Positions 1 to 64,000 of a stretch of DNA of 64,000 nucleotides are shown in pieces. The DNA is from Arsukibacterium sp. UBA5043 (GTDB lineage: Bacteria; Pseudomonadota; Gammaproteobacteria; Enterobacterales; Alteromonadaceae), in contig DIBV01000009.1 in assembly GCA_002415085.1 (NCBI GenBank), forward strand, positions 47,839 to 111,838, written 5' to 3'. Under the pieces are notes generated by a model, which was given only the letters and a program-made list of their open reading frames with translations, ran no database searches and was not told where the DNA came from. The stretch's first letter is position 1; every line of letters begins with the position of its first letter. The position numbers and the translations under genes were made by a program.

Positions 1-583
1 TATTGCCGGTTTGATAATGTAAGGTGAGTGACTGCTGATGGGCTTGCAATGCCTGCTCATACTGGCCCATTTTTTCCAACGTGGTGCCAATGCTGTTGTA
101 ACCAGAGGCAATGGCCGAAGGGTCGTTCAGCTGCTGATAAAGTTGCATGGCCTGATACAGGTATTCCAGTGCTTTTTGATAATCACTCTGATAGCGGAAT
201 GTCTGACCAAGTTGTCGCAATGCATTGGCCAGTGACAATGTCGCTGCCGCACTTTTATACTGACTGACAGCCTGCTCCAGATACTCTCTGGCCTGCGGGT
301 AATTGTTGCGCTCCATTGCATTACGGCCCAGCTGATAATAGACATTGCCCAATTCTTTCTGGTCAGCTTGTGCAATTGCGGCGCTTAGATACTGCTGCGC
401 AAGCTGATCTGCGCTATCCATCTCCCCTTGTTGACGGGCCTCTGCTACTGCCTGACGCAGAGAGTTTAACTCGGACGGGGCGGCTGCTACGGAAGGGCAG
501 CTAACCCACATTACCAGTAGCAGCAGGTAGCGCAGACGCCGCACGCTACACTTTTCTTTAACAGTGACAGAGGTACACGTCAT
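1..583 (-). CDS. TPR-repeat protein, N-terminal part (cut by window edge)
   Basis: An open frame runs from ATG at 583 to the window edge, giving about 194 residues. A hydrophobic stretch (RYLLLLVMWVSC, around residues 18-29) followed by Pro-Ser-Val-Ala-Ala-Ala looks like a signal peptide. After it come helical repeats with TPR character, for example YYQLGRNAMERNNYPQAREY and IGTTLEKMGQYEQALQAHQQ. Such N-terminal TPR domains often precede a GGDEF or histidine-kinase output, but that part lies outside the window. The start is 1 nt after the stop of the GGDEF-EAL gene, so the two probably form an operon. No clear ribosome binding site is seen before this ATG; an internal ATG in the signal sequence is an alternative start. 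Confidence 0.7.
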   Translation of the reverse strand, partial: MTCTSVTVKEKCSVRRLRYLLLLVMWVSCPSVAAAPSELNSLRQAVAEARQQGEMDSADQLAQQYLSAAIAQADQKELGNVYYQLGRNAMERNNYPQAREYLEQAVSQYKSAAATLSLANALRQLGQTFRYQSDYQKALEYLYQAMQLYQQLNDPSAIASGYNSIGTTLEKMGQYEQALQAHQQSLTLHYQTGN

Positions 584-584
584 A

Positions 585-2465
585 TCAGAGCGCTTTTGCC
601 TGTAATTGCAGTTTGCTGAGCAGGGCAGGCAGTTGCTCCATTGCCACGGCGGGTGACCAGTAGTACCCCTGGCCCTCTTTGCAACCCAGAGCCAGCAGCT
701 TTTCCATTACTGCGGCATGTTCAATACCTTCTGCTATGGTAGTTAAACCAAGACTGCCCGCCATCTGAATAATAGCCTGAACCAGAGGTGCATTTGCTTG
801 CCACTGGGCATCAGTTGAAACAAACGAGCGGTCAATTTTTAAGGTACTGGCGTTAAAACGCTGCAGATAACTCAGGTTAGAGTAACCCGTACCAAAATCG
901 TCAATGGCAATGGTCACCCCCAATTGGCTTAAAGCATTAAGTTGCTGCAGAATATGATCGGTATTATCAACCAGCAAGGATTCAGTTAGCTCCAGCTCTA
1001 AGGCTTGTGCCGGTAGTGCTGCCCGCTGCAGTGCTTGCCGGACAATGCCTGGCAGCTGACCATCTTTAAATTGTACAACCGACAGATTCACCGCAACACG
1101 TAAATGTGCAAAGCCCTGCTGACGAAGTTGCGCAATGTGCTGGCAGGCTTGATCAATGACCCAGCTACCTAATTCATTAATTAAACCGCTGTTCTCGGCC
1201 AGTGGAATAAATTGATCCGGACCTATCATGCTGCCATCGGGCTGAGGCCAGCGCAACAGTGCTTCCACTGCGGTAATGCGACCACTGTTTAACGCAACCT
1301 GCGGCTGGTAATACAATCTGAACTGCTGCTCAAGTAATCCCAGGCGCAACATTTGCAGTAGTTTAAATTTGTCGTCATTGGCTTTATCCAGACTATCATC
1401 AAAATAGTAATAAGTATTACGACCCTCTTCTTTTGCCCGGTACATAGCTATGTCAGCTTTGCGGCACAGTTGTTTAAAATCAGTGCCATCTGCCGGAGCA
1501 CAGGCAATGCCAATTGAGGCCGATACGCTAACCTGGGTTTGCAAGATGGTAAATGCTGCGGTAATTTGGCTGATTAAGCGATCAGCGAGTTGTTCCAGCT
1601 GCTGACTATCGGCGACATGGGGCGCCAGCACCAGAAACTCGTCTCCGCCAAAGCGGATCAGTGCCTGATCTTTGGTCAGAATTGCCCGCAGGCGTTGTGC
1701 AAGTTGTTTTAACAGGTCGTCGCCGGCGGCGTGGCCTAACGCATCATTTACCGGTTTAAAATTATCCAAATCAATGAACAGCAGAGCGAGCTGCTGTTGT
1801 TGCTGCAGACAGGCGGCTAATGATTGCTGAAACAGCGTTTCACCATACGACCGGTTGGCTAAATTGGTCAGTGAGTCATGATTGGCCAGATGCTGAATTT
1901 TTGCCTGGCTTTGTTCCACCTTGCTATTCTCGAGTTGTAGCGACCACATCAGACGTTTGATATCACGTACCAGAATGTAAATGCAGAAACCGGTAACAAT
2001 AAAAATAACCAGAATAAACACCAGGTGGGGCCAGCTTAAACTGGGGATATTAGGGGTGATATAACCTTGCAGGGTCAGCCAGGTTAGCAGAATACATTGG
2101 GCAATAACAAACAGCAGCACCGAGATAAACAGGCCGATACTGCCCAGGATCGCAGCAAAAACTAACAGCCCCGGATAGCCCAGAATAGCCAAGTCAAATA
2201 AGCCAGCGCCGGTCATGGCAAATGCAGAGAGCATCGCACTCATTGACCAGAGTAGAATATAGGCCGCCGTTTGGAGTTTTTGCCTGAACGCAAACACGAA
2301 CGCCAGCAACAGCGCAGCCACACCGGCAGCAAAAATAATAAAAGTAATACCGTTAGCAACGGCTAATGCTGCTATTAAGCCAAGCGCGGTAATCGCACAG
2401 ATTTGCATTAGCCTGCGACGACGCACCTGATTGAAACTAACATTCTGTTCGAAAATCTGCTGCAT
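585..2465 (-). CDS. Membrane GGDEF-EAL cyclic-di-GMP protein
   Basis: Roughly the first 190 residues hold about six hydrophobic segments of a membrane sensor. A linker helix then leads to a GGDEF domain with an intact catalytic motif (IRFGGDEFLVLAP) and an EAL domain with AVEALLRW, the IDDFGTGYSNLSYLQ segment and a late AEGIEH motif. Both cyclase and phosphodiesterase motifs are therefore preserved; which activity dominates cannot be read from sequence. The open frame extends upstream to 2516, but only the internal ATG at 2465 has a nearby purine-rich site (GGAA), so I prefer that start. It lies directly upstream of, and probably co-transcribed with, the TPR protein. Confidence 0.85.
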   Translation of the reverse strand: MQQIFEQNVSFNQVRRRRLMQICAITALGLIAALAVANGITFIIFAAGVAALLLAFVFAFRQKLQTAAYILLWSMSAMLSAFAMTGAGLFDLAILGYPGLLVFAAILGSIGLFISVLLFVIAQCILLTWLTLQGYITPNIPSLSWPHLVFILVIFIVTGFCIYILVRDIKRLMWSLQLENSKVEQSQAKIQHLANHDSLTNLANRSYGETLFQQSLAACLQQQQQLALLFIDLDNFKPVNDALGHAAGDDLLKQLAQRLRAILTKDQALIRFGGDEFLVLAPHVADSQQLEQLADRLISQITAAFTILQTQVSVSASIGIACAPADGTDFKQLCRKADIAMYRAKEEGRNTYYYFDDSLDKANDDKFKLLQMLRLGLLEQQFRLYYQPQVALNSGRITAVEALLRWPQPDGSMIGPDQFIPLAENSGLINELGSWVIDQACQHIAQLRQQGFAHLRVAVNLSVVQFKDGQLPGIVRQALQRAALPAQALELELTESLLVDNTDHILQQLNALSQLGVTIAIDDFGTGYSNLSYLQRFNASTLKIDRSFVSTDAQWQANAPLVQAIIQMAGSLGLTTIAEGIEHAAVMEKLLALGCKEGQGYYWSPAVAMEQLPALLSKLQLQAKAL

Positions 2466-2703
2466 CGGTTCCGGTGAGTTCTGAGTTAAAGAAGAACATG
2501 GCACTAGAGTAACCATACCAGATAATTCACAGAAGCTTGTAAGGTTTTAATGATCAAATATTGGCCGGCCGATTAACATGGCCAGAAAGCTAAAGTTAGT
2601 GGCAAAAAAGTTACCATTTACTGCCTGTAACTTACTTGATTAGCTGGCGCCGGGGTGAGCTTGAGGTTATTCTTCTACCCGCCAAATTTTGGAGCGCTAT
2701 TTA

Positions 2704-4050
2704 ATGCCGAGCCCTGTGTCGCAGCATTCTGCGATTCTGCCATTAATGCACCGCCGTGCAACGCAGTCGCTTATTATGCTGACTGCCATTATCATCTTGT
2801 GGCCCGATCCAACACATATCGCTGAATCTGAATCGGCTGGGGCGATGCCTGGCCTGTTCGCTTTAGGGTGGCAACTGGCCCGGCAATTGCCGCTGCTTCA
2901 GCAAGGGCAGCATGCCAGGCAATCACAGAGTTCACTGCCGTCAACACCGCCGCCATCCCCTGACGTTAAGCTATCCCGGCGCTATGCTATTGAGGCCGGC
3001 GACAGCTTAAGCCGGATATTTTCACGCCAGGGTTTCAGCCAGCAGCAAATGCAGCAGATAATGGCTGCTGATCAATCACTGTTAGCGCTGGATGTACTGC
3101 GACCAGGTAATAATCTGACCTTTCAGCTGGATGATAATCAGCAACTACAGGCGATGGAGCTGTTTATCCATGCCGGTAACCGGGTGCTGTATCAGCGTGA
3201 AGCCGATGGCGAATTCAGTTATCAGGAGTTGCTTGACCAGGGTGAGTGGCAGAGCAGCACCCTGACAGGCACAATAGCCGGCAGTTTTTATCAGTCGGCG
3301 AAACAGGCCGGTTTAAGCGATGCCGACATTGCCACCGTGCATCAGTTGTTCCGGGATCGGCTTAATTTCTCGCGCGACATTCAGGCGGGCGCCCGCTTTC
3401 AGGTAGTGCGCAGCGACAACTTTGTTGGCGACACCGCAACCGGCCTGAGCCGGATTGAAGGGGTACGGCTGTTTAACCGTCGCCAGCAGCTCAGTGCTTT
3501 TTTGCATGACAATGGCCAGTTTTATGACGCCAATGGTGAAAGCCTGCAGCGGGCATTTATGCGGGTGCCGTTAGCCCGTAACTATCGGATAAGTGATGAT
3601 TTTAATCCACGCCGACTGCACCCGGTAACCGGCCGGGTGCAGCCGCACAACGGCACTGATTTTGCGACGCCAACCGGCACACCGGTACTGGCGGCAGCCG
3701 AGGGTAAGGTTGTCCGGGTAGAGAACCACCCCTACGCCGGTCGCTATATCGAAATTCAGCATTATGGCCAGTATAAAACCCGCTATCTGCATCTGCATAA
3801 AAGCCTGGTTCGCCCCGGCCAGCAGGTAGAACGAGGCCAGCGGATTGGCTTATCCGGGGCCAGCGGCCGGGTAACCGGGGCCCATTTGCATTATGAATTA
3901 CATGTCAACAACCGGCCGGTAAACCCGATGAATGCGCAAATACCGCTGGCAGAGCCGATCCCGGCTGACAGCCGCGATGCTTTTTTACAGCGGGTGGCGT
4001 TTATGATTAAACAAATGGAAGAAGAGACGATGCTGGTGCAGCAGCAATAG
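2704..4050 (+). CDS. M23 peptidoglycan endopeptidase, OapA/MepM-like
   Basis: A murein DD-endopeptidase of the LytM/M23 type. After an N-terminal hydrophobic segment (SLIMLTAIIILWPDPT) there is an OapA/LysM-like module (about residues 95-145: YAIEAGDSLSRIFSRQGFS). A middle domain follows, and then the M23 catalytic domain (about residues 300-410), with the zinc ligands in HNGTDFATPTG and TGAHLHYELH. The frame opens at a TTG at 2689, but the ATG at 2704 is preceded by GGAG at the right distance and is chosen. Family members cleave peptide cross-links to allow cell-wall growth and act in the periplasm. A strong hairpin follows the stop. Confidence 0.85.
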   Translation: MPSPVSQHSAILPLMHRRATQSLIMLTAIIILWPDPTHIAESESAGAMPGLFALGWQLARQLPLLQQGQHARQSQSSLPSTPPPSPDVKLSRRYAIEAGDSLSRIFSRQGFSQQQMQQIMAADQSLLALDVLRPGNNLTFQLDDNQQLQAMELFIHAGNRVLYQREADGEFSYQELLDQGEWQSSTLTGTIAGSFYQSAKQAGLSDADIATVHQLFRDRLNFSRDIQAGARFQVVRSDNFVGDTATGLSRIEGVRLFNRRQQLSAFLHDNGQFYDANGESLQRAFMRVPLARNYRISDDFNPRRLHPVTGRVQPHNGTDFATPTGTPVLAAAEGKVVRVENHPYAGRYIEIQHYGQYKTRYLHLHKSLVRPGQQVERGQRIGLSGASGRVTGAHLHYELHVNNRPVNPMNAQIPLAEPIPADSRDAFLQRVAFMIKQMEEETMLVQQQ

Positions 4051-4076
4051 CCCCGTGCCGCTGCTGCGGCACGGGG
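4051..4076. terminator. Strong hairpin between convergent genes
   Basis: A perfect 10-bp GC-rich stem (CCCCGTGCCG / CGGCACGGGG) with a 6-nt loop starts immediately after the peptidase stop codon. There is no long T-tract, so it may work as a bidirectional or Rho-assisted terminator between this gene and the convergent membrane gene. Confidence 0.6.
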
Positions 4077-4096
4077 TTAGAGCAGGGTTAGCAGAT

Positions 4097-5977
4097 TCAG
4101 GCTTTCTCCGGCCCTACTTGATGGTTGAGACTGGCCTCAGCGTCTTGTTGTGGGCTGGCCAGGCTGGCTTGATCCGGTGTTACCGGCATTGCACGTGATT
4201 GCTGATTAATCTGATATATCTGTTCAGTGTTCGATAAATCCTGCGCATTTTTAACGTTAGCAATGGTTTCACGCTCAGATAAAAAGCTTTGAATATCGTC
4301 AATTATCGCCTGCATTTCCTGCGGATTGTCCTGCATTTCCAGAATATGCCGCGGATGCTCGACATTTTTGGCGCCGCTGTCAGCAAAGGTGCTGCTCATA
4401 ATGCGCGAACTGATGATCCACGGGGTTAACGAGGAGCGCATGACATAATTTTCCGATGAGGTAGAGTCATAAATGCCTTTACCTGTGGTCAGTTTACTTT
4501 GGGTATAAGTGCCTTCGCATTTTAGATATACCAGCAGCGAGTCAAAATTCAGTTCTGCCCAGAAGGTGTGGCTGTAATTTTCCAGCAGGCGGCCAAAGCT
4601 GTGGCAAATAAGCCAGCTGAAAATCAGGCTTAAGATAAACTGACTTTCATTAAACAGATTAACTACAAAGCTCTGGGATGCGGCATCACCAGGACTCGCC
4701 AGCGCAGCAAATTCGCGCACCAGGGTCAGTACAGTTTGTACCTCAAAAAGCAGATAAAACAAAATAAAAGGGCCAATCAAAAGCAGCAACTGGCCTGTGA
4801 TCGTCGCCCAAATGCGTAGGTGTTTAAATAAAGCGGTATGTTCCAGCGGCGCATAAGCAGGCTGGGTTTCTATCATTACTTCACCATTAAAATCACCTTT
4901 GCTTTCCGATTGCTCGTTCAGGTTAGGGGTCAGTTCACGATATACACGGTTAGGAATTTCCATGTAACGGCGGTTTGCCATAACAATATTATCGATATTG
5001 ACGAACAACTCACGGGGGTGAATGTTTTCCTGCCAGTTAGCACGATACTCAGATACTTTTGTCTGCGCCTGCACTTTGGCAGTGCGCTGTTTTAACAGCA
5101 GAAAAATAAAAGCACCACTAATCGCGCCAAAAACCAGCACCAGCAATAATTGTGGTATCACGGCAAAGCTTTGCAGTTCAGAGGTTTGTAATTCACTGAC
5201 AAAATTTTGTACTTCGCGCTGTTGCAACAGGAAATTTATCGCTAAACCCAGTAGTACCGGTGCCAGGATAGCAAAGGCCATAATTTTGGCCAGTTTCAGC
5301 TTGCCCTGGGTTTCAATGGTTTTTTCCGCCTTGCGGTATACGGTACTAGCGCTGCGCCAGCTTAAAATTAAGTACACCACCAGCACAAAAGAGAAAAAAG
5401 GCAAAAGGATATCGCCGGTTTCACCGGCAAGCCCGGTTAAACACACGAATGCTGTCAATGCATAGGCTAACAGCGCAACGGCAGTAGCAATTAACGCCCC
5501 AGCGAAACGTTGCGCCAGATTACGAAGCGGGTAAGGCAGAAAAATCAGCTTGGGTACCAGAGTATGTACCATGCGGGAAATAAAGCCTTCTGGCTCAACA
5601 AAGGTTTTGTTCTTGCGGCCCATCAGCATTTCTTCAAGATCAATACTTTTATAATGGGGCTGTTCCAGTTTTGCCGTTTCCCGCTCAGACTTGCTAAAGT
5701 TTGGTGCCAGCGAGGTGGGTACGCTGCGACCGACAAAAAATCGCATCATCTGGGCAATACCACTACCCAGTGCTTTTAATCCGCCTGCCAGCAATAAAAA
5801 CCCGACACCTGCATATATCCATGCCAGCGTTTTATCGTGTTGAACCAGACTAACGACTTGTAACAGCGGGTAAATGCCGAGCAAGCTAACTATTAAACCG
5901 CGTACGGCGCGCAGCAGGCCTTCTGCTTTAAATGGGTTACGGATCCCTAAGGACTCACTACCATAATCATATGCCAT
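4097..5977 (-). CDS. Large polytopic membrane protein of unknown function
   Basis: A protein of 626 residues that I do not recognise. It has about nine hydrophobic segments: two near residues 25-70, a group at 160-250, one around 275-300, and more at about 395-420 and 455-475. Charged loops lie between them and a long hydrophilic C-terminus of about 130 residues ends it. The start ATG at 5977 is followed by a soluble MAYDYGSESLGIRNPF segment. It stands alone, convergent with the M23 gene and separated from the EamA gene by about 130 bp. It could be a scaffold or channel of an envelope system, but no motif supports a specific call. Confidence 0.6.
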   Translation of the reverse strand: MAYDYGSESLGIRNPFKAEGLLRAVRGLIVSLLGIYPLLQVVSLVQHDKTLAWIYAGVGFLLLAGGLKALGSGIAQMMRFFVGRSVPTSLAPNFSKSERETAKLEQPHYKSIDLEEMLMGRKNKTFVEPEGFISRMVHTLVPKLIFLPYPLRNLAQRFAGALIATAVALLAYALTAFVCLTGLAGETGDILLPFFSFVLVVYLILSWRSASTVYRKAEKTIETQGKLKLAKIMAFAILAPVLLGLAINFLLQQREVQNFVSELQTSELQSFAVIPQLLLVLVFGAISGAFIFLLLKQRTAKVQAQTKVSEYRANWQENIHPRELFVNIDNIVMANRRYMEIPNRVYRELTPNLNEQSESKGDFNGEVMIETQPAYAPLEHTALFKHLRIWATITGQLLLLIGPFILFYLLFEVQTVLTLVREFAALASPGDAASQSFVVNLFNESQFILSLIFSWLICHSFGRLLENYSHTFWAELNFDSLLVYLKCEGTYTQSKLTTGKGIYDSTSSENYVMRSSLTPWIISSRIMSSTFADSGAKNVEHPRHILEMQDNPQEMQAIIDDIQSFLSERETIANVKNAQDLSNTEQIYQINQQSRAMPVTPDQASLASPQQDAEASLNHQVGPEKA

Positions 5978-6104
5978 GATTACATCCTTTTTATATTCAA
6001 ATCGTTGGAATTGAAGTTATCTTGCCTGAGTCTCCAGTTTTTGCAATTATTTGCTGGTCTCTCTACTGATTTTTATAGCATTAGCAGGCGTTAGGCCTTA
6101 CTGG

Positions 6105-7031
6105 TCAGGGCATTAAAGGCTGCGCTGGCAATTTTGGTTTAAATAAAAATGCTTTAATTTTCGAAAACGGGGTTAATACCAGGACGTTGCCCAGCAGCAC
6201 CAGCGCAAAGCCACTAAAGGTGTAGCTACTCCAGACAAAGTCTTCAAACAGGGTGCTAAGCACTACCGCCACCAGCGGAAACAGTACGATGGTGTAGCTG
6301 GCTTTTTCCGGGCCCATGCCTTTTAACAAGGCAAAATATGTGGCAAACGCAATAACCGAACCAAACACCGCTAAGTACAGCAACGAAATAATAAAAGCCG
6401 GCGAGGTGCTGAACGTAAAAGGCGTACCGCTAATTAACACCAGCGCTGTCAGGCCAACGGCACCATACAGCATACCCCAGGCATTGACCTGAGTAATAGG
6501 TAAGCCGGCACGGGAGTTACGGACGCTGGCCATATTGCCCAATGATGCACTAAGCGCACTGCCCAGCACCAGCACCAGGCCAATTAAACTGGCATTGGTG
6601 AAATCCAGGCCATCTAAATCGGGGTAAAACAGCACCACAATGCCGGCAATGCCCATCAGGGCGCCAAAATAAATACGTTTTGCAACCGGCTTACCAAAAA
6701 ACAGCCGGGTATTAATGATGTTCATCAGTAACATAGTGGTAAAAGCGATGGCGGTCATGGCAGAGGTTAAATACTGCTGCGCCTGATAAATCAAAATATA
6801 GTTTAAGGCAAAATTAAACAGGGCCAGCAGGGCAATAAAACCATGATCTTTGGCACTGAAGCGCATCGGCAGGCGGCGCCACCAGCAAAACAGCCACATC
6901 AGTAGCGCCGATAACACAAAGCGGTAAGTTAACGACACTTCCACTGCCACTTCACCCAGCTGAAACTCGATGGCGAACCAGGTCGATCCCCAGATAAGAA
7001 CGGTAACAAGGTATAGCAGGGCATTTTTCAT
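6105..7031 (-). CDS. EamA/DMT-family transporter
   Basis: A protein of 308 residues with ten predicted membrane helices in two EamA repeats, the usual length of the drug/metabolite transporter family. Typical opening (MKNALLYLVTVLIWGSTWFA) and second-repeat features (AFATYFALLKGMGPEKASY) are visible. Substrates of this family vary widely (amino acids, purines, drugs) and cannot be assigned here. It lies downstream of the TetR gene on the same strand but is separated by a hairpin, so it is probably transcribed independently. Confidence 0.85.
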   Translation of the reverse strand: MKNALLYLVTVLIWGSTWFAIEFQLGEVAVEVSLTYRFVLSALLMWLFCWWRRLPMRFSAKDHGFIALLALFNFALNYILIYQAQQYLTSAMTAIAFTTMLLMNIINTRLFFGKPVAKRIYFGALMGIAGIVVLFYPDLDGLDFTNASLIGLVLVLGSALSASLGNMASVRNSRAGLPITQVNAWGMLYGAVGLTALVLISGTPFTFSTSPAFIISLLYLAVFGSVIAFATYFALLKGMGPEKASYTIVLFPLVAVVLSTLFEDFVWSSYTFSGFALVLLGNVLVLTPFSKIKAFLFKPKLPAQPLMP

Positions 7032-7097
7032 AGCAAGGAGGCGCAGACAACAATAAAGGCGGCGATCATAGCGCCTTGGCAGGCGTTAAAACAGTAG

Positions 7098-7123
7098 CGG
7101 GGCAGAATATTTATTTTGCCCCG
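7098..7123 (-). terminator. Hairpin downstream of tetR
   Basis: A 7-bp stem (CGGGGCA / TGCCCCG) with a 12-nt AT-rich loop lies just after the TetR stop. The T-run on the minus strand is weak (CTGTTTTAAC), so this is only a likely terminator. Confidence 0.4.
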
Positions 7124-7132
7124 GTAGCGCGG

Positions 7133-7747
7133 TTAGTTATTGCGGGGAAAAGCTAGCAATGTCATGTCGGCCACCTGGCGTAACTGCTCAACTGTGGCAC
7201 CATTGTTGGCCTGAATGGCCATGCCTTGCAGTACAGTACCAAGATAGCGAGCCAGCACTTGCGTATCGGTGGCTGCCGGTAAGTCGCCGTCCAGCACGGC
7301 CAATTCAAACCGCTGGCGTAACTTTTGCTCGCTTTCTACCCGGCGGTTCAGCAGAGCTTCTTTAACGGCTGCGGCTGCTTCACTGCATGACAGGGCGCCT
7401 TGCACTACAACACAACCTTGCGGGTGACTTTGATCCGCCATATTCGTTGCGGCGCCATACAACATATGCTCCGCTACCTGATAAGCGGTAGGTTTTTCCA
7501 GTGCAGGCAAAAAGAACGAGCAAGGCCGGCTTTCATAAAATTCTATTGCTTTTAAAAACAACTGCTCTTTATTGCCAAAAGCAGCATATAAACTGGGTTT
7601 GTTAATACCCATGGCTTCGGTTAAATCGGTTAACGATGTCCCGTCATAGCCTTTGCGCCAGAATACTTCCAACGCACTTTCCAGTGCTTTGTCCATATCA
7701 AAAGCACGAGGCCGGCCAATGGTCGGAGAGCAACTTACTGCTGTCAT
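7133..7747 (-). CDS. TetR/AcrR-family repressor of the adjacent efflux operon
   Basis: A protein of 204 residues with an N-terminal HTH (about 14-60: DMDKALESALEVFWRKGYDG then SLTDLTEAMGINKPSLYAAF) typical of the TetR family, and an all-helical ligand domain. It is transcribed away from an RND efflux operon. Two near-identical palindromes in the shared 330-bp intergenic region are the expected operator sites. It most likely represses the efflux operon and itself until a ligand binds; the ligand is unknown. Confidence 0.85.
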   Translation of the reverse strand: MTAVSCSPTIGRPRAFDMDKALESALEVFWRKGYDGTSLTDLTEAMGINKPSLYAAFGNKEQLFLKAIEFYESRPCSFFLPALEKPTAYQVAEHMLYGAATNMADQSHPQGCVVVQGALSCSEAAAAVKEALLNRRVESEQKLRQRFELAVLDGDLPAATDTQVLARYLGTVLQGMAIQANNGATVEQLRQVADMTLLAFPRNN

Positions 7748-7964
7748 TGTTCAGCTCCTGCATTAAAACTGCCTATAGAGTAAACAGCAAAATAGCCGAT
7801 GTCCAGCAAGGGCAATATCGTCTGTAGTACCTTTGTCATGTTATGGCAGTACCATAATTTTGTCTTTCCCATTCGCATCAGACAGCTGACTAGCGGTTTG
7901 TGTTCAATATTTACCATTCAACACGGCTTATAACCGAATAATCTACTCTATAAACATATTTATT

Positions 7965-7976
7965 TACCGTGCGGTA
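7965..7976. promoter_or_regulatory. Putative TetR operator 1
   Basis: TACCG-TG-CGGTA, an inverted repeat embedded in a longer conserved block (TATTTACCGTGCGGTACA). The same block recurs exactly 50 bp downstream with one changed base, between tetR and the efflux operon. Confidence 0.65.
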
Positions 7977-7986
7977 CATAAATCGA

Positions 7987-8014
7987 TTGACAGTTTTCTG
8001 TCATCCTATATATT
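7987..8014 (+). promoter_or_regulatory. Putative promoter of the RND efflux operon
   Basis: A consensus -35 TTGACA (7987-7992) is followed after 16 bp by TATATT (8009-8014). The second operator starts at 8015, immediately after the -10, so a bound repressor would block RNA polymerase. Confidence 0.55.
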
Positions 8015-8026
8015 TACCGGGCGGTA
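8015..8026. promoter_or_regulatory. Putative TetR operator 2
   Basis: TACCG-GG-CGGTA within TATTTACCGGGCGGTACA, the second copy of the operator block, next to the -10 element and about 50 bp upstream of the adaptor start codon. Confidence 0.65.
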
Positions 8027-8077
8027 CAGAATGCAAGTCTAGCACTAAAATAAAGCGACAGCACGGAGAATTGGGTT

Positions 8078-9346
8078 ATGAGCACCAAAAACACGATAAG
8101 CGTTTTTCTATTGGCAAGTGCAGCAGCGTTAGCACTGGCGGCGTGTGGCAATCCACAAGCTGCCGATCAGACGCAGGTTGCAGCAGCACCACAAGTCAGC
8201 GTGGCGCAGGTGGTAAATGAACGCGTGACCGAGTGGGACCAGTTCACCGGCCGCTTGCAGGCGCCGCAAACCGTTAATCTGGTGCCGCGCGTATCTGGCT
8301 ATCTTGAGCAGGTGCATTTTAACGAAGGTGCCCTGGTCAACAAAGGTGACTTACTGGTGCAAATTGACCCCAGACCTTTTGCGGCTGAGGTAGCAAGGTT
8401 AAAAGCAGAACTGCAAAGTGTGGAAAGTGCCGCCATTTTGGCTGACGCCGAGTATGGCCGTGCCGAGAAGCTAAGTGCCCAGCGCGCTATTTCTGCCGAG
8501 CTATTGGACAGCCGGCAGGCCCGCAAGCAACAAACCGCTGCGGCGGTGGCCTCGGTGCGGGCAGCATTACAGCGGGCCGAGCTGGATTTAAGCTACACCA
8601 GTATCCGCGCGCCGATTAGTGGCCGGGTATCTTATGCCCTGATAACAGCAGGCAATTATGTTAACGCTGGCCAGAGCCAGTTAACCAGCCTGGTATCGAC
8701 TGACAAAATGTATGCCTACTTTGATGTAGACGAGCAAAGCTATCTGAAATACGCCCGCCTGAGCGACGAGGGCAAGCGTGCTGATACCCGTGAGGCCAGC
8801 GCCAACCCGGTGTCTATGGCACTGGCGAACGAGCAACATTATTCCCACCATGGCCAGATTGATTTTGTTGATAATCAGCTGAATAGCCAGACCGGTACCA
8901 TCCGGATCCGTGCCAGTTTCAGCAATCCTGACAACAGCCTGCTGCCCGGCTTGTTCGCCCGGATCAGGCTGGCCGGCAGTGCCAGCTACGACGGCATTTT
9001 AATAGACGAAAAGGCCATTGGCACCGATTTGAATAACAAGTTTGTGCTGGTGGTAAACAGCAATAACCAGCTGGAATACCGCGCGATAACCCTGGGTGAA
9101 AAAGTAAACGGTCTGCGCATCGTTACTGACGGCCTGACCGCAAGCGACAAAATTGTGGTTAACGGCCTGCAGCGGGTGATGCCCAATATGCAAATTGAAC
9201 CCAAATTAGTACCGATGGCCAGCAATGAGCAACTTGCCGACCTTCGTCAGCAACAACAGCTGCTGGACCAGGTAAACACCGCGCTTACCGCTCAGGCTGC
9301 CAATGCACCCACAGTAATCACCGGCAAAGCGCCGGGTCGCGGTTAA
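8078..9346 (+). CDS. RND efflux periplasmic adaptor (HlyD/AcrA family)
   Basis: Membrane fusion protein of 422 residues. It begins with a lipoprotein-type signal (LLASAAALALAACGNPQ; lipidated Cys near residue 22). A lipoyl/barrel-sandwich half (VPRVSGYLEQVHFNEGALVN), a coiled-coil hairpin (about 95-165) and the second lipoyl half (LDLSYTSIRAPISGRVSYAL) follow, then beta-barrel and membrane-proximal domains. It bridges the inner-membrane pump and the outer-membrane channel encoded by the next two genes; the spacing to the pump gene is 10 bp. The start has an upstream purine-rich site (GGAGAA). Confidence 0.92.
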   Translation: MSTKNTISVFLLASAAALALAACGNPQAADQTQVAAAPQVSVAQVVNERVTEWDQFTGRLQAPQTVNLVPRVSGYLEQVHFNEGALVNKGDLLVQIDPRPFAAEVARLKAELQSVESAAILADAEYGRAEKLSAQRAISAELLDSRQARKQQTAAAVASVRAALQRAELDLSYTSIRAPISGRVSYALITAGNYVNAGQSQLTSLVSTDKMYAYFDVDEQSYLKYARLSDEGKRADTREASANPVSMALANEQHYSHHGQIDFVDNQLNSQTGTIRIRASFSNPDNSLLPGLFARIRLAGSASYDGILIDEKAIGTDLNNKFVLVVNSNNQLEYRAITLGEKVNGLRIVTDGLTASDKIVVNGLQRVMPNMQIEPKLVPMASNEQLADLRQQQQLLDQVNTALTAQAANAPTVITGKAPGRG

Positions 9347-9356
9347 GGAAATCATC

Positions 9357-12300
9357 ATGTTGTCACAATTTTTTATCCGCCGGCCGATCTTTGCCGCGGT
9401 GATCTCGCTGCTGTTTTTTATTACCGGTGCGATTGCAGTATGGCAGTTGCCAATTACTGAATACCCGGAAGTGGTGCCACCAACGGTGGTGGTTACGGCC
9501 AACTACCCTGGTGCCAACCCGAAGGTGATTGCTGAAACAGTGGCCTCGCCGCTGGAGCAGGAAATTAATGGCGTCGAAGGCATGCTGTATATGTCATCGC
9601 AGGCCACATCCGATGGCCGGATGACCTTAACCATTACCTTTGCCATTGGCACTGATGCCGACTTAGCTCAAACCCAGGTGCAAAGCCGGGTAGAGCGGGC
9701 TAAGCCCCGTTTACCGCAGGAAGTGCAGCGATTGGGCGTAGTGACGGAAAAGTCGTCACCGGATTTAACCATGGTGGTGCATTTAACGTCACCTGATGAC
9801 CGCTACGACATGCTGTATTTGTCAAACTATGCTGCGTTGAATGTAAAAGATGAACTGGCGCGGGTTGAAGGCGTAGGCGCGGTGCGCTTATTTGGCGCTG
9901 GCGATTACAGTATGCGAGTGTGGCTGGACCCGAACAAAGTGGCAGCGCTGGGCTTATCCCCAAGCGAAATTACGGCGGCCATTCGTGAGCAGAACCAGCA
10001 GGCCGCAGCCGGCAGTTTAGGTGCTCAGCCAAGTGGCGATGCCGATTTTCAGTTACTGATTAACGTTAAAGGCCGGATGGCGGCGGTGGACGAGTTTGAG
10101 AATATTATTATTAAGGTGGGTGCTAATGGTGAAATCAGCCGGTTGAAAGATGTCGCAAGACTGGAGCTTGGCGCATCGACTTATGCATTGCGTTCTCTGC
10201 TGGATAATAAAGACGCCGTTGCGCTACCTATTTTTCAGGCTTCCGGCTCCAATGCCATTCAGATTTCCGACGATGTCCGGGCGAAAATGGCCGAATTATC
10301 GCAGAATTTTCCGGATGGCCTGGCGTACGACATTGTGTATGACCCAACCGTATTTGTGCGCGGCTCTATTGAGGCGGTGGTAAAAACCCTGCTTGAGGCT
10401 GTGCTGCTGGTGGTATTGGTAGTGGTGCTGTTTTTACAAACCTGGCGTGCGTCTATTATTCCGCTGGTGGCGGTACCGGTATCACTGGTGGGTACCTTCG
10501 CCTTTATGCATCTGCTTGGCTTTTCACTAAATGCACTGTCGCTGTTCGGTCTGGTACTGGCCATCGGCATCGTTGTCGATGATGCCATTGTGGTGGTTGA
10601 GAACGTCGAGCGTAATATCAGCGAGGGCTTATCACCGATTGCGGCTACCCAAAAAGCGATGAAAGAAGTCACCGGGCCAATTGTTGCCACCACCTTGGTG
10701 CTGGCGGCGGTGTTTATTCCCACTGCCTTTATGTCGGGTTTAACCGGTCAGTTTTATAAGCAATTTGCGTTAACCATTACCATATCTACTTTTATCTCGG
10801 CGATTAACTCGTTAACACTGAGCCCGGCGCTGTCGGCGTTGTTACTAAAAGGCCATGGCGAGAAAAAAGATGCGCTTACCCGCGGCATGGATAAGCTGTT
10901 TGGCCGTTGGTTGTTTGCACCTTTTAACCGCTTTTTTGCCCGTTTATCCAGAGGATATGGCTGGCTGATTAAAAAAGTGATCCGGTTTGGTGCCATTGTT
11001 GGCGTCATGTATATCGCCTTGGTTGGGGTAACCGGCCTGCAGTTTGCCAGCACCCCTACCGGTTATGTGCCTGGCCAGGATAAACAGTACTTAGTGGCTT
11101 TTGCCCAGTTGCCGGATGCGGCCTCACTGGAGCGCACAGACGCGGTTATTAAAGAAATGTCACGGATCGCGCTGGAGCAACCCGGTGTTGCCAACTCTGT
11201 CGCCTTTCCGGGTCTGAGCATCAATGGTTTTACCAATAGCCCGAATAGCGGCATTGTCTTTACCCCACTGACAGATTTCAGCGAGCGGACCGATCCATCA
11301 ATGTCAGCCGGAGCTATTGCCGCGGCACTGAACCAGAAGTTTGCCGGTATTGAAGATGCGTTTATTGCCATTTTCCCACCACCGCCGGTGCAGGGGCTGG
11401 GCACGATTGGTGGTTTCCGGCTGCAAATTCAGGACCGTGCAAACCATGGTTACGAAGAGCTGTATAACGTGACGATGCAAGTGATGATGAAAGCCTGGCA
11501 AACACCAGAGCTGGCTGGCATTTTCTCCAGCTATCAGGTGAATGTGCCGCAGCTGGATTTAGATATCGATCGCACCAAAGCCAAACAACAAGGTGTGGCA
11601 CTGGACGAGGTGTTTCAGACGCTGCAAGCCTATATGGGCTCGGTCTATGTCAACGACTTCAACCAGTTTGGTCGTACTTATCAGGTGAATATGCAGGCCG
11701 AACAGCAGTTTCGCCAGACGCCGGAACAAATTGCCCAGTTAAAAGTGCGCAATAACGCCGGTGATATGGTGCCGCTGGGCTCCTTTATTAATGTTACTGA
11801 TAGCGCAGGGCCAGATAGGGTAATGCACTATAACGGCTTTACCACCGCTGAAATTAACGGTGGCCCGGCGCCAGGTTACAGCAGCGGCGAAGCCCAGGCA
11901 GCCATTGAAAAAATACTGGCTGAAACCCTGCCCAATGGTATGACGTACGAGTGGACCGAACTGACCTACCAGCAAATTCTGGCTGGTAATGCTGGCATGT
12001 TTATCTACCCGCTGGTTATTCTGCTGGTGTTTATGGTGTTGGCGGCGCAGTACGAGAGTTTAAGTTTACCGCTGGCGATTATTCTGATCATTCCGATGAC
12101 GTTGTTATCGGCCCTGAGTGGCGTGCTGCTTTACGGTGGCGACAACAATATCTTCACTCAAATTGGTTTTATTGTGCTGGTGGGGCTGGCAACGAAGAAC
12201 GCCATCTTAATTGTTGAATTTGCCAAAGAGTTACAGGATCAGGGCATGAGCGCGATGGAAGCGATCCTCGAAGCGGGCCGGTTGCGGCTGCGGCCAATAC

Positions 12301-12503
12301 TGATGACCTCTATCGCCTTTATTATGGGGGTGGTGCCAATGGTGTTCTCCAGCGGAGCTGGCGCGGAAATGCGCCAGGCGATGGGGGTGGCGGTATTCTC
12401 CGGCATGATAGGTGTCACCTTGTTTGGCTTAATTTTAACCCCGTTGTTCTACTACGTGCTGGCCAAGCGTGGTGAAGATAAAGCAGAGGTTACTCATGGG
12501 TAA
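9357..12503 (+). CDS. RND multidrug efflux pump (HAE1 family)
   Basis: A protein of 1048 residues, the normal length for AcrB/MexB-like permeases, with the family start (MLSQFFIRRPIFAAVISLLF), two halves of six membrane helices and large periplasmic porter loops. The helix-4 segment with adjacent aspartates (GLVLAIGIVVDDAIVVVENV), which forms the proton relay in this family, is present. The C-terminal half carries GFIVLVGLATKNAILIVEFA. It exports lipophilic compounds using the proton gradient; the substrate range is unknown. It overlaps the channel gene by 8 bp, indicating translational coupling. Confidence 0.94.
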   Translation: MLSQFFIRRPIFAAVISLLFFITGAIAVWQLPITEYPEVVPPTVVVTANYPGANPKVIAETVASPLEQEINGVEGMLYMSSQATSDGRMTLTITFAIGTDADLAQTQVQSRVERAKPRLPQEVQRLGVVTEKSSPDLTMVVHLTSPDDRYDMLYLSNYAALNVKDELARVEGVGAVRLFGAGDYSMRVWLDPNKVAALGLSPSEITAAIREQNQQAAAGSLGAQPSGDADFQLLINVKGRMAAVDEFENIIIKVGANGEISRLKDVARLELGASTYALRSLLDNKDAVALPIFQASGSNAIQISDDVRAKMAELSQNFPDGLAYDIVYDPTVFVRGSIEAVVKTLLEAVLLVVLVVVLFLQTWRASIIPLVAVPVSLVGTFAFMHLLGFSLNALSLFGLVLAIGIVVDDAIVVVENVERNISEGLSPIAATQKAMKEVTGPIVATTLVLAAVFIPTAFMSGLTGQFYKQFALTITISTFISAINSLTLSPALSALLLKGHGEKKDALTRGMDKLFGRWLFAPFNRFFARLSRGYGWLIKKVIRFGAIVGVMYIALVGVTGLQFASTPTGYVPGQDKQYLVAFAQLPDAASLERTDAVIKEMSRIALEQPGVANSVAFPGLSINGFTNSPNSGIVFTPLTDFSERTDPSMSAGAIAAALNQKFAGIEDAFIAIFPPPPVQGLGTIGGFRLQIQDRANHGYEELYNVTMQVMMKAWQTPELAGIFSSYQVNVPQLDLDIDRTKAKQQGVALDEVFQTLQAYMGSVYVNDFNQFGRTYQVNMQAEQQFRQTPEQIAQLKVRNNAGDMVPLGSFINVTDSAGPDRVMHYNGFTTAEINGGPAPGYSSGEAQAAIEKILAETLPNGMTYEWTELTYQQILAGNAGMFIYPLVILLVFMVLAAQYESLSLPLAIILIIPMTLLSALSGVLLYGGDNNIFTQIGFIVLVGLATKNAILIVEFAKELQDQGMSAMEAILEAGRLRLRPILMTSIAFIMGVVPMVFSSGAGAEMRQAMGVAVFSGMIGVTLFGLILTPLFYYVLAKRGEDKAEVTHG

Positions 12504-13878
12504 TAACTTTAAATTATCAGCTATTGCGGTGATGCTGCTGTCATTAAGCGCCTGTGCGGTAGGCCCGGATTATCAGGCACCGGCTAAGGTTGCTGATATC
12601 AGCGTTAACAGCCCGTACCAACGGGCAGAGCATAGCCAGAACTGGTGGCAGGCGTTTGATGACGCTGCGTTAAACCAGCTGATTAGTCAGGCCCTGGTTG
12701 AAAACCGTACTCTGGCGCAGGCCAGAGCTAACGTTGACAGAGCGTATGCGGTGTTTCGTGATGCCAATAACGACTTTTTACCGAAAGGGACCGTTGACGC
12801 CGGTTACCAGGCCAGTGAAAACCCGACCATATCACCAGCTGATGACGGCGAAATCAGCCGTGGTTACAGCAGCGGCGCCAATTTAAGCTGGGATCTGGAC
12901 TTATTTGGTAAACTGCGCCGGGCCACTGAAGCGGCAGAGGCGCAGGCAGAGCAGGCGGATATTTTATGGCATGACGCCCAGGTGCAGTTAATAAGCCAGG
13001 TGGCAACCAGTTACGGTGAGTACCGGGGCGCCCAGCTGCGCTTAGTAGTGGCAGAGCAAAACCTGCAAAATCTGCAACAAAGCCGGGCTATTGTGCTCGC
13101 GCGCTTAGAAGCCGGTATGGCTTCTGATTTGGAGCTGGCGCAGATAGAGGTGCAGGTGCATCAGGTACAGGCGATGATGCCGGCCTACCGGGTGGCGCTG
13201 TTAACGGCCGATGCCACCTTATCGGCTTTGCTGGGGCAGCGGCCAGGTCAGTTACAACTAGGCGCGGTGCCGCATTTACCTGAGTTAAAACAACCAGTCG
13301 CGCTGGTTAACGGGGAGAACTACCTGCGCTACCGCGCCGATGTCGCCAGTGCTGAGCGGGTGTTGGCAGCCCGCACGGCTGAAATTGGTGTGGCAACGGC
13401 TGACTTGTATCCGAATTTGTCAGTACGTGGTTTTCTGGGTTTTATCTCCGGCCCGGGTTTAACAGTGGGCAGTGACAGCCAAAGCTGGGCCGTGGCGCCA
13501 ACGTTAAGCTGGCGGGCGGCAGATTTAGGCTCGGTAAAAGCCCGTATCCGCCAGGCCGAGGCCAGCAGCCAAATGGCGCTGGCCCAGTTTGAACAGCAGG
13601 TATTTAACGCCATCAACGAAATGCAGTTAGCGCTTAACAGCTACAACTTAAGCCGTCAGCAGCAACTTAGCACTGAACTACAATGGCAGGCTGGTAACAA
13701 GGCGGTGCAGATTGCCCGTCAGCGCTACAACGCCGGTACCGGTGAGTTTCTGGACTTGCTGGACGCCGAACGAGAACTGCTGCAAAGCCGCGACCAGTTA
13801 GCGCAACTGCAACAGCAAAGTTTTATCCGGTTGGTGGGCATTTACCGCAGTTTTGGTGGCGGTATTCAGCTGATGTAG
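12496..13878 (+). CDS. Outer-membrane efflux channel (NodT/OprM family)
   Basis: A protein of 460 residues with a lipoprotein signal (AVMLLSLSACAVGPDYQAP, lipid-anchored Cys) and two repeated outer-membrane efflux protein domains of long helices and strands. The typical NWWQAFDDAALNQLI segment is near the start and the RYNAGTGEFLDLLDAERELL segment near the end. A GTG farther upstream at 12469 lies inside the pump gene; the ATG at 12496 fits the signal peptide and is chosen. It completes the three-part pump. A terminator hairpin follows at 13907. Confidence 0.92.
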   Translation: MGNNFKLSAIAVMLLSLSACAVGPDYQAPAKVADISVNSPYQRAEHSQNWWQAFDDAALNQLISQALVENRTLAQARANVDRAYAVFRDANNDFLPKGTVDAGYQASENPTISPADDGEISRGYSSGANLSWDLDLFGKLRRATEAAEAQAEQADILWHDAQVQLISQVATSYGEYRGAQLRLVVAEQNLQNLQQSRAIVLARLEAGMASDLELAQIEVQVHQVQAMMPAYRVALLTADATLSALLGQRPGQLQLGAVPHLPELKQPVALVNGENYLRYRADVASAERVLAARTAEIGVATADLYPNLSVRGFLGFISGPGLTVGSDSQSWAVAPTLSWRAADLGSVKARIRQAEASSQMALAQFEQQVFNAINEMQLALNSYNLSRQQQLSTELQWQAGNKAVQIARQRYNAGTGEFLDLLDAERELLQSRDQLAQLQQQSFIRLVGIYRSFGGGIQLM

Positions 13879-13906
13879 GGCAGATGTACTGTTACTGGAA
13901 TAGAAC

Positions 13907-13931
13907 AAAGCCGGGTAATACCGGCTTTTTT
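13907..13931 (+). terminator. Rho-independent terminator of the efflux operon
   Basis: AAGCCGG-GTAATA-CCGGCTT followed by a run of T's, 28 bp after the channel-gene stop codon. Confidence 0.85.
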
Positions 13932-14047
13932 CGTGCTACCGAACATTACGCTTGATATAACCCCCAGTGATTAGAAAAATTGTGGTCCGGATTCTGCAAA
14001 GTTTATTCAACTTTTGTGCATGGTGAACTATTACCCGGAGGCCGCCA

Positions 14048-14290
14048 ATGTTTACCCAACTTAATCCCTCCTTGCCGCTATATATTCCCTCAAAAAATGA
14101 ATCTGCCTTGGCCCACGGTGTAATAGATTACGGGCCTGAGCAGCATCTTATGTGGGTGTGCTTTCTAAATTCAAACGGGGAGTGCTGGACTCTGCCTAAC
14201 CCGGAAGTGAGAATAGAATGGAATGCGACACTGGGCCGAATGCCTAAAAAACCAGTTGATAATGTAGTAAATGTTGGCCAAAAAAACTGA
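14048..14290 (+). CDS. Small conserved-looking protein, unknown function
   Basis: An 80-residue protein with a good ribosome binding site (CCCGGAGG) before the ATG. It resembles small 'MFTQLNP...DYG...LIWVCF...GECWTLPNP' proteins that I associate, from memory, with phage or accessory regions; no function is known to me. It is followed after 2 bp by a broken small frame, so it may once have headed a two-gene unit. Confidence 0.6.
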   Translation: MFTQLNPSLPLYIPSKNESALAHGVIDYGPEQHLMWVCFLNSNGECWTLPNPEVRIEWNATLGRMPKKPVDNVVNVGQKN

Positions 14291-14292
14291 AC

Positions 14293-14520
14293 ATGACTAT
14301 GGAGGTTTTACAACTGAATGGAATTTATTTCATGACATTAACAGTTACAGACGCAGGCTAGCGGCCTTATCCGATCGATAAATTGCTGGGGCGATTAAAA
14401 GTTAAATACGCCAGCGACCTGAACGACAAAATTCTAATTACTGATGGCAAAATGACACAACTGGACTGGCGTTTGAAAGAATCAATTTTAAGCGTGACGC
14501 CAGTTCAAGACTACAAATAG
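14293..14520 (+). pseudogene. Small frame interrupted by an in-frame TAG
   Basis: Reading from the ATG at 14293 gives 22 residues ending VTDAG, then a TAG (14359-14361). The same frame then continues for 52 more codons (RPYPIDKLLGRLKVKYASDL and on) to a second TAG at 14518-14520. The downstream part has ordinary protein character, suggesting one 75-codon gene with a nonsense mutation. The start is 2 bp after the previous gene's stop, with GGAGG just inside the frame. Suppression of the amber codon is an alternative but has no direct support. Confidence 0.45.
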
Positions 14521-14571
14521 AGATCCGAAAAAGTCAGCTATTGCTTGTTAGGCTAGCGTGACAAAGTTGCT

Positions 14572-15042
14572 TTACTTATTGCTATTATCCTCGCCCTGAT
14601 CAGGTATTTCCGGCTCAACCAACAACGCCAGCAATTGCAATGATTCCTGCCAGCCGGCATAACAAAACTCCAGCGGTATTGCTTCGGGTATGCCGCTTTG
14701 TTCAATATGCAATTCAGTGCCGCACAGTACCGGTTTTAACCGGATGGTTACCTGCATTTGCCCCGGCAGGTTGGGGTCATCAAACTGGTCGTTATAGCGG
14801 ATCAGGTCGTTTGGTTTCAGCTCCAGATACGTGCCACCAAAACTATGGCTTTTACCGGTATTAAAATTGGTAAAAGACATTTTATAGCCACCGCCCACCC
14901 GTACATCCATACTATGCACCTTGCCGGTAAAGCCATGTGGCGGGCACCATTTCACCAGTGCATCTGCATCTAAAAAGGCACGATATAGCCGCTCTGGTGT
15001 TGCTTTGATAACCCGGTGCAATGTTACGGTATTACCTGACAT
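14572..15042 (-). CDS. SRPBCC/AHSA1-like protein
   Basis: A protein of 156 residues of the START/SRPBCC superfamily, AHSA1 branch. The opening HRVIKATPERLYRAFLDADA and the WCPPHGFTGKVHSMDVRVGG segment are typical, as is the ending with GWQESLQLLALLVEP. These are small ligand-binding folds of usually unknown ligand. A good ribosome binding site (CTGGAGA) precedes the ATG. Confidence 0.82.
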   Translation of the reverse strand: MSGNTVTLHRVIKATPERLYRAFLDADALVKWCPPHGFTGKVHSMDVRVGGGYKMSFTNFNTGKSHSFGGTYLELKPNDLIRYNDQFDDPNLPGQMQVTIRLKPVLCGTELHIEQSGIPEAIPLEFCYAGWQESLQLLALLVEPEIPDQGEDNSNK

Positions 15043-15133
15043 ATTGATTCTCCAGCGCTTAACTCAATAATTTTCTGAATTACAGCTTAGTCGAAACAGC
15101 AATACCGGATTCGACAGGTGGAAGCAATTTATT

Positions 15134-15316
15134 TTAGTTGTTCTGCCGTTCTCCTGGCGTAGTCAATTCTTTCAGTTCTTCATCAGTCAGATAGGGTGTT
15201 TCTGGGTCTGCAAAGATCTGCTACAAAATATCTAACTCAGTGGTATTTTTAACTCGCAGCATGTTGGTTTTGCTCTTCATTTCCCTGAGTTCATCTAAGG
15301 TATATGTCTTACTCAA
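15134..15316 (-). pseudogene. Small frame with TTG start and in-frame TAG
   Basis: A GGAGG at ideal spacing precedes a TTG (15316). The frame reads MSKTYTLDELREMKSKTNML and continues to ...ELDIL, then a TAG at 15221-15223. It resumes with QIFADPETPYLTDEELKELT and ends at TAA 15134. The strong initiation site and coherent acidic C-terminus suggest a real 60-residue gene broken by a nonsense codon. It could be a decayed antitoxin or regulator; no family is recognised. Confidence 0.4.
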
Positions 15317-15391
15317 ACGATCCTCCGCCGGTCTTGCAAACCGCGGCTGGCGTTTCCTATGAGGGAATTAACGCCAGTCAGCTGCAGGTAG

Positions 15392-15607
15392 CTAAACAAT
15401 ATCGTCTAACGCTATACCAACATCAGTTTCAATCCTTTTGTACTGCGCCTTAACCTCAGCGTAAAGCTGACTTACTTCCATTAAGTACTCTTCATAGTCA
15501 GCGCGGTCACGTAAGGTTTCACTGGTTAACAGCTGTTCGTTGTACCTTACCGCGTCACGTAACGCCTGTACTAACAAAGGCGCAGCGGCGTTTGAAATTT
15601 CAATCAT
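15392..15607 (-). CDS. Small helical protein, probable antitoxin partner
   Basis: A 71-residue, mostly helical and acidic protein (LRDRADYEEYLMEVSQLYAE). Its start overlaps the stop of the Tse2-like gene by 4 bp and has its own site (AAGGAT). Coupling to a toxin-like gene suggests it is the neutralising partner, by analogy with two-gene toxin-antitoxin loci; the sequence itself matches no antitoxin family I can name. Confidence 0.5.
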   Translation of the reverse strand: MIEISNAAAPLLVQALRDAVRYNEQLLTSETLRDRADYEEYLMEVSQLYAEVKAQYKRIETDVGIALDDIV

Positions 15608-16059
15608 TTTGCTATCCTTTCAATTTGAGCTGCGAAAGACCTTAGCAGATTTCTGAATGTAGCTATAGGCATATCATGGGCCGGGGCGATAGTGTAGTGC
15701 GTTGCCATAAAGGTTTCGTTGTAAGAGTCTTTAACAATCGCTAAACCGCGAGGTAACGGTGTTCCCGCTGGAATGATGTAATGTACCCAGTCCTTTCCCT
15801 TTGGTACTCCGGGTTTATCAAAAGTAGAAATGCCCCGAGGCCAATGTTTAACCTTAACCCAACCGTTTTCAATGGTGATATCTGGCTTACGGATCCTGCC
15901 ATTCGACATTTTGTGGGGGGTTTCAATCAGGTCAAACAGAGCAGTGTTTTTCTTGATGTTCAGACCGCGCCACAAATTCACTGGTACTGCGCCATCGAAA
16001 TACCTTTCCAGTTCACCCATTGAGATGAAAACATCCTTCAAAACAGATTGTTGTTCCAT
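15604..16059 (-). CDS. Tse2-like ADP-ribosyltransferase-fold toxin (tentative)
   Basis: A 151-residue protein. The segments VPVNLWRGLNI and, near the C-terminus, GTPLPRGLAIVKDSYNETFM followed by THYTIAPAHDMPIATF resemble the conserved core of Tse2-type toxins, which adopt an ADP-ribosyltransferase-like fold. The call rests on remembered family patterns, not on a search. It is the first gene of a coupled pair with a small acidic protein. A ribosome binding site (AAGGAAC) precedes the ATG. Toxin-first order is less common in type II toxin-antitoxin systems but known for some. Confidence 0.5.
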   Translation of the reverse strand: MEQQSVLKDVFISMGELERYFDGAVPVNLWRGLNIKKNTALFDLIETPHKMSNGRIRKPDITIENGWVKVKHWPRGISTFDKPGVPKGKDWVHYIIPAGTPLPRGLAIVKDSYNETFMATHYTIAPAHDMPIATFRNLLRSFAAQIERIAK

Positions 16060-16244
16060 AGTTCTAGTTCCTTATTTTTGCATTGTGATTTAAGTGTTAA
16101 ATTATAGTAATTAATTTATGTATTTGAAGCGACAAAAGCAAGAACTGGCGCTGCGGAAATTATCTAGTAACGAATGTTTTGTTTGACTGGATTCTGCATT
16201 ATGCAAAGTTATACTTACTGTTAAATGGAAGTTTGGAGGTAGCT

Positions 16245-16493
16245 ATGACGCGAATCACTATTAAGCTGGATGACGAGCTTATCCAGCAAGTAAAGCAAGC
16301 TGCAGCCGAGGCGAAGATGACACAAGACCAGTGGCTGGCTAGTTTAATTCAACAGCGCTTAGCCAACACCTGGCCGCAAATCATTCGTGATATGGCTGGC
16401 AGCTGGCAGGAATTTCCGCTGCAAGAATTGCTGCGTACAGAGCATGGCACAGATATGCCGCGAGTGTCAGTTGAGAAAGTCTGCAAAGATTGA
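16245..16493 (+). CDS. Ribbon-helix-helix (CopG-like) protein
   Basis: An 82-residue protein whose N-terminus, TRITIKLDDELIQQVKQAAA followed by EAKMTQDQWLASLIQQRL, fits the ribbon-helix-helix DNA-binding fold used by CopG/antitoxin proteins. The ATG at 16245 has a strong GGAGG site and is preferred over an upstream in-frame ATG at 16179. No toxin partner follows; the next gene is convergent and unrelated, so it may be an orphan antitoxin or a simple regulator. Confidence 0.6.
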   Translation: MTRITIKLDDELIQQVKQAAAEAKMTQDQWLASLIQQRLANTWPQIIRDMAGSWQEFPLQELLRTEHGTDMPRVSVEKVCKD

Positions 16494-16497
16494 AAGC

Positions 16498-17043
16498 CTA
16501 CCGATACTGCGCCAGCTCTTCCTGAATTTGCATAAACTCGTGATGGGTGTCGGGTTGCAGCTCGCTTAGTGATCTGGCGATATTTACCTGCATGGTTACC
16601 TGAGCCACTTCAGCGATCTCCGGTGTTACTGCTTTGTTTTGCTGTTTGGTAAACCAGCTAAGCACTTTAGCCAAATGCCAGATACTGGTGCTGCCGCTGT
16701 GCAATGGGGCGGGGAAGCTTTGGCTATGGCTGAGCATAAGCTTTCGCATATTTTGCCGGCTAAAACCGAGTAAGTCGACAATATCTGTTAAGCCAACCAA
16801 ATCGGGAGTAGCTTCAATAAGGGATGCGCGTGGAATGGCAGTTTTTACATCTTTAATAGCAGAGGTTATTGCAGCAAAAGCATTGTTGGCTTCACGGCTA
16901 AATTGCAGTGCAATGCGGCCTGGTTGGCCGATACCAATAAGGGCATCGTCGCAGCCAGATTGCGCCAGTGCGGCAACATAGTTTTCGGCATTATGGACAG
17001 CATCCGGCAAGGCAAACTTTAAAGTAAACTCATATAGTTTCAT
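16498..17043 (-). CDS. Putative HTH DNA-binding protein
   Basis: A 181-residue protein starting MKLYEFTLKF with AAGGAG upstream; an earlier in-frame start at 17130 lacks a site. The middle contains an AlpA/Xis-like winged-HTH pattern (VGLTDIVDLLGFSRQNMRKL then an IWHLAKVLSWF segment). The N-terminal 80 residues look like an alpha/beta domain. It ends 4 bp from the convergent RHH gene. Function is unknown; a regulator is likely. Confidence 0.55.
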   Translation of the reverse strand: MKLYEFTLKFALPDAVHNAENYVAALAQSGCDDALIGIGQPGRIALQFSREANNAFAAITSAIKDVKTAIPRASLIEATPDLVGLTDIVDLLGFSRQNMRKLMLSHSQSFPAPLHSGSTSIWHLAKVLSWFTKQQNKAVTPEIAEVAQVTMQVNIARSLSELQPDTHHEFMQIQEELAQYR

Positions 17044-17271
17044 CGGCTTACTCCTTAAGCTTAGAGCGTTTCTATTTACTGAAATGTTGACAAAATTATA
17101 GTTACCAATACCTGGGTTGTCATATGACAACCTTGAGGGGGCTATTTTCTTTTGCGTTTATACATTTGTGGCTTTTGCTACTGCGCTCAACACCATAAAA
17201 TCTCTGCCCAAGCCTCTTGCTGAGTGCTGAACAACCAGAGAGAATAGCGCCAGTTTGCAGTTGAGGTTGCT

Positions 17272-17895
17272 ATGGTTAATCTGGCCCTGATGGGCGCTTT
17301 TATCCCAACATTTTTATTTGTGTCGGTGACGCCGGGTATGTGTATGACGCTGGCGATGACCCTGGGCATGAGCCAGGGCGTGCGCCGTACCTTCTGGATG
17401 ATGTGGGGCGAGATGCTCGGCGTTGGCCTGGTTGCCGTGTTGGCGGTGCTGGGGGTGGCGGCGCTGATGCTGCAGTTTCCGGCGGTTTTTCAGTGGTTTA
17501 AAGTGCTCGGCGCCTGCTACCTGACCTATATTGGTGTGCAGATGTGGCGGGCAAGAGGCAAGCTGGCGATACCCACCGCAGGGCTGGTACCACAACTGCT
17601 ACCCAGGCGTACCTTGTTTAGCCAGGGCTTTATTACTGCGGTATCTAACCCGAAAGGTTGGGCCTTTCATATGGCGCTGTTGCCGCCTTTTATCGACGGC
17701 CAGCTGGCGTTCTGGCCACAGCTGGTGATTTTAATCAGCATTATCTTACTGTTAGAGTTTTTATCGATGCTGTTATATGCCAGTGGTGGCAAAGCACTGG
17801 CACTATTTTTAACCCGCTCTAACCGGGTGCAGTATTTAAACCGGATTGGCGCCAGCCTGATGTTTGGCGTGGCGCTGTGGATGCTGCTCGGCTAA
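17272..17895 (+). CDS. LysE-family amino acid exporter
   Basis: A 207-residue protein with six hydrophobic helices and the family start FIPTFLFVSVTPGMCMTLAM and GLVAVLAVLGVAALM. It also has a conserved SNPKGWAFHMALLPPFID segment. LysE/RhtB proteins export amino acids or related compounds from the cytoplasm. It stands alone, preceded by GAGG before the ATG. Confidence 0.88.
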   Translation: MVNLALMGAFIPTFLFVSVTPGMCMTLAMTLGMSQGVRRTFWMMWGEMLGVGLVAVLAVLGVAALMLQFPAVFQWFKVLGACYLTYIGVQMWRARGKLAIPTAGLVPQLLPRRTLFSQGFITAVSNPKGWAFHMALLPPFIDGQLAFWPQLVILISIILLLEFLSMLLYASGGKALALFLTRSNRVQYLNRIGASLMFGVALWMLLG

Positions 17896-17906
17896 TTTAT
17901 GCCGGG

Positions 17907-18515
17907 CTACCAGCTTTTACCTGGCGCTTTATTGCTGCCTAAACCACCACTTAATACCAGCTGCAGTGCTTCGGCCGGTTTCATATCGATATTACGGGTA
18001 CAGCTGCGCGGGATAATAATGGTATAGCCACCGACGTTGTAAGCCATTGGGATAAACACTGCCAGCTGTTCTTCATCCATCAGGGATGACATCCGATCAT
18101 CAGTCTGGCCGCCTTGTTTGGTAATAATGCCTATCAGCTCAATTTCTGATGCTGGCAGTTTTACCATAACTACTGAACCATCTTTGAAATTTTTGCCTGA
18201 CATCAGGTCGATAATATCCTGCAGCATGCCGTAAATTTGCCTGGTGCCTGGCAGCTTCATCATAATTTTACCGGGCAATTGCCATAACCAGTTAAAGCTG
18301 GGCCAGCGCGAGCTGTAACCAATCGCAATACACAGCAGAATAAAGCCCAGTATGGCCATGCCAGGCAAGTACCACTGGGCAGGCAATACCAGTTGCAGCA
18401 GCGGGCTTAACAGCGTTTCAACGGTGTGCAGCAGCCAGCGCAGCAGCTCAATGGTAATAACCAGCGGCAGAATAATCGCCAGCCCCGCCAGTAAACTTTT
18501 AACAATAACCCGCAT
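17907..18515 (-). CDS. DUF502 membrane protein
   Basis: A 202-residue protein with two N-terminal membrane helices (SLLAGLAIILPLVITIELL and YLPGMAILGFILLCIAIGY). A soluble domain follows, with the family's IPRSCTRNIDMKPAEALQLV ending. DUF502 proteins are widespread with unknown function. It is the third gene of a same-strand run after cti and DUF2891, 10 bp from the preceding stop, so co-transcription is likely. Confidence 0.85.
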   Translation of the reverse strand: MRVIVKSLLAGLAIILPLVITIELLRWLLHTVETLLSPLLQLVLPAQWYLPGMAILGFILLCIAIGYSSRWPSFNWLWQLPGKIMMKLPGTRQIYGMLQDIIDLMSGKNFKDGSVVMVKLPASEIELIGIITKQGGQTDDRMSSLMDEEQLAVFIPMAYNVGGYTIIIPRSCTRNIDMKPAEALQLVLSGGLGSNKAPGKSW

Positions 18516-18525
18516 AAAAAACCCT

Positions 18526-19608
18526 TTACTGCTGTTTGCTGTTTAAGGCATGGATAGCAAAGCTACCCAGCCAGTGGCCGCCTTCGTAGCTGTCGCCAAT
18601 CAGGTTAGGATAAGAGTATGCCATATGCTGGTCAGCGACGTGGCGAAGATGACCGTATTGTGGATATTGTTTGGCCAGCGCGTATAAATTCCAGGCCCGG
18701 CTGAAGTTTAAGCCATCCAGATGCACCAGTTTGCCATCGGTGCGATCGCTTACTTTGCCTGGTGCCAGCTGGTAGTCAGGATTGGCCAGTTGCGGCATAA
18801 AACCGTTTAACCAGGGTAAAAACTGCTCCGCCGGTAAAACACGTTGCATCAGGCCGATTTCTTCCAGACAGGGTGAAATAAAATCATAGCCGCTGGGCTC
18901 CCAGTTAATCGGGCAGTTTTTATCCTGTAAAAAATAGTCTCTGGCCCGCTGTGCGATAAGCTGTTGCAGTTGGCTATGGCCGCGGTTGATGGCGTAGTCA
19001 TAAGCGAAACTTAAGCCAAAAGCGGTATTCGTGTGCTCACCCACCCGCACCGGATAAACTAACCGCGGTAAAAAACTGATATAACGCTCTATCAGCAAAT
19101 CGGCCAGCGGTTGCAGGTTAGTGGCCAGCTCACTGGCCAATGGATCCTGCCAGGCATGCAGCTCGTCGGATAGCTTTAGCAACCAGGCCCAGCCATAAGT
19201 GCGCTCGAACGACGCATTGATATCTTTACTGAAAAACGCCACTTCCTGCGCTATTTTTTCTGCCGTCAGGTTGCGCTTCAGGATAGCTTTTATTGCTGCG
19301 GCCTGTTCCAGCTGTGGAAATTGCCGCAGCAAGCTGACCATTGACCAGTAGCCATGAGCTGCACTATGCCAGTCAAAACAGCCATAAAACACCGGATGCA
19401 TGGCTATCGGTTCTTTGACATCTGCTGCGCTGGCCAGCACGACCCCGGTTTTATAAGGGTAGGGTGTTTCAACACAATGCAGCGGCAGGCTGACCAGCTT
19501 ATTGGCTTCAGCCAGATTTAACGCATGGCTGTCAGTGCTGCTCTTTGCAGCGGTTGCCAGACTAAGCATGGCGAACGCCAGGCTGCTTACCCAAACCCAT
19601 AATTTCAT
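18526..19608 (-). CDS. DUF2891 protein with signal peptide
   Basis: A 360-residue protein with a cleavable signal (WVSSLAFAMLSLATAAKS). The body is helical and has the family features HPVFYGCFDWHSAAHGYWSM and a conserved RVGEHTNTAFGLSFAYDYA segment; the repeated His-containing motifs suggest an alpha/alpha-barrel fold. It is probably periplasmic. It lies between cti and DUF502 on the same strand and has GGAGA before its ATG. The molecular function is not known. Confidence 0.82.
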   Translation of the reverse strand: MKLWVWVSSLAFAMLSLATAAKSSTDSHALNLAEANKLVSLPLHCVETPYPYKTGVVLASAADVKEPIAMHPVFYGCFDWHSAAHGYWSMVSLLRQFPQLEQAAAIKAILKRNLTAEKIAQEVAFFSKDINASFERTYGWAWLLKLSDELHAWQDPLASELATNLQPLADLLIERYISFLPRLVYPVRVGEHTNTAFGLSFAYDYAINRGHSQLQQLIAQRARDYFLQDKNCPINWEPSGYDFISPCLEEIGLMQRVLPAEQFLPWLNGFMPQLANPDYQLAPGKVSDRTDGKLVHLDGLNFSRAWNLYALAKQYPQYGHLRHVADQHMAYSYPNLIGDSYEGGHWLGSFAIHALNSKQQ

Positions 19609-19665
19609 TTTTTATCTCCGACAGCTTATTAGTTTACGTGTTGTTGAAAGTTGCACGTCCATGGC

Positions 19666-22047
19666 CTAGCGGTTTTCCAGCCGGTTGTAATCCAGCCAGC
19701 CACCGGTAACCGGATTGCGCTGCTGAAATAACGCATTGATATTATCACTAAATGTCCAGAAGTTTGGGTTAGTGCGCCGGACTCCGAACTGGTCGAGCAA
19801 ACTGGCGTAATCTTGTTCATTACTTATATGCTGCGCCGCTGTGACTAATTTACCGATATCAGTTTCCTGTAAATGCCAGAACGCATCGGGATAGCTGCCC
19901 AGCAAGCCATGGACCAACGTCATATTGTCGTTTGCCGGATTACGGTTATCTTCTTCGGCAAACAGGCTGTTGACATTAAAATGGGCACTGTTGCGGATAA
20001 GGGTAAACAGCTCTGGTGCACTACCGTCAATCGGTTCTATCTTGATCATGGTAACTTCCGGCAAAATAGTAGCGGGTACACCGGTTAACTTAGCGAGCTG
20101 TTGCAGTAATTGCGTACTGCTATTGCTCAGTGTGCTGTTGGCAAGCTGGTGTTTAGCAGGTTGCACCTGTTGCAGGTGTTGGCCAAACAGCTGATACAGC
20201 TCTGCTTTCTGGTTATCTGTGTTGAAGCTGATGCCGCTGGGCTGATCAAAAGGGTTAATATCTTCACCCAGAAACCGGCTTAATTCCGGCGCCGAGTTCT
20301 GGTACCAGTCTGCCAGTTCTGCCCGGCGTTGTGCCGGTGGCAGAAAAGCCAGAAAGTTTGATTCTCCCTCCATCCGCAGGAAGTCCATGTACAACCGGGT
20401 CATTAACTGGTGGCCAAAGTTTCCGTGTACGTCAAAGCCTGCTACCAGCAAATAATGGATACGCTCCAGTAATACATAGTCAATTACCCAGGCCGTTTTT
20501 GGTGGTGCACCAATTAAACCCTGAACTACCGTGGCATTGTCAAAATGGCGGAAAACCGTCAGGCTGGCATTGAGATTAGTGCCGTCACCGTTCCAGATTG
20601 TGGCAGGGGTAAGATAATGCTTTGGATCGACCGCGTTGGCCAGAAACTGATTACGGGCCCGCAGAAAATTACCCTGACGCTTAGCAAAATCCAGCCAGTG
20701 TGTAGGCAAGGTGGTGCTTTCATCTTCTGCCGGTAGTCTTAAATTAGCCTGCTGGCTTTGGTAAAACTTTTCGAGCTCGGCCGAGTTTAGCAGATCGGGA
20801 TCAACAAAATAGACCCAGAAATGATCATTGATAACATTCAGTGCAACCTGGCCACGACATACCGGACCTTTGATATAACCCATGATGGTATGTTCTGCCC
20901 GCTCCAGCATAAAGCGGTAGCGGGCGTTTACCGGCAATTCTGCAAACGCAGTCAGTGGGTTAGCAGCAATTTCCGGCTGATAACCCGGCAGCGCAGATAC
21001 CTGATAATCGGCAGTAGCAAACCATTGCTGCCACTTGGCCAGCAGTGCATCGTCAATCGCGTAGGGTTGATGGGTTTTATGAACAATGCTGGCCAGAACC
21101 GGTACTAACCGGTAATAAACCCGGTTAACACCGGGGTCATCAAATGGCCGGCGACTGGCAATAACGTTTACTGGTTGGCCCGGTGCCGTTGTCGAACGCA
21201 TCAGGGTATAAAACTGCGGTGGCTGGTCTGGCTTTGTCAGGGCCGGAAAATACAAATGCGAAGCAAATAAATGCTCATAAATATAGCGGGCGCTAAGCTG
21301 CATTTTCAGAGAGTCGCCATTTAGGAATTGCTCAAGCTGATTTGCTGCCGTTAACGCCGCTTCAGACAGCTTCAATGATTCCGGCATTGCGGCGCCGCTG
21401 GCCAGCCAATCAATCAGTACCTTGTGTTCATCATCTGCCAGGCCAGGTAAGCCATAGGGCATGCCGGCTAACGGTTGGTTGCTGGCGTAGCGGTCAAACT
21501 GTTCAATGGTATTGCATTGCTGGGCACGGTTCAGGCTGAGATCAAAGCTGTCATCCAGCCTGGTGGCTGGCGGCAGCGGATGCTGCTGTTTTAGCAGTAA
21601 CATTTGTGCCAGCAGAGACCCCCGGATATTGGCCTCGGCAGTTTGCTTTCGCTCATTTAACACCGGATGAAAGCTACGTTCCCGCCATTCTGACGGCCCT
21701 GAGGCGTCAATAAATAAACGTTGCGGAGTGGCTGCAGTAATTCTGGCGCCGTCATATACCGCCTGTGGATTGGCCCCCCGGCTAATACCTGCCGCTGAAC
21801 TCATTTTTAGCTGGCACGGGGCGTCATAACAAGCGTGGCAAACTACACAACGGCGTTCAATAATAGGTTTTGCCAGTTGTTGGTATAACTCGGCCTGTGC
21901 TGCAGTGGCGTCTGTTGATGCGGCTCTGTTGGTTGCTGAGGCTTTGCCGTAGTTTAAATCCAGTTTAAAGGATGACAGGGCAACAAAACCCAGGCAGCCA
22001 AAAAGTAAAATGACGATGCTAAATTTCAGGTAATGCGCTCTGAACAC
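19666..22047 (-). CDS. cti: Fatty acid cis/trans isomerase
   Basis: A 793-residue protein with a signal/anchor segment (FSIVILLFGCLGFVALSSF) and a cytochrome-c-type haem site (CVVCH, around residue 67), as in Cti. Cti is a periplasmic haem protein that converts cis- to trans-unsaturated fatty acids in membrane phospholipids, rigidifying the membrane during solvent or heat stress. Length matches the family (about 770-800). The start is GTG with ACGGAG upstream. Downstream DUF2891 and DUF502 may be co-expressed. Coexistence with an RND pump in the same region fits solvent tolerance, but no link is shown by the sequence. Confidence 0.9.
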   Translation of the reverse strand: MFRAHYLKFSIVILLFGCLGFVALSSFKLDLNYGKASATNRAASTDATAAQAELYQQLAKPIIERRCVVCHACYDAPCQLKMSSAAGISRGANPQAVYDGARITAATPQRLFIDASGPSEWRERSFHPVLNERKQTAEANIRGSLLAQMLLLKQQHPLPPATRLDDSFDLSLNRAQQCNTIEQFDRYASNQPLAGMPYGLPGLADDEHKVLIDWLASGAAMPESLKLSEAALTAANQLEQFLNGDSLKMQLSARYIYEHLFASHLYFPALTKPDQPPQFYTLMRSTTAPGQPVNVIASRRPFDDPGVNRVYYRLVPVLASIVHKTHQPYAIDDALLAKWQQWFATADYQVSALPGYQPEIAANPLTAFAELPVNARYRFMLERAEHTIMGYIKGPVCRGQVALNVINDHFWVYFVDPDLLNSAELEKFYQSQQANLRLPAEDESTTLPTHWLDFAKRQGNFLRARNQFLANAVDPKHYLTPATIWNGDGTNLNASLTVFRHFDNATVVQGLIGAPPKTAWVIDYVLLERIHYLLVAGFDVHGNFGHQLMTRLYMDFLRMEGESNFLAFLPPAQRRAELADWYQNSAPELSRFLGEDINPFDQPSGISFNTDNQKAELYQLFGQHLQQVQPAKHQLANSTLSNSSTQLLQQLAKLTGVPATILPEVTMIKIEPIDGSAPELFTLIRNSAHFNVNSLFAEEDNRNPANDNMTLVHGLLGSYPDAFWHLQETDIGKLVTAAQHISNEQDYASLLDQFGVRRTNPNFWTFSDNINALFQQRNPVTGGWLDYNRLENR

Positions 22048-22213
22048 TGCTACTACTCCGTGGTGCCTGTCGATTTTTATATGGTCATACTACCGACATC
22101 TGACCATGATGGCGACTTAAAGTCGTCGACAAAAAAGCACGGTGTAACATTAGCAATAGTGTTTGTTACTGACTATCTTTAGCGCTGAGCCTGCAACTCT
22201 GGAAAGCAAAATC

Positions 22214-23398
22214 ATGCCAGATTACACTCGGCCCGGTGTGTACATTAATGAAATACCGGCCAGTTCCCAACCTGTTACAGCGGTGTCGACCAGTACTGTT
22301 ATGTTTGTTGGTTGTGCCGCCAGTGGCCCGGTTAGTGAGCCGGTGCTAATCAGCAGTTTTACCGAGTATCAGCGGCTGTTTCAGGGCTCTGCAGATGCTG
22401 ATCAGTCTACCCAAGCCGATGCGATGACATTGGCTGTTATGGCATTTTTCGGCAATGGTGGCAAAGACGCCTATATTTGCCGACTGACCAGCAAGGATGA
22501 GGATAATAATGTTGCCAGCCTGACGGTAAATGACTATACCCGGTTTTATCAGACCGTAATGGCAACCTTACATGATTACAGCCTGCTATTGCTGCCAGGA
22601 CAGCACTGGAATAGCAATAAAAATTCGCCAGACAATGCGGTGATCAGTGCCAGCTTGGCATTTTGCCAGCAACAGCGTCAGTGCATGTTATTGATGGATT
22701 TAGCCGCTGATGTGCAACTTAGCAGTGCTGCCGCTACAAATACCCTAGGCTTACCCATATCAAGCTTTGCCGCGCTGTATTATCCCTGGTTAACCATAAC
22801 AAACCCGCTGGCAAAAGGTACGCTGACTATACCGCCGGCAGCCGTAGCAGCGGGTCTATACTGCCGCAGTGACGGCCGTTATGGTGTCTGGAAAGCCCCT
22901 GCGGGGGTTACCGCTAAATTAATCGGCATTACCGGCCTGGCTGTTAACATTGACGACAGCGTACAGCAACAACTTAACCCTTTGGGTATTAACTGCATTC
23001 GCACCTTACCGCGGGTGGGTACGGTATTATGGGGCGCCCGCACACTAGCCAGCCAGGCCGATACGGAGTGGCGTTATATATCGGTGCGGCGAACCGCCAT
23101 TTTTATCGAGCAAAGCGTTTTACAAAGCCTGCAATGGACAGTATTTGAGCCAAATGATCAACCGTTGTGGCAGGCGGTAGGGCGCAACATCAGTAATTTT
23201 ATGATTACGTTGTTCCGGGCCGGGGCATTTCAGGGCAGCACACACCAGGAAGCCTTTTTTGTTCGCTGTGGCCTGAATGAAACCATGACCCAGCAAGACA
23301 TCAGCCAGCAGCAGCTGATCATTGAGCTGGGATTTGCCCCGGTTAAACCGGCAGAATTTGTCATTATCAGGCTCCGCTATTCGCTCAGCCCGCCATAA
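22214..23398 (+). CDS. Orphan phage-tail-sheath-like protein
   Basis: A protein of about 394 residues. It begins with the sheath signature YTRPGVYINEIPASSQPVTA and later has YGVWKAPAGVTAKLIGITG, a segment WRYISVRRTAIFIEQSVLQ and FEPNDQPLWQAV, all characteristic of contractile tail sheath proteins (FI/gp18 type). No tube, baseplate, spike or ATPase gene is near, so it is not part of a visible contractile machine. The open frame starts at 22163 but the ATG at 22214 with GGAAAG upstream gives the expected N-terminus. It may be a relic of a prophage or injection system, or a domesticated sheath. Confidence 0.8.
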   Translation: MPDYTRPGVYINEIPASSQPVTAVSTSTVMFVGCAASGPVSEPVLISSFTEYQRLFQGSADADQSTQADAMTLAVMAFFGNGGKDAYICRLTSKDEDNNVASLTVNDYTRFYQTVMATLHDYSLLLLPGQHWNSNKNSPDNAVISASLAFCQQQRQCMLLMDLAADVQLSSAAATNTLGLPISSFAALYYPWLTITNPLAKGTLTIPPAAVAAGLYCRSDGRYGVWKAPAGVTAKLIGITGLAVNIDDSVQQQLNPLGINCIRTLPRVGTVLWGARTLASQADTEWRYISVRRTAIFIEQSVLQSLQWTVFEPNDQPLWQAVGRNISNFMITLFRAGAFQGSTHQEAFFVRCGLNETMTQQDISQQQLIIELGFAPVKPAEFVIIRLRYSLSPP

Positions 23399-23526
23399 CC
23401 TGCTGGCAGCGCAACTTTACAGTACTCAGCTGCGCTACTATTGCCCGTCAGAGCAGCCCTCAACTCGGCTGCTTGCTTATGCTAAACTGCCGCTAATTTT
23501 CAGATAGCCCTTTGCAGGAGTTTTTC

Positions 23527-24987
23527 GTGGCTGGATTAAGTGCTTTATACCCGCAACCTTTGTGGCAATGGTTTGAACAGATTTGTGCCATTCCTCATCC
23601 GTCAAAACATGAACAGGCATTAAGTCAGTTCATTCAGAACTGGGCCCGCAAGCTTGGTTTAAATGTGGTTGAGGATAAGGTGGGGAATCTTATTATTAAA
23701 AAGCCTGCTACCGCAGGCATGGAAAACCGCAAACCGGTGGTTATTCAGGCTCATTTAGATATGGTGCCGCAAAAAAATGCCGATAAAGTACATGATTTTA
23801 CTAAAGATCCCATCGAGGCCTATATTGATGGTGACTGGGTAACCGCCAATGGCACTACTCTGGGTTCAGATAATGGCATTGGTATGGCCTCCGCTTTAGC
23901 GATACTCGGCAGCAATGAAATAAAGCATGGCCCGTTAGAAGTGCTGCTAACCATTGACGAAGAAGCGGGCATGACCGGAGCTTTTGGCCTGGAGCCGGGT
24001 ATGCTGGAAGCTGAAATATTAATTAACACCGACTCAGAGCAGGAAGGTGAAATTTATATGGGCTGTGCCGGCGGGGTGGATGCTGAATTTAGCGTACCGG
24101 TTAACTGGCAGGCGGTACCGGCTGAAACGCAAGCGGTTACCCTTAGTTTAAGCGGCTTAAAAGGCGGCCATTCCGGGGTAAATATTCATTTGGGGCGGGG
24201 TAATGCCAACAAGCTGCTGGCCCGCTTTTTAGTGGCTGAAGCCCGCGAACTGCAATTGCAGCTAAGTGAATTTTCCGGCGGTTCACTGCGTAACGCTATT
24301 CCACGCGAAGCACAGGTAACCCTTTGTTTGCCCGCTGATAAAGTTGATTTACTGCAGCAGAAAATCCGTTTTTTTGAGCAGTTAGCTCAAACCGAACTGG
24401 CCGCTGTTGAGCCTGCGATTAAATTCAGCCTGCGTGAAGCCAGTCTGCCACAGCAGGTAATGACATCTGCCAGCCAGCAAGCACTGTTAAACCTGCTGCA
24501 TGCCTGTCCGAATGGCGTCATGCGGATGAGCGACGATGTGCCTGGTGTGACTGAAACCTCACTAAATATGGGGGTTATCAGCACCGTTGGCGATAAGGTG
24601 CAGGTACTGTGTTTAATTCGCTCGTTAATCGACTCGGGTCGTGAACATGTCGAAACCATGTTAACGTCGCTGGCTGAACTGGCCGGAGCAGAGGTCACGT
24701 TCAGTGGTGCCTACCCGGGCTGGAAGCCGGATCCGGACTCGGCCGTGATGAAAATCGTTAATGATACCTATCAGGATATATATCAGAAACAGCCGGTTAT
24801 TATGGTTATTCACGCGGGTTTAGAGTGCGGCTTGTTTAAAAAACCTTATCCACAAATGGATATGGTTTCCATTGGTCCTACTATCCGATATCCACACGGA
24901 CCGGATGAAATGGTCAATATTGAAACCGTCGGCCAGTACTGGCAATTACTGCTGGCCGTGCTGGAGCGTATTCCGCCGAAATCCTGA
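23527..24987 (+). CDS. pepD: Aminoacyl-histidine dipeptidase (PepD)
   Basis: An M20-family cytosolic metallopeptidase cleaving Xaa-His and other dipeptides; about 486 residues, matching E. coli PepD (485). The zinc-binding and catalytic segments are intact: VIQAHLDMVPQ, TTLGSDNGIGMASALAIL, TIDEEAGMTGAFGL, TDSEQEGEIYMGCAGG and a C-terminal MVIHAGLECGLFKKPYP. The GTG at 23527 with CAGGAG at ideal spacing is preferred over the upstream TTG at 23512. Confidence 0.95.
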   Translation: MAGLSALYPQPLWQWFEQICAIPHPSKHEQALSQFIQNWARKLGLNVVEDKVGNLIIKKPATAGMENRKPVVIQAHLDMVPQKNADKVHDFTKDPIEAYIDGDWVTANGTTLGSDNGIGMASALAILGSNEIKHGPLEVLLTIDEEAGMTGAFGLEPGMLEAEILINTDSEQEGEIYMGCAGGVDAEFSVPVNWQAVPAETQAVTLSLSGLKGGHSGVNIHLGRGNANKLLARFLVAEARELQLQLSEFSGGSLRNAIPREAQVTLCLPADKVDLLQQKIRFFEQLAQTELAAVEPAIKFSLREASLPQQVMTSASQQALLNLLHACPNGVMRMSDDVPGVTETSLNMGVISTVGDKVQVLCLIRSLIDSGREHVETMLTSLAELAGAEVTFSGAYPGWKPDPDSAVMKIVNDTYQDIYQKQPVIMVIHAGLECGLFKKPYPQMDMVSIGPTIRYPHGPDEMVNIETVGQYWQLLLAVLERIPPKS

Positions 24988-25131
24988 ATACACCCGGGAG
25001 TAAGGGGGTAGAGCGGGTTAATCTGGTCATTTGCCAACAAGTAAATGGCCAGGCTCAGGCCAGGTTAAGGTTAACGCTGCCACCGTAGAAACAATGTTGT
25101 TTACTTATTCTGAACACCAAAGGAGCTACCG

Positions 25132-25803
25132 ATGTCTGCACCGGATGACACGACCGAAAACGTTAACGCCAACAACAGTAGCACCAGTCCTGATGATCCA
25201 CTCGCGTCACACCACAAGCCTGCCAATATTTCCGACCGCATTGCCTTTCGCCTAACCAAAATGCTGCGTTTTTGTGCCGATACGTTTTTTGCCAAGCGTT
25301 ACGGCCATCGCGCCGTTATTCTGGAAACGGTGGCCGGGGTACCAGGCATGGTGGCAGGTATGCTGCGCCATATGCGCAGTTTACGCCGGATGGAAGAAGA
25401 CCACGGCTGGATCCGCACCCTGTTAGATGAAGCCGAAAATGAACGGATGCATCTGATGACCTTCATCAAAATTGCTAAGCCAAACTGGTTTGAGCGTTTT
25501 CTTATCCTGCTGGCTCAAGGCGTATTTTTCAGCTTTTTTTTAGTGCTGTACATTGTTTCGGCCAAAACCGCCCACCGTCTGGTAGGGTATTTTGAAGAAG
25601 AGGCGGTATACAGTTACAGTTGCTATCTGCAGGAAGTGGATAACCAGGTTATTGCCAATATCCCCGCGCCCCAGGTTGCGATTGATTACTGGAATTTAGC
25701 AGCAGATGCCCGCCTGCGTGAAGTGATTATTGCCGTACGTGCGGATGAAGCAGGTCATCGCGACGTGAACCACGATTTTGCTAATCAGCTGGCCGCTGAA
25801 TAG
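25132..25803 (+). CDS. aox: Alternative oxidase (ubiquinol oxidase)
   Basis: A 223-residue di-iron ubiquinol oxidase. All AOX motifs are present in order: LETVAGVPGM, EAENERMHLMTF, FEEEAVYSY and RADEAGHRDVNHDF. Together these supply the four glutamates and two histidines of the iron centre. Two hydrophobic helices (about 125-150) anchor it in the membrane. AOX reduces oxygen to water without proton pumping and resists cyanide and NO. It is uncommon in bacteria and is found in some marine proteobacteria. A strong AAAGGAG site precedes the ATG; the gene is monocistronic. Confidence 0.95.
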   Translation: MSAPDDTTENVNANNSSTSPDDPLASHHKPANISDRIAFRLTKMLRFCADTFFAKRYGHRAVILETVAGVPGMVAGMLRHMRSLRRMEEDHGWIRTLLDEAENERMHLMTFIKIAKPNWFERFLILLAQGVFFSFFLVLYIVSAKTAHRLVGYFEEEAVYSYSCYLQEVDNQVIANIPAPQVAIDYWNLAADARLREVIIAVRADEAGHRDVNHDFANQLAAE

Positions 25804-25910
25804 CATCAACAAATAGTCTTGCAGCACGCATTGTCAGATTATCTGTTAGCAACTAACCTTAACTAAGGCTTTGTTAGTTAGACGTATTTTCCTAATATAG
25901 TGAATTATCA

Positions 25911-27431
25911 ATGGACAGACAGCTTGAACAACTTGCCCAGTTTGTGGCAGCCGCCAATACCGTTGAAGGGTTAACCCGGCCGTTGTTAGCGCTGCTGCAG
26001 CGGATAACCGGTCTTGAATCGACCTACCTGACTGCTATTGATGAAACAGCCGGTGTGCAACATATTTTAATTGCCCACAATGCCGGGGCGTTAACACTGC
26101 CGGAAGAACTTACTGTGCCCTGGCATGACACGTTGTGCAAAAGAGCACTGGAGAGCCAGCAATTTGTTACCGAAGATGTCGCGGGTTGCTGGGGCGATTC
26201 CGACGCGGCCCGGGAACTGGGGTTAAAAAGCTATATCAGTGTACCGGTAAAAAATCAGGATGGCAGTGTTTTTGGCACGCTGTGTGGTGCCAGTTCGCAC
26301 CATATTGCCCTCACCGGCATGCCGCATTTATCTGAATTGCTGCAATTGTGTGCTGATCTTATTGCGCATCAGCTTATCCGCGAAGATCAGGCAAAATTAA
26401 TTGCGAAAAGGGCTGAGCAGGCCGAATCAGAGCTTAACCGGATTACCTTGTTCGCCAGAATCAGTGAGCTTTGTGTCGGTGGCCAGTCACTGAGTTTGAC
26501 GGTGAACCAAACTGCCGGCTATATGATGGAAAGTGGTTTTTGTACTCAGGCGATTGCCTTTGAACTGGTAGAAGATGACTATATTGCGATTGCCCCGGAT
26601 CAGCAAGCCTGGCAGGAGGTGGTCTCAACATTGCGGGCTGAACTGAGTGTTGAAACCCGGCGTCGCAGTATTATTCCGATTTCCGTGTCAGAAGCTGTGC
26701 AGCAACAATTCGATACCTTACTGCTGCCTGGACAAAATGCGGTATTGCTTAAAATATTTGCTGAATACACCCCGACAGCCGCTATTTTTGCGCTGCTCAG
26801 CCCTGGGGCTGCCGCAGAGTCTGAAAATAAGGTATTGCTGTCGGCAATCAGTAATTCATTGTCGTTAATGGCCAGCAGACTGGCTGACCATCAGGCCCTT
26901 ACCCGGGTAAATCAGCAACTGGAATATCAGGCACAGCACGACGCCCTGACAGCACTGCCCAACCGCCGGTATTTGTTTAACGAATTGGCCCGCCAGTTAG
27001 CCCGCTCAGCGCGTCAGCAAATCAGTTTTTTCATTTTGTTTATTGATTTAGATGGGTTTAAAGCCATAAACGATAGTTATGGCCATGAAACCGGCGATGA
27101 GTTTTTGCGGGAGTTTGCTAACCGGATCCGCTTAGCGATGCGCAGTGGTGATTTTGCCGCCCGTCACGGCGGGGACGAGTTTGTTATGTTATGCCAGTTT
27201 TCAGCCGGGAGTCCGCCAGAACTGCAGGGTCAACATTTAATTCAACGGATCCGTGCTGCTACCAGTGGTCGCTTCGTGCTAAGCAACCTTAGCCTGAATT
27301 ACAATGGTCCCAGTCTAGGGCTGGTGCAATGGCAGCCGGGTGACATTACCGACGGCGATAAATTGCTAAGCCAGGCCGATGCGGCCATGTATAAAGATAA
27401 GCAACAGCGCCGCCAACAGCCAAAATATTAA
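25911..27431 (+). CDS. GAF-GGDEF diguanylate cyclase
   Basis: A 506-residue soluble protein. An N-terminal GAF domain (about 15-165: DTLCKRALESQQFVTEDVAG and GLKSYISVPVKNQDGSVFGT) is followed by a helical linker, a second less clear sensory region and a C-terminal GGDEF domain. The cyclase motif is ARHGGDEFVML and the metal site FILFIDLDGFKAINDSYGH, so activity is expected. It probably makes cyclic-di-GMP in response to a cytosolic ligand. It has no obvious ribosome binding site and stands alone between aox and the protease. Confidence 0.88.
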   Translation: MDRQLEQLAQFVAAANTVEGLTRPLLALLQRITGLESTYLTAIDETAGVQHILIAHNAGALTLPEELTVPWHDTLCKRALESQQFVTEDVAGCWGDSDAARELGLKSYISVPVKNQDGSVFGTLCGASSHHIALTGMPHLSELLQLCADLIAHQLIREDQAKLIAKRAEQAESELNRITLFARISELCVGGQSLSLTVNQTAGYMMESGFCTQAIAFELVEDDYIAIAPDQQAWQEVVSTLRAELSVETRRRSIIPISVSEAVQQQFDTLLLPGQNAVLLKIFAEYTPTAAIFALLSPGAAAESENKVLLSAISNSLSLMASRLADHQALTRVNQQLEYQAQHDALTALPNRRYLFNELARQLARSARQQISFFILFIDLDGFKAINDSYGHETGDEFLREFANRIRLAMRSGDFAARHGGDEFVMLCQFSAGSPPELQGQHLIQRIRAATSGRFVLSNLSLNYNGPSLGLVQWQPGDITDGDKLLSQADAAMYKDKQQRRQQPKY

Positions 27432-27632
27432 TCAGTTCAAATTGTTATTCTTTGCTTGCTTTTTTTACATCACACCTTATTTTGTGTCAGATTTTTTTAC
27501 ATTTCCATAATTGGTTAAAGTTAAGTTGTTGATTTTATATTAAAAATATTTGTGGTTTATTTTTTGCTTGACTGATGCCGAAAAATGTAACTTGATGTAA
27601 TTATAATAAAAATGAACCGAGAGATAATAATA

Positions 27633-28610
27633 ATGAAAAAACAAGTAGTGCTCGCGTCCATGCTCGCCTTATTGTCTGTTGATGCAATGGCTGGAGTAAT
27701 TCGTGATGATGTTAGTGATATAGCCTACCGGCAGCTTTCTTACAACCAACAGTTCGACAGTGTCGGTGCCATTTTATTCGACACCCCGGCGGGTGGATAC
27801 ATTTGTAGCGGCACCGTAATCGCCACAAATTGGGTATTGACGGCAGGGCATTGTGTGGATGACGCCCTGAGTATGACATTCTTACTGCCACAATTTAATG
27901 CAGACAGAACGACACTGTTAGGCCACGTTGCACACACAGCAACAGATTGGACCGCTCATGAAAACTGGACCGGCGCTAATTTATGGAGCGGTTGGGATAT
28001 TGGTTTGATGTATTTCGACAATCCGTTTGATGTAACGCCTGCCAAATTGTATAACGGCAACAATGAGAGTGGTGCAGTAACCACGCATGTTGGCTACGGA
28101 GCTACCGGCAACGGATTAACGGGTGTAACGGCGGGGCCGGGAACCCGTCGTGCCGGTCAGAATTTGGTTGATGGCCTTTATTCTGACGAGGGTTCGGGGC
28201 AGCAAATTCTGTTGTCTGATTTTGATCATCCTGATCAATCTGCAATCAACCCCGACACTGGCATTACCCACAATGGTTTTGTAAATTATGCTTATAGCGT
28301 GTTTGGTTTTGGCATAACCTCGCAAAGTGGTGCATTGGACATGGAATACGGTATTGCCGGCGGCGATTCAGGTGGTGCAGCCTTTATTGAGCAAAGCGGT
28401 GAGTGGCTGCTTGCTGGCGTCCATTCTTTTGGTAGTGGTTTGTATCGTCCATCTACCACCCAATATGGCGAAATTTTTGGCTCTGTGCGGGTTAGCGATC
28501 ACGTTGACTGGATACAAAGCTTTACGGTGATGGCGGTGCCCAATCCGGCGACGCTGGCACTATTTGGTTTTGGGCTAACCATGTTGTGGACGCGTCGGCG
28601 CCGCAGCTAA
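27633..28610 (+). CDS. Secreted trypsin-like serine protease with PEP-CTERM tail
   Basis: A protein of about 325 residues with a signal peptide (VVLASMLALLSVDAMAG) and an S1-family protease body. The catalytic triad is visible: LTAGHC (His), WDIGLMYF (Asp) and AGGDSGGAAF (Ser). The C-terminus is a PEP-CTERM-type sorting signal: VPNPATLALFGFGLTMLW followed by an RRRR tail. That tail is normally removed by an exosortase that anchors or releases the protein; no exosortase is in this window. The start at 27633 is chosen because it gives a clean signal peptide. A terminator follows. Confidence 0.88.
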   Translation: MKKQVVLASMLALLSVDAMAGVIRDDVSDIAYRQLSYNQQFDSVGAILFDTPAGGYICSGTVIATNWVLTAGHCVDDALSMTFLLPQFNADRTTLLGHVAHTATDWTAHENWTGANLWSGWDIGLMYFDNPFDVTPAKLYNGNNESGAVTTHVGYGATGNGLTGVTAGPGTRRAGQNLVDGLYSDEGSGQQILLSDFDHPDQSAINPDTGITHNGFVNYAYSVFGFGITSQSGALDMEYGIAGGDSGGAAFIEQSGEWLLAGVHSFGSGLYRPSTTQYGEIFGSVRVSDHVDWIQSFTVMAVPNPATLALFGFGLTMLWTRRRRS

Positions 28611-28640
28611 CAGTGGCTTTTGCTAAATAACTTACTGAGA

Positions 28641-28669
28641 AAATCCACCTGAACAGGTGGATTTTTTTA
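28641..28669 (+). terminator. Rho-independent terminator of the protease gene
   Basis: A perfect 10-bp stem AAATCCACCT / AGGTGGATTT with a GAAC loop, followed by T7, 30 bp after the stop codon. Confidence 0.9.
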
Positions 28670-28712
28670 TGGGATAACAAAGTTAGTATTGCTGACTAAC
28701 GTATTGTAGTTA

Positions 28713-29378
28713 TCAAGGCAGTGGCTTCAGTGACAGCTCGCTTAGCTGGCTGCGTAGCCGGTTCATAAAGGCAATATCCGGGTCATTTTTTTCAGTAAAA
28801 TAACTGGCATCGGTTTCTTTCCACCAGCTTGTATCCCGAAAACGATGGTATTCACTATGGCCCAGCACATATTCTATCGGATATTTGCTGGCCAGATATT
28901 TAATGAGTTTGGTATTGGCTGCCAGCTGGGCAGCAGTCATCGGCAGGCTGTTACCATCTGCGATATTTTCAATGCCAATGGCAGTGTAATTTAAGCCTAT
29001 GGTATGCCGTGCCATGGTCGTTTCCGGCATTAGCTGGTAAACAGTGCCGTCGCGGTCGATAACAAACTGGCTGGAAACATTTAAGTCCCCCCCGGCCCGG
29101 ATCCCGTCTCTTGCAGCTGGCAGCTCTGGCGGGTTAAACACCTCGAAGGTTTTTTCAAAAGTTGGAATAACGGTCCAGTGCACCACCACCATCCGCGGTT
29201 TAATAGTGGGCTCATCCTGCACCATGTTATAGCGCTGTTGCATATACTGCAGGGTCAGCGCTTTGCGCTTGGCATCAAACACAATTGGCTTTTGCATAAT
29301 CAGCAAATCGTCAGGTAAAGTGTTATTGGCAGATAAAGGCGGAATTAACACCAGTAAACATAGCGCCAGTTTTCTCAT
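28713..29378 (-). CDS. Secreted N-acetylmuramoyl-L-alanine amidase (Amidase_2)
   Basis: A 221-residue protein with a signal peptide (LALCLLVLIPPLSANN). The amidase_2/AmpD-type domain carries the zinc-ligand segments MVVVHWTVIPTFE, RHTIGLNYTAIGIENIADG and VLGHSEYHRFRDTSWWKE. Enzymes of this family cut the amide bond between N-acetylmuramic acid and the stem peptide in the cell envelope. AAGGAA precedes the ATG. It is convergent with the protease and separated from it by the terminator. Confidence 0.88.
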   Translation of the reverse strand: MRKLALCLLVLIPPLSANNTLPDDLLIMQKPIVFDAKRKALTLQYMQQRYNMVQDEPTIKPRMVVVHWTVIPTFEKTFEVFNPPELPAARDGIRAGGDLNVSSQFVIDRDGTVYQLMPETTMARHTIGLNYTAIGIENIADGNSLPMTAAQLAANTKLIKYLASKYPIEYVLGHSEYHRFRDTSWWKETDASYFTEKNDPDIAFMNRLRSQLSELSLKPLP

Positions 29379-29750
29379 GATTGTTCCTTTTCATATGCTT
29401 CAGAACCCAGACTATTAAGCAATTTATCGCACAAAATGACAAGTGTTGTCTGGCGCAGAGATTAACATTGCTGCTTACAAGGTAATTATTATCATCGCGG
29501 GTAAAATATGCAGGCACAAACGCATGTTTTTCAATACTCCCATATCATAGAGCTGCACGGTAAATTTCAATTTTTTAACGGGTGGAGTGGCTTACGCGGC
29601 GATTAGCAGTCAGATCAGGGCTGGTTTGAATACCGGCATTTATTATGCATACCGGTATTTATTATGCATAGGCAACGCTAATTTACCGGGGAGTCCTGGC
29701 AACAGCCAGACCAGAGATATTTTTCAGGACCGTATTTCCAGGAACAAAAG
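29379..29750. other. Non-coding region upstream of the sulfur operon
   Basis: A 372-bp divergent intergenic region between the amidase and the YeeE/YedE operon. Apart from the tandem 19-bp repeat at 29631-29668 I see no gene or clear RNA. The repeat lies about 85-120 bp before the first operon gene, a plausible place for a regulator site. Confidence 0.5.
29631..29668. repeat. Tandem 19-bp repeat, possible operator
   Basis: Two directly adjacent copies of TACCGG(C/T)ATTTATTATGCA (29631-29649 and 29650-29668), differing at one base. The position upstream of the sulfur operon suggests binding of a regulator; no regulator gene is adjacent. Confidence 0.5.
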
Positions 29751-30182
29751 ATGAACGAATGGACCAGCACACCTTTTGAGCCATGGGCGGGTTTGGCCGG
29801 TGGCCTATTGATAGGCACTGCCGTGGTGCTCTTACTCATGTTTATAGGCAAAATTGCCGGTATTTCCGGCATAACTGCCGGGGCGATAACCAAAAAACAC
29901 CTGGAGCAACATTGGAGACTCGCTTTCCTGGCCGGTTTATTATTAGCAGCACCACTTTACCTGCTGTTTGCAGGTCCATTTGAGGTGCAAACACAATTCG
30001 GTGCTATATGGATGGGCGTAGCTGGTTTACTGGTCGGTTTTGGGACCCGGCTGGGCAGTGGGTGTACATCCGGTCACGGCGTTGCCGGACTGGCGCGATT
30101 CTCGCCCAGATCAATCGTCGCGACCCTGGTTTTTTTCGGGGCGGCAGTCATTACTACTAATACCGTCCGTTACTTCATCTAA
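29751..30182 (+). CDS. YeeE/YedE-family membrane protein, half 1
   Basis: A 143-residue protein with about four membrane helices. The conserved Cys motif is in GFGTRLGSGCTSGHGVAGLA. YeeE/YedE (PmpA/TsuA-like) proteins move sulfur species such as thiosulfate or persulfide-related compounds across the inner membrane. This and the next gene are the two halves of the split form, consistent with their placement before an MBL-rhodanese protein. AGGAA precedes the ATG. Confidence 0.85.
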   Translation: MNEWTSTPFEPWAGLAGGLLIGTAVVLLLMFIGKIAGISGITAGAITKKHLEQHWRLAFLAGLLLAAPLYLLFAGPFEVQTQFGAIWMGVAGLLVGFGTRLGSGCTSGHGVAGLARFSPRSIVATLVFFGAAVITTNTVRYFI

Positions 30183-30200
30183 CTTATCAACGGAATGCAT

Positions 30201-30632
30201 ATGAAAACACTTATCATCGCATTGCTCTGTGGCATGGTATTCGGCCTGGGTTTAATTGTATCGGGGATGAGTAATCCGGCGCGGGTACTAAACTTTCTGG
30301 ACTGGGGGCCTCGCTGGGACCCTACATTAGCGTTGGTGATGGGAGGCGCTGTTGCGGTGGCTATCCCGGGTTTCTACTGGGCTCGCCGTCGCAGCCGGCC
30401 CTTGTTGGCTGATAACTTCGATATCCCGGCAAACAAAACCATTGACGCCAAATTGATCGTCGGTGCTGCTATTTTTGGCATTGGCTGGGGACTCGGCGGT
30501 TTTTGCCCGGGCCCGGGGATTGTAGCTGCAACAACGTTACAGGCTGAAGTGTTGCTGTTTGTCATTGCCATGATAGCTGGCATGTTGCTGCAGCATTGGC
30601 GTAGCACTAAATTTAAAACAGACGACGGCTGA
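30201..30632 (+). CDS. YeeE/YedE-family membrane protein, half 2 (DUF6691)
   Basis: A protein of about 143 residues with four hydrophobic helices. The opening MKTLIIALLCGMVFGLGLIV and the Cys motif GWGLGGFCPGPGIVAATT match the second subunit of split YeeE/YedE transporters. It follows half 1 after 18 bp. ATG at 30195 and ATG at 30201 are both possible; the site AACGGA fits 30201. Confidence 0.85.
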   Translation: MKTLIIALLCGMVFGLGLIVSGMSNPARVLNFLDWGPRWDPTLALVMGGAVAVAIPGFYWARRRSRPLLADNFDIPANKTIDAKLIVGAAIFGIGWGLGGFCPGPGIVAATTLQAEVLLFVIAMIAGMLLQHWRSTKFKTDDG

Positions 30633-30670
30633 AATTAAAACTAAGAGGAATTGCACAGGAGGAAAACTCA

Positions 30671-32035
30671 ATGGAACTACGACGTATAGAAACGCCGGGT
30701 ATTGCCCATTATGCCTGGCTGCTGGCCGATGGTGAGCAGGCAATGTTAGTGGATCCGAGCCGGCACGTGCAGAAATATCTGGATACCGCCAGAGATATCG
30801 CAACCCGGATTACTCATATCGTTGAGACTCATCGGCAGGAAGATTTTGTAATGGGGGCGGCTTGGCTGGCCAGGCGCACCGGCGCCAGAATTTACAACGG
30901 CAACCATGACACCTTTGGGCATGGCGATTGCCGGCTTGAGGACGGTGATACCTTTTACGTGGGCAAACTGTTAGTCCGGGCGTTCCACACGCCCGGCCAT
31001 ACGCCGGAAAGTATGTGTTATGCAGTCTATAAAGACGATAACGCCGAATCAGCCTGGGCAATATTTACCGGCGATACCTTATTTTTTGGCGACACCGGCC
31101 GCTCTGATCTGCCAGACGAAGATAAATCTGTAGAAAATGCAGGCCGGATATATGATGCGGTACACAACAAACTGGCCGGGCTTGGCGATACAGCACTTAT
31201 TCTGCCTGCCCATGGCCCGGGCTCGGTTTGTGGCAGTGGTATGGCCAAACGTTCCTGGTCAACGCTTGGCGATGAAAAAACCTATAATGATGTCTTTACG
31301 CTGTCGCGGCAAGAATTTGCTGAAAAAAAAGGCGGCGAGCGCTTGCCAAGACCGCCGTATTTCCGCCATATGGAGAAGGTCAATTTAGAGGGCGGCTTAC
31401 CACCAACCTTGCGACAGGGCGATGTTGGCCTTTTAAATACCGACTCTTTTGCCGATAAATCGCAGAACAACTATATTTACGATACCCGCTTGCCGGAAGC
31501 GTTCGCCGGCGGTCATATTCCGGACAGTCACAGTATCTGGCTTGGCGGCTTACCGGTATTTGGGGGCTGGGTTGGTAATGCGGACAGTGCAATTTATCTG
31601 GTGACAGATCGTAACGATAATGTAGATCATGCAGTACGACATTTAAGTAACATTGGCCTGGATAATGTGCAGGGGGCCTTAGCCGGCGGTTTTGAAAGCT
31701 GGCGGGACGCCGGACGGGACGTGGAGCATAGCGGCGCGATAACTCCGGCGGTGCTACATAATATGGATAACGCACCGCAAGTGCTGGATGTACGTGAGAT
31801 TGACGAATTTGACAGTGGCCATATACCCGGTGCGCTGCATTGTTACGTTGGCTATCTGGCCGATAAACTCAATGAACTACCCTTAGATAAAACGCGGCCT
31901 GTGGTCGTGACCTGTGGGGTAGGACACCGGGCCGGTCTGGGTGTCAGTATTCTGCTAAAAGCGGGTTTTCAGGATGTGAGTAATTTATTAGGCGGTATGA
32001 AAGCCTGGAGCGCGCTTGGCTTGCCTGTCGAATGA
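30671..32035 (+). CDS. Metallo-beta-lactamase-rhodanese fusion (persulfide-metabolism type)
   Basis: A 454-residue protein. The N-terminal MBL-fold domain (1-235) has HTPGHTPESM, FTGDTLFFGDTGRSDL and LPAHGPGS. The usual HxHxDH metal motif is altered to ETHRQEDFVMGA, lacking the second His; I have seen this variant in MBL-rhodanese proteins, so it is not necessarily damage. Two rhodanese domains follow. The first lacks a catalytic Cys; the second has VTCGVGHRAGLG with Cys. With the YeeE/YedE pair upstream, the operon probably handles sulfide or persulfide. A strong AGGAGG site precedes the ATG. Confidence 0.85.
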   Translation: MELRRIETPGIAHYAWLLADGEQAMLVDPSRHVQKYLDTARDIATRITHIVETHRQEDFVMGAAWLARRTGARIYNGNHDTFGHGDCRLEDGDTFYVGKLLVRAFHTPGHTPESMCYAVYKDDNAESAWAIFTGDTLFFGDTGRSDLPDEDKSVENAGRIYDAVHNKLAGLGDTALILPAHGPGSVCGSGMAKRSWSTLGDEKTYNDVFTLSRQEFAEKKGGERLPRPPYFRHMEKVNLEGGLPPTLRQGDVGLLNTDSFADKSQNNYIYDTRLPEAFAGGHIPDSHSIWLGGLPVFGGWVGNADSAIYLVTDRNDNVDHAVRHLSNIGLDNVQGALAGGFESWRDAGRDVEHSGAITPAVLHNMDNAPQVLDVREIDEFDSGHIPGALHCYVGYLADKLNELPLDKTRPVVVTCGVGHRAGLGVSILLKAGFQDVSNLLGGMKAWSALGLPVE

Positions 32036-32080
32036 ACAAACGACAAGGCCGCCATCGCGAAAACCCGGCAGGTAAGTAAG

Positions 32081-33382
32081 CTAAAGCCCGTGCGGATAAG
32101 TATCAGGAAGCTTAGTCGTATCTTCCTTAATATTGATATTGTGCAGGGCCTGGCTGTTGGCAAAAAAAACAAAATGGTCGTAGCGCTTCGGGATCACCGT
32201 CGGTACATAGTTACCGAAGCGTTCCTGCCGGGGGTTGTACACTACCCCAACCGCACGATGGGCAAAGCGCCGCATCAGGGCCGGGTTTGACTGCAAATCG
32301 GCAGAGTGTAAAAAGAACTGCTTGCCGGCCTGATAACAGAGATGTTCCCAGCTGTCTTCCCGGGCGGGGGGCAAGTGCATGTTTTCAACCCGGGCACCCC
32401 AGGCGCTGCCGGCCAGTACCTTGCCCTGATAGCTGCCAAAGCCGACAAGGGCTATCTGCTTGCTACCATAGTGTTTGCGACCCAGCTCGCCAAGATTAAA
32501 CAGGCCCTGGCTGGCCATATCGGTATAGGAAGCATCACCAATATGGGTGTTATGCGCCCAGACAATACCCTTAGCATCCTTGCCGTGAAAGGCCATCAGG
32601 CGGTTAAGGGTGTCCATCATATGCTGGTCACGCAGGTTCCAGGTAGACTCACTGCCGCTGGCCATGGCCCGGTAATAATGTTCAGCATTTTTACTAACGG
32701 TGGCATTTTGCTCGGCACTGAAGGCGTCTTCCCGATCATGGTCATAAGCAGGGGCTTTACTGCGTATTTCAGTTAATAACTTACTGACTTCATCACTACA
32801 GCCTTCAGGGGCCAGCCGGGTGGCAATAGCATAGCGCTGGCCATCTTCATCACGATAAGGCTCAAAGCAGCGCATTGCGGTTTTCGCAATTTCAAAAGCG
32901 TCGGGGTCTGCATCGCGCAGGTAATTCATTATGGCGTCCATCGACTCCCACAGGCTGTATACATCTAATCCGTAAAAGCCTTTGCGCTGGTTGTCATCCT
33001 GCGACTGGTTAAACTCCCGTAACCACTTAGCAAACTCATGTACTTCCCAGTTAGCCCACATCCAGCTAGGCCAGCGCTGAAACGCTTTCAGCGCCTGCTC
33101 CGTGTTGGCAATGGCATCAGCGTAGTGTTTTACGTGCCGGTTCAGCTGATAGCAGGGCGGCCAGTCGCCTTCAACCACCACAAAATCAAAACCGTATTGC
33201 TCTAATAGTATTTTTGATATCCGGGCCCGCCATTTGTAATACTCGTGAGTACCATGGGAAGCCTCGCCCAGCATCACTACTTTTTTGTCTTTAACGGCTT
33301 CCAGCAGCGGCCGTAAATCGTCAGTATTATCGAAGTCGTGTTTATATTGCTTAATGGTATTAATAATTGAATCTGTCATCAT
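32081..33382 (-). CDS. Erythromycin-esterase-family protein
   Basis: A 433-residue protein with the family motifs MLGEASHGTHEYYKWRARI, VVVEGDWPPCYQLN and GIVWAHNTHIGDASYTDM, which carry the conserved active-site histidines and glutamates of Ere-type hydrolases. Most chromosomal members are not proven macrolide esterases, so resistance should not be assumed. Two adjacent ATGs (33382 and 33379) compete; the GGGAGA site fits either. It ends a two-gene unit with pcm (34 bp gap). Confidence 0.85.
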   Translation of the reverse strand: MMTDSIINTIKQYKHDFDNTDDLRPLLEAVKDKKVVMLGEASHGTHEYYKWRARISKILLEQYGFDFVVVEGDWPPCYQLNRHVKHYADAIANTEQALKAFQRWPSWMWANWEVHEFAKWLREFNQSQDDNQRKGFYGLDVYSLWESMDAIMNYLRDADPDAFEIAKTAMRCFEPYRDEDGQRYAIATRLAPEGCSDEVSKLLTEIRSKAPAYDHDREDAFSAEQNATVSKNAEHYYRAMASGSESTWNLRDQHMMDTLNRLMAFHGKDAKGIVWAHNTHIGDASYTDMASQGLFNLGELGRKHYGSKQIALVGFGSYQGKVLAGSAWGARVENMHLPPAREDSWEHLCYQAGKQFFLHSADLQSNPALMRRFAHRAVGVVYNPRQERFGNYVPTVIPKRYDHFVFFANSQALHNINIKEDTTKLPDTYPHGL

Positions 33383-33416
33383 TAATCTCCCTGGTTAATC
33401 ACGGAGTCCATCTTCG

Positions 33417-34025
33417 TTAGTTGTCCACTTTGCCGGTCATCGGCACGAAGCGCACCGGTAATAGTTTGGTTTCTTTAAATTCATGCTCACTGACCCGTTC
33501 CAGCAATACCAGTTCCTGGGTTAACTTGCCTACCGGCGCCAGCAACCTGCCACCAATTTTCAGCTGCTGCTTCAGGCTGTCGGGAATGACTGCCGGCGCA
33601 GCAGTCAGCTCAATTGCATCAAAAGGCGCATGCTCTGGCCAGCCTTCATAACCATCACCATGGCGACTTTCGATATTACGGCTATCGATTTTCTGCAGGT
33701 TGTTTTTGGCCAGTTCGGCTAACCAACCAATTATTTCGATCGAATATACTTTGTTAGCGAGTTGAGCTAACACAGCAGCGTTATAGCCACAGCCAGTGCC
33801 AATTTCCAGCACTTTATCATTGGGTTTAATGTCGAGTGCCTGGGCCATGTAAGCCACAATATAAGGCTGGCTGATAGTTTGGGATTTGCCTATTGGCAGT
33901 GCATGGTCTTCGTAGGTATAAGAGTGCAGCTGTTCAGGCACAAACACGGTGCGGTCGACTGCTTGCATTGCCGCTACTACTCTGGGGTCATCAATATCTC
34001 TGCCTTTAAGATGGCGTTCAATCAT
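33417..34025 (-). CDS. pcm: Protein-L-isoaspartate O-methyltransferase
   Basis: A SAM-dependent methyltransferase of about 202 residues that starts repair of isoaspartyl damage in proteins. It shows the family order: VPEQLHSYTYEDHALPIGKS, the SAM loop VLEIGTGCGYNAAVLAQLA, and PFDAIELTAAPAVIPDSLKQ. The ATG at 34025 has AAGGAA just upstream and is preferred over the ATG at 34043. It is the last chromosomal gene before the island and is likely co-transcribed with the esterase-family gene. Confidence 0.9.
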   Translation of the reverse strand: MIERHLKGRDIDDPRVVAAMQAVDRTVFVPEQLHSYTYEDHALPIGKSQTISQPYIVAYMAQALDIKPNDKVLEIGTGCGYNAAVLAQLANKVYSIEIIGWLAELAKNNLQKIDSRNIESRHGDGYEGWPEHAPFDAIELTAAPAVIPDSLKQQLKIGGRLLAPVGKLTQELVLLERVSEHEFKETKLLPVRFVPMTGKVDN

Positions 34026-34214
34026 GGTTTCCTTAGTATTCATAAGGGTTACCCATTTGTTGCGTTATATAAAAATATCTCCGGTTCAAATTCCAGTTAA
34101 ATATTAAGGGTAGTAACAAAGGCCGGGAAAAGGCAAGCCTGCAGCAATTGGTATGATGACTGAGAGTGTACAATAAACCAGATAATTAAGGCATGACAGA
34201 AAGTAGCTTGAAAT

Positions 34215-34259
34215 GGTGGCCCCAGCTGGACTCGAACCAGCGACCGATCGATTATGAGG
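34215..34259 (-). other. tRNA-Ile(CAU) 3' fragment: attachment site at the island edge
   Basis: Read on the minus strand, this is the anticodon loop CTCATAA, the 3' anticodon-stem strand, a complete T-arm (GCTGG TTCGAGT CCAGC) and an acceptor strand ending GGGGCCACCA. It matches the 3' portion of tRNA-Ile2 (CAU). The 5' half is absent: the sequence beyond the loop does not form a D-arm or acceptor strand. A 45-nt tRNA 3' end next to a P4-type integrase is the usual mark of an integrated element. The intact tRNA gene should lie at the other end of the island, beyond the window. Confidence 0.85.
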
Positions 34260-34424
34260 CCTTCGAAGGCGGTTTACTGCTGTTTACTGATTGAAATAGA
34301 CTTTTACTAAATTACATAGCTAATTCAGCAGCTTATTGCTTGGTTAGCTACCTCTGATGCATAAATGCGTTGCAAAACAACGCCGTCGATTTTGCATTGA
34401 AAGTAGCACAGAGGTAGCACCGCT

Positions 34425-35747
34425 ATGACCAGAACCAACCATATTCGCTTCACCGAAGCTGAAATTTCAGCCTTACCCATCACCGAAAAACGCACCCGCT
34501 GGCATGATACCCAAATGCCAGGCTTGGTGCTCGATGTCACTGCCGGCAAAAAAGCTTTTCGGGTTTATAAAAAGCTGGCGGGCAGGGCAACGCCATTGTC
34601 AGTCACCTTGGGGGACTTTCCGGCATTAACCGTAGAAAGCGCTCGCCGCTTGGCGCGAAAAGCGATGGCTGATATGGCAGATGGTATCAACCCAAATGAC
34701 AGCAAGCGACAGTTTCGCGCAGCCTCAGTCAAACTGTCTGAAGTATTCCAGCGTTTTCTTGAGCAGCGTGATTTAAAAGACACCACACTGCGCGGCTATC
34801 AGCAATTAATGAAATGCTACCTTGCTGATTGGCAGCAAAAGCGGATGGCCGATATCAGTGAAGATATGGTGTATAAACGCCATCAAAAGCTCAGCCAGTC
34901 GAGCAGGGCACAAGCCGATTACACCATGCGTACGATGCGTGCCTTGTTTAACTTTGCCAAAGCGGAATACAAAGACTCGGCCAACCGTACCTTGTTTCCG
35001 GCAAACCCGGTTGTAGTGTTATCTGAAAAGCGCGCCTGGAATAACGTGGCCCGTCGCCAGACTAGGCTTAGGCCATCGCAGTTAACGCCATTTCTGCAGG
35101 CGATAAATACGCTACGTGATGACGCTATCGCCTACCGGCAGGATTTCACTGTAGCGGTATGTGATTACGTTGAGTTTACCGCTTATACCGGCCTGCGCCG
35201 TACTGAGCTTTTAGAACTGAAGTGGCAGGATGTTTATCTGAAAGACGAGTTGTTTATTCTGCGCGATACCAAAAACCATGATGATCTTGAGTTGCCAATA
35301 ACCGCGCCTTTAAAAGCCATTCTGCAGCGACGTAAGGAATACAAGGTTACGGACTTCGTGTTTGGGGCTAATAATCGCTTAGGCCGCATTACAGAGCCGA
35401 AAAAGGTGATTCAAAAGATCAACGAACTGGCAGAATTAAGCTTTACCCTGCATGACCTACGCCGAACCTACTGCTCAATCGCAGAAAGCCTGGGTATTGG
35501 TACCTACACAATCAAGCGGTTGTTAAACCATAAAACCGGCCGTAACGACGTTACAGCGGGCTATACAGTCCTCACGGCAGAGGAGTTGAAGGAACCTGCT
35601 CAGCGCATTGTAGCGCGAATAAATCAGTATGCCGGTATCGATGTATCTGAACCTCCTGTCGCTGACATGGATAACATCAAGACTTTGTTATCTGGAATGA
35701 CAAAAGAGCAGAAACTTCGTATATTTACAGAGGTGTTCGGAATTTAA
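34425..35747 (+). CDS. int: P4-type tyrosine integrase
   Basis: A 440-residue integrase. The N-terminal DUF4102-like arm-binding domain (about 15-95: GLVLDVTAGKKAFRVYKKLA), a core-binding domain, and a catalytic domain are present. The catalytic residues are Arg in AYTGLRRTELLELKW, His-x-x-Arg in HDLRRTYCSIA, and a late His and Tyr in LLNHKTGRNDVTAGYT. It faces into the island from the tRNA fragment 166 bp away. It should catalyse integration and, with an excisionase, excision at the tRNA-Ile site. The AlpA-like protein at 38279 is a candidate directionality factor. Confidence 0.93.
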   Translation: MTRTNHIRFTEAEISALPITEKRTRWHDTQMPGLVLDVTAGKKAFRVYKKLAGRATPLSVTLGDFPALTVESARRLARKAMADMADGINPNDSKRQFRAASVKLSEVFQRFLEQRDLKDTTLRGYQQLMKCYLADWQQKRMADISEDMVYKRHQKLSQSSRAQADYTMRTMRALFNFAKAEYKDSANRTLFPANPVVVLSEKRAWNNVARRQTRLRPSQLTPFLQAINTLRDDAIAYRQDFTVAVCDYVEFTAYTGLRRTELLELKWQDVYLKDELFILRDTKNHDDLELPITAPLKAILQRRKEYKVTDFVFGANNRLGRITEPKKVIQKINELAELSFTLHDLRRTYCSIAESLGIGTYTIKRLLNHKTGRNDVTAGYTVLTAEELKEPAQRIVARINQYAGIDVSEPPVADMDNIKTLLSGMTKEQKLRIFTEVFGI

Positions 35748-36074
35748 ACCTCAACATACACTTTTACTACCGCGTGGGATGATTAATAAGATATGACTGC
35801 AAAACCATGATAGACAAGTGCAATTTTTGGTGTTCAATCATCCGAAAATTAACTAAATCACCAAACAAGTTAAATATTTCTATTTTGGCTGTCATTAAGA
35901 ATGGATGTTTACAAAATTTTATGCAAAAAATGAAAACTGTGCCGTAAGCGTATCAGCAACCACACCAAGAAGCGTGATTGCTGTATAGCGCGACGGTGTT
36001 AAATATTCTGCACCTGCTTTTTATGTTACGCATAGATTTCTACAATCTGCGTTCCGGGAGATTATAAGTATTAC
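35748..36074. other. AT-rich gap after the integrase
   Basis: A 327-bp stretch with no convincing frame on either strand and no clear terminator. It includes a short inverted pattern (AGCAACCAC...GCGTGATTGCT) that I cannot interpret. Confidence 0.4.
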
Positions 36075-36404
36075 TTACCACGGACAGGATGTATCCGATG
36101 TTATACTTTCTGCTTCTGCAACTAGCTTTTGGATAGTTTGATCAGAAGTTGACCGACCACCTAAAACCATATTCATCTTTTGCTGATAATTCTGTAAATC
36201 ACATTTTAGCAGTTGTCTTAGCACAAGCGAGCGTTGCTCTTCCGTAGCAGCCTTAGAAAAACGTTGATACAGCCCGTAGCTCTCCGTTAATTTTGAATTA
36301 ACATAACTGGAAGTTTGATAGTTAGTGAGCAGCAAAGCCGCTGCTGTTGCCCCTAAAAAAATACCGAGCAAAAAAATTGTAATATTTAGAAAAGACTTCT
36401 TCAT
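36075..36404 (-). CDS. Small single-pass membrane protein
   Basis: A 109-residue protein with one strong N-terminal membrane segment (ITIFLLGIFLGATAAALLL). A helical extracytoplasmic part and a C-terminal Cys-Pro-Trp end follow. It lies 3 bp after the stop of the secreted protein upstream, so it is the second gene of a two-gene operon. No family is recognised; AT-rich composition differs from the chromosomal part. Confidence 0.55.
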   Translation of the reverse strand: MKKSFLNITIFLLGIFLGATAAALLLTNYQTSSYVNSKLTESYGLYQRFSKAATEEQRSLVLRQLLKCDLQNYQQKMNMVLGGRSTSDQTIQKLVAEAESITSDTSCPW

Positions 36405-36407
36405 GAT

Positions 36408-37298
36408 TTAATACCTCACCCAATAACAAATTAGACTAGATACGAACTTAGTTCCCATACCTGAGTTAGTAAATGTCATCCGACACTGGGAAACAAACCC
36501 GCCACCATCTGGAATCATATTGTTAGTAAAATACTCCCCGCCACCTATAGATAAGAAATTATTATTGGACATTTCTATTAATTTACAATTTGAGTCCATA
36601 GCAGTATCAGGAAGCATTATAAATGGTAAGGTCCCCAACAAGTCCCCAGTCTGCCATTGGATTGAAGAACCGTCGTTAAAAGATGTAGTTACTAGCAAAG
36701 GACGTTTCAGGAAAAACTGTGATATAGTCGCTTTCACTGCAGTATTTGTTAAACCAAATATATTAGACAGATAGGTGCTTCTCAACATTTCGCGGACTAA
36801 TTTCTGCGTGTTGTCTATATCACCATCCAAATCTTTGACAGAGTTTGCAATATACGGTGGCACAGGATTGGTGTTACCCTTTATTTCACAAGAAAAATTA
36901 CTTGAAATACTCCCACCACCGTTTGGATAACTAGCAGCAGAGAGATGAAGTGGTATTTTAGAATACATCATAGAACCATCGCTCTCTATCGCACTTTTCA
37001 CTTCTTTATATAACAGAATAGATTCAAGAATCTCTGATGGAACAGAGGATGAAAATGCTTTTTTAAAGACTCTTCCGGGCTCGTACTCAACCAACATATT
37101 AAAAGCATAAGAGATTGATTGATTTATATTGACAACAACCACCTTGCTGTAATACCTCGCATCTACTTTATCTAACGCGACTTGCTCGAAATCACTTTTA
37201 ATAGTACAAAAGTCGCAGATTTCTATTTGATAGCTTAACTCTCCAGCCCAAGTAACATGACTAATCATCAATAGTAAACAAAAAAATATTTTACGCAC
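36408..37298 (-). CDS. Secreted protein of unknown function
   Basis: A 296-residue protein with a clear signal peptide (IFFCLLLMISHVTWAG). The mature part starts with a Cys-rich patch (EICDFCTIKSDFEQ) and has a glycine-rich segment near SYPNGGGSISSNFSCEI, suggesting a beta-rich exported protein with possible disulfides. It is coupled to the small membrane protein downstream. Possibly a surface or fimbria-like accessory protein; this is a guess only. Confidence 0.55.
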   Translation of the reverse strand: MRKIFFCLLLMISHVTWAGELSYQIEICDFCTIKSDFEQVALDKVDARYYSKVVVVNINQSISYAFNMLVEYEPGRVFKKAFSSSVPSEILESILLYKEVKSAIESDGSMMYSKIPLHLSAASYPNGGGSISSNFSCEIKGNTNPVPPYIANSVKDLDGDIDNTQKLVREMLRSTYLSNIFGLTNTAVKATISQFFLKRPLLVTTSFNDGSSIQWQTGDLLGTLPFIMLPDTAMDSNCKLIEMSNNNFLSIGGGEYFTNNMIPDGGGFVSQCRMTFTNSGMGTKFVSSLICYWVRY

Positions 37299-37387
37299 AC
37301 TTACCTCAAATTGTAAAAATCAGAAACATATATATTACTTATGGTTTTAATTGTGTCAATATTTTTTAAAAGTAGTTAGTATGTAAT

Positions 37388-38262
37388 TTAGCAACAACTG
37401 TGTGTTAAGGTATGACTGTTTAGTAATTTCGATCCGTGCGGCAGCAGTTTATTTACCTCCTGTGGGTGTTTGTTGTTAGCAGTTTCGAACAACTTCGTCA
37501 GGTAGTTGGAAGGCAGTAATCCATTGATTTTGGCAATCTCGACGATGATCCGTTTCAAAACTTTTATCAACCTGATAAACTTTTTAGGATATGTCGTGTG
37601 GGTTATTCGCTGTCGAAAATTATCGATACTTATCTCAAATGGTTTTTTCTGCTCCCTCAGCGTTTTCGGTAGAACTCATATACTTTGCGTTCCAATGCCC
37701 GCTTAAGCGTCAGATAGTCTGATCGTAACGTTAATATTTTTTTAGGAGTAGCAATAGCTTGTCGTGTAAGCCAACTGCCGAGTGTAATTGTTATCGTGCT
37801 ATACCCGAGTGTCTCACTGACTTCGTATTTGTCTATCAGACTAAACGACTGGTAATTGCGCCTACCATTAAACAAATGATTGGTCAGCACATAGGTATGC
37901 GATAGTCTTTTTAGGCCGTCGAAGACTTGCTGATAATTGGCCCCAGAAACGCCACGCCCGACGGACATCAGAAAATCATAAATAGTAAAAGAAGCCATAT
38001 AAGTTTTCTCAGTTTCGAGCACGTTTTGATGCATCATCTGGCTAAAGCAGAACATTAAAATCTCTTTATCCTTAATGGTGGCTCGACCTATGCCCTCGCT
38101 ATTCTCCTTCACGGTGATGTCTATGGTAATGCCTTTATGCTCATAGTGAAGCGGGGAGTCTTGCGTTTTGCCATCCAATGCAAATATTGGATATTCCAGG
38201 GTGAAAATATCCGACTTAAGCGCTCTTGTGGATCTGCCACAGTGAAATACCTTCTCTTCCAT
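37388..38262 (-). pseudogene. Broken plasmid-type replication initiator (RepA) fused to an IS66-like remnant
   Basis: The first frame (38262 to 37657) encodes MEEKVFHCGRSTRALKSDIF and continues with YQQVFDGLKRLSHTYVLTN and an ITLGSWLTRQ segment. This is the pattern of replication initiator protein A (RPA family), ending abruptly at LERKVYEFYRKR. Directly beyond, another frame continues plausibly with LREQKKPFEISIDNFRQRIT, as expected for a one-step frameshift near 37,660. This second frame then runs into VEIAKINGLLPSNYLTKLFE followed by HPQEVNKLLPHG, which resembles the extreme C-terminus of IS66-type transposases. Both pieces together look like a decayed gene scarred by an insertion element. 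Confidence 0.55.
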
Positions 38263-38278
38263 CTGCTTGGAGCCCGCC

Positions 38279-38476
38279 TTAGTTTCTGGGCTGGTTTTTA
38301 ACCCAGCTTTCAAAGTCGTTGATCGGAAATAACAGCCTGCCGTTAATCCTGATGTGCGGAGGGATCGGGTATTGATTTGCCGATTTTTTGTTGTGATTAA
38401 TGTGGTTGTAAAGCGTCTGCTTGGAAACATGCAGCAGTGCGGCAATTTCCTCTATGCGATAAAACAAGGGTTTCAT
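38279..38476 (-). CDS. AlpA-like excisionase/regulator
   Basis: A 65-residue protein with a MerR/AlpA-type winged HTH: YRIEEIAALLHVSKQTLYNH, then an IRINGRLLFPINDFESWVK segment. AlpA proteins of P4-like elements activate excision by acting on integrase expression or on the att site. It lies 17 bp upstream of the broken repA on the same strand. The ATG at 38476 with AAGGA 8 nt upstream is preferred over a GTG at 38482. An inverted repeat overlaps its translation-start region. Confidence 0.75.
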   Translation of the reverse strand: MKPLFYRIEEIAALLHVSKQTLYNHINHNKKSANQYPIPPHIRINGRLLFPINDFESWVKNQPRN

Positions 38477-38509
38477 AAGCACTTTCCTTACTTGTCAGTC
38501 AAAGTGCTT
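38477..38509. promoter_or_regulatory. Inverted repeat at the alpA start
   Basis: Perfect 9-bp arms AAGCACTTT (38477-38485) and AAAGTGCTT (38501-38509), 15 nt apart, directly upstream of the alpA-like start codon. A likely autoregulatory site. Confidence 0.45.
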
Positions 38510-38610
38510 ACCTATTATTAGAATATTTTCCAAAATTTCAGCGAAAAGCTGGGGTGAATTTCGTGGGGTTTTAATTAAAATAGGTACTCATGCGCTGCAT
38601 GAGAGAGAAA

Positions 38611-38628
38611 AATTTGGCATGCCAAATT
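38611..38628. repeat. Island palindrome, copy 1
   Basis: Exact AATTTGGCATGCCAAATT. It lies 26 bp beyond the stop of the small gene at 38655-39032 and separates that gene from the alpA/repA unit. Confidence 0.9.
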
Positions 38629-38654
38629 ATTTCGTTATCAATTCAGGAAAATGT

Positions 38655-39032
38655 TCAGTGCTTAGTAGTGTTTACAATGCCTGTCTGGTTCCAGTCACAA
38701 AGCAGGAGCAGCCACCGGCTAATTGCTTGTAAGCGCTCGGGGCTATTGCCTTTGGCAGCAAAGGTCAGGTCTGTACTCCGTGCCGCAAACTGACTGAAGG
38801 TTTCAATCAGAATATCCCAACACTCTTCCCGCTCGTTGCTAACCTTGAAAGCAAAGGCTTTCTGGCTGAATAAATCGTGAAACAGTTGCTCTTCAGTCTC
38901 ATAAGATTCAGCCAGCTCAAAGCCAAGCGGTTCGCGGTACTTCTCGATGCCAGCAATGCGGTTTTGTAACTCGAAAATAGCCGGTATAAATGGCCGTAGC
39001 TCTGCTGTCTGATAAAGATTGTCAGTGTTCAT
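38655..39032 (-). CDS. Small acidic protein, paralogue of 48651-49037
   Basis: A protein of about 125 residues, MNTDNLYQTAELRPFIPAIF, with GGAGAG before the ATG at 39032. It shares the order LRPFIPA, then GIE, a Phe/Leu-rich acidic middle, and a C-terminal W-LL-LCDWNQ with the protein at 48651 (LRPFIPA, GIEEHF, WVISLCEWEQ). The two are therefore diverged copies of one family that I cannot name. This gene sits alone between palindrome copies 1 and 2, as a one-gene module. Confidence 0.6.
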   Translation of the reverse strand: MNTDNLYQTAELRPFIPAIFELQNRIAGIEKYREPLGFELAESYETEEQLFHDLFSQKAFAFKVSNEREECWDILIETFSQFAARSTDLTFAAKGNSPERLQAISRWLLLLCDWNQTGIVNTTKH

Positions 39033-39078
39033 GTACTCTCCAGGATGACCAATCGGCAAACCAAGTTCCTTAAAAAGG

Positions 39079-39096
39079 AATTTGGCATGCCAAATT
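39079..39096. repeat. Island palindrome, copy 2
   Basis: Exact AATTTGGCATGCCAAATT, preceded by GG. It lies 46 bp upstream of the start of the minus-strand small gene and 168 bp upstream of the GIY-YIG gene on the plus strand. Confidence 0.9.
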
Positions 39097-39264
39097 TTAT
39101 TCTAAATAGTTCTGACACTGCCGCAAGTATTTTCTGAACTGCACCCTATTGTATTTCTGCTGTTTATTGTTGCTTGAGTAAATTCTAATTGGTGATATGG
39201 TATTAAATGTTTGGCTTATAGGGCCAAAATTAACCTCTTTATATGGAAGTGAACCGGAGTGCTT

Positions 39265-40989
39265 ATGGACAAGTTGAGTGTTGTAATTGCCATTATCTTT
39301 TTTATTATCATAATTGAACTGATTAGACGGCTTACGGTTAACCGTGATTCTTATGAAAACAGTTTGAAGCAGAAAACTGAGGAATACACTGACCTTAAGT
39401 TAACTCATACTGCATTAACTCAAGACTTCGCGTCACTTCAATCGGTGAGGGACAAACTTACCAGCCAGGTTGCCGACTTAATCGCCGAGGTTAAGTCGTT
39501 ATCTCAGTTTACTGATGTTCGGGATACCACTTTAGAGCTTGAGCGTTTAAAGGCTGAAATCCTTGCCCGAGAAAACGAATGCCAGCAACAAATCACCGAT
39601 TTACTTCAGCGAGCCAACAATGAGGCTAGTTCGATAATTGGTACAGCACAGTTGGAAGCTGATGTGCTTCGGCGAGACACTAACGCTGATACTAAGTCGA
39701 AACGTGAACGATCGGCAGCCCTCTTGGCCGAGGCTAATGCACAAGCGGCAATTATAATCGCCAAGGCAGAAGCCAGCGCCGAACAAGTTGCTGGGGATGC
39801 TTACAGAGCCTTGCGGGAGGCTGATCGGTTAGAAAGCGTGATACAGGCATTAAAAAACGTCGTGAATGGCTATGGTGATGAGCATATGAAACCCACTTAT
39901 GGTTTGCTTGACGAGTTAGCTGAAATGTATGCGTTTGAGGATGCGGGTCGGGAGTTAAAGCTAGCAAGAGAACGGACAAAGTTGCTTGTGACCACCGAGC
40001 GTGCTGCCACTTGTGATTATGTTGAAAAAGGCCGGGCAAAAACGGCTATCAACTTTGTTATAGATGCGTTTAACGGCAAGGTTGACTCAATCTTATCGCG
40101 CTCCAAAACGGATAACTTCGGTAAGTTGGAAGCTGAAATACGCGATGCCGCTTCGCTTGTGAATCACAACGGTAAAGCTTTCAGAAGTGCCCGAATTACG
40201 GATGAATACCTGGCGGCCCGGATTGATGAGCTGCACTGGATTACAGCAGTCAATGTGGTGCGGGAAAACGAGCGGGAAGAGCAGCGCAGAATACGAGATC
40301 AGATTAGAGAAGAGCAGAAAGCTCGGCGTGAGTTTGAGCGCGCCATTAAAGATGCAGCCAAAGAAGAAGCCGCAATACAAAAGGCGGTTGATAAAATGCG
40401 TACTCAGCTTGAGAAGGCTACCGAAGAGCAGCGGGCTGAATACGAGCTAATGCTGAGTGAACTTCAGGGTAAACTGACTGAAGCTGAAGCGAGAAACCAA
40501 CGCGCATTATCAATGGCGCAGCAAACCAAAACTGGCCATGTTTACGTGATCTCTAATGTCGGCTCATTCGGTGAACACGTCTATAAAGTGGGCATGACAC
40601 GACGGCTTGAGCCACTTGATCGGGTTCGGGAACTCGGCGACGCCAGTGTCCCATTCCCGTTTGATGTCCATGCAATGATTTGGAGTGAAGATGCGCCGGC
40701 ATTGGAGCGAGATCTGCATCGATATTTCCTCCGGGCTCAGATGAATAAAATAAATCCCAGAAAAGAGTTTTTCAAAATCGGCATCGCTGATATCAGAACC
40801 CATGTTGAAGAACGCGGCCACAACTGCAGTTGGACAATGGCAGCAGACGCCGCTCAGTACCGGGAAACACTCGAAATAGAAAAGTTGATTGAAAGCGACC
40901 CGGCCGTAGCTGCTGAGTGGATGCGGCATCAGTTAGAGTTTGAACCTGATTTTTCTGATGCCGAAGAGGTTGAAGAAGAGTTGGAGTAA
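39265..40989 (+). CDS. Membrane-anchored coiled-coil protein with GIY-YIG (T5orf172/Mug113) nuclease domain
   Basis: A protein of about 574 residues. The N-terminus is a membrane anchor (LSVVIAIIFFIIIIELIRRL). It is followed by long coiled coils (about 30-190 and 330-420), a DUF4041-like central region, and a C-terminal GIY-YIG-type domain: GHVYVISNVGSFGEHVYKVG, then MTRRLEPLDRVRELGDAS and a helix ending NPRKEFFKI. Such DUF4041/T5orf172 proteins are common in phages and defence islands, with suspected DNA-cleaving roles. ATG at 39265 follows CCGGAG. It precedes the Gabija genes by 153 bp and may be separate from them. Confidence 0.72.
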   Translation: MDKLSVVIAIIFFIIIIELIRRLTVNRDSYENSLKQKTEEYTDLKLTHTALTQDFASLQSVRDKLTSQVADLIAEVKSLSQFTDVRDTTLELERLKAEILARENECQQQITDLLQRANNEASSIIGTAQLEADVLRRDTNADTKSKRERSAALLAEANAQAAIIIAKAEASAEQVAGDAYRALREADRLESVIQALKNVVNGYGDEHMKPTYGLLDELAEMYAFEDAGRELKLARERTKLLVTTERAATCDYVEKGRAKTAINFVIDAFNGKVDSILSRSKTDNFGKLEAEIRDAASLVNHNGKAFRSARITDEYLAARIDELHWITAVNVVRENEREEQRRIRDQIREEQKARREFERAIKDAAKEEAAIQKAVDKMRTQLEKATEEQRAEYELMLSELQGKLTEAEARNQRALSMAQQTKTGHVYVISNVGSFGEHVYKVGMTRRLEPLDRVRELGDASVPFPFDVHAMIWSEDAPALERDLHRYFLRAQMNKINPRKEFFKIGIADIRTHVEERGHNCSWTMAADAAQYRETLEIEKLIESDPAVAAEWMRHQLEFEPDFSDAEEVEEELE

Positions 40990-41142
40990 TTTAATTGAAT
41001 TGGACTAAGCTATTCAAAATGCAACTATTGCTGATCACGAACGTGATTCTGCATCTGTCCTATTTTTAAGGATTTCGCAATTGTTCCATTTATGGCTTGA
41101 TTTTACTAAATATTTTAACGGAACAAGGATCGTAAGGTACTG

Positions 41143-43284
41143 ATGCATATTTCAAAGTTAACTCTTATAAATTATCGAAATTTTTCGAACGCGGTACTGC
41201 GATTTAGTAAAGGCGTCAATACCATTATAGGTGAAAATGGTTCTGGAAAGTCGAATGTATTAAGAGCAATTAGGTTGATGCTTGATGACAATATGGTTCG
41301 AGCTTCATACAAACTTAATGAGTCGGACTTCTACCGGGGCCTCAGTTCCTGGCGCGGCCACTGGATCATTATCAGCGTCGAGTTTGAAGACATCAGTACA
41401 GATGAGGCGGTACAAGCGCTTTTTATTCACGGAACGGGGAACGTGCAGCATGATGGGGTGGTAGAGAAGGCTACGTACAACCTGATATTTCGGCCTAATA
41501 AACAGGTCCGAATGAACTTGGCCGCACTTGCGGATTTTGACTTTGATGGAATGAACGCAATTCTAGAGCGAGTAACAATTGACGATTATGAAACCCTATT
41601 CACGGGAAGAAGTGATGCAGATTTCTCAAATCCTGCATTTTATCGCCGTATAGTAGGTGACTTTGCCAATGCTCAATTTTCTAGTGAAGTCGAATTTCCG
41701 GAATTAGGTGCTCGTATCCCAGGTTTATTGTCGGTGACAAAGGAAGTTTCATTCACTTTTATTCAAGCTCTGCGAGACGTAATTTCCGAGTTCCACAATA
41801 ACCGGACCAACCCACTTTTAACCCTGCTAAAGAGCAAGAGTGGCCAGATTGATTCTGTCCAGTTTCAACCAATTGTTGAGCGTGCACAGCAATTAAACAC
41901 AGAAATTGAGCAGCTGAAGGATGTGCAAACTGTTCGAACTGATATCATGGATACAATTCATGGAGCAGCGGGCCAGACCTACTCTCCGTCTCTACTAGCA
42001 ATCAAATCTGCTCTCCCAGACGAAGCCGATTTACTGTTTCAGTCGCTTAAACTTTTTGTTGGAGAGTTTGACTCAAGCCATGAGGGGGGCATTCAGGAAC
42101 TTAGCCTTGGTGGTGCAAATCTCATTTTTTTGACGCTGAAGCTTTTAGAGTTCAAATATCAACACGAGCGTAAAGCACTTGCGAATTTTCTTCTAATCGA
42201 GGAGCCGGAAGCGCATCTACATACACACGTCCAGAAAACACTATTCGATCGAATCGGATACGCTGGAGCACAGATAATATACTCGACACACTCAACGCAT
42301 ATCTCAGAAGTAAGTAACATCGAGAGAGTCAACATCTTGGGGCGCAACGGGACGGTTTGTGACGCATTTCAGCCATCTGCTGGTCTTACCCCCGACCAGG
42401 TAGGGAATGTTCAGCGTTACCTTGACGCAGTCCGTAGTAACCTTCTATTTGCAAAGAGTGTGTTGCTAGTTGAAGGCGATGCTGAAGAAATTCTTATTCC
42501 GGTGATGGTGAAGAAGGTACTGGGAGTTAGCCTAGATGAACTCGGAATCAGCCTGATAAATATCGGTAGTACCGGCTTCGCTAATGTTTCAGTGCTGTTC
42601 CACGAATTAAGAGTCCGTCGGCGATGTGCAATCATCACAGATTTGGACGCTGCATTTATGAACACTTTCCCTCTACCTGGTGACGACCCTGATACGTCGA
42701 AATTAAAAAATAAACTTTTAAGATCCCAAGTGGTTGGTGCTGCTAGAAAATTAAAACTTGATGAACAAACAGCCGGTAACGCATGGCTGGACGCCTTCTA
42801 TGCTACTAATACTTTCGAAGTTGACTTCGTTGCATGTGGCAATGCAGACAAAGTAGTCGCTTCAGTTAATGATGTTTATACTCAACCCGCAACGCGCGCT
42901 CAATCCATAATTGAGTTAAGTTCGGCTGATCCAACTCAGTTTGGAAAACGTGTGCTAGCCATGGCTAACTATGAAGGCAAAGGTTGGTTCGCTATTCTTT
43001 TGGGTAAACGGATAGATCATCGAACCGTTATTCCGCCGTATATCAGGCAAGCAATCATCTTCGCACACGGCACATTCTCAAAAGATTTGATCTTCAACAT
43101 TCTAAAGTACAGAGTATCAATGAATAATCCGGGCGGCGACGCCACACCGCCAGCGCTTCAACGCTATTGGGAACGCCTTCTTGAATATCGAAAAGGCCTA
43201 GTTGATTTTAATACTATAAGGAGAGAGTCAGCTGCCGGTCTTCACGGCGACCAAATCCTTGCATTTTTGGATGATCTGCCTTGA
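41143..43284 (+). CDS. gajA: OLD-family ATPase-nuclease (Gabija GajA-like)
   Basis: A 713-residue class 2 OLD protein. An ABC-type ATPase is split across the sequence, with Walker A in NTIIGENGSGKSNVLRAIRL (about residue 30), a signature region (ELSLGGANLIFLTLKLLEF) and Walker B in LLIEEPEAHLHTH. A C-terminal TOPRIM domain has its glutamate in VLLVEGDAEEILIP and an acidic pair in AIITDLDAAF. In Gabija, GajA nicks DNA when nucleotide levels fall during phage infection. It is longer than GajA of Bacillus (about 580). The next gene overlaps it by 4 bp and encodes a UvrD-like helicase, the defining Gabija arrangement. Confidence 0.82.
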   Translation: MHISKLTLINYRNFSNAVLRFSKGVNTIIGENGSGKSNVLRAIRLMLDDNMVRASYKLNESDFYRGLSSWRGHWIIISVEFEDISTDEAVQALFIHGTGNVQHDGVVEKATYNLIFRPNKQVRMNLAALADFDFDGMNAILERVTIDDYETLFTGRSDADFSNPAFYRRIVGDFANAQFSSEVEFPELGARIPGLLSVTKEVSFTFIQALRDVISEFHNNRTNPLLTLLKSKSGQIDSVQFQPIVERAQQLNTEIEQLKDVQTVRTDIMDTIHGAAGQTYSPSLLAIKSALPDEADLLFQSLKLFVGEFDSSHEGGIQELSLGGANLIFLTLKLLEFKYQHERKALANFLLIEEPEAHLHTHVQKTLFDRIGYAGAQIIYSTHSTHISEVSNIERVNILGRNGTVCDAFQPSAGLTPDQVGNVQRYLDAVRSNLLFAKSVLLVEGDAEEILIPVMVKKVLGVSLDELGISLINIGSTGFANVSVLFHELRVRRRCAIITDLDAAFMNTFPLPGDDPDTSKLKNKLLRSQVVGAARKLKLDEQTAGNAWLDAFYATNTFEVDFVACGNADKVVASVNDVYTQPATRAQSIIELSSADPTQFGKRVLAMANYEGKGWFAILLGKRIDHRTVIPPYIRQAIIFAHGTFSKDLIFNILKYRVSMNNPGGDATPPALQRYWERLLEYRKGLVDFNTIRRESAAGLHGDQILAFLDDLP

Positions 43285-45083
43285 AGTTTGTCTGGACTTC
43301 GACCGAGTTGAACAACGAACAGTCGGAAGCTGTTCGCGAAGATGGCAGCGTTTTTTTAGTGGCTTGCCCTGGCAGCGGGAAGACCAGAACATTAACCTAC
43401 AAGATCGCCTATGAACTTTCACGCCTGCAGAATGAGCGGCAATATATCATTGCTTTAACATATACAAACCGAGCGGCTGATGAAATTCATGAACGTATCG
43501 GGGGACTTGGTGTTGACACTTCACAGCTTTGGATAGGAACGATTCACTCTTTCTGTTTAGAATGGATACTTAAGCCATACGGCATTTATGAGCCTGCATT
43601 AGCATCTGGTTTTCGGGTTATGGACAGCCATGAGCAAGAAAAGCTGTTTGAAGAGCTTTGTCGAACTCAGCGAGGAATCACCTATTGGGATTGTGAATAC
43701 TACTACACCGAACAAGGATACGTGTTGGCTTGCAGGGATCCCACCAAACACGAGCGTCTTCACGAAATTTTTACTTTATATTTCAATCGCCTAGAGGATA
43801 GTAGGCAAATTGATTTTGAGCAAATACTTTTTTATGCCACGCGTTTGATTATAAATCAACCTCAGATCGCTAGAGTTTTGGCTAACATCTTTCCTTGGAT
43901 GCTGATTGATGAATATCAGGATACGAAAAGGATTCAATATACAATCGTTACAACGATAGTTAGGGCCGGCGCTGAGCAAACCAAACTATTTGTAGTCGGC
44001 GATCCTAATCAGGCAATTTTTGCCTCACTTGGTGGTTTCGCCATGCCGTTCGAAGAACTTCGACAGCTCTGCGGCGTGCATTTGTCAGAGCGTGCACTAA
44101 TAGAAAATTATCGATCCACTGACCGCCTAATCAGATATTTTTCGAATTTCACTGTTCAGCCGACAGGCATTCGCGGAGCGTCCTCAGACAGGACCTTCCA
44201 AAGCAGCATTAGCTATAACACCAATTTGGTGAGGGACCAACTAGAAGCAGAACTTGTGAGGCTGATAAGGCTAAGCACAGCCCAAGGATTTGCAGCGGAA
44301 AAAATTTGTGTACTGGCACCATGGTGGATACTGTTAGCGGGTATAACACGTCGACTTGCGAGCGCTTTGCCAGAGTATGAGTTTGACGGCCCAGGCATGG
44401 TTCCTTTTAGTCGTGATCAAGAAAATTTTTGGTATCGGTTGTCGCGAATCGCGCTGACTGAGGCATCTCCTGAACAATATGTAAGGCGGACGCGCTGGGC
44501 GGCTGAGGTAATAAGAGATTTAACCAATCAAGGGATTAATACTCGGGATCTTTCCGCTAAGCGTCTACTTCAGGTGAGCAATATGATCAAATTGAATCAA
44601 CCTGATGGACTGCAGTACCTTCGGGAGTTTTTCACGTCATTGATGGAGAATCTCGGAATCGAATGGCAATTACACGCTTTGCTTTGCGAACATCATCATG
44701 CTTTCTTTGATAGTTCGGCTGCGAAGATTGCGCGACTGCGCAAGGAAGGGGCTGAATACATCGGTGGCGTAGAGTTTTTCCGCAAAGTTTTCCGACCTGG
44801 ATGTGGTATCACCGTTAACACCGTTCATGGAGTGAAGGGATCAGAGTTTGATGTTGTAATAGCCTTTGGCCTGTTGCAAGGAATGATTCCACATTTTAGT
44901 GAAGAAGCAGAGGTTGATGGAGGTATCAACAGTGCTAAAAAGTTGCTGTACGTTATAAGTTCTCGAGCACGTAAACATCTTTATCTAATTTCTGAGCAAC
45001 AACGCATGCAGGGGGGCAGGCGAGGTCCCTACTCGCCAACTAATACACTTGCAGAGTGTGTTTTTGATTATGACATTGTATAG
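43281..45083 (+). CDS. gajB: UvrD/PcrA-like helicase (Gabija GajB-like)
   Basis: A 600-residue SF1 helicase with motif I (LVACPGSGKTRTLTYKIA), motif Ia (ALTYTNRAADEI), motif II (MLIDEYQDTKRIQY) and motif III (VVGDPNQAIFASLGG). Motif IV region (IENYRSTDRLIRYF), motif V (TVNTVHGVKGSEFDVVIAFG) and motif VI (LLYVISSRARKHLYL) follow. The TTG start overlaps the gajA stop as TTGA, implying translational coupling. In Gabija, GajB senses DNA ends and stimulates GajA. Length is somewhat above the roughly 500 residues of the Bacillus protein. Confidence 0.82.
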   Translation: MKFVWTSTELNNEQSEAVREDGSVFLVACPGSGKTRTLTYKIAYELSRLQNERQYIIALTYTNRAADEIHERIGGLGVDTSQLWIGTIHSFCLEWILKPYGIYEPALASGFRVMDSHEQEKLFEELCRTQRGITYWDCEYYYTEQGYVLACRDPTKHERLHEIFTLYFNRLEDSRQIDFEQILFYATRLIINQPQIARVLANIFPWMLIDEYQDTKRIQYTIVTTIVRAGAEQTKLFVVGDPNQAIFASLGGFAMPFEELRQLCGVHLSERALIENYRSTDRLIRYFSNFTVQPTGIRGASSDRTFQSSISYNTNLVRDQLEAELVRLIRLSTAQGFAAEKICVLAPWWILLAGITRRLASALPEYEFDGPGMVPFSRDQENFWYRLSRIALTEASPEQYVRRTRWAAEVIRDLTNQGINTRDLSAKRLLQVSNMIKLNQPDGLQYLREFFTSLMENLGIEWQLHALLCEHHHAFFDSSAAKIARLRKEGAEYIGGVEFFRKVFRPGCGITVNTVHGVKGSEFDVVIAFGLLQGMIPHFSEEAEVDGGINSAKKLLYVISSRARKHLYLISEQQRMQGGRRGPYSPTNTLAECVFDYDIV

Positions 45084-45119
45084 CCACACCGTGTAATTTT
45101 TCCAGAGGTTAAAATAATA

Positions 45120-46850
45120 ATGAGTATTCAATATATTATCGATCAATTGCAGCATTATGTTGATAATAAAAAACCTGGGGTTTTTGCGGTTGTTGGCGAT
45201 TGGGGGGTCGGTAAAACCTATCTTTGGACAACCTTTGTCCAAACTAGATTAATAAAAGCGAGGCCAAAGTATTCCTATGTCTCTTTGTTTGGCATCGATA
45301 GTGTGTCAAACATCGAAAAGGAAATATTCTTAAATCACGTCCCCATTGACAAAGCTGCCAACCCAGCTGATTACAATACCGTCCTTACGTCAATCAAGAA
45401 AACAGGTAAGAAAATTCAAAACTCCGGCCCAACAGGTTTATTCAAGTTTGTTGGATGGGTGAGAGAATGGCTAGGTGGTATCCCGCTAATTTCACAGTAT
45501 ATTTCTGGATTTGATATCCCACTTTATAAGTTAATGCCATACGAAGATACACTAATCTGTTTTGACGATATAGAACGTCTCTCTAATGCACTCAGCTTGG
45601 ATGAAATATTGGGGCTAATAGAAAGGTTGAAGACTACAAAAAAAGCTCAAATTGTTTTATTGCTTAACAGCAACAAAATACAAAGCGATATTTATAAACG
45701 TTATAAAGAAAAAGTTGTTGATTATGAGCTTGTCCTTAAGCCGACAGCTGCTGAAGCATTCGAAGTTGCTTTTCATGACTTAAAACACGAATTAGCATAC
45801 GACACTCTTAGTGAAGTATGTTGCAACCTGAATATATGTAATATCAGAATATTATTGAAGTTGAAAAGTTCTGTTGAGCAGATATTACCAATTCTTCAAG
45901 GTAAACATCCAGATACTTTTTCAAATGTTCTGAATCCATTGGTGTTAATACAATTATCTGACGCTTGCAGCGCGTCTCAGCCGGACACTGTGCCGACTTT
46001 AAATTATATTAAGTCACACACTCTCTACGGATTATTTGATGAGAAACTTACACAGCAGGAAAAAATATGGAATAAAACTTTACTGGATGCCGGATTCGAC
46101 GAACCAGGACCAATATTTGACGCTCTGGTGGATGGTATTACATCAGGTATTCACGACAAAAGTAAATTGGTAAAGCATATTGATCAGTTAGAAGCTCAAG
46201 CGCAGTTCAATCGACGTGAAACAAGCTATCGCTCAGCACTCATTGAGCTGAATTCTGGTTTTTCTAATTGTGATGCAAAAGAGAGGGTGAGAAATCTTTA
46301 CCTGTCTGCGAAAGAACATCTTCCTTGCATACATATAAAAGAATTCAATGATATATGCTATTTGATGAGTTTATTCGATGAGTTTGGGAACGAAATCAGT
46401 CTATTTGTCACTCAGTATCTGAGTAAGATCAACTCCGAAACCTTAGCCTCTATCAAGTCAACTTCCGGGCTGCATCCTGCTATAAGTTCGAGTATCGAGA
46501 GTTTTGTTCCACAAGAGCAACCCGAGATAACAGTTAAACAAGCACTTTACGCTTTAGCTATCAATCGTATTGATACGAAGTATTTAGAAATAGCACCACA
46601 AGCATCGGAAGAAGACTACTATGAACTGCTTATGCGGAAACCCGATGCTAACAACCTTAATCTTGATGATGCAATTCCATATCTACTGAGGTTCGGTGTT
46701 ATGCATGACGCATCAGATCAAGGGCATGATTTGATCTATCAAGATATTTATAACAAGACATGTCGTGCTCTTCGTCGCCATGGATCTGAGTCACCCTTAA
46801 ATCAATTTCTTGTTGAGAAACATCTGGGGCAGATAGATATAATTGAATAG
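45120..46850 (+). CDS. KAP-type P-loop NTPase
   Basis: A 576-residue protein with Walker A GDWGVGKTYLW (about residue 26) and a KAP/STAND-like Walker B in TLICFDDIERLSNALSLDE, then a sensor-like LLLNSNKI. The remaining 350 residues are helical and match nothing I know. No membrane helix, unlike many KAP proteins. It begins 37 bp after gajB in the same direction, so it is probably the third gene of the operon and may extend the Gabija system; alternatively it is an independent one-gene defence or an addition within the same palindrome-bounded module. Confidence 0.65.
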   Translation: MSIQYIIDQLQHYVDNKKPGVFAVVGDWGVGKTYLWTTFVQTRLIKARPKYSYVSLFGIDSVSNIEKEIFLNHVPIDKAANPADYNTVLTSIKKTGKKIQNSGPTGLFKFVGWVREWLGGIPLISQYISGFDIPLYKLMPYEDTLICFDDIERLSNALSLDEILGLIERLKTTKKAQIVLLLNSNKIQSDIYKRYKEKVVDYELVLKPTAAEAFEVAFHDLKHELAYDTLSEVCCNLNICNIRILLKLKSSVEQILPILQGKHPDTFSNVLNPLVLIQLSDACSASQPDTVPTLNYIKSHTLYGLFDEKLTQQEKIWNKTLLDAGFDEPGPIFDALVDGITSGIHDKSKLVKHIDQLEAQAQFNRRETSYRSALIELNSGFSNCDAKERVRNLYLSAKEHLPCIHIKEFNDICYLMSLFDEFGNEISLFVTQYLSKINSETLASIKSTSGLHPAISSSIESFVPQEQPEITVKQALYALAINRIDTKYLEIAPQASEEDYYELLMRKPDANNLNLDDAIPYLLRFGVMHDASDQGHDLIYQDIYNKTCRALRRHGSESPLNQFLVEKHLGQIDIIE

Positions 46851-46908
46851 GCACTAACAAAATAACGTAATCGCTCATTTAGCATAAAAGACTGATTTTA
46901 GTACCTTA

Positions 46909-46938
46909 GATAGGAATTTGGCATGCCAAATTCCTATC
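46909..46938. repeat. Island palindrome, copy 3, extended to 30 bp
   Basis: The 18-bp core AATTTGGCATGCCAAATT (46915-46932) is extended perfectly by GATAGG on the left and CCTATC on the right, giving a 30-bp perfect palindrome. It overlaps the stop codon of the tyrosine recombinase (46934-46936, minus strand) and lies 58 bp after the NTPase stop. Only this copy has the long extension. Confidence 0.95.
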
Positions 46939-47815
46939 GTAAGTACGTCTCAGTAATCTCTGGCCTGAAATGCCCCATTTCCTGTGAAACGGTTTCCAGC
47001 GCTACAGTTCTTACAAGACCCTGCATTTGCAGTTCATACATCCGCTGCTGGGCATAGCTATGACGTAAACCATGAGCGCCGCGTGACCAGCCTAAAGCTC
47101 GCTTAGATGCCGCACTGAATGAATTCGACCAACGCTGGCCGCCGGCAACGTTATACCTGCTTAGGTAGTTAATCTCCCGGTCGCGCACAGTAATAGGCTG
47201 TGATCTGCGGTGTAACTCCAACTCTTCAGCTAGTTTGGTCGGCAAGAGTACCTGGCGGATCAGGCCACCTTTACCTTGCACCGTATATAAAACACCATCA
47301 CGTCCGGCCCATTTGTATTCGTTGGCTGGGCGCTTATCTGCCGACCGTTCATTACAACGGGCCAGTGTTAGCAGTTCGTGTGCACGTAAACCAGCAGCAT
47401 AGCTAAGCTGAGTAGCCAGTGAATTCGACGTAAATTGTTTGCCTGCAACTATCTCTACTTGCCGCTCAGAGTAAGCGCGGGACTTTAAGACTTGTTGCTG
47501 TTCAGATCTAATAACCGGTAGGCGAGAATTTTCTGGTAAAGCCTTACTAACATGATGGAGCATTATTTGCAGCGCTTGGCGTTCCAGATCCAGCATTTTC
47601 TGCCCAACAATCTGGCCGCGTAGCTCCAGGTAGGTAATCGCATCGTCTATCGACATTCCCCTTAAGCTGGGTAGCTTCATCTGTTGGCAGTAGTCGGCAA
47701 CAGTGGTTAACGCCTGCTCATAGTTACGCACTGAGCCGACTGATTTAATAATATCGCCTTGCAGCTGTTTCATCACAGCTGCAGCTTGTTTGGCAGGCTT
47801 GGCGAATTTAGCCAT
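46934..47815 (-). CDS. Tyrosine recombinase, Integrase_1-like
   Basis: A 293-residue recombinase. The SAM-like N-terminal domain has VRNYEQALTTVADYC and GQKMLDLERQALQIML. The catalytic domain carries Arg in YAAGLRAHELLTLARC, Lys in VQGKGGLIRQVLL, HGLRHSYAQ, and the late His and Tyr in QEMGHFRPEITETYLR, so the active site is complete. The domains recall the Phage_int_SAM_2/Integrase_1 families. The nucleophilic Tyr is three residues from the end and the stop codon lies inside the 30-bp palindrome. It overlaps the small HTH gene by 8 bp. It is the prime candidate enzyme for movement of the palindrome-bounded modules, but this is not shown. Confidence 0.85.
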   Translation of the reverse strand: MAKFAKPAKQAAAVMKQLQGDIIKSVGSVRNYEQALTTVADYCQQMKLPSLRGMSIDDAITYLELRGQIVGQKMLDLERQALQIMLHHVSKALPENSRLPVIRSEQQQVLKSRAYSERQVEIVAGKQFTSNSLATQLSYAAGLRAHELLTLARCNERSADKRPANEYKWAGRDGVLYTVQGKGGLIRQVLLPTKLAEELELHRRSQPITVRDREINYLSRYNVAGGQRWSNSFSAASKRALGWSRGAHGLRHSYAQQRMYELQMQGLVRTVALETVSQEMGHFRPEITETYLR

Positions 47816-48032
47816 GGTTATCTAACCAGCGTTTAACGGTAGTCCAGGCTACCGAGATGCGTTTTACTTTAAGCCAGCGCTGCAATTCGGCAACAGTTGC
47901 GCCTTTAATACGCATTTTTACCAGTTCGCCATGATAAAAATTTAGCCTTGAGTTTTTAAACCGCTTTTGCCGGAGTTCTCGGGTTTCAGCTTTTAACTTG
48001 GCCAGTTCAGTTTCAACATCAAATTTAGTCAT
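47808..48032 (-). CDS. Small HTH accessory protein of the recombinase
   Basis: A 74-residue basic protein: a charged helix (ELAKLKAETRELRQKRFKNS) followed by an HTH of the resolvase-like or 'GAT..ELQRWLK' type (MRIKGATVAELQRWLKVKRI, then VAWTTVKRWLD). Small HTH proteins overlapping Integrase_1 genes are, from memory, a recurrent pair and may act as recombination directionality or DNA-bending factors. It is the first gene of the pair and reads away from the 58-codon frame at 48214. Confidence 0.6.
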   Translation of the reverse strand: MTKFDVETELAKLKAETRELRQKRFKNSRLNFYHGELVKMRIKGATVAELQRWLKVKRISVAWTTVKRWLDNHG

Positions 48033-48213
48033 TGCAAATACCTGTCAGGGAATAGGGTTGTAAAGTTGTAAGAACTAACTGACTGGATTGCTCCAGTTCA
48101 GCGGCAATTAAGCCTATTCGCCCCGTTCGTTCAGATAAACCGGCCGGACTGATCTCGCCGAAAATGCATAGGGAAAACGCAGCAGTTAAACGCGTTAAAA
48201 TAGGAGGATTTAC

Positions 48214-48390
48214 GTGATTGCCCTGATGGGTGACATGTTGCAGGCAGCCAGAAGCGCCTTTTTTGATGTTGGGCGTAAGCCCGAGTTACGCTTAAAGTCT
48301 AGCCGCTTTGGATTTTCGTTGCAATCTGCAATTAAAAATCTGCGTGTAAAGGCTCTATGCTGCGCCAGACGCTGTGTACAGCCATGCTAA
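48214..48390 (+). CDS. Unlisted 58-codon frame with strong ribosome binding site
   Basis: A GTG start at 48214 is preceded by AGGAGG at a spacing of 6 nt. The frame reads VIALMGDMLQAARSAFFDVG, continues as a basic, partly amphipathic peptide with three cysteine clusters near the end (KALCCARRCVQPC) and ends at TAA 48388. Its last ten codons form the left arm of the long hairpin at 48359. The excellent initiation signal argues for translation or for translation-dependent control of the hairpin. It is divergent from the recombinase operon. No family is recognised. Confidence 0.45.
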   Translation: MIALMGDMLQAARSAFFDVGRKPELRLKSSRFGFSLQSAIKNLRVKALCCARRCVQPC

Positions 48391-48419
48391 TGAGCGTTGT
48401 ACACAGCGTCTGGCGCAGC
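48359..48419. repeat. Long perfect hairpin, 22-bp arms
   Basis: Left arm 48359-48380 (GCTGCGCCAGACGC and on to GTACA) is the exact reverse complement of right arm 48398-48419, with a 17-nt loop. No T-tract follows on either strand, so a normal terminator is unlikely. Its place between a divergent recombinase operon and the first downstream palindromes suggests a structured recombination site or a regulatory RNA element. Confidence 0.85.
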
Positions 48420-48482
48420 CAGTCAAAAAAGGGAGGCACTTGCTCATGATGCCTACCTTAAATCTTTTGTTGTGGTTTTGGG

Positions 48483-48500
48483 AATTTGGCATGCCAAATT
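48483..48500. repeat. Island palindrome, copy 4
   Basis: Exact AATTTGGCATGCCAAATT preceded by GG, 63 bp after the right arm of the long hairpin. Confidence 0.9.
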
Positions 48501-48540
48501 TCTTGCTTGTGGCTTTGCTAATTGTACCGAGAGAAAACCT

Positions 48541-48591
48541 ATGAAATTTGGGGGTAGCTTTTCACTGAAATGCGATGGCCAGCTCTTATAG
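48541..48591 (+). CDS. Possible 16-residue microprotein in a mini-module
   Basis: ATG AAA TTT GGG starts a 16-codon frame (MKFGGSFSLKCDGQLL) ending TAG at 48589, with a weak GAGA site upstream. It lies in the 106 bp between palindrome copies 4 and 5 and ends 15 bp before copy 5, the same stop-to-palindrome geometry as the larger modules. It is short enough to be chance. Confidence 0.25.
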   Translation: MKFGGSFSLKCDGQLL

Positions 48592-48606
48592 ACTCTCTCT
48601 GACACG

Positions 48607-48624
48607 AATTTGGCATGCCAAATT
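48607..48624. repeat. Island palindrome, copy 5
   Basis: Exact AATTTGGCATGCCAAATT, extended by one base pair (G...C) to 20 bp. It lies 26 bp upstream of the small gene at 48651. Confidence 0.9.
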
Positions 48625-48650
48625 CTTCAACAGCAATTAGGAAACCTATT

Positions 48651-49037
48651 ATGAAAGAACTATACGAATCAATGATGCTAAATTCAAAACTACGACCTTT
48701 TATTCCGGCTGTAAAAGTTCTTGCAGCCCACATGGTCGGCATTGAAGAGCATTTCCCTGACTTTGCGCTGCAGCTTGAGTTGGTGGAAACTGAAGACGAA
48801 ATGTGGTTTCAGATCATGCAACAGCCGTTTTTAGACTTTGCCTTCCTGGATGAGCACGACAACGCCTGGTGCCCCAGCAGCGAGACGTTTAAAGCTTTCG
48901 CCGAAAAGCATGGGCCTTTAAAGCTGGGCCTGGACATTTACCCTTTGGAGAAGCGAATGAATTTCTACCGCTGGGTGATATCACTTTGTGAGTGGGAACA
49001 GGTAGAGCATCAGTCGTTTAGTTTTTTAGATGATTAG
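48651..49037 (+). CDS. Small acidic protein, paralogue of 38655-39032
   Basis: A 128-residue acidic protein starting MKELYESMMLNSKLRPFIPA, with TAGGAAA upstream. An upstream ATG at 48615 lies inside the palindrome and is rejected. It has the same layout as the protein at 38655: LRPFIPA near residue 14, an aromatic/acidic centre and a C-terminal YRWVISLCEWEQ. It follows palindrome copy 5 directly. No known family; the recurrence next to palindromes at two places is the main clue. Confidence 0.6.
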   Translation: MKELYESMMLNSKLRPFIPAVKVLAAHMVGIEEHFPDFALQLELVETEDEMWFQIMQQPFLDFAFLDEHDNAWCPSSETFKAFAEKHGPLKLGLDIYPLEKRMNFYRWVISLCEWEQVEHQSFSFLDD

Positions 49038-49111
49038 TTTCCAACGGTCTGCGTAGTACACAATAACGGCAGGGTATCTGTTATTAAAATAACGGTAATT
49101 AGGCTTTCAGC

Positions 49112-49489
49112 ATGGCAAGAGTAGCAGCAACCAAAATAGACGTTCAAGATCTGGAATACGTTATCGAGTACCTGCTGGTGTTTACCGTGTCGCGCCGTGC
49201 TTATAACAGTGATACCACAATCACCAAGGGCAAAAACCGGGTCAAACTCCTGCAAGCTGCGCTGACGTTGGAAAAAGCCATGCTGGAACTACGCGACCAG
49301 GAATACCTGGATGCGGTAGATCGCGTTTGTGTCGATATTGAAGGTATTATGGTGGCTGCGCTTTGCCCTGCTGACATCCAGAAATTACGCAGTGCCATCC
49401 GGCAAAAGCGTTATAAAAATGATGGTTATAGTAGGGCAGACTACGAATATGAAAGTACCATACGGTTTTTACTCACCCGCAGCAGCTGA
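49112..49489 (+). CDS. Small basic protein, unknown
   Basis: A 125-residue protein (MARVAATKIDVQDLEYVIEY) with a helical pattern and no known domain. It reads in the same direction as the 48651 gene, 74 bp downstream, and ends 14 bp before the convergent 276-residue gene. AGG upstream gives modest initiation support. Confidence 0.5.
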   Translation: MARVAATKIDVQDLEYVIEYLLVFTVSRRAYNSDTTITKGKNRVKLLQAALTLEKAMLELRDQEYLDAVDRVCVDIEGIMVAALCPADIQKLRSAIRQKRYKNDGYSRADYEYESTIRFLLTRSS

Positions 49490-49503
49490 GCTCGATTTAC
49501 CCG

Positions 49504-50334
49504 TCATTGCTGTACTTGTAACTTTGGTAATGCAACATCTCGCGTCATTGAAATATTGATTGTTTTAATAATTTTTTGCTGGGCATTTTCAGCATCTTTC
49601 TGCCAGGATTTTTCGCTGGCATTATCAACACGATGCTTAAAACCAATCGTCAGGTAAAACTTGCTGCTAAGGGGCAGGCAGTAAAAGTCTGTCCGGGTTG
49701 GGTGCCGGTCGTATTTTTCCTGATAAAACACCCACTCAAAACCTTGCAGGGTAATCAGCTTTGCCGGCTGCAGCGGCGGATAGCCATAATTGTTGATCCG
49801 GCCTTGTAGCTCATCGCGGTAGCGCTCTTCAGTGAATGGCGAACCTCTGGATGCGCGAAGCTCTGCATATTCTTTTAGTTCTCGCTCAATTTCGGTATTG
49901 CGGCCAAGGCCATTTTTGCCTTCTGCATCAATTGCAGCAGAGTTGTAATGCTGATCATGCTCGTTAATAACATGCAGGGCTAAAGCTTGGCGGTTAAGCG
50001 CATCAATACCCTCTGGCACTTTCTTTAACCAGACGTTTAACCACAACCAGCCGTACTCGCCGCCATCAAAACGTAGTAGGGGGGCTAAGTAACACCAACC
50101 CTCGGTATGCAATGGCACGAACTTATGCTGGTCTTTCTGCTGTTGGTTTTGCTCAAACCAGCCATTAGAGCGAAACGGGTAATTAACCTGCTTTGGTGGC
50201 TCGGCAGAGCCAATATTGGAGTAAGGCATTGTGAGCTGGACAGAATACTCTTCCAGCAAAAAGCTGAGCTTTTGCAGGCGGTTGAAATCGGGCCCACCAG
50301 CGAATCCCTGCCACCAGTTTTTAAGAGGCTGCAT
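49504..50334 (-). CDS. Partner protein of the hydrolase-like gene
   Basis: A 276-residue soluble protein rich in aromatic residues (GWFEQNQQQKDQHKFVPLHT; YGWLWLNVWLKKVPEGIDAL). It starts within the stop codon of the gene upstream (TAATG, 1-nt overlap), so expression is coupled. No domain is recognised. Tight coupling to a lipase-motif protein raises the possibility of an immunity or cofactor protein. Confidence 0.55.
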   Translation of the reverse strand: MQPLKNWWQGFAGGPDFNRLQKLSFLLEEYSVQLTMPYSNIGSAEPPKQVNYPFRSNGWFEQNQQQKDQHKFVPLHTEGWCYLAPLLRFDGGEYGWLWLNVWLKKVPEGIDALNRQALALHVINEHDQHYNSAAIDAEGKNGLGRNTEIERELKEYAELRASRGSPFTEERYRDELQGRINNYGYPPLQPAKLITLQGFEWVFYQEKYDRHPTRTDFYCLPLSSKFYLTIGFKHRVDNASEKSWQKDAENAQQKIIKTINISMTRDVALPKLQVQQ

Positions 50335-51524
50335 TAGCTTACCTTTCCCGCATGTTTATTAATGTATTTTTGCACCTGATCAGCCTTTTTATGCTGACCA
50401 AACATTAACAGCTGTTGTTTATATGTCTCTATGCCCAAGTATGGCAACGTGTGTGGGCTTACGCCCGGTTCGGAGTCTTTACCAAATACCAGGCCACAGA
50501 ATTTAATGCTACGGCATAAGCTGCTGGCTGACAAATCGTTGCCACCGGCTAAGTTTGGCACTACATCAAACGGGTTGTTTCTTGCAGCGACGATCTTAAC
50601 ACCTAGCCCGTTGGCAATTTGCGTTAATTTACTAACGTTTGCGCCACTGCCATGAATAGTTAACTGTTGCCGGTGTAATTGGCCGCCGTAATGCCGACGG
50701 TAATGCAGCAAGGCCGCATTAAACACTATTGCTCCTTGACTGTGTACTACCCATTTTACGCTCTTGCCCTGCTGTTGTACCTGCGCAAGTACCGCGGCCA
50801 AATGCTGGGCGTTATGTGATTTGGAACGACTGGCTTTGTCAAATATGCACTCAGCCAGATCCAGCTTCCAGCCATCGCTTGGATTATGAAACAGGGTATA
50901 CGCGCTAATACCGTCGCTCTGATAGGCAGCATGAGCATGCGCTCCCATCAACCAGGCAGCTTTTCGCTGATCGTTCTGCATGCCATTCACAGCAGCATGT
51001 TCGGTAATTACCTGATGCACAGGCTTTCCTTCATCCCAGGCATCTTGCAAACTATTAATATCGCCTTGCGATGCTGGGCCGGTGTAGTTACTTGGGTTTT
51101 TACGCTTAACCTGATAAAGCATGGTGCGCTCTGCCGCCGCATTGCCGGCTTTAGCACCTTGCAGCGATTGGTCAAACAGTATGTCATCAATCACCACCTG
51201 GCCATTGGCTGCTGTGCGGTATTCAATTAAATAATGGTAACTACGAAACGGATAGCGGGTGCGGTAGATACGCCGGAATGGGTTTAAGCTGTGCTTGGTA
51301 GAGTAGGTAGTGCTTGGGTAACGGGTAACGTACTCAATCTCTTTCATTACCTGCTGCTGATCATAGTCATTAAGGCTGGCCAGCATTAACAGTGCCTGAT
51401 GAGTCAGTTGCCATTTATTGACAAGGTATTGAGCTGGCAGCCGAATGCCATGTTCCTGTGCCATGTTTTTATCCAGGCCAGTGTAATTAAACGCCTGCGT
51501 CTTACCAGTGTGTATCCAGCTCAT
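50334..51524 (-). CDS. Serine-hydrolase-like protein with N-terminal extra domain
   Basis: A 396-residue protein. The central part has a nucleophile-elbow-like motif (VKWVVHSQGAIVFNAALLHY, about residue 260) preceded by a helix rich in Gln, as in lipase-type alpha/beta-hydrolases; later Asp (NPFDVVPN) and His (SPHTLPYLG) are candidate triad members. The first 120 residues (YLVNKWQLTHQALLMLASLN; RIYRTRYPFRSYHYLIEYRT) form a separate domain with a faint RelE/ParE-like look. AAGGAAG precedes the ATG. Together with the coupled 276-residue gene it may be a toxic lipase with a protector. Confidence 0.5.
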   Translation of the reverse strand: MSWIHTGKTQAFNYTGLDKNMAQEHGIRLPAQYLVNKWQLTHQALLMLASLNDYDQQQVMKEIEYVTRYPSTTYSTKHSLNPFRRIYRTRYPFRSYHYLIEYRTAANGQVVIDDILFDQSLQGAKAGNAAAERTMLYQVKRKNPSNYTGPASQGDINSLQDAWDEGKPVHQVITEHAAVNGMQNDQRKAAWLMGAHAHAAYQSDGISAYTLFHNPSDGWKLDLAECIFDKASRSKSHNAQHLAAVLAQVQQQGKSVKWVVHSQGAIVFNAALLHYRRHYGGQLHRQQLTIHGSGANVSKLTQIANGLGVKIVAARNNPFDVVPNLAGGNDLSASSLCRSIKFCGLVFGKDSEPGVSPHTLPYLGIETYKQQLLMFGQHKKADQVQKYINKHAGKVS

Positions 51525-51762
51525 CTTTAACTTCCTTGGATCTCATAACTTTTGGCAGCATACACAAAGTTATTTTATAACTCAATATTTACAAATAAAT
51601 TGCATTTAAAGTAGGGCATTCGGCAACTTAATATCATCTCCAACAGCTTTATCTAAAAAGCTTCTTATTGGTCATATAGAGGTACTTTTTCAGTTATTGC
51701 ATCACTAACAATAATCCTCTAAAGTCGGTACATATAGCTTTAAGCAGTTAGGGATAAGGCAT

Positions 51763-52497
51763 TTGAAAGATAAGGAAAAGATCGCTGTTTTCATTGATGC
51801 CGATAATGCACCGGCCAGTAAAATAGACAAAGTATTGTCGGAGTTGGCTCGCTATGGTGTGGTTAACATCCGCAAAGCCTATGGTAATTGGAAAAGTGCC
51901 AAATTAAAGCCGTGGGAAGATATTCTGCACGACTTTGCCATCCAACCAATTCAGCAATTCGATTTAACCAAGGGCAAAAATGCCACCGATATGGCGTTGG
52001 TTATCGACGTAATGGATGTGCTGTATACCAAGAATGTTGACGTTATTTGTCTGGTTTCCTCTGATTGTGATTTTACTCCCTTAGTTACCAGAGCACTGGC
52101 CGATGGAAAGTTTGTTATCGGCTTTGGCGAGCGTAAAGCGCCGCTGGCATTTGTTAATAGCTGCTCGCGCTTTCTTTACCTGGATGAGCCTGAAGCACTG
52201 GCAGTACCGGTGCAAAAGGCGACTAGCAATATTAAAAGCGATACCAAGTTAATTAATTTGCTGCGACAGGCCATTGAAGCAGTCGAGGACGAAGAGGGCT
52301 GGGCGATGCTTGGCCCAATAGGCACTCATATCTCTAACCATGCCTCTTTCGATCAGCGTAACTATGGCTTTAAAAAGCTAAGTGACTTGTTTATGGCCAT
52401 CGATCTATTTGAAATGCGTAAAACGAACGGCTCTGTACTTTGGGTTAAGGATAAAAAACGCAGTAAGCAGCCTGTTAAAGCTGTGGTGGCGAAATAA
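51763..52497 (+). CDS. NYN-domain (LabA/DUF88-like) RNase with LOTUS-like tail
   Basis: A 244-residue protein. The NYN/PIN-like nuclease domain (1-145) has its acidic residues in IAVFIDADNAPASKI, TKGKNATDMALVIDVMD and CLVSSDCDFTPLVTRA. The tail (about 165-235: LINLLRQAIEAVEDEEGWAM, then KKLSDLFMAIDLFEMRKTNG) fits an OST-HTH/LOTUS RNA-binding domain. Such proteins probably cut or process RNA. It starts with TTG after AAGG/AGGG. It stands alone in the island. Confidence 0.8.
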   Translation: MKDKEKIAVFIDADNAPASKIDKVLSELARYGVVNIRKAYGNWKSAKLKPWEDILHDFAIQPIQQFDLTKGKNATDMALVIDVMDVLYTKNVDVICLVSSDCDFTPLVTRALADGKFVIGFGERKAPLAFVNSCSRFLYLDEPEALAVPVQKATSNIKSDTKLINLLRQAIEAVEDEEGWAMLGPIGTHISNHASFDQRNYGFKKLSDLFMAIDLFEMRKTNGSVLWVKDKKRSKQPVKAVVAK

Positions 52498-52622
52498 GGC
52501 TGGAGAAAAAGAGTATGGCCCGGCGGAGTAAAACCAGCTTTATTGAGCATCAAATTTAGGTCTCTGGCATGATTCATTGATAAACTTTTATAAACTATTT
52601 TTTTTGAAAAATAGGAGAGCGT

Positions 52623-53129
52623 ATGACTAAAGAGCAGTTCGCACTAAATTTTCTAAATAGCCTGCTTTCGACCATAATTGGCGGCGGTTTCCTCACCTTT
52701 CTCTTCTTTTGGTTGAGAGAAAAAGTATTCCCTTTACCAGACATCACAGGTCGCTGGTATTTTGAGATGCTTACAGAGAACAGCGCTTATAACCCTTATA
52801 AAGGAATGGTTTTAAGATATGTAGCGATGCTTTGGCGCGAAGGCGGTCGTATTGAGGGCACGGTCGAAAAGTTTTACGAAGATTCTTCTACAGGAAAAAG
52901 GCCTTTTGTGGGTAAAGATCGTACGAGAGGCCGAGTTGAAGGGTACATTCAAAAAAACTACTTCACTAGAGATCGAATTGTTTTACATGTTGTAGAGGAC
53001 GGCCATGGCCGTGAATCAACGAATTTTTACGATCTTATATTTGAACCTGACGGGACTATGAAGGGGCGTTTCAGTTCTATGGTTGCTGAACAAGATGGCA
53101 GCGTACAGTGGCAAAAGGAAATGTTTTGA
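52623..53129 (+). CDS. Single-TM beta-rich membrane protein (Cap15/S-2TMbeta-like, tentative)
   Basis: A 168-residue protein with one N-terminal membrane segment (LLSTIIGGGFLTFLFFWLRE). A beta-rich domain beginning DITGRWYFEMLTENSAYNPY and ending TMKGRFSSMVAE follows. The GRW start and alternating-strand pattern recall small membrane-anchored beta-barrels such as CBASS Cap15, but only one TM helix is evident and no nucleotide cyclase gene is nearby. GGAGAG precedes the ATG. The stop overlaps the start of the transglycosylase gene (TTGA), so the two are a coupled pair. Confidence 0.55.
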   Translation: MTKEQFALNFLNSLLSTIIGGGFLTFLFFWLREKVFPLPDITGRWYFEMLTENSAYNPYKGMVLRYVAMLWREGGRIEGTVEKFYEDSSTGKRPFVGKDRTRGRVEGYIQKNYFTRDRIVLHVVEDGHGRESTNFYDLIFEPDGTMKGRFSSMVAEQDGSVQWQKEMF

Positions 53130-53785
53130 AATTTTTGCTTTGGTTATTGTCAACGCCTCAAATTGCATTTTCATTACTTGCGGAATTTATTTCAACTAAG
53201 AGTTTTAGTTCTGATCTTCAAAGGTGTGTTGATATTTCACGTCAGTATGGTGAAAGTGTGCCCTCTTACTTTGTTGAAGCATTAATAATCGCTGAAGATC
53301 ATCGAAGTACCAAACACCCAGGTATTGATCCCATTGCGATATTCCGAGCGATATGGGTAAGGTTTTACAGGGGGGAAATTCAGGGCGCAAGTACAATTGA
53401 ACAGCAGTTTGTAAGGGTTGTAACCAACAGATACGAGAAAACAATTGCCCGTAAAATCCGTGAACAAATACTCGCATTGATGATTGTTAGGCGAATTAAC
53501 AAGCGCGAAATAGCATCAGCATATCTATCCATTGCTTTTTATGGCTCAAGCTCAATAGGTAAAAGTGGATTAGTGGCTAAATTTGGTGAGGATCTGTCAA
53601 TTGTTCCCTTCGAACATGCTCTCCGGATGGTTGCACAATTGAAATATCCTCAACCGTTGATTCCTAGTTCTGCGTGGCATGACAAATTGGAATCACGATG
53701 TATGTTGTTGCTGAGTCGGGTAGCATTAAATGACAAAAAAACTTCATATGCTAGTGAGGTAGCGGAAGATGTTCGTAAAGGATAA
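53126..53785 (+). CDS. Stand-alone GT51 peptidoglycan glycosyltransferase
   Basis: A protein of about 219 residues starting at TTG 53126 (LKFLLWLLSTPQIAFSLL, a membrane anchor), with AAAAGGAA upstream; a GTG at 53108 lacks a site. The GT51 motifs are complete: ALIIAEDHRSTKHPGIDPIA (catalytic Glu), QGASTIEQQFVR, ARKIREQILALMIVRRI and an ASAYLSIAFYG segment. It resembles MtgA, which polymerises lipid II, but lies in a defence island and is coupled to a membrane beta-rich protein. It could disturb the cell wall when activated; this is inference. Confidence 0.78.
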   Translation: MKFLLWLLSTPQIAFSLLAEFISTKSFSSDLQRCVDISRQYGESVPSYFVEALIIAEDHRSTKHPGIDPIAIFRAIWVRFYRGEIQGASTIEQQFVRVVTNRYEKTIARKIREQILALMIVRRINKREIASAYLSIAFYGSSSIGKSGLVAKFGEDLSIVPFEHALRMVAQLKYPQPLIPSSAWHDKLESRCMLLLSRVALNDKKTSYASEVAEDVRKG

Positions 53786-54563
53786 TCACGAAACCCACTA
53801 ATACGGATTTAATACTTGCTGGAACTAGTAATTCGTAATTCCTTGTCAAAGAATATGTTTATCCATTTAAATTTCACCATAGAGTAGTTGCCAAAACACC
53901 TATTGCGACGAGTTGCTCCTATATTGAACATTTATTGATCCATTTGCGGTATTCAACCTGAAAACCTGACTGTTTAATCGTTAATAAATACACGCCTCAA
54001 AGCTTGAATAGTTAAACACAGTCCCCACTTATCAGTTAACCGTTCCTACTTGCGGTTTAACAGTTGGTTTCGGTAGTCCCCATATCGTAGAGATTAGATA
54101 TGGCGATACCTAAACGTAAGAATGTTAATAAAAAAGGTAAATTATTCAGGGTTAAGAAACGACTGAATAGTCAGCGGATGAAGCTGAGAAGAGCTCAACC
54201 TGCCTCTTCGAACAAGTCCTGCTGGTTATGCAGGGTAATATGGCAATTTTTGCCAATATTACTGAAGCTGTGGCGACACTTCGACGTTATAGTGAATATT
54301 GTTTCTAGTTTTTAAGTGCTTGGCAGGCATGATAAAACCACTGTTTGAAGGAGGTGTGTAGCGCATAAGTTTATTAGGAAAACTCAATGTACTTTATGAG
54401 AATTTTAAAAAAGAGGGCAAAAAATGCCTAAGTCTATACTGTTTGATCGAGTTATTTTCGCTTAAACCAATGTTAATTAGGGGAGTGCCAATCCCCTGAA
54501 TGAAGCCGGACTCACTGAAGTAGCAGTGTTTCCAGAATAAAGTAGGATAAAAATCTAAAGCAA
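53786..54563. other. AT-rich, gene-poor stretch
   Basis: A 778-bp stretch holding only one doubtful small frame (54100-54315) and shorter ones. I see no RNA gene, terminator or repeat of note. Confidence 0.4.
54100..54315 (+). CDS. Doubtful small basic protein
   Basis: A 71-codon frame with a strongly basic start (MAIPKRKNVNKKGKLFRVKK) and a hydrophobic C-terminus (WLCRVIWQFLPILLKL). Initiation support is weak (AGAG). It may be a real small membrane-active peptide or chance. Confidence 0.2.
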   Translation: MAIPKRKNVNKKGKLFRVKKRLNSQRMKLRRAQPASSNKSCWLCRVIWQFLPILLKLWRHFDVIVNIVSSF

Positions 54564-54995
54564 ATGAGCCAGCGACTTTATGTAACTAAACGCGATGGAA
54601 GACGGGAGCCTTTGGATCTCGATAAAATTCATCGTGTCATAACATGGGCTGCTGAAGGACTGAGAGATGTTTCTGTATCTCAAGTTCCAATCTCAATATT
54701 TTACGAAGATTTCAATGAAGACATTGAATTCATTAACGATGAAAGAAACATTGACATAGCAGCTCTGGTTAAAAGAGTTGAGGCATTACTTTTTAAACGT
54801 TTAATGCTACCTGTACCGATATGTAATTTCATTGTCTGGGTTTTAATGCCTCACACTGGTTTGATTTTCCGTAAATTAAACACACACACTCGCACTCGTC
54901 AGCGAGTTTGTTGGAAGCCTTTAGATACCAGAGAACTACTAAGAGTTACGAGTAAGTTTGCGAGAGCCCCTCCCGAAAACCACTCTTATTTGTAA
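54564..54995 (+). CDS. Chimeric protein with NrdA-like ATP-cone start
   Basis: The first 41 residues (MSQRLYVTKRDGRREPLDLD, then KIHRVITWAAEGLRDVSVSQV) match the opening of class Ia ribonucleotide reductase large subunit NrdA. The similarity then stops and 100 unrelated residues follow, including a hydrophobic patch (FIVWVLMPHTGLIF). It is therefore either a captured 5' end of nrdA fused to other coding sequence or a decayed copy. The stop (54993-54995) lies 5 bp before palindrome copy 6. Confidence 0.45.
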   Translation: MSQRLYVTKRDGRREPLDLDKIHRVITWAAEGLRDVSVSQVPISIFYEDFNEDIEFINDERNIDIAALVKRVEALLFKRLMLPVPICNFIVWVLMPHTGLIFRKLNTHTRTRQRVCWKPLDTRELLRVTSKFARAPPENHSYL

Positions 54996-55000
54996 AGTGA

Positions 55001-55018
55001 AATTTGGCATGCCAAATT
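55001..55018. repeat. Island palindrome, copy 6
   Basis: Exact AATTTGGCATGCCAAATT, 5 bp after the stop of the plus-strand NrdA-chimera and 15 bp from the stop of the minus-strand 68-residue gene; two convergent genes end at it. Confidence 0.9.
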
Positions 55019-55033
55019 CCTATTACAGGAAAT

Positions 55034-55240
55034 TTAGTAAAAGGTATCGTAGAGCTGACCCAAATCTTGAGCATCTCCCGCCTCTGACCGGCTCATATGT
55101 TCGCCATCAGCAATAACATTACCCATACCGTCATCCAGCATGTCCAGCTGATCACTGTCGCTGTCATCTGACCCAGATAAAAGAACATCTAATGTTCCAA
55201 GCGCTACTAAGCCTGTTACTTTTAATACTTTACCTAACAT
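55034..55240 (-). CDS. Small acidic protein with N-terminal hydrophobic helix
   Basis: A 68-residue protein: a hydrophobic helix (VLKVTGLVALGTLDVLLSG) then an acidic tail (SDDSDSDQLDMLDDGMGNVI). It sits alone between palindrome copies 6 and 7, starting 19 bp from copy 7 and ending 15 bp from copy 6. AAGG precedes the ATG. With so little space upstream, its promoter must overlap or lie beyond the palindrome. Function unknown. Confidence 0.5.
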   Translation of the reverse strand: MLGKVLKVTGLVALGTLDVLLSGSDDSDSDQLDMLDDGMGNVIADGEHMSRSEAGDAQDLGQLYDTFY

Positions 55241-55259
55241 AGTTTGTACCTTATATGGG

Positions 55260-55277
55260 AATTTGGCATGCCAAATT
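55260..55277. repeat. Island palindrome, copy 7
   Basis: Exact AATTTGGCATGCCAAATT preceded by GG, 1 bp from the stop codon of the minus-strand lipoprotein gene. Confidence 0.9.
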
Positions 55278-55278
55278 G

Positions 55279-56073
55279 TTAATTAATAAACTGGCCTTTG
55301 GTCGGCGTTATTATCGAGCTGCAATCGCCGGCAGTGTTTTCAAGTAGCACCGTATCTGGGTTAAGAACCAGCTGATTGCCCTGGCTTGCTACGTCACTAA
55401 ACGATGCGTAATAGCGGATACGCCTTTTACTGCTGCCGGTTCCACTTAGTGCTAAGGCCAATTCAGGTTCGATCTCAATTCGGCCTGTGCGTGTTTTGGT
55501 GATTCTTTTCAGGTAAGCCTCTGCATGCTCAGCTGGCACGGCCACGTTGTCGAAGCGGTCGGTTTGAACTGAGTAAATATGCGCGCCTTGGCCATCCAGC
55601 GTTATTTCAAACTGATTGAAGAAGGTGAGAGGGAAAGACTGCGTATTGAAGTCATACTCGCCCAGCTCTGCCTGCCCGCTCACGTAGTAGGTGTCTTTGT
55701 ACTGCTTCTCGCTGTAATAAGTTTCAAACGCCTGCTGCCGCCTTGCTTGCTCAAACTCATTAAACTTCTCAGTTTTACTTTGAACAAATTTCTCCAAAGA
55801 AATAACTGGCTTGCTGCCCTCCAAGTGATAACCCACATAAGCAGCATCGTGAAATTCAGCGTTTTGCTTTAACAGTTTTAGCTGGGCAGTGCCATTACAG
55901 ATTGCTAAAGCTTGTGCGCTAGCGCTGACTACTGCATTGCTCTCGTTAGAATTCAGCTTGTTCAGACCGTTTGTCGATAGCTGGTTCTTGTCACCTTTGC
56001 CGTTAGTTACGGTAACGCAGCCACTACAAGCAAGGGCTACAGCACAGGTTAGAGCTATTACTGAAATTTTCAT
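55279..56073 (-). CDS. Putative lipoprotein of unknown function
   Basis: A 264-residue protein with a lipoprotein signal (VIALTCAVALACSGC, lipidated Cys at residue 19). The mature part is mixed helix and strand (YHLEGSKPVISLEKFVQSKT; RITKTRTGRIEIEPELALAL) and matches no family I know. It is divergent from the XRE regulator gene, and the 116-bp gap between them holds two operator-like palindromes. Its stop abuts palindrome copy 7. Confidence 0.6.
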   Translation of the reverse strand: MKISVIALTCAVALACSGCVTVTNGKGDKNQLSTNGLNKLNSNESNAVVSASAQALAICNGTAQLKLLKQNAEFHDAAYVGYHLEGSKPVISLEKFVQSKTEKFNEFEQARRQQAFETYYSEKQYKDTYYVSGQAELGEYDFNTQSFPLTFFNQFEITLDGQGAHIYSVQTDRFDNVAVPAEHAEAYLKRITKTRTGRIEIEPELALALSGTGSSKRRIRYYASFSDVASQGNQLVLNPDTVLLENTAGDCSSIITPTKGQFIN

Positions 56074-56115
56074 ATTCTCACTTCTTTAATATTCGCCAGC
56101 CTGAAACTCAGGGTG

Positions 56116-56164
56116 CTAAGTATTCCTTAGTATCTAGCTGCTATTAAAGCTAAGAAAATCTTAG
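56116..56164. promoter_or_regulatory. Paired operator CTAAG-N5-CTTAG between lipoprotein and XRE genes
   Basis: Two copies of CTAAG-N5-CTTAG (56116-56130 and 56150-56164), 34 bp apart centre to centre (about three helical turns). They lie in the divergent promoter region and are the natural binding site for the adjacent XRE protein. Confidence 0.65.
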
Positions 56165-56189
56165 TTTTCAATAGCCAATATCTCACACT

Positions 56190-56456
56190 GTGAATAATAC
56201 TGACGGTTCGCCCTTACCAAAGCGCCTGAAACAAGCCCGCCTTCTGCGTGGCTTGTCGCAAAAGCAGCTCGGCATACTTGCCGGGATGGACCGTTTTGTC
56301 GCGTCTGCGCGAATGAACCAGTACGAGCGGGGAGTGCATGCGCCGGAATTTAAAACCGTTATAGCGCTGGCTAAGGTTTTGCAGGTGCCTACGGCCTACT
56401 TGTTTTGCATAGAAGATGATCTGGCAGAATTGATACTGGCAAAGAGTGACAGTTGA
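56190..56456 (+). CDS. XRE-family HTH regulator
   Basis: An 88-residue protein consisting mainly of one HTH_3 domain (about 8-70: LPKRLKQARLLRGLSQKQLG, then an ARMNQYERGVHAPEFKTVI segment). The start is GTG at 56190. It probably regulates itself and the divergent lipoprotein gene through the CTAAG-N5-CTTAG pair. Its stop codon ends at the very base before palindrome copy 8. Confidence 0.82.
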   Translation: MNNTDGSPLPKRLKQARLLRGLSQKQLGILAGMDRFVASARMNQYERGVHAPEFKTVIALAKVLQVPTAYLFCIEDDLAELILAKSDS

Positions 56457-56474
56457 AATTTGGCATGCCAAATT
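56457..56474. repeat. Island palindrome, copy 8
   Basis: Exact AATTTGGCATGCCAAATT beginning on the base after the XRE stop codon and 31 bp before the stop of the convergent 177-residue gene. This is the last copy seen in the window. Confidence 0.9.
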
Positions 56475-56505
56475 ATACCAAAATATAAAGCTGATATTAG
56501 TAAAG

Positions 56506-57039
56506 TTATGCTCTAGATTTTAACAGTAAACTATCAATATCAACTTTCAAGCTGTGGCATTTTTGGGAGCAATTCCATACAGCTCCGCGAAGCTCTCCTA
56601 GGTTAGAATTGTGTTGTTCACATTCTTTCTGAGTAATTGCGTCTGACATATATGTTTCTACTTCTTTGACATATTTGGTTAAGAGGCTGAGCTCTTCGAC
56701 AAGCTTTGGAGCATCTTGCTCGGCGAAAACTGTCAAGGAACTAATACCTGCTTTAATCGGTACTAGTCTTGATATCAAATGGTCCCGTGGGTTGCGTGAT
56801 TCTAGAGTCTGAACAATGAAATTAGAGTCAAACTCATTTTTTGTTGATATCAAAAATTCTTTGTGTTTTTTAAGGCTATTGACATGGGCTAATACTCTGT
56901 CTGCCATTCTATCATCTTGTTTCTTCCTTTCATCTTGCTCTCTATCTCTTAACACATTTAATCTCGATAGTTTGTACCAAGTGAAGCCTGCTAATACAGT
57001 GATAACACTACCAACTAATGTTAAAACAATGTCGTTCAT
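56506..57039 (-). CDS. Single-pass membrane protein with helical body
   Basis: A 177-residue protein with one N-terminal membrane helix (VLTLVGSVITVLAGFTWYKL) and a long charged helical region (VLRDREQDERKKQDDRMADR). The remainder is helical with three cysteines near the end. GGGAG precedes the ATG. It is divergent from the large nuclease gene. No family is recognised. Confidence 0.5.
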   Translation of the reverse strand: MNDIVLTLVGSVITVLAGFTWYKLSRLNVLRDREQDERKKQDDRMADRVLAHVNSLKKHKEFLISTKNEFDSNFIVQTLESRNPRDHLISRLVPIKAGISSLTVFAEQDAPKLVEELSLLTKYVKEVETYMSDAITQKECEQHNSNLGELRGAVWNCSQKCHSLKVDIDSLLLKSRA

Positions 57040-57353
57040 GAAAAACTCCCAAGGTTTACTGATAACTTTCTTAATATTGTCTATGATATGATCAATAAAA
57101 ACAATAAATTAAAGATAGCGATCCAGGCAAAGGATTAGAGAGGTTACTCGAGCTTGGTGATATTACTTAGGTTTGAGAGTAGTGTTTACAGTGTCGGTGG
57201 TTTACGTTTTCTACACCTTAACGCTGTGCTAATGTGCGCACCTCGCTCGATACAAACTCAAAAAAAGTATCTTAAAATCTCAACTATCTTATATGCTAGG
57301 CGAGCATACGTAATGTACAAATGTTAGGTATTTAAACCCAAGTGAGGACGCAG
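57040..57353. other. Divergent promoter region of the right-hand cluster
   Basis: 314 bp between the small membrane protein and the nuclease gene. I see no conserved motif, only AT-rich stretches and GAGG before the nuclease start. Confidence 0.4.
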
Positions 57354-60300
57354 ATGGCAAAGAAGAAGGAATTGAGCAATCCATTCTCCACCGGCGGAGG
57401 CGGTGTCCATTTTGAAGCTCATGTCCAGGCGTCTTTTGTAGCACTAATGCTTACTGGTGGGCACGCTCCCTGTCTACCATGCTGGCCCATTGTGGAAATC
57501 AAACTTCAGGGCAAGATTGACGACTATGATACAGACGACCTCATTGTTATTGTTGAAAATGTGACCAGCAAAGAGCGACGAAAACTTCTTGGGCAGGTCA
57601 AACATTCGATCGCTATTACACAGGGCAGCACCATTTTTGGAGAAGTGATACAGGCCGCTTGGAATGACTTTAATAACCCAAATGTTTTTAGTAAAAACAA
57701 AGATATCATTGCTCTGATCACAGGACCACTTGCTCAAACTGACACTGAAGTAGTTTGGATCTTAAATCATGCCAGATCGAATCAAAGTGACCCAGAAAGA
57801 TTCTTTAGGAATATTGCAACTGCAAAATTTAGTTCGAATGTAAAACGCCAGAAACTAAACGTCATCCGTGACCATTTGAAAGTTGCAAATAACGGCATCG
57901 AGCTAACTGATGACGTTTTTCACAAATTTCTTACCCACTTTTACCTATTAGGATATGACTTGGGCGAAGAAGAGGGAGTTGTAATATCACTCATAAACTC
58001 TCATATCTCACAATTTAAACCAGAGTCTTCACGGTTGGTATGGAGTCGAATTTTGGAGTTCTCCAACAATCGAAATCATCATGCAGGTTGCATCACTAAA
58101 AACGACTTCCCAGATGAATTGACGAGTGTCTTCGTTGCCAAGCCTATCAGTGAAATGCCAAGTAATTTTGCACTGCCTCATGAACACAGCACGGACTGGT
58201 CTCATCACCCCGATGCCACCTACCTTGCTTTAGCTGTCTTAATTGGTTCGTGGCAAGACAAGAGCCAATCCGACCTTGAAATGATAACCCAATTGCTTGA
58301 TATCAGTTACGACGAATGGTTAAAGAAGGCGCGGGAATTATTACACTTACCTGATAGCCCATTGTCTCTCAAAAATGGTATTTGGAAAGTTGTTAATCGA
58401 GCAGAGCTTTGGAATCTGCTGGGATCTCGCATCCTTGATCAGAATCTCGATACCTTTAGGTTGCTCGCTGTTGAAAGACTTAAAGAACCAGACCCTGCTT
58501 TCGAACTGTCTGTCGAAGAGCGATACATGGCAAGCATTCAAGGCAAGGTGTTGAAATGTTCCCAAGTGTTGAGAAAAGGTATTGCTGATGGTTTAGCTAT
58601 TCTGGGAAGTCGTCCGGAGCTGTGCATTAACTGCTCTCATGGGAAAGCGGAAACCACTTGCATATTGGTGGTACGTGAACTTCTGACAGATGCCAACTGG
58701 GTTTTGTGGGGTAGCCTGAATAGTTTGCTACCCACATTGGCCGAAGCTGCACCATCAGAATTTCTTGATGCGGTTGAGAAGGCTATGCCCCTGATACCCT
58801 GTCCTTTTGATGAGCTTTTTTCTCAGGAAGGTAGCGGCTTCACCGGCGGAAATTATTTAACAGGTCTACTCTGGGCATTGGAGGGGCTGGCTTGGGATGA
58901 ACAATACCTAGTTCGTGTCTGTGTTGCGCTTGGTGAACTTGCCAGCCATGACCCCGGAGGCCAATGGGCCAATCGTCCATCCAATTCTCTTACAACCATA
59001 TTGTTGCCTTGGCTGCCTCAAACACTTGCACCTGTTGATAAGCGCAAGGTGGCTGTACGAACGCTCCTTCAGGAATGGCCCGATATCGCGTGGAGTCTGA
59101 TCATCAGGCTACTTCCCGGTCAGCATCAGACCTCATCCGGATCACACAAACCCAGCTGGCGCAAGATTATCCCCGAAGATTGGGAAAAAGGTGTTACACA
59201 TCAGGAATACTGGCAACAGGCATCTTTTTATGCTGAACTTGCAGTGGCTGCGGCAGACCATGATACCGCTCGGCTTTCAACGTTAATTGACCATTTTGAT
59301 AACTTGCCGGGAACTGCTTTTGACGAGCTTCTCCAGACTCTCGCCTCCCAACCGATTTTAAAACTCCCGGAAGAGCAACGACTTTCAATTTGGGACCATC
59401 TCACGAAATTCACAAACAAACACAGAAGGTTCTCTGAAGCGAAATGGGCATTGCCTGATGAGCTGATTACGCGTATCGAACAGGTTGCCGAGCAACTCGC
59501 CCCCAATAACCCATTTAATTTATATCAGCATCTTTTTACAGACCGGGACTCTGATCTCTATGAAGAGAATGGAAATTGGGCAGAGCAGCGAAAGAAACTA
59601 GACACCCGACGCGAAGCCGCCATCTCGGAAGTCTTTCGCCAAGATGGTGTCGAAGGTGTAATTCGATTTGCCGATTCCGTTTCTTCATCCAGGCAGGTAG
59701 GGCATGCGCTTGGTATAATTACCGATGACGTGTTTGAACGTACTCTCTTGCCTCATTTTCTAGATTCAGAGGACAACAAGCGTAAGTCCTTTGTTAGCAG
59801 TTTTATCTGGAGGCGTTATCATATCAACGGATGGGAGTGGTGCGACAACCTCGATAAATCAGGTTGGACGCAGAGGCAGATAGGTCAATTCCTTGCTTGT
59901 TTGCCGTTTACTACGGAAACATGGAGCCGTGCGTCAGGGTGGCTTAAGACGAATGAGAGTGAATACTGGACCCGCACCGACGCAAATGCTTATCATGCCG
60001 ATGGTGATCTTTCGATTGCGATTGAGAAACTTATTGAGCATGGTAGGCCACACGCAGCAATAAACTGTTTGGACATGATGCGTCATGATAATAAGGCCAT
60101 CGATAGTAATCAATGTGTCCGAGCCTTGCTTGCAGCACTTTCCTCCAATGAGCCCAGCTATGCGATGGACGTGTATCACATCGTCGAACTGATAAAATTT
60201 CTTCAGACAGACCTAGCAGTGAACCAAGACGACTTGTTTAAGGTCGAGTGGGCCTATGTTCCCTTGCTCGACCGTCATACAGGTGCAGCGCCAATACTCC

Positions 60301-60893
60301 TTGAAAGCCGGCTGGCCAATGATCCTGAATTCTTTTGTGAAGTAATTCGATTGATCTATCGTTCTAAGAAAGAAGATCAATCGTCGAGAGAGCCTAATGA
60401 GGGGGCAAAAGCACTTGCAACAAATGCTTGGCGACTACTTAACGAATGGAAGACGCCACCTGGGACACAGCGAGATGGAACGTTTAGCGAAAGGTGTTTT
60501 ATGGAGTGGCTTCAAAAGGTAAAGGAAATCTCAACTAATTCCGGCCACCTAGAAGTTACACTCATCAATGTTGGCGAAGTATTGATTCACGCCCCAGCCG
60601 ATCCAGACGGCTTATGGATACGCCGCGTTGTCGCTGCCGCATTGAATGAGCGTGAAGTAGAAGAAATGCGGGATGGTTACCGGACTGGAACATATAACTC
60701 TCGAGGAGCTCATATCATTGATCCAACCGCAAGCCCGGAGAGAGAGCTGGCTGAACAGTTCCGAAATAAAGCCGAAGAAATAGAGAACGCTGGATTTCAG
60801 CGATTTGCAGTTACATTGAAAGGTTTGGCGAACAGCTACGATCGCGAAGCGGATCAAATTCTAAACGATAATAATGACAGGATGGATGAGTAA
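57354..60893 (+). CDS. Large QxK-nuclease/helical-repeat protein (putative defence protein)
   Basis: A protein of about 1179 residues. The N-terminus holds a Mrr/Cap4-like PD-(D/E)xK nuclease: PFSTGGGGVHFEAHVQASFV, then acidic residues in DDYDTDDLIVIVEN and the QxK element in KLLGQVKHSI (residues 10-85). The rest is a long helical array, with LLWALEGLAWDEQYLVRVCV and GGQWANRPSNSLTTILLPWL. It ends with a GFQRFAVTLKGLANSYDREA motif that I associate with sensor regions of large defence proteins. No P-loop is visible, so this is not a full STAND NTPase. GTG at 57342 is an alternative start; GAGG favours 57354. Confidence 0.65.
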   Translation: MAKKKELSNPFSTGGGGVHFEAHVQASFVALMLTGGHAPCLPCWPIVEIKLQGKIDDYDTDDLIVIVENVTSKERRKLLGQVKHSIAITQGSTIFGEVIQAAWNDFNNPNVFSKNKDIIALITGPLAQTDTEVVWILNHARSNQSDPERFFRNIATAKFSSNVKRQKLNVIRDHLKVANNGIELTDDVFHKFLTHFYLLGYDLGEEEGVVISLINSHISQFKPESSRLVWSRILEFSNNRNHHAGCITKNDFPDELTSVFVAKPISEMPSNFALPHEHSTDWSHHPDATYLALAVLIGSWQDKSQSDLEMITQLLDISYDEWLKKARELLHLPDSPLSLKNGIWKVVNRAELWNLLGSRILDQNLDTFRLLAVERLKEPDPAFELSVEERYMASIQGKVLKCSQVLRKGIADGLAILGSRPELCINCSHGKAETTCILVVRELLTDANWVLWGSLNSLLPTLAEAAPSEFLDAVEKAMPLIPCPFDELFSQEGSGFTGGNYLTGLLWALEGLAWDEQYLVRVCVALGELASHDPGGQWANRPSNSLTTILLPWLPQTLAPVDKRKVAVRTLLQEWPDIAWSLIIRLLPGQHQTSSGSHKPSWRKIIPEDWEKGVTHQEYWQQASFYAELAVAAADHDTARLSTLIDHFDNLPGTAFDELLQTLASQPILKLPEEQRLSIWDHLTKFTNKHRRFSEAKWALPDELITRIEQVAEQLAPNNPFNLYQHLFTDRDSDLYEENGNWAEQRKKLDTRREAAISEVFRQDGVEGVIRFADSVSSSRQVGHALGIITDDVFERTLLPHFLDSEDNKRKSFVSSFIWRRYHINGWEWCDNLDKSGWTQRQIGQFLACLPFTTETWSRASGWLKTNESEYWTRTDANAYHADGDLSIAIEKLIEHGRPHAAINCLDMMRHDNKAIDSNQCVRALLAALSSNEPSYAMDVYHIVELIKFLQTDLAVNQDDLFKVEWAYVPLLDRHTGAAPILLESRLANDPEFFCEVIRLIYRSKKEDQSSREPNEGAKALATNAWRLLNEWKTPPGTQRDGTFSERCFMEWLQKVKEISTNSGHLEVTLINVGEVLIHAPADPDGLWIRRVVAAALNEREVEEMRDGYRTGTYNSRGAHIIDPTASPERELAEQFRNKAEEIENAGFQRFAVTLKGLANSYDREADQILNDNNDRMDE

Positions 60894-62481
60894 TATCACC
60901 ATGCTTGTATTAGGGATTCAAAAGAACGGTAGAAAAAAGAAAGTAGTTCACGTTGATAACGTCCCCAACGGTTTTAAATGCGGTTGTATATGCCCAAACC
61001 CTGACTGTGCCGATCAGTTAAGCGCTAAAAATAATTGCATAGATATGTCTAACCACTTCGCACACCGGACTAGAGTCGAGGGCAGAACGTGTTTGATGTC
61101 ACAGCTGCACTTAGCAGCACAACATTACTTCCTACCACTTAAATCTTTTACCTTGCCTAAGCATGTATTCCGGTATGACGGTTGTACTTTGGAAACTTTA
61201 CCCAAAACGGTAGCAGTACAAAGTGTAGAGCTAGAAGCATCGATTGATAAATTCAGGGTTGACGTACTTCTGCATACCGAAGTCGGGCCGGTCATTATCG
61301 AAATTCTCGTGACCAGCAAGTGTTCTGACGAAAAGTCCGAGTTTTTAACTGGCTCGAAGCGACCTTCGCTTGAATATGATTTGTCGTCATTCATTGACGC
61401 AGAACTTAAGCAAACTATGGCCATGCTAGCCAATAACACCGTGCCATACGAATGGATTTACGGATGGTCTCAAGGTCAGTTAATAGAAAGTTATTTGAAA
61501 GAAAAAGAAGCTGAAAGAAAAAAAGAACTGTTGAGACAGAAACGAAGCGCAGCTAAGTCTGCAAACAAGCTTATTGCAGGTTGTTACTTGATGCTTCCCT
61601 CAATAGATGAACAGTTCGAATGCATGCTGGAAGGGGTGTTTTTCAAAGAAGAGATAAGATTGTTCACGCGTCAGGAGTTCAAACTATCGTCATTGGAAAT
61701 CGACAGTGAACAGGAGGAGTACTTATTGCTAAAAGGTATCGTGTCTAATTCACAAGGCAGCAGACGGATATGGGCAGCATACTTGTATACGCCTGAAATT
61801 CCTGACGAGGTTAAAGCCATTAAGGATGCTGTTATTGTTCGAATCCCTGCACAAGGTAATAGAACCGTATCAACATGGCATTGGTTGAGTAATCCCAGGT
61901 TAAATCAGCTCAGAGCTGAAAAAATGCATGAATTTCAAGAGCAGTGTAGCCAAGAACTGGTGCAGCTAAGAGCAGCAAGACAATACATCGAAAATGTAAG
62001 TGTGCTTGCTAAGCAATATGCCGACAATCAGGACTCTTACTTTCACCATGGGTACGGTATTTGGAAGAGGTGGCTGATAAACAATAATTTATTCACACCT
62101 TCAGCAAGTAAGAAGAATCCGTCTATACCAAGGCTGATCAAAGAGCATAGAAAACATCCACATCTCTGGATGTTCGATACTTGGCATGTGTTGCTAATCG
62201 CTAAGTTGGCAAAAATCATTGATGACATACCGATCAACACGTTGATTGATACTACCGAGGTGTTTTCAGAATTATCGAGAGAATTTGGATTGCATCCAGC
62301 ATATTTGGAAATTGAGTTTAAGGTTCACCGGAAGTTTTCAGATGAGTCTATGCGTCATCTCGTTTTGAGAAAACAGGTAATTGGTAGCACGCTTTCGTTG
62401 TTTATGATGTCAGGGTCAATTAAGTATCGTGAAAGCGGTTACTACCGAGTAGGGAGTCTGCTATCAGACTTAAAGCGGTAG
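60886..62481 (+). CDS. CoiA-like nuclease-family protein
   Basis: A protein of about 531 residues. A zinc-ribbon-like start (KCGCICPNPDCADQLSAKNN, then SNHFAHRTRVEGRTC) leads to a PD-(D/E)xK-like region: LEASIDKFRVDVLLHTEVGP followed by VIIEILVTSKCSDEKSEFL. That order matches competence protein CoiA-like families. The C-terminal 300 residues are helical and unknown. It overlaps the large nuclease gene (start inside its last codons), so the two are co-expressed. ATG 60874, 60886 and 60901 are all possible starts. Confidence 0.65.
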   Translation: MSNITMLVLGIQKNGRKKKVVHVDNVPNGFKCGCICPNPDCADQLSAKNNCIDMSNHFAHRTRVEGRTCLMSQLHLAAQHYFLPLKSFTLPKHVFRYDGCTLETLPKTVAVQSVELEASIDKFRVDVLLHTEVGPVIIEILVTSKCSDEKSEFLTGSKRPSLEYDLSSFIDAELKQTMAMLANNTVPYEWIYGWSQGQLIESYLKEKEAERKKELLRQKRSAAKSANKLIAGCYLMLPSIDEQFECMLEGVFFKEEIRLFTRQEFKLSSLEIDSEQEEYLLLKGIVSNSQGSRRIWAAYLYTPEIPDEVKAIKDAVIVRIPAQGNRTVSTWHWLSNPRLNQLRAEKMHEFQEQCSQELVQLRAARQYIENVSVLAKQYADNQDSYFHHGYGIWKRWLINNNLFTPSASKKNPSIPRLIKEHRKHPHLWMFDTWHVLLIAKLAKIIDDIPINTLIDTTEVFSELSREFGLHPAYLEIEFKVHRKFSDESMRHLVLRKQVIGSTLSLFMMSGSIKYRESGYYRVGSLLSDLKR

Positions 62482-62582
62482 CGAAGTTGATTGTCGTTTT
62501 TTAGCAACCGTCTATCGACAGTAGCTGGTCTTTCAAAAACTGGCTTTCAAAACGCCAGATAGCCAAGCATTAGGAGTAACTA

Positions 62583-62897
62583 ATGAGTAACGTAGTGCAA
62601 TTTCCAACTAATCAAAAAAAAATATGGGATATCGTTGTTGCTGGGTTTATGGAGCCTGCAACTCAAGCGGGGGCAACAAAACAACAGGTGGACGAATTTC
62701 TGAAGCAATTCAAACCAACCTTCCAAAAATTTCAATTTGAATATCAGATCATGATGCCATCAATGCCTGAAGATGTAGTTCGGGGAGTTACTGCTGAGAT
62801 GAACAAGCTTAAAAAAGCAATTCAAGAACATACCATGCAGTTGGTTATGGAAAGGCTTATGTTCGAGCTAAAGTTATTTGACTGGCGCAAGTCCTGA
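62583..62897 (+). CDS. Small helical protein of the right-hand cluster
   Basis: A 104-residue protein (MSNVVQFPTNQKKIWDIVVA) rich in helices, with TAGGAG before the ATG. It is 101 bp downstream of the CoiA-like gene and 82 bp upstream of the DUF3800 gene, all in the same direction. Unknown family. Confidence 0.55.
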   Translation: MSNVVQFPTNQKKIWDIVVAGFMEPATQAGATKQQVDEFLKQFKPTFQKFQFEYQIMMPSMPEDVVRGVTAEMNKLKKAIQEHTMQLVMERLMFELKLFDWRKS

Positions 62898-62979
62898 TAA
62901 GACTAATTGGCATAAAAGTCGGCAGGGCTTGTAGAGCAATCTCTGAATGTTTTCTTGATCGTAAAAAGGAATTGATTTT

Positions 62980-64000
62980 ATGGCTAACGTATTACAAGTC
63001 GATGGATTAAGAAGTGGACTTCCTACTCTTCGTAATTGGGATGAGAAAATACAGTTGTATTACGATGAGACTAATAACATAAGACGATTGACGCTAACGG
63101 AAGTAGGTCTCAATGCATCAATAAGCCCATTTGTTATTGCGGGCATTGCCATTCGAAATGGTGGGCTTCCTGAGTCGAGTGAAGAAACTCTCCGGCATTT
63201 ATTGAGTATCCAAAAATCTGCTAAAGAGATAAAGTACAAACATCTAGCTGGCAGCAGCTACGAAGATGCATTGGGGTCTGAAAAGGTCTCTGTGCTCTTG
63301 AGCTGGCTGTTAGATAATAATATTTACATTCATTATTCTATTCTTGATATTCTGTATTGGTCAATTCTTGATATCATTGAATCACTCATGCCTGGAGACC
63401 CACTGCGGATAGCAGCTTTTCATCATGAACTTAAGTCAGAACTTTATTATTTTGTCAGGCAAAACCCTTCTGAATTTCTAAGGTTGTTGGTGAGCTACGC
63501 ATATCCAAATATAGAGCGGTCTCAGGTTTCCTCATTTCTTGACGAGATTTCTAATTTCCTAGATGATCAAGAGGTGGAAGATCGAAGTCTAGCAACCACT
63601 ATTCTAAAACAAACGATTTCTCAGGCTTCACGTTATACAGGATTAGAGCTTCAATTTTTGCACGACAACGAGCCTGGCGAACTGATTGGAGATTTTTCTG
63701 TTCACTTTTTACACTGCACCTATCTGTTCAAAAACGCATCGCATACATTTGATAAAGAAACATATGTAGAGAAGATTCTAGCTAACTTGGAACTTCGTGA
63801 CGGAGCAAACAAACTGAATTATAAATTTATAGATTCTAAGGAGAGTTTAGGCGTCCAGATCTCTGACGTGATAGCAGGGCTTATAGGGAGGCACTTTGGT
63901 TTTATTAGTGAACATACGCTTCCTGTTTTACGGGAAAAAAAGGAGAATTTTTCTCAAGTTCAGCTGCATAACTTAAGTCTTGTCACCGGCAATGTAAAAC
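62980..64000 (+). CDS. DUF3800 protein (cut by window edge)
   Basis: The frame is open from ATG 62980, preceded by AAAAAGGA, to the window end, giving 340 residues so far. The N-terminal acidic motif KIQLYYDETNNIRRLTLTEV and the late DSKESLGVQISDVIAGLIG are the two conserved acidic blocks of DUF3800, a family often found in defence islands and thought to be a nuclease fold. It is the fourth gene of a same-direction run with the QxK nuclease and CoiA-like proteins. Confidence 0.7.
   Translation, partial: MANVLQVDGLRSGLPTLRNWDEKIQLYYDETNNIRRLTLTEVGLNASISPFVIAGIAIRNGGLPESSEETLRHLLSIQKSAKEIKYKHLAGSSYEDALGSEKVSVLLSWLLDNNIYIHYSILDILYWSILDIIESLMPGDPLRIAAFHHELKSELYYFVRQNPSEFLRLLVSYAYPNIERSQVSSFLDEISNFLDDQEVEDRSLATTILKQTISQASRYTGLELQFLHDNEPGELIGDFSVHFLHCTYLFKNASHTFDKETYVEKILANLELRDGANKLNYKFIDSKESLGVQISDVIAGLIGRHFGFISEHTLPVLREKKENFSQVQLHNLSLVTGNVK

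Follow-up and report, generated by a model that had tools for sequence, protein, structure and literature searches.

It is still being asked how islands acquire their defence genes one module at a time and, besides integrons and insertion at hotspots, we know of few precise routes. The island in the window (the whole 64,000-nucleotide stretch of DNA analysed here) poses this question in a concrete form, with one 18-bp palindrome, P, repeated among its genes. A preliminary description had listed eight copies, and all of them are exact and located at the positions it gave. P1 (38611..38628) stands between F2 and the HTH_17/Rep side; P2 (39079..39096) is upstream of both F2 and a GIY-YIG-type gene, a junction type that recurs in another island (L079:10930); P3 (46915..46932) separates the stop codon of a KAP-type gene, 64 nt away, from that of a recombinase gene; P4 occupies 48483..48500; P5 (48607..48624) overlaps the first possible start of a second F2-like gene; P6 (55001..55018) lies between the stops of a 143-aa ATP-cone ORF and F0; P7 (55260..55277) is 19 nt upstream of the F0 start and just past a lipoprotein gene; and P8 (56457..56474) abuts the stop of an XRE gene. 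The short distances claimed between stop codons and P were also confirmed, namely 0 nt for XRE, 1 nt for the recombinase and the lipoprotein, 5 nt for the ATP-cone ORF, 15 nt for the 68-aa gene (F0) and 26 nt for the 134-aa gene (F2). The chromosomal half was said to be free of P, and the window indeed holds no further copy at up to three mismatches; shuffled windows contain 0.13 copies on average and none of 100 reached eight. In the whole genome of 3,877,447 bases the exact copies are these same eight, with three-mismatch matches at four other places, so that P is not scattered and does not behave as a REP-like chromosomal repeat.

The island has its own P4-type integrase (34425..35747, + strand; PF00589 8.7e-14, PF13356 7e-13), of a family found in 13 of 30 loci as far as they were read, and an RPA-type replication initiator (37657..38445, − strand; phrog_23447 5.6e-16; family F12). 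ARAGORN found no whole tRNA in the window; we take the stretch left of the integrase to resemble the 3' part of tRNA-Ile, which makes a tRNA-Ile site plausible, and shared 14-mers revealed no att repeats around the visible part of the island, the window ending at the contig end. The defence cargo comprises Gabija, which had been named before and which PADLOC recognises as GajA (1.6e-301) and GajB (3.1e-245) at 41143..45083 (+), flanked by a GIY-YIG/PD-Lambda-1-like gene (39259..40989, +; PADLOC PD-Lambda-1 1.2e-113) and a KAP-type ATPase-like gene (45120..46850, +; PADLOC candidate PDC-S49 3.1e-26), the names GIY-YIG and KAP being those of the preliminary description. A lipoprotein-like cargo gene, F11 (55279..56073, −), has relatives in three other islands (L065, L068, and L073). 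Three further genes belong to a shared core: F1 (56190..56456, +), an XRE/HTH_3 regulator (PF01381 1.1e-9) present in 23 of the 30 mapped loci and in 21 of the 28 that bear P; F0 (55034..55240, −), a conserved protein of 68 aa; and F2 (38655..39059, −), a protein of about 125-135 aa with no recognised fold. A known DNA-binding fold was considered for F2. A search with its structure model (mean pLDDT 84.6) gave no solved structure at E≤0.001, and its profile found nothing better than E 0.027 among PDB sequences. A diverged second F2-like gene (48615..49037, +) aligns with it at 27% identity.

The use of P, or of a symmetric variant, at module boundaries extends to a whole family of integrative elements of plasmid- or satellite-like type, mostly from marine bacteria of several genera. 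A search of 395 family genomes for the pattern AATTNGGCATGCCNAATT gave 82 copies in 25 of them, compared with 0/395 for the reversed control; of 394 genomes sampled from the order, 3 contain it. The element core consists of a tyrosine recombinase, XRE, F0, F2, an AlpA-like HTH gene and a Rep or DUF927 primase gene, with a P4-type integrase in many; recombinase, XRE, F0, F2, and Rep/primase follow in this order, and additional copies of P enclose cargo, among it the lipoprotein and Gabija. Wherever two core genes are immediately adjacent, P separates F0 from F2 in 10/10 loci, Rec4 (a recombinase of other islands) from XRE in 4/4, F2 from the Rep/primase side in 9/10, and XRE from F0 in 14/19, or 14/17 of the P-bearing ones (13 found by script; in the fourteenth, L076, P is overlapped by the called F0 start). 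Sequence comparison thus places P at most core junctions. Two loci, L133 and L134, have the same genes without P. L084 and L108 are not part of the locus map; L108 has a single lone AATTCGGCATGCCGAATT. F0 occurs in 22 of the 395 genomes and in 22 of the 28 P-bearing loci; all 19 genomes with a strong F0 carry P, and F0 is missing from 6 of the 25 P-bearing family genomes. No F0 was found in plasmids at E≤1e-3, and no relative of F0 or Rec9 was confirmed in viral contigs. Three single matches to the 18-mer were seen in viral contigs.

The comparison of related islands that had been suggested shows islands with and without given modules, the differences lying precisely between copies of P. Of 85 homology breakpoints, 37 fall within 10 nt of P, when about 4.4 would be expected, and one is present at 33 of the 84 P sites and at 4 of the 167 gene ends elsewhere; these figures come from 21 of the 24 loci with at least two sites (L067, L082, and L104, near-copies of L074, were omitted), ignore the relatedness of the islands and use a narrower window for the gene-end control than for P. 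At base level, L071 has a single P at XRE/F0 where L068 has P-lipoprotein-P, with flanks identical at 38/40 and 34/40 positions up to P, and a single P at Rec4/XRE where L073 has P-F43-P-F18-P, with flanks of 36/40 and 40/40. The L065 case matches at 39/40 on the left and at 17/40 ungapped on the right, where a 1-nt shift is visible, and two of the five cases resolved in this way match on one side only. Flank clusters also change partners across P (8 partner clusters for the XRE end, 4 for the F0 start, and 3 for the XRE start, some of them related to each other). Furthermore, at three orthologous junctions P is 0.93-0.94 identical compared with 0.34-0.50 for the ungapped flanks. As P is confined to the array in the genome studied here, often coincides with breakpoints and is kept while its flanks diverge, it is very probably a real exchange boundary of the modules in these islands.

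The module-exchange system proposed in the preliminary description therefore stands as far as the boundary is concerned, but its second part, insertion of modules both ways round through a symmetric site, is not supported for shared modules. Among 25 oriented loci the shared modules point in one direction, with XRE in 24/24, F0 in 24/24 and F2 in 13/14, the exception being the diverged second copy in the window. Cargo families are also found in a single orientation each: F11 (4), F18 (3), F43 (2), F44 (2), and F45 (2). Two exceptions are the recombinase module of the window, which faces the opposite way to the one in nine other loci, and the GIY-type gene, which is reversed in L107, where it is not between copies of P. 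Shared core modules that never flip are odd for an active symmetric site, and the fact that P is so strictly conserved at old core junctions points to some lasting role in addition to rare exchange.

Which enzyme could act at P? The best, though unproven, candidate is the small tyrosine recombinase of the element; in seven islands the end of its gene is 0-1 nt away from P. Rec4 or Rec9 is present in 20 of the 28 P-bearing loci. The window encodes Rec9 (46934..47815, −; 293 aa), which matches phrog_216 integrase at 1.2e-9 and PF00589 only at 0.0066, below the Pfam cut-off. Its residues R144, K182, H248, R251, H282, and Y291, which we take to be catalytic, are invariant in the eight aligned proteins, catalytic-type residues being intact in the aligned members, and the best PDB match of its structure model is the integron integrase 2a3v (E 2.2e-8); a search of PDB sequences with its profile gave no match at E≤0.01. 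A 74-aa partner, r8 (47808..48032, −), adjoins Rec9 in all 11 Rec9 loci mapped. The gap between stop codon and P is 0-1 nt in 6 of 11 Rec4 loci (L066, L075, L081, L101, L102, and L103), 30-32 nt in four and 425 nt in one (L068). In the nine P-bearing Rec9 loci it is 1 nt in the window and 15 nt in L106, the other seven having no P downstream, and four Rec9 elements of this last kind end about at the Rec9 stop. P is not a universal own site of either family: no such palindrome was found beside the Rec9 relatives on any of the six plasmid records read, nor in 14 of the 15 loci of Rec4 relatives read, out of 16 found (L096 was omitted). In related Alteromonas elements homology ends at or just before the Rec9 stop codon, and a sharp crossover at its varied last codons was considered; since the differences are spread over the whole gene (72-110 of 820 bases), this reading was dropped.

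In the mechanism that we favour, each module would travel whole, together with one P; a module that is free or comes from a donor would recombine with a resident P to give P-module-P, and recombination between two copies of P would remove the intervening DNA. The reaction may be site-specific and carried out by Rec4 or Rec9/r8, of which we are less sure. As a whole explanation, exchange at P through a site-specific reaction of the element's own small tyrosine recombinase has in our estimate a probability of roughly 0.5-0.55. A central crossover between sites of the T-A and A-T types at positions 5/14 should make hybrid sites; of the 86 distinct sites, 68 are T-A, 18 A-T, and none mixed, though 11 loci hold both types. 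This lack of hybrids fits P as a linker rather than the site of an enzyme, with homologous or annealing exchange of modules, or their loss by slippage between 18-bp repeats, and with P kept for some other reason. The fixed order and orientation of the core modules and the 8 of 28 loci with neither Rec4 nor Rec9 in the stretch read fit a linker as well, and the idea of short boundary sequences in phages is already in print (PMC3029335). However, unrelated cargo has P at each end, which requires a step that duplicates P, and the conservation of P itself is left unexplained. In addition, 18 bp is short for RecA, which also counts against a linker, and we consider this reading possible but doubtful.

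That very strong conservation, with strict symmetry at positions 5/14, could instead point to a multi-copy operator or architectural site for a protein of the element, comparable to KorB operators, ParB sites, or stoperators and under selection at every gene boundary, where breakpoints would fall only because P is intergenic. F0 and P mostly co-occur, and P contains TTGGCA and provides the first hexamer in 3 of the 27 promoter-like matches of the array, which are no more numerous than in shuffles (31.9). Nevertheless, in L066 and L075 P is placed between convergent stop codons with gaps of 0-1 nt on both sides, where a promoter is unexpected, L133 and L134 do without it, and breakpoints are rare at gene ends away from P, all of which makes this role unlikely. 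In particular, P is unlikely to be mainly the XRE operator, because a separate pair of CTAAG-N5-CTTAG sites, exactly 34 bp apart in 21 of 23 XRE loci (56116..56164 in the window), likely serves that regulator; the pair is also present in the P-less L134, and L076 and L133 have one exact site each. The position of P at gene ends, with some sites A-rich on the left and T-rich on the right, would also suit a bidirectional terminator or insulator; a terminator or a repetitive element had been the main alternative of the preliminary description. Neither was supported, the 18-mer not being scattered and the stem having 7 pairs with 2 G-C (−4.2 kcal/mol), unlike the G-C-rich stem and T-run 3' of genes of an intrinsic terminator. 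T-runs (5 of 7) are no more frequent after genes (9/51) than before them (6/44), none of the 16 terminator-like matches in the array overlaps P, one ending 8 nt from P1, and P also occurs between the XRE operator region and the F0 start, so we regard termination as very improbable. Finally, a serine recombinase acting on an extended dyad of about 26 bp with a central AT would account for symmetry beyond the 18-mer (on average 1.70 extra pairs compared with 0.69 in shuffles) and for the resolvase gene about 0.2 kb from copies of P in one genome (G770) and about 1.6 kb in another (G701). Yet PF00239 is unmatched in 9 of 20 P-bearing genomes, the one studied here included, and we rejected it as the general agent and find it scarcely credible.

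Among known systems, PAISt of Streptomyces turgidiscabies is a precedent for palindromic att repeats with modular excision by a tyrosine recombinase: copies of an 8-bp palindrome (TTCATGAA) split the island into modules that excise separately, and the gene of the recombinase, IntSt, is beside the palindrome (PMC4057263). In that island there are three copies, the site lies in repeats of the end of a host gene, the modules measure 105 and 569 kb, and activity has been demonstrated (PMC4057263). In contrast, P stands at most gene junctions of its elements, with up to 8 copies per element and modules mostly of 0.1-8 kb, in several genera. Like P, the start-associated sequences and stoperators of mycobacteriophages are short, nearly identical repeats found where genes of a mobile element meet, and the start-associated ones are also rare in the host genome; these phage repeats are 13 bp, asymmetric and placed at starts or in one direction (PMC3203893, PMC3029335). 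P is symmetric, stands at both module ends and coincides with exchange. The KorB operators of IncP-1 plasmids are also several identical palindromes across one element; to our knowledge, they are regulatory sites and not cargo boundaries. By their genes (integrase, AlpA-like HTH, primase/Rep, repressor-like XRE, and defence cargo), the P islands are like P4-like/PICI satellites and integrative plasmids, and Pfam and PHROGs recovered the set of integrase, AlpA-like HTH and primase/Rep, but repeated palindromes at the borders of modules are not known to us from those elements.

Integrons share with the P islands small gene modules bounded by recombination-type sites, arrays that differ by whole units ending at the site, and a tyrosine recombinase in the element, the best PDB match of the Rec9 model being an integron integrase. 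They differ in that P is a perfect 18-bp palindrome and not an attC site, that the P islands have a fixed core order with modules pointing both ways, and that Rec9 scores 16.6 bits against integrase_gron (TIGR02249; cut-off 265) and is not an IntI-type integrase. attC sites carry RYYYAAC/GTTRRRY boxes, none of which is found in the 18-mer. We tentatively propose, at slightly under even odds, that these are integron-like but unrelated cassettes with a single P each, which a plasmid-type tyrosine recombinase could capture, delete, and swap among islands of different genera, rebuilding defence and accessory cargo one module after another around a fixed core. The literature searched contained no description of such a P-bounded module system. 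Mobile islands of this family gain, lose, and swap modules, including virus-defence genes, at marks that may offer genetic tools a recombination site both small and symmetric. As the boundary is an exact and searchable 18-bp tag, sequence is enough to list the cargo, exchange events can be ordered, and the enzyme can be tested. In L079, the GIY-YIG/PD-Lambda-1-like gene sits alone between two copies of P.

All eight exact copies of the 18-bp palindrome AATTTGGCATGCCAAATT (hereafter P) which the preliminary description had placed between 38611 and 56474 of the window were recovered, with no further copy at up to three mismatches there, and the gaps it had reported between reading frames and P copies held on re-measuring, as did the 143-aa ORF at 54564-54995, with an ATP-cone as its only domain, whose stop lies 5 nt short of a palindrome. 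Shuffled versions of the window contained a mean of 0.13 copies and none of 100 reached eight. In the whole genome (3,877,447 bases in 18 contigs) exact AATTTGGCATGCCAAATT occurs nowhere besides these eight, and 3-mismatch matches were found at four more places. Because the contig stops where the window stops, the island's right end is out of view; left of the integrase, within 34043-34425, lies a sequence resembling the 3' part of a tRNA-Ile, the likely attachment site.

The exact 18-mer was found in 32 stretches of the genome_contigs collection (described as holding 84,980 species genomes). According to their titles, 23 of these, from 18 genomes, belong to Rheinheimera, Alishewanella, Alkalimonas, Alteromonas, Pseudoalteromonas, Neptunicella, Catenovulum, Thalassotalea and Vibrio, and arrays of 2 to 5 copies inside 8 kb are frequent among them. 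The remaining nine stretches are lone copies in unrelated genomes, which can be due to chance, and viral contigs gave three matches, each single. The pattern AATTNGGCATGCCNAATT was present in 25 of 395 genomes of the family (82 copies, summed from the table; 0 with the reversed control) and in 3 of 394 genomes of the order. A strong match to F0, the 68-aa core protein of the window, was found in 19 of those 25 family genomes and not in the other six, and a distant F0 in three more family genomes, of which one has a lone variant palindrome.

We fetched 31 regions from related genomes and mapped 29 of them together with the window (30 loci, of which 28 carry P). The recurring core consists of a tyrosine recombinase (either Rec4, matching PF12834 and PF12835, or Rec9, the small enzyme encoded at 46934..47815 on the minus strand of the window, with its small 74-aa partner r8), the XRE regulator F1 (23 loci), F0 (66-90 aa; 24 loci), F2 (~125-135 aa; 13 loci) and replication genes, F2 being followed by a DUF927 primase and an AlpA-like HTH or else by an HTH_17 protein and a Rep protein; a P4-type integrase is present in 13 loci. 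Among the P-bearing loci, Rec4 occurs in 11 and Rec9 in nine (the L067 copy is split), and neither was found within the stretch read of L069, L072, L076, L077, L078, L079, L083 and L132. The minimal island (L071, L075, L101) reads recombinase, XRE, F0, F2 and primase, with P at every junction. Rec9 was found in 5 of the 18 genomes from the exact scan, in four (one a weak match) of 147 genomes close to the host's and in none of the phages searched, and plasmid relatives, often on small plasmids, were on 161 (Rec9) and 203 (Rec4) of 72,556 records. On several Xenorhabdus, Vibrio and Klebsiella plasmids (e.g. NZ_FO818639, NZ_CP104556, NZ_CP058747) r8-Rec9 is followed by a ~200-aa third gene, often overlapping; in the window Rec9 has no such gene after it, and a palindrome lies 1 nt past its stop.

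Between direct neighbours P stands in 10/10 loci for F0-F2, 4/4 for Rec4-XRE, 9/10 for F2 and the Rep/primase side and 14/19 for XRE-F0 (13 by script plus L076, whose called F0 start overlaps P). The XRE-F0 junctions without P are those of L070, L107 and L132, plus the P-less element relatives L133 and L134, in which the order recombinase, XRE, F0 is unchanged. Neither P nor a visible decayed copy was found at r8-XRE in Rec9 islands or at XRE-lipoprotein in L073 and the window. Cargo stands between extra P copies: a lipoprotein module in L065 and L068, F43 and F18 modules in L073 and L080, a multi-gene block in L073 and the window, and Gabija with its neighbours in the window. When XRE-P-F0 of L071 is compared with P-lipoprotein-P of L068, the bases adjoining P are identical at 38/40 and 34/40, and Rec4-P-XRE of L071 against L073, with two added modules, gives 36/40 and 40/40; in a third pair, L065, the left flank matches at 39/40 and the right at 17/40 ungapped, with a one-base shift visible. 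Two further comparisons agree on a single side: L073 gave 10/40 and 35/40 when set against the window, and L102 gave 33/40 and 11/40 against L101, for which the XRE start and not the XRE end had been picked. Flank clusters change partners across P: XRE ends have 8 partner clusters, F0 starts 4, Rec4 ends 4 and 3, XRE starts 3 and F2 starts 3, counts that include related clusters such as two Rec4-end and two lipoprotein-end ones. In 21 of the 24 loci having at least two sites (three near-copies were left out), 37 of 85 homology breakpoints fell within 10 nt of P, against ~4.4 expected by summing position by position. A breakpoint was found at 33/84 P copies and at 4/167 gene ends more than 40 nt away from P, an imperfect control in that the counting span was 38 nt for P and 21 nt for a gene end, some of these gene ends lie in relative-less cargo and the islands are not independent. 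In L079 (8993-10947) the window's GIY-YIG-type gene stands alone between a decayed and a perfect palindrome and adjoins a putative F2 remnant; L106 of genome G770 has a 6.3 kb stretch bounded by P, with many small ORFs, and two palindromes (14570-15200) ~0.2 kb off a resolvase-family gene.

The site set comprised 97 sites, 86 of them distinct: the 18-mer accounts for 56, the symmetric variant AATTAGGCATGCCTAATT for 16, and the remaining 14 are one or two bases off one of the two. Positions 5/14 are T/A in 68 and A/T in 18, and a mixed pair there was found in none of the 86, though both types co-occur in 11 loci; the outermost pair is mixed in six sites and doubly changed in one. Mean identity at three orthologous junctions (with 10, 4 and 9 sites) is 0.93-0.94 for P and 0.34-0.50 for the 30+30-nt flanks, an ungapped value which indels depress, and in the 74 perfect sites symmetry continues past the 18 bp for a mean of 1.70 pairs, compared to 0.69 with shuffled flanks (2000 shuffles, maximum 1.15). 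P is thus selected or homogenised as a symmetric unit. Some palindromes (L065:8318, L065:10552 and L068:4395) are longer by up to ~13 base pairs owing to an inverted copy, on the opposite side, of the end of one neighbour gene, as quasi-palindrome template switching would give.

A module carrying one P would most likely recombine into a resident P, giving P-module-P, and recombination between two copies would most likely delete it. The element's tyrosine recombinase is the best candidate enzyme for this exchange, since its presumed catalytic residues are intact in all aligned proteins (8 Rec9 and 6 Rec4), structural matches of the Rec9 model (mean pLDDT 87.3) are to tyrosine recombinases (top, integron integrase 2a3v, E 2.2e-8, TM-scores near 0.4) and the distance from the end of the gene to P is 0-1 nt for six of the 11 Rec4 loci and for Rec9 in the window. 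In L068 a putative decayed P lies at the stop codon of Rec4. Exchange through homology between P copies is a serious rival, because hybrid sites are absent, core modules are never flipped, both recombinases have relatives without P and in 7 of the 9 P-bearing Rec9 loci P is absent past the Rec9 stop.

Other readings of P are less well supported. As a terminator, P would form a weak hairpin (-4.2 kcal/mol), T-runs are equally rare 3' (9/51) and 5' (6/44) of genes, and overlap with terminator-like hits in the array is zero. An XRE operator role is disfavoured by a separate operator-like pair ahead of that gene: two exact copies of CTAAG-N5-CTTAG, spaced exactly 34 bp, are present in 21 of 23 XRE loci (window 56116-56164; also L065, L066, L071-L075, L081, L101 and others, including P-less L134); L073 has a second pair ahead of F2 (11897, 11931; one site with a mismatch) and L080 a near pair 35 bp apart. 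As for a serine recombinase acting at P, 9 of the 20 P-bearing genomes searched, the window's own included, gave no match to one.

This system is described in no title or abstract retrieved from the literature searched (with most subscription papers and preprints outside), and neither the 18-mer nor its A-type variant (A/T at positions 5/14) occurs in the searched paper texts. The nearest precedent is PAISt, an island which excises as modules through three palindromic 8-bp att copies (PMC4057263), resembling P in dividing an island into modules; a different report concerns Vibrio elements that circularise one strand (PMC9345347). We regard the P system as akin to PAISt and midway towards integrons, but as a member of neither.

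The L074, L082 and L104 elements are near-identical (95.5-96.5% across 11-12 kb) and L067 modules are 98.7-99.3% alike, in hosts that are different Alteromonas species or genus mates, and homology stops at, or shortly ahead of, the Rec9 stop codon. Finally, a conserved stretch in which no ORF was called, perhaps serving as an origin or encoding a small RNA, lies directly before the last Rep-side palindrome (L067:11747-12052, L074:9141-9446, L082:9821-10126 and L075 ~10503-10720).
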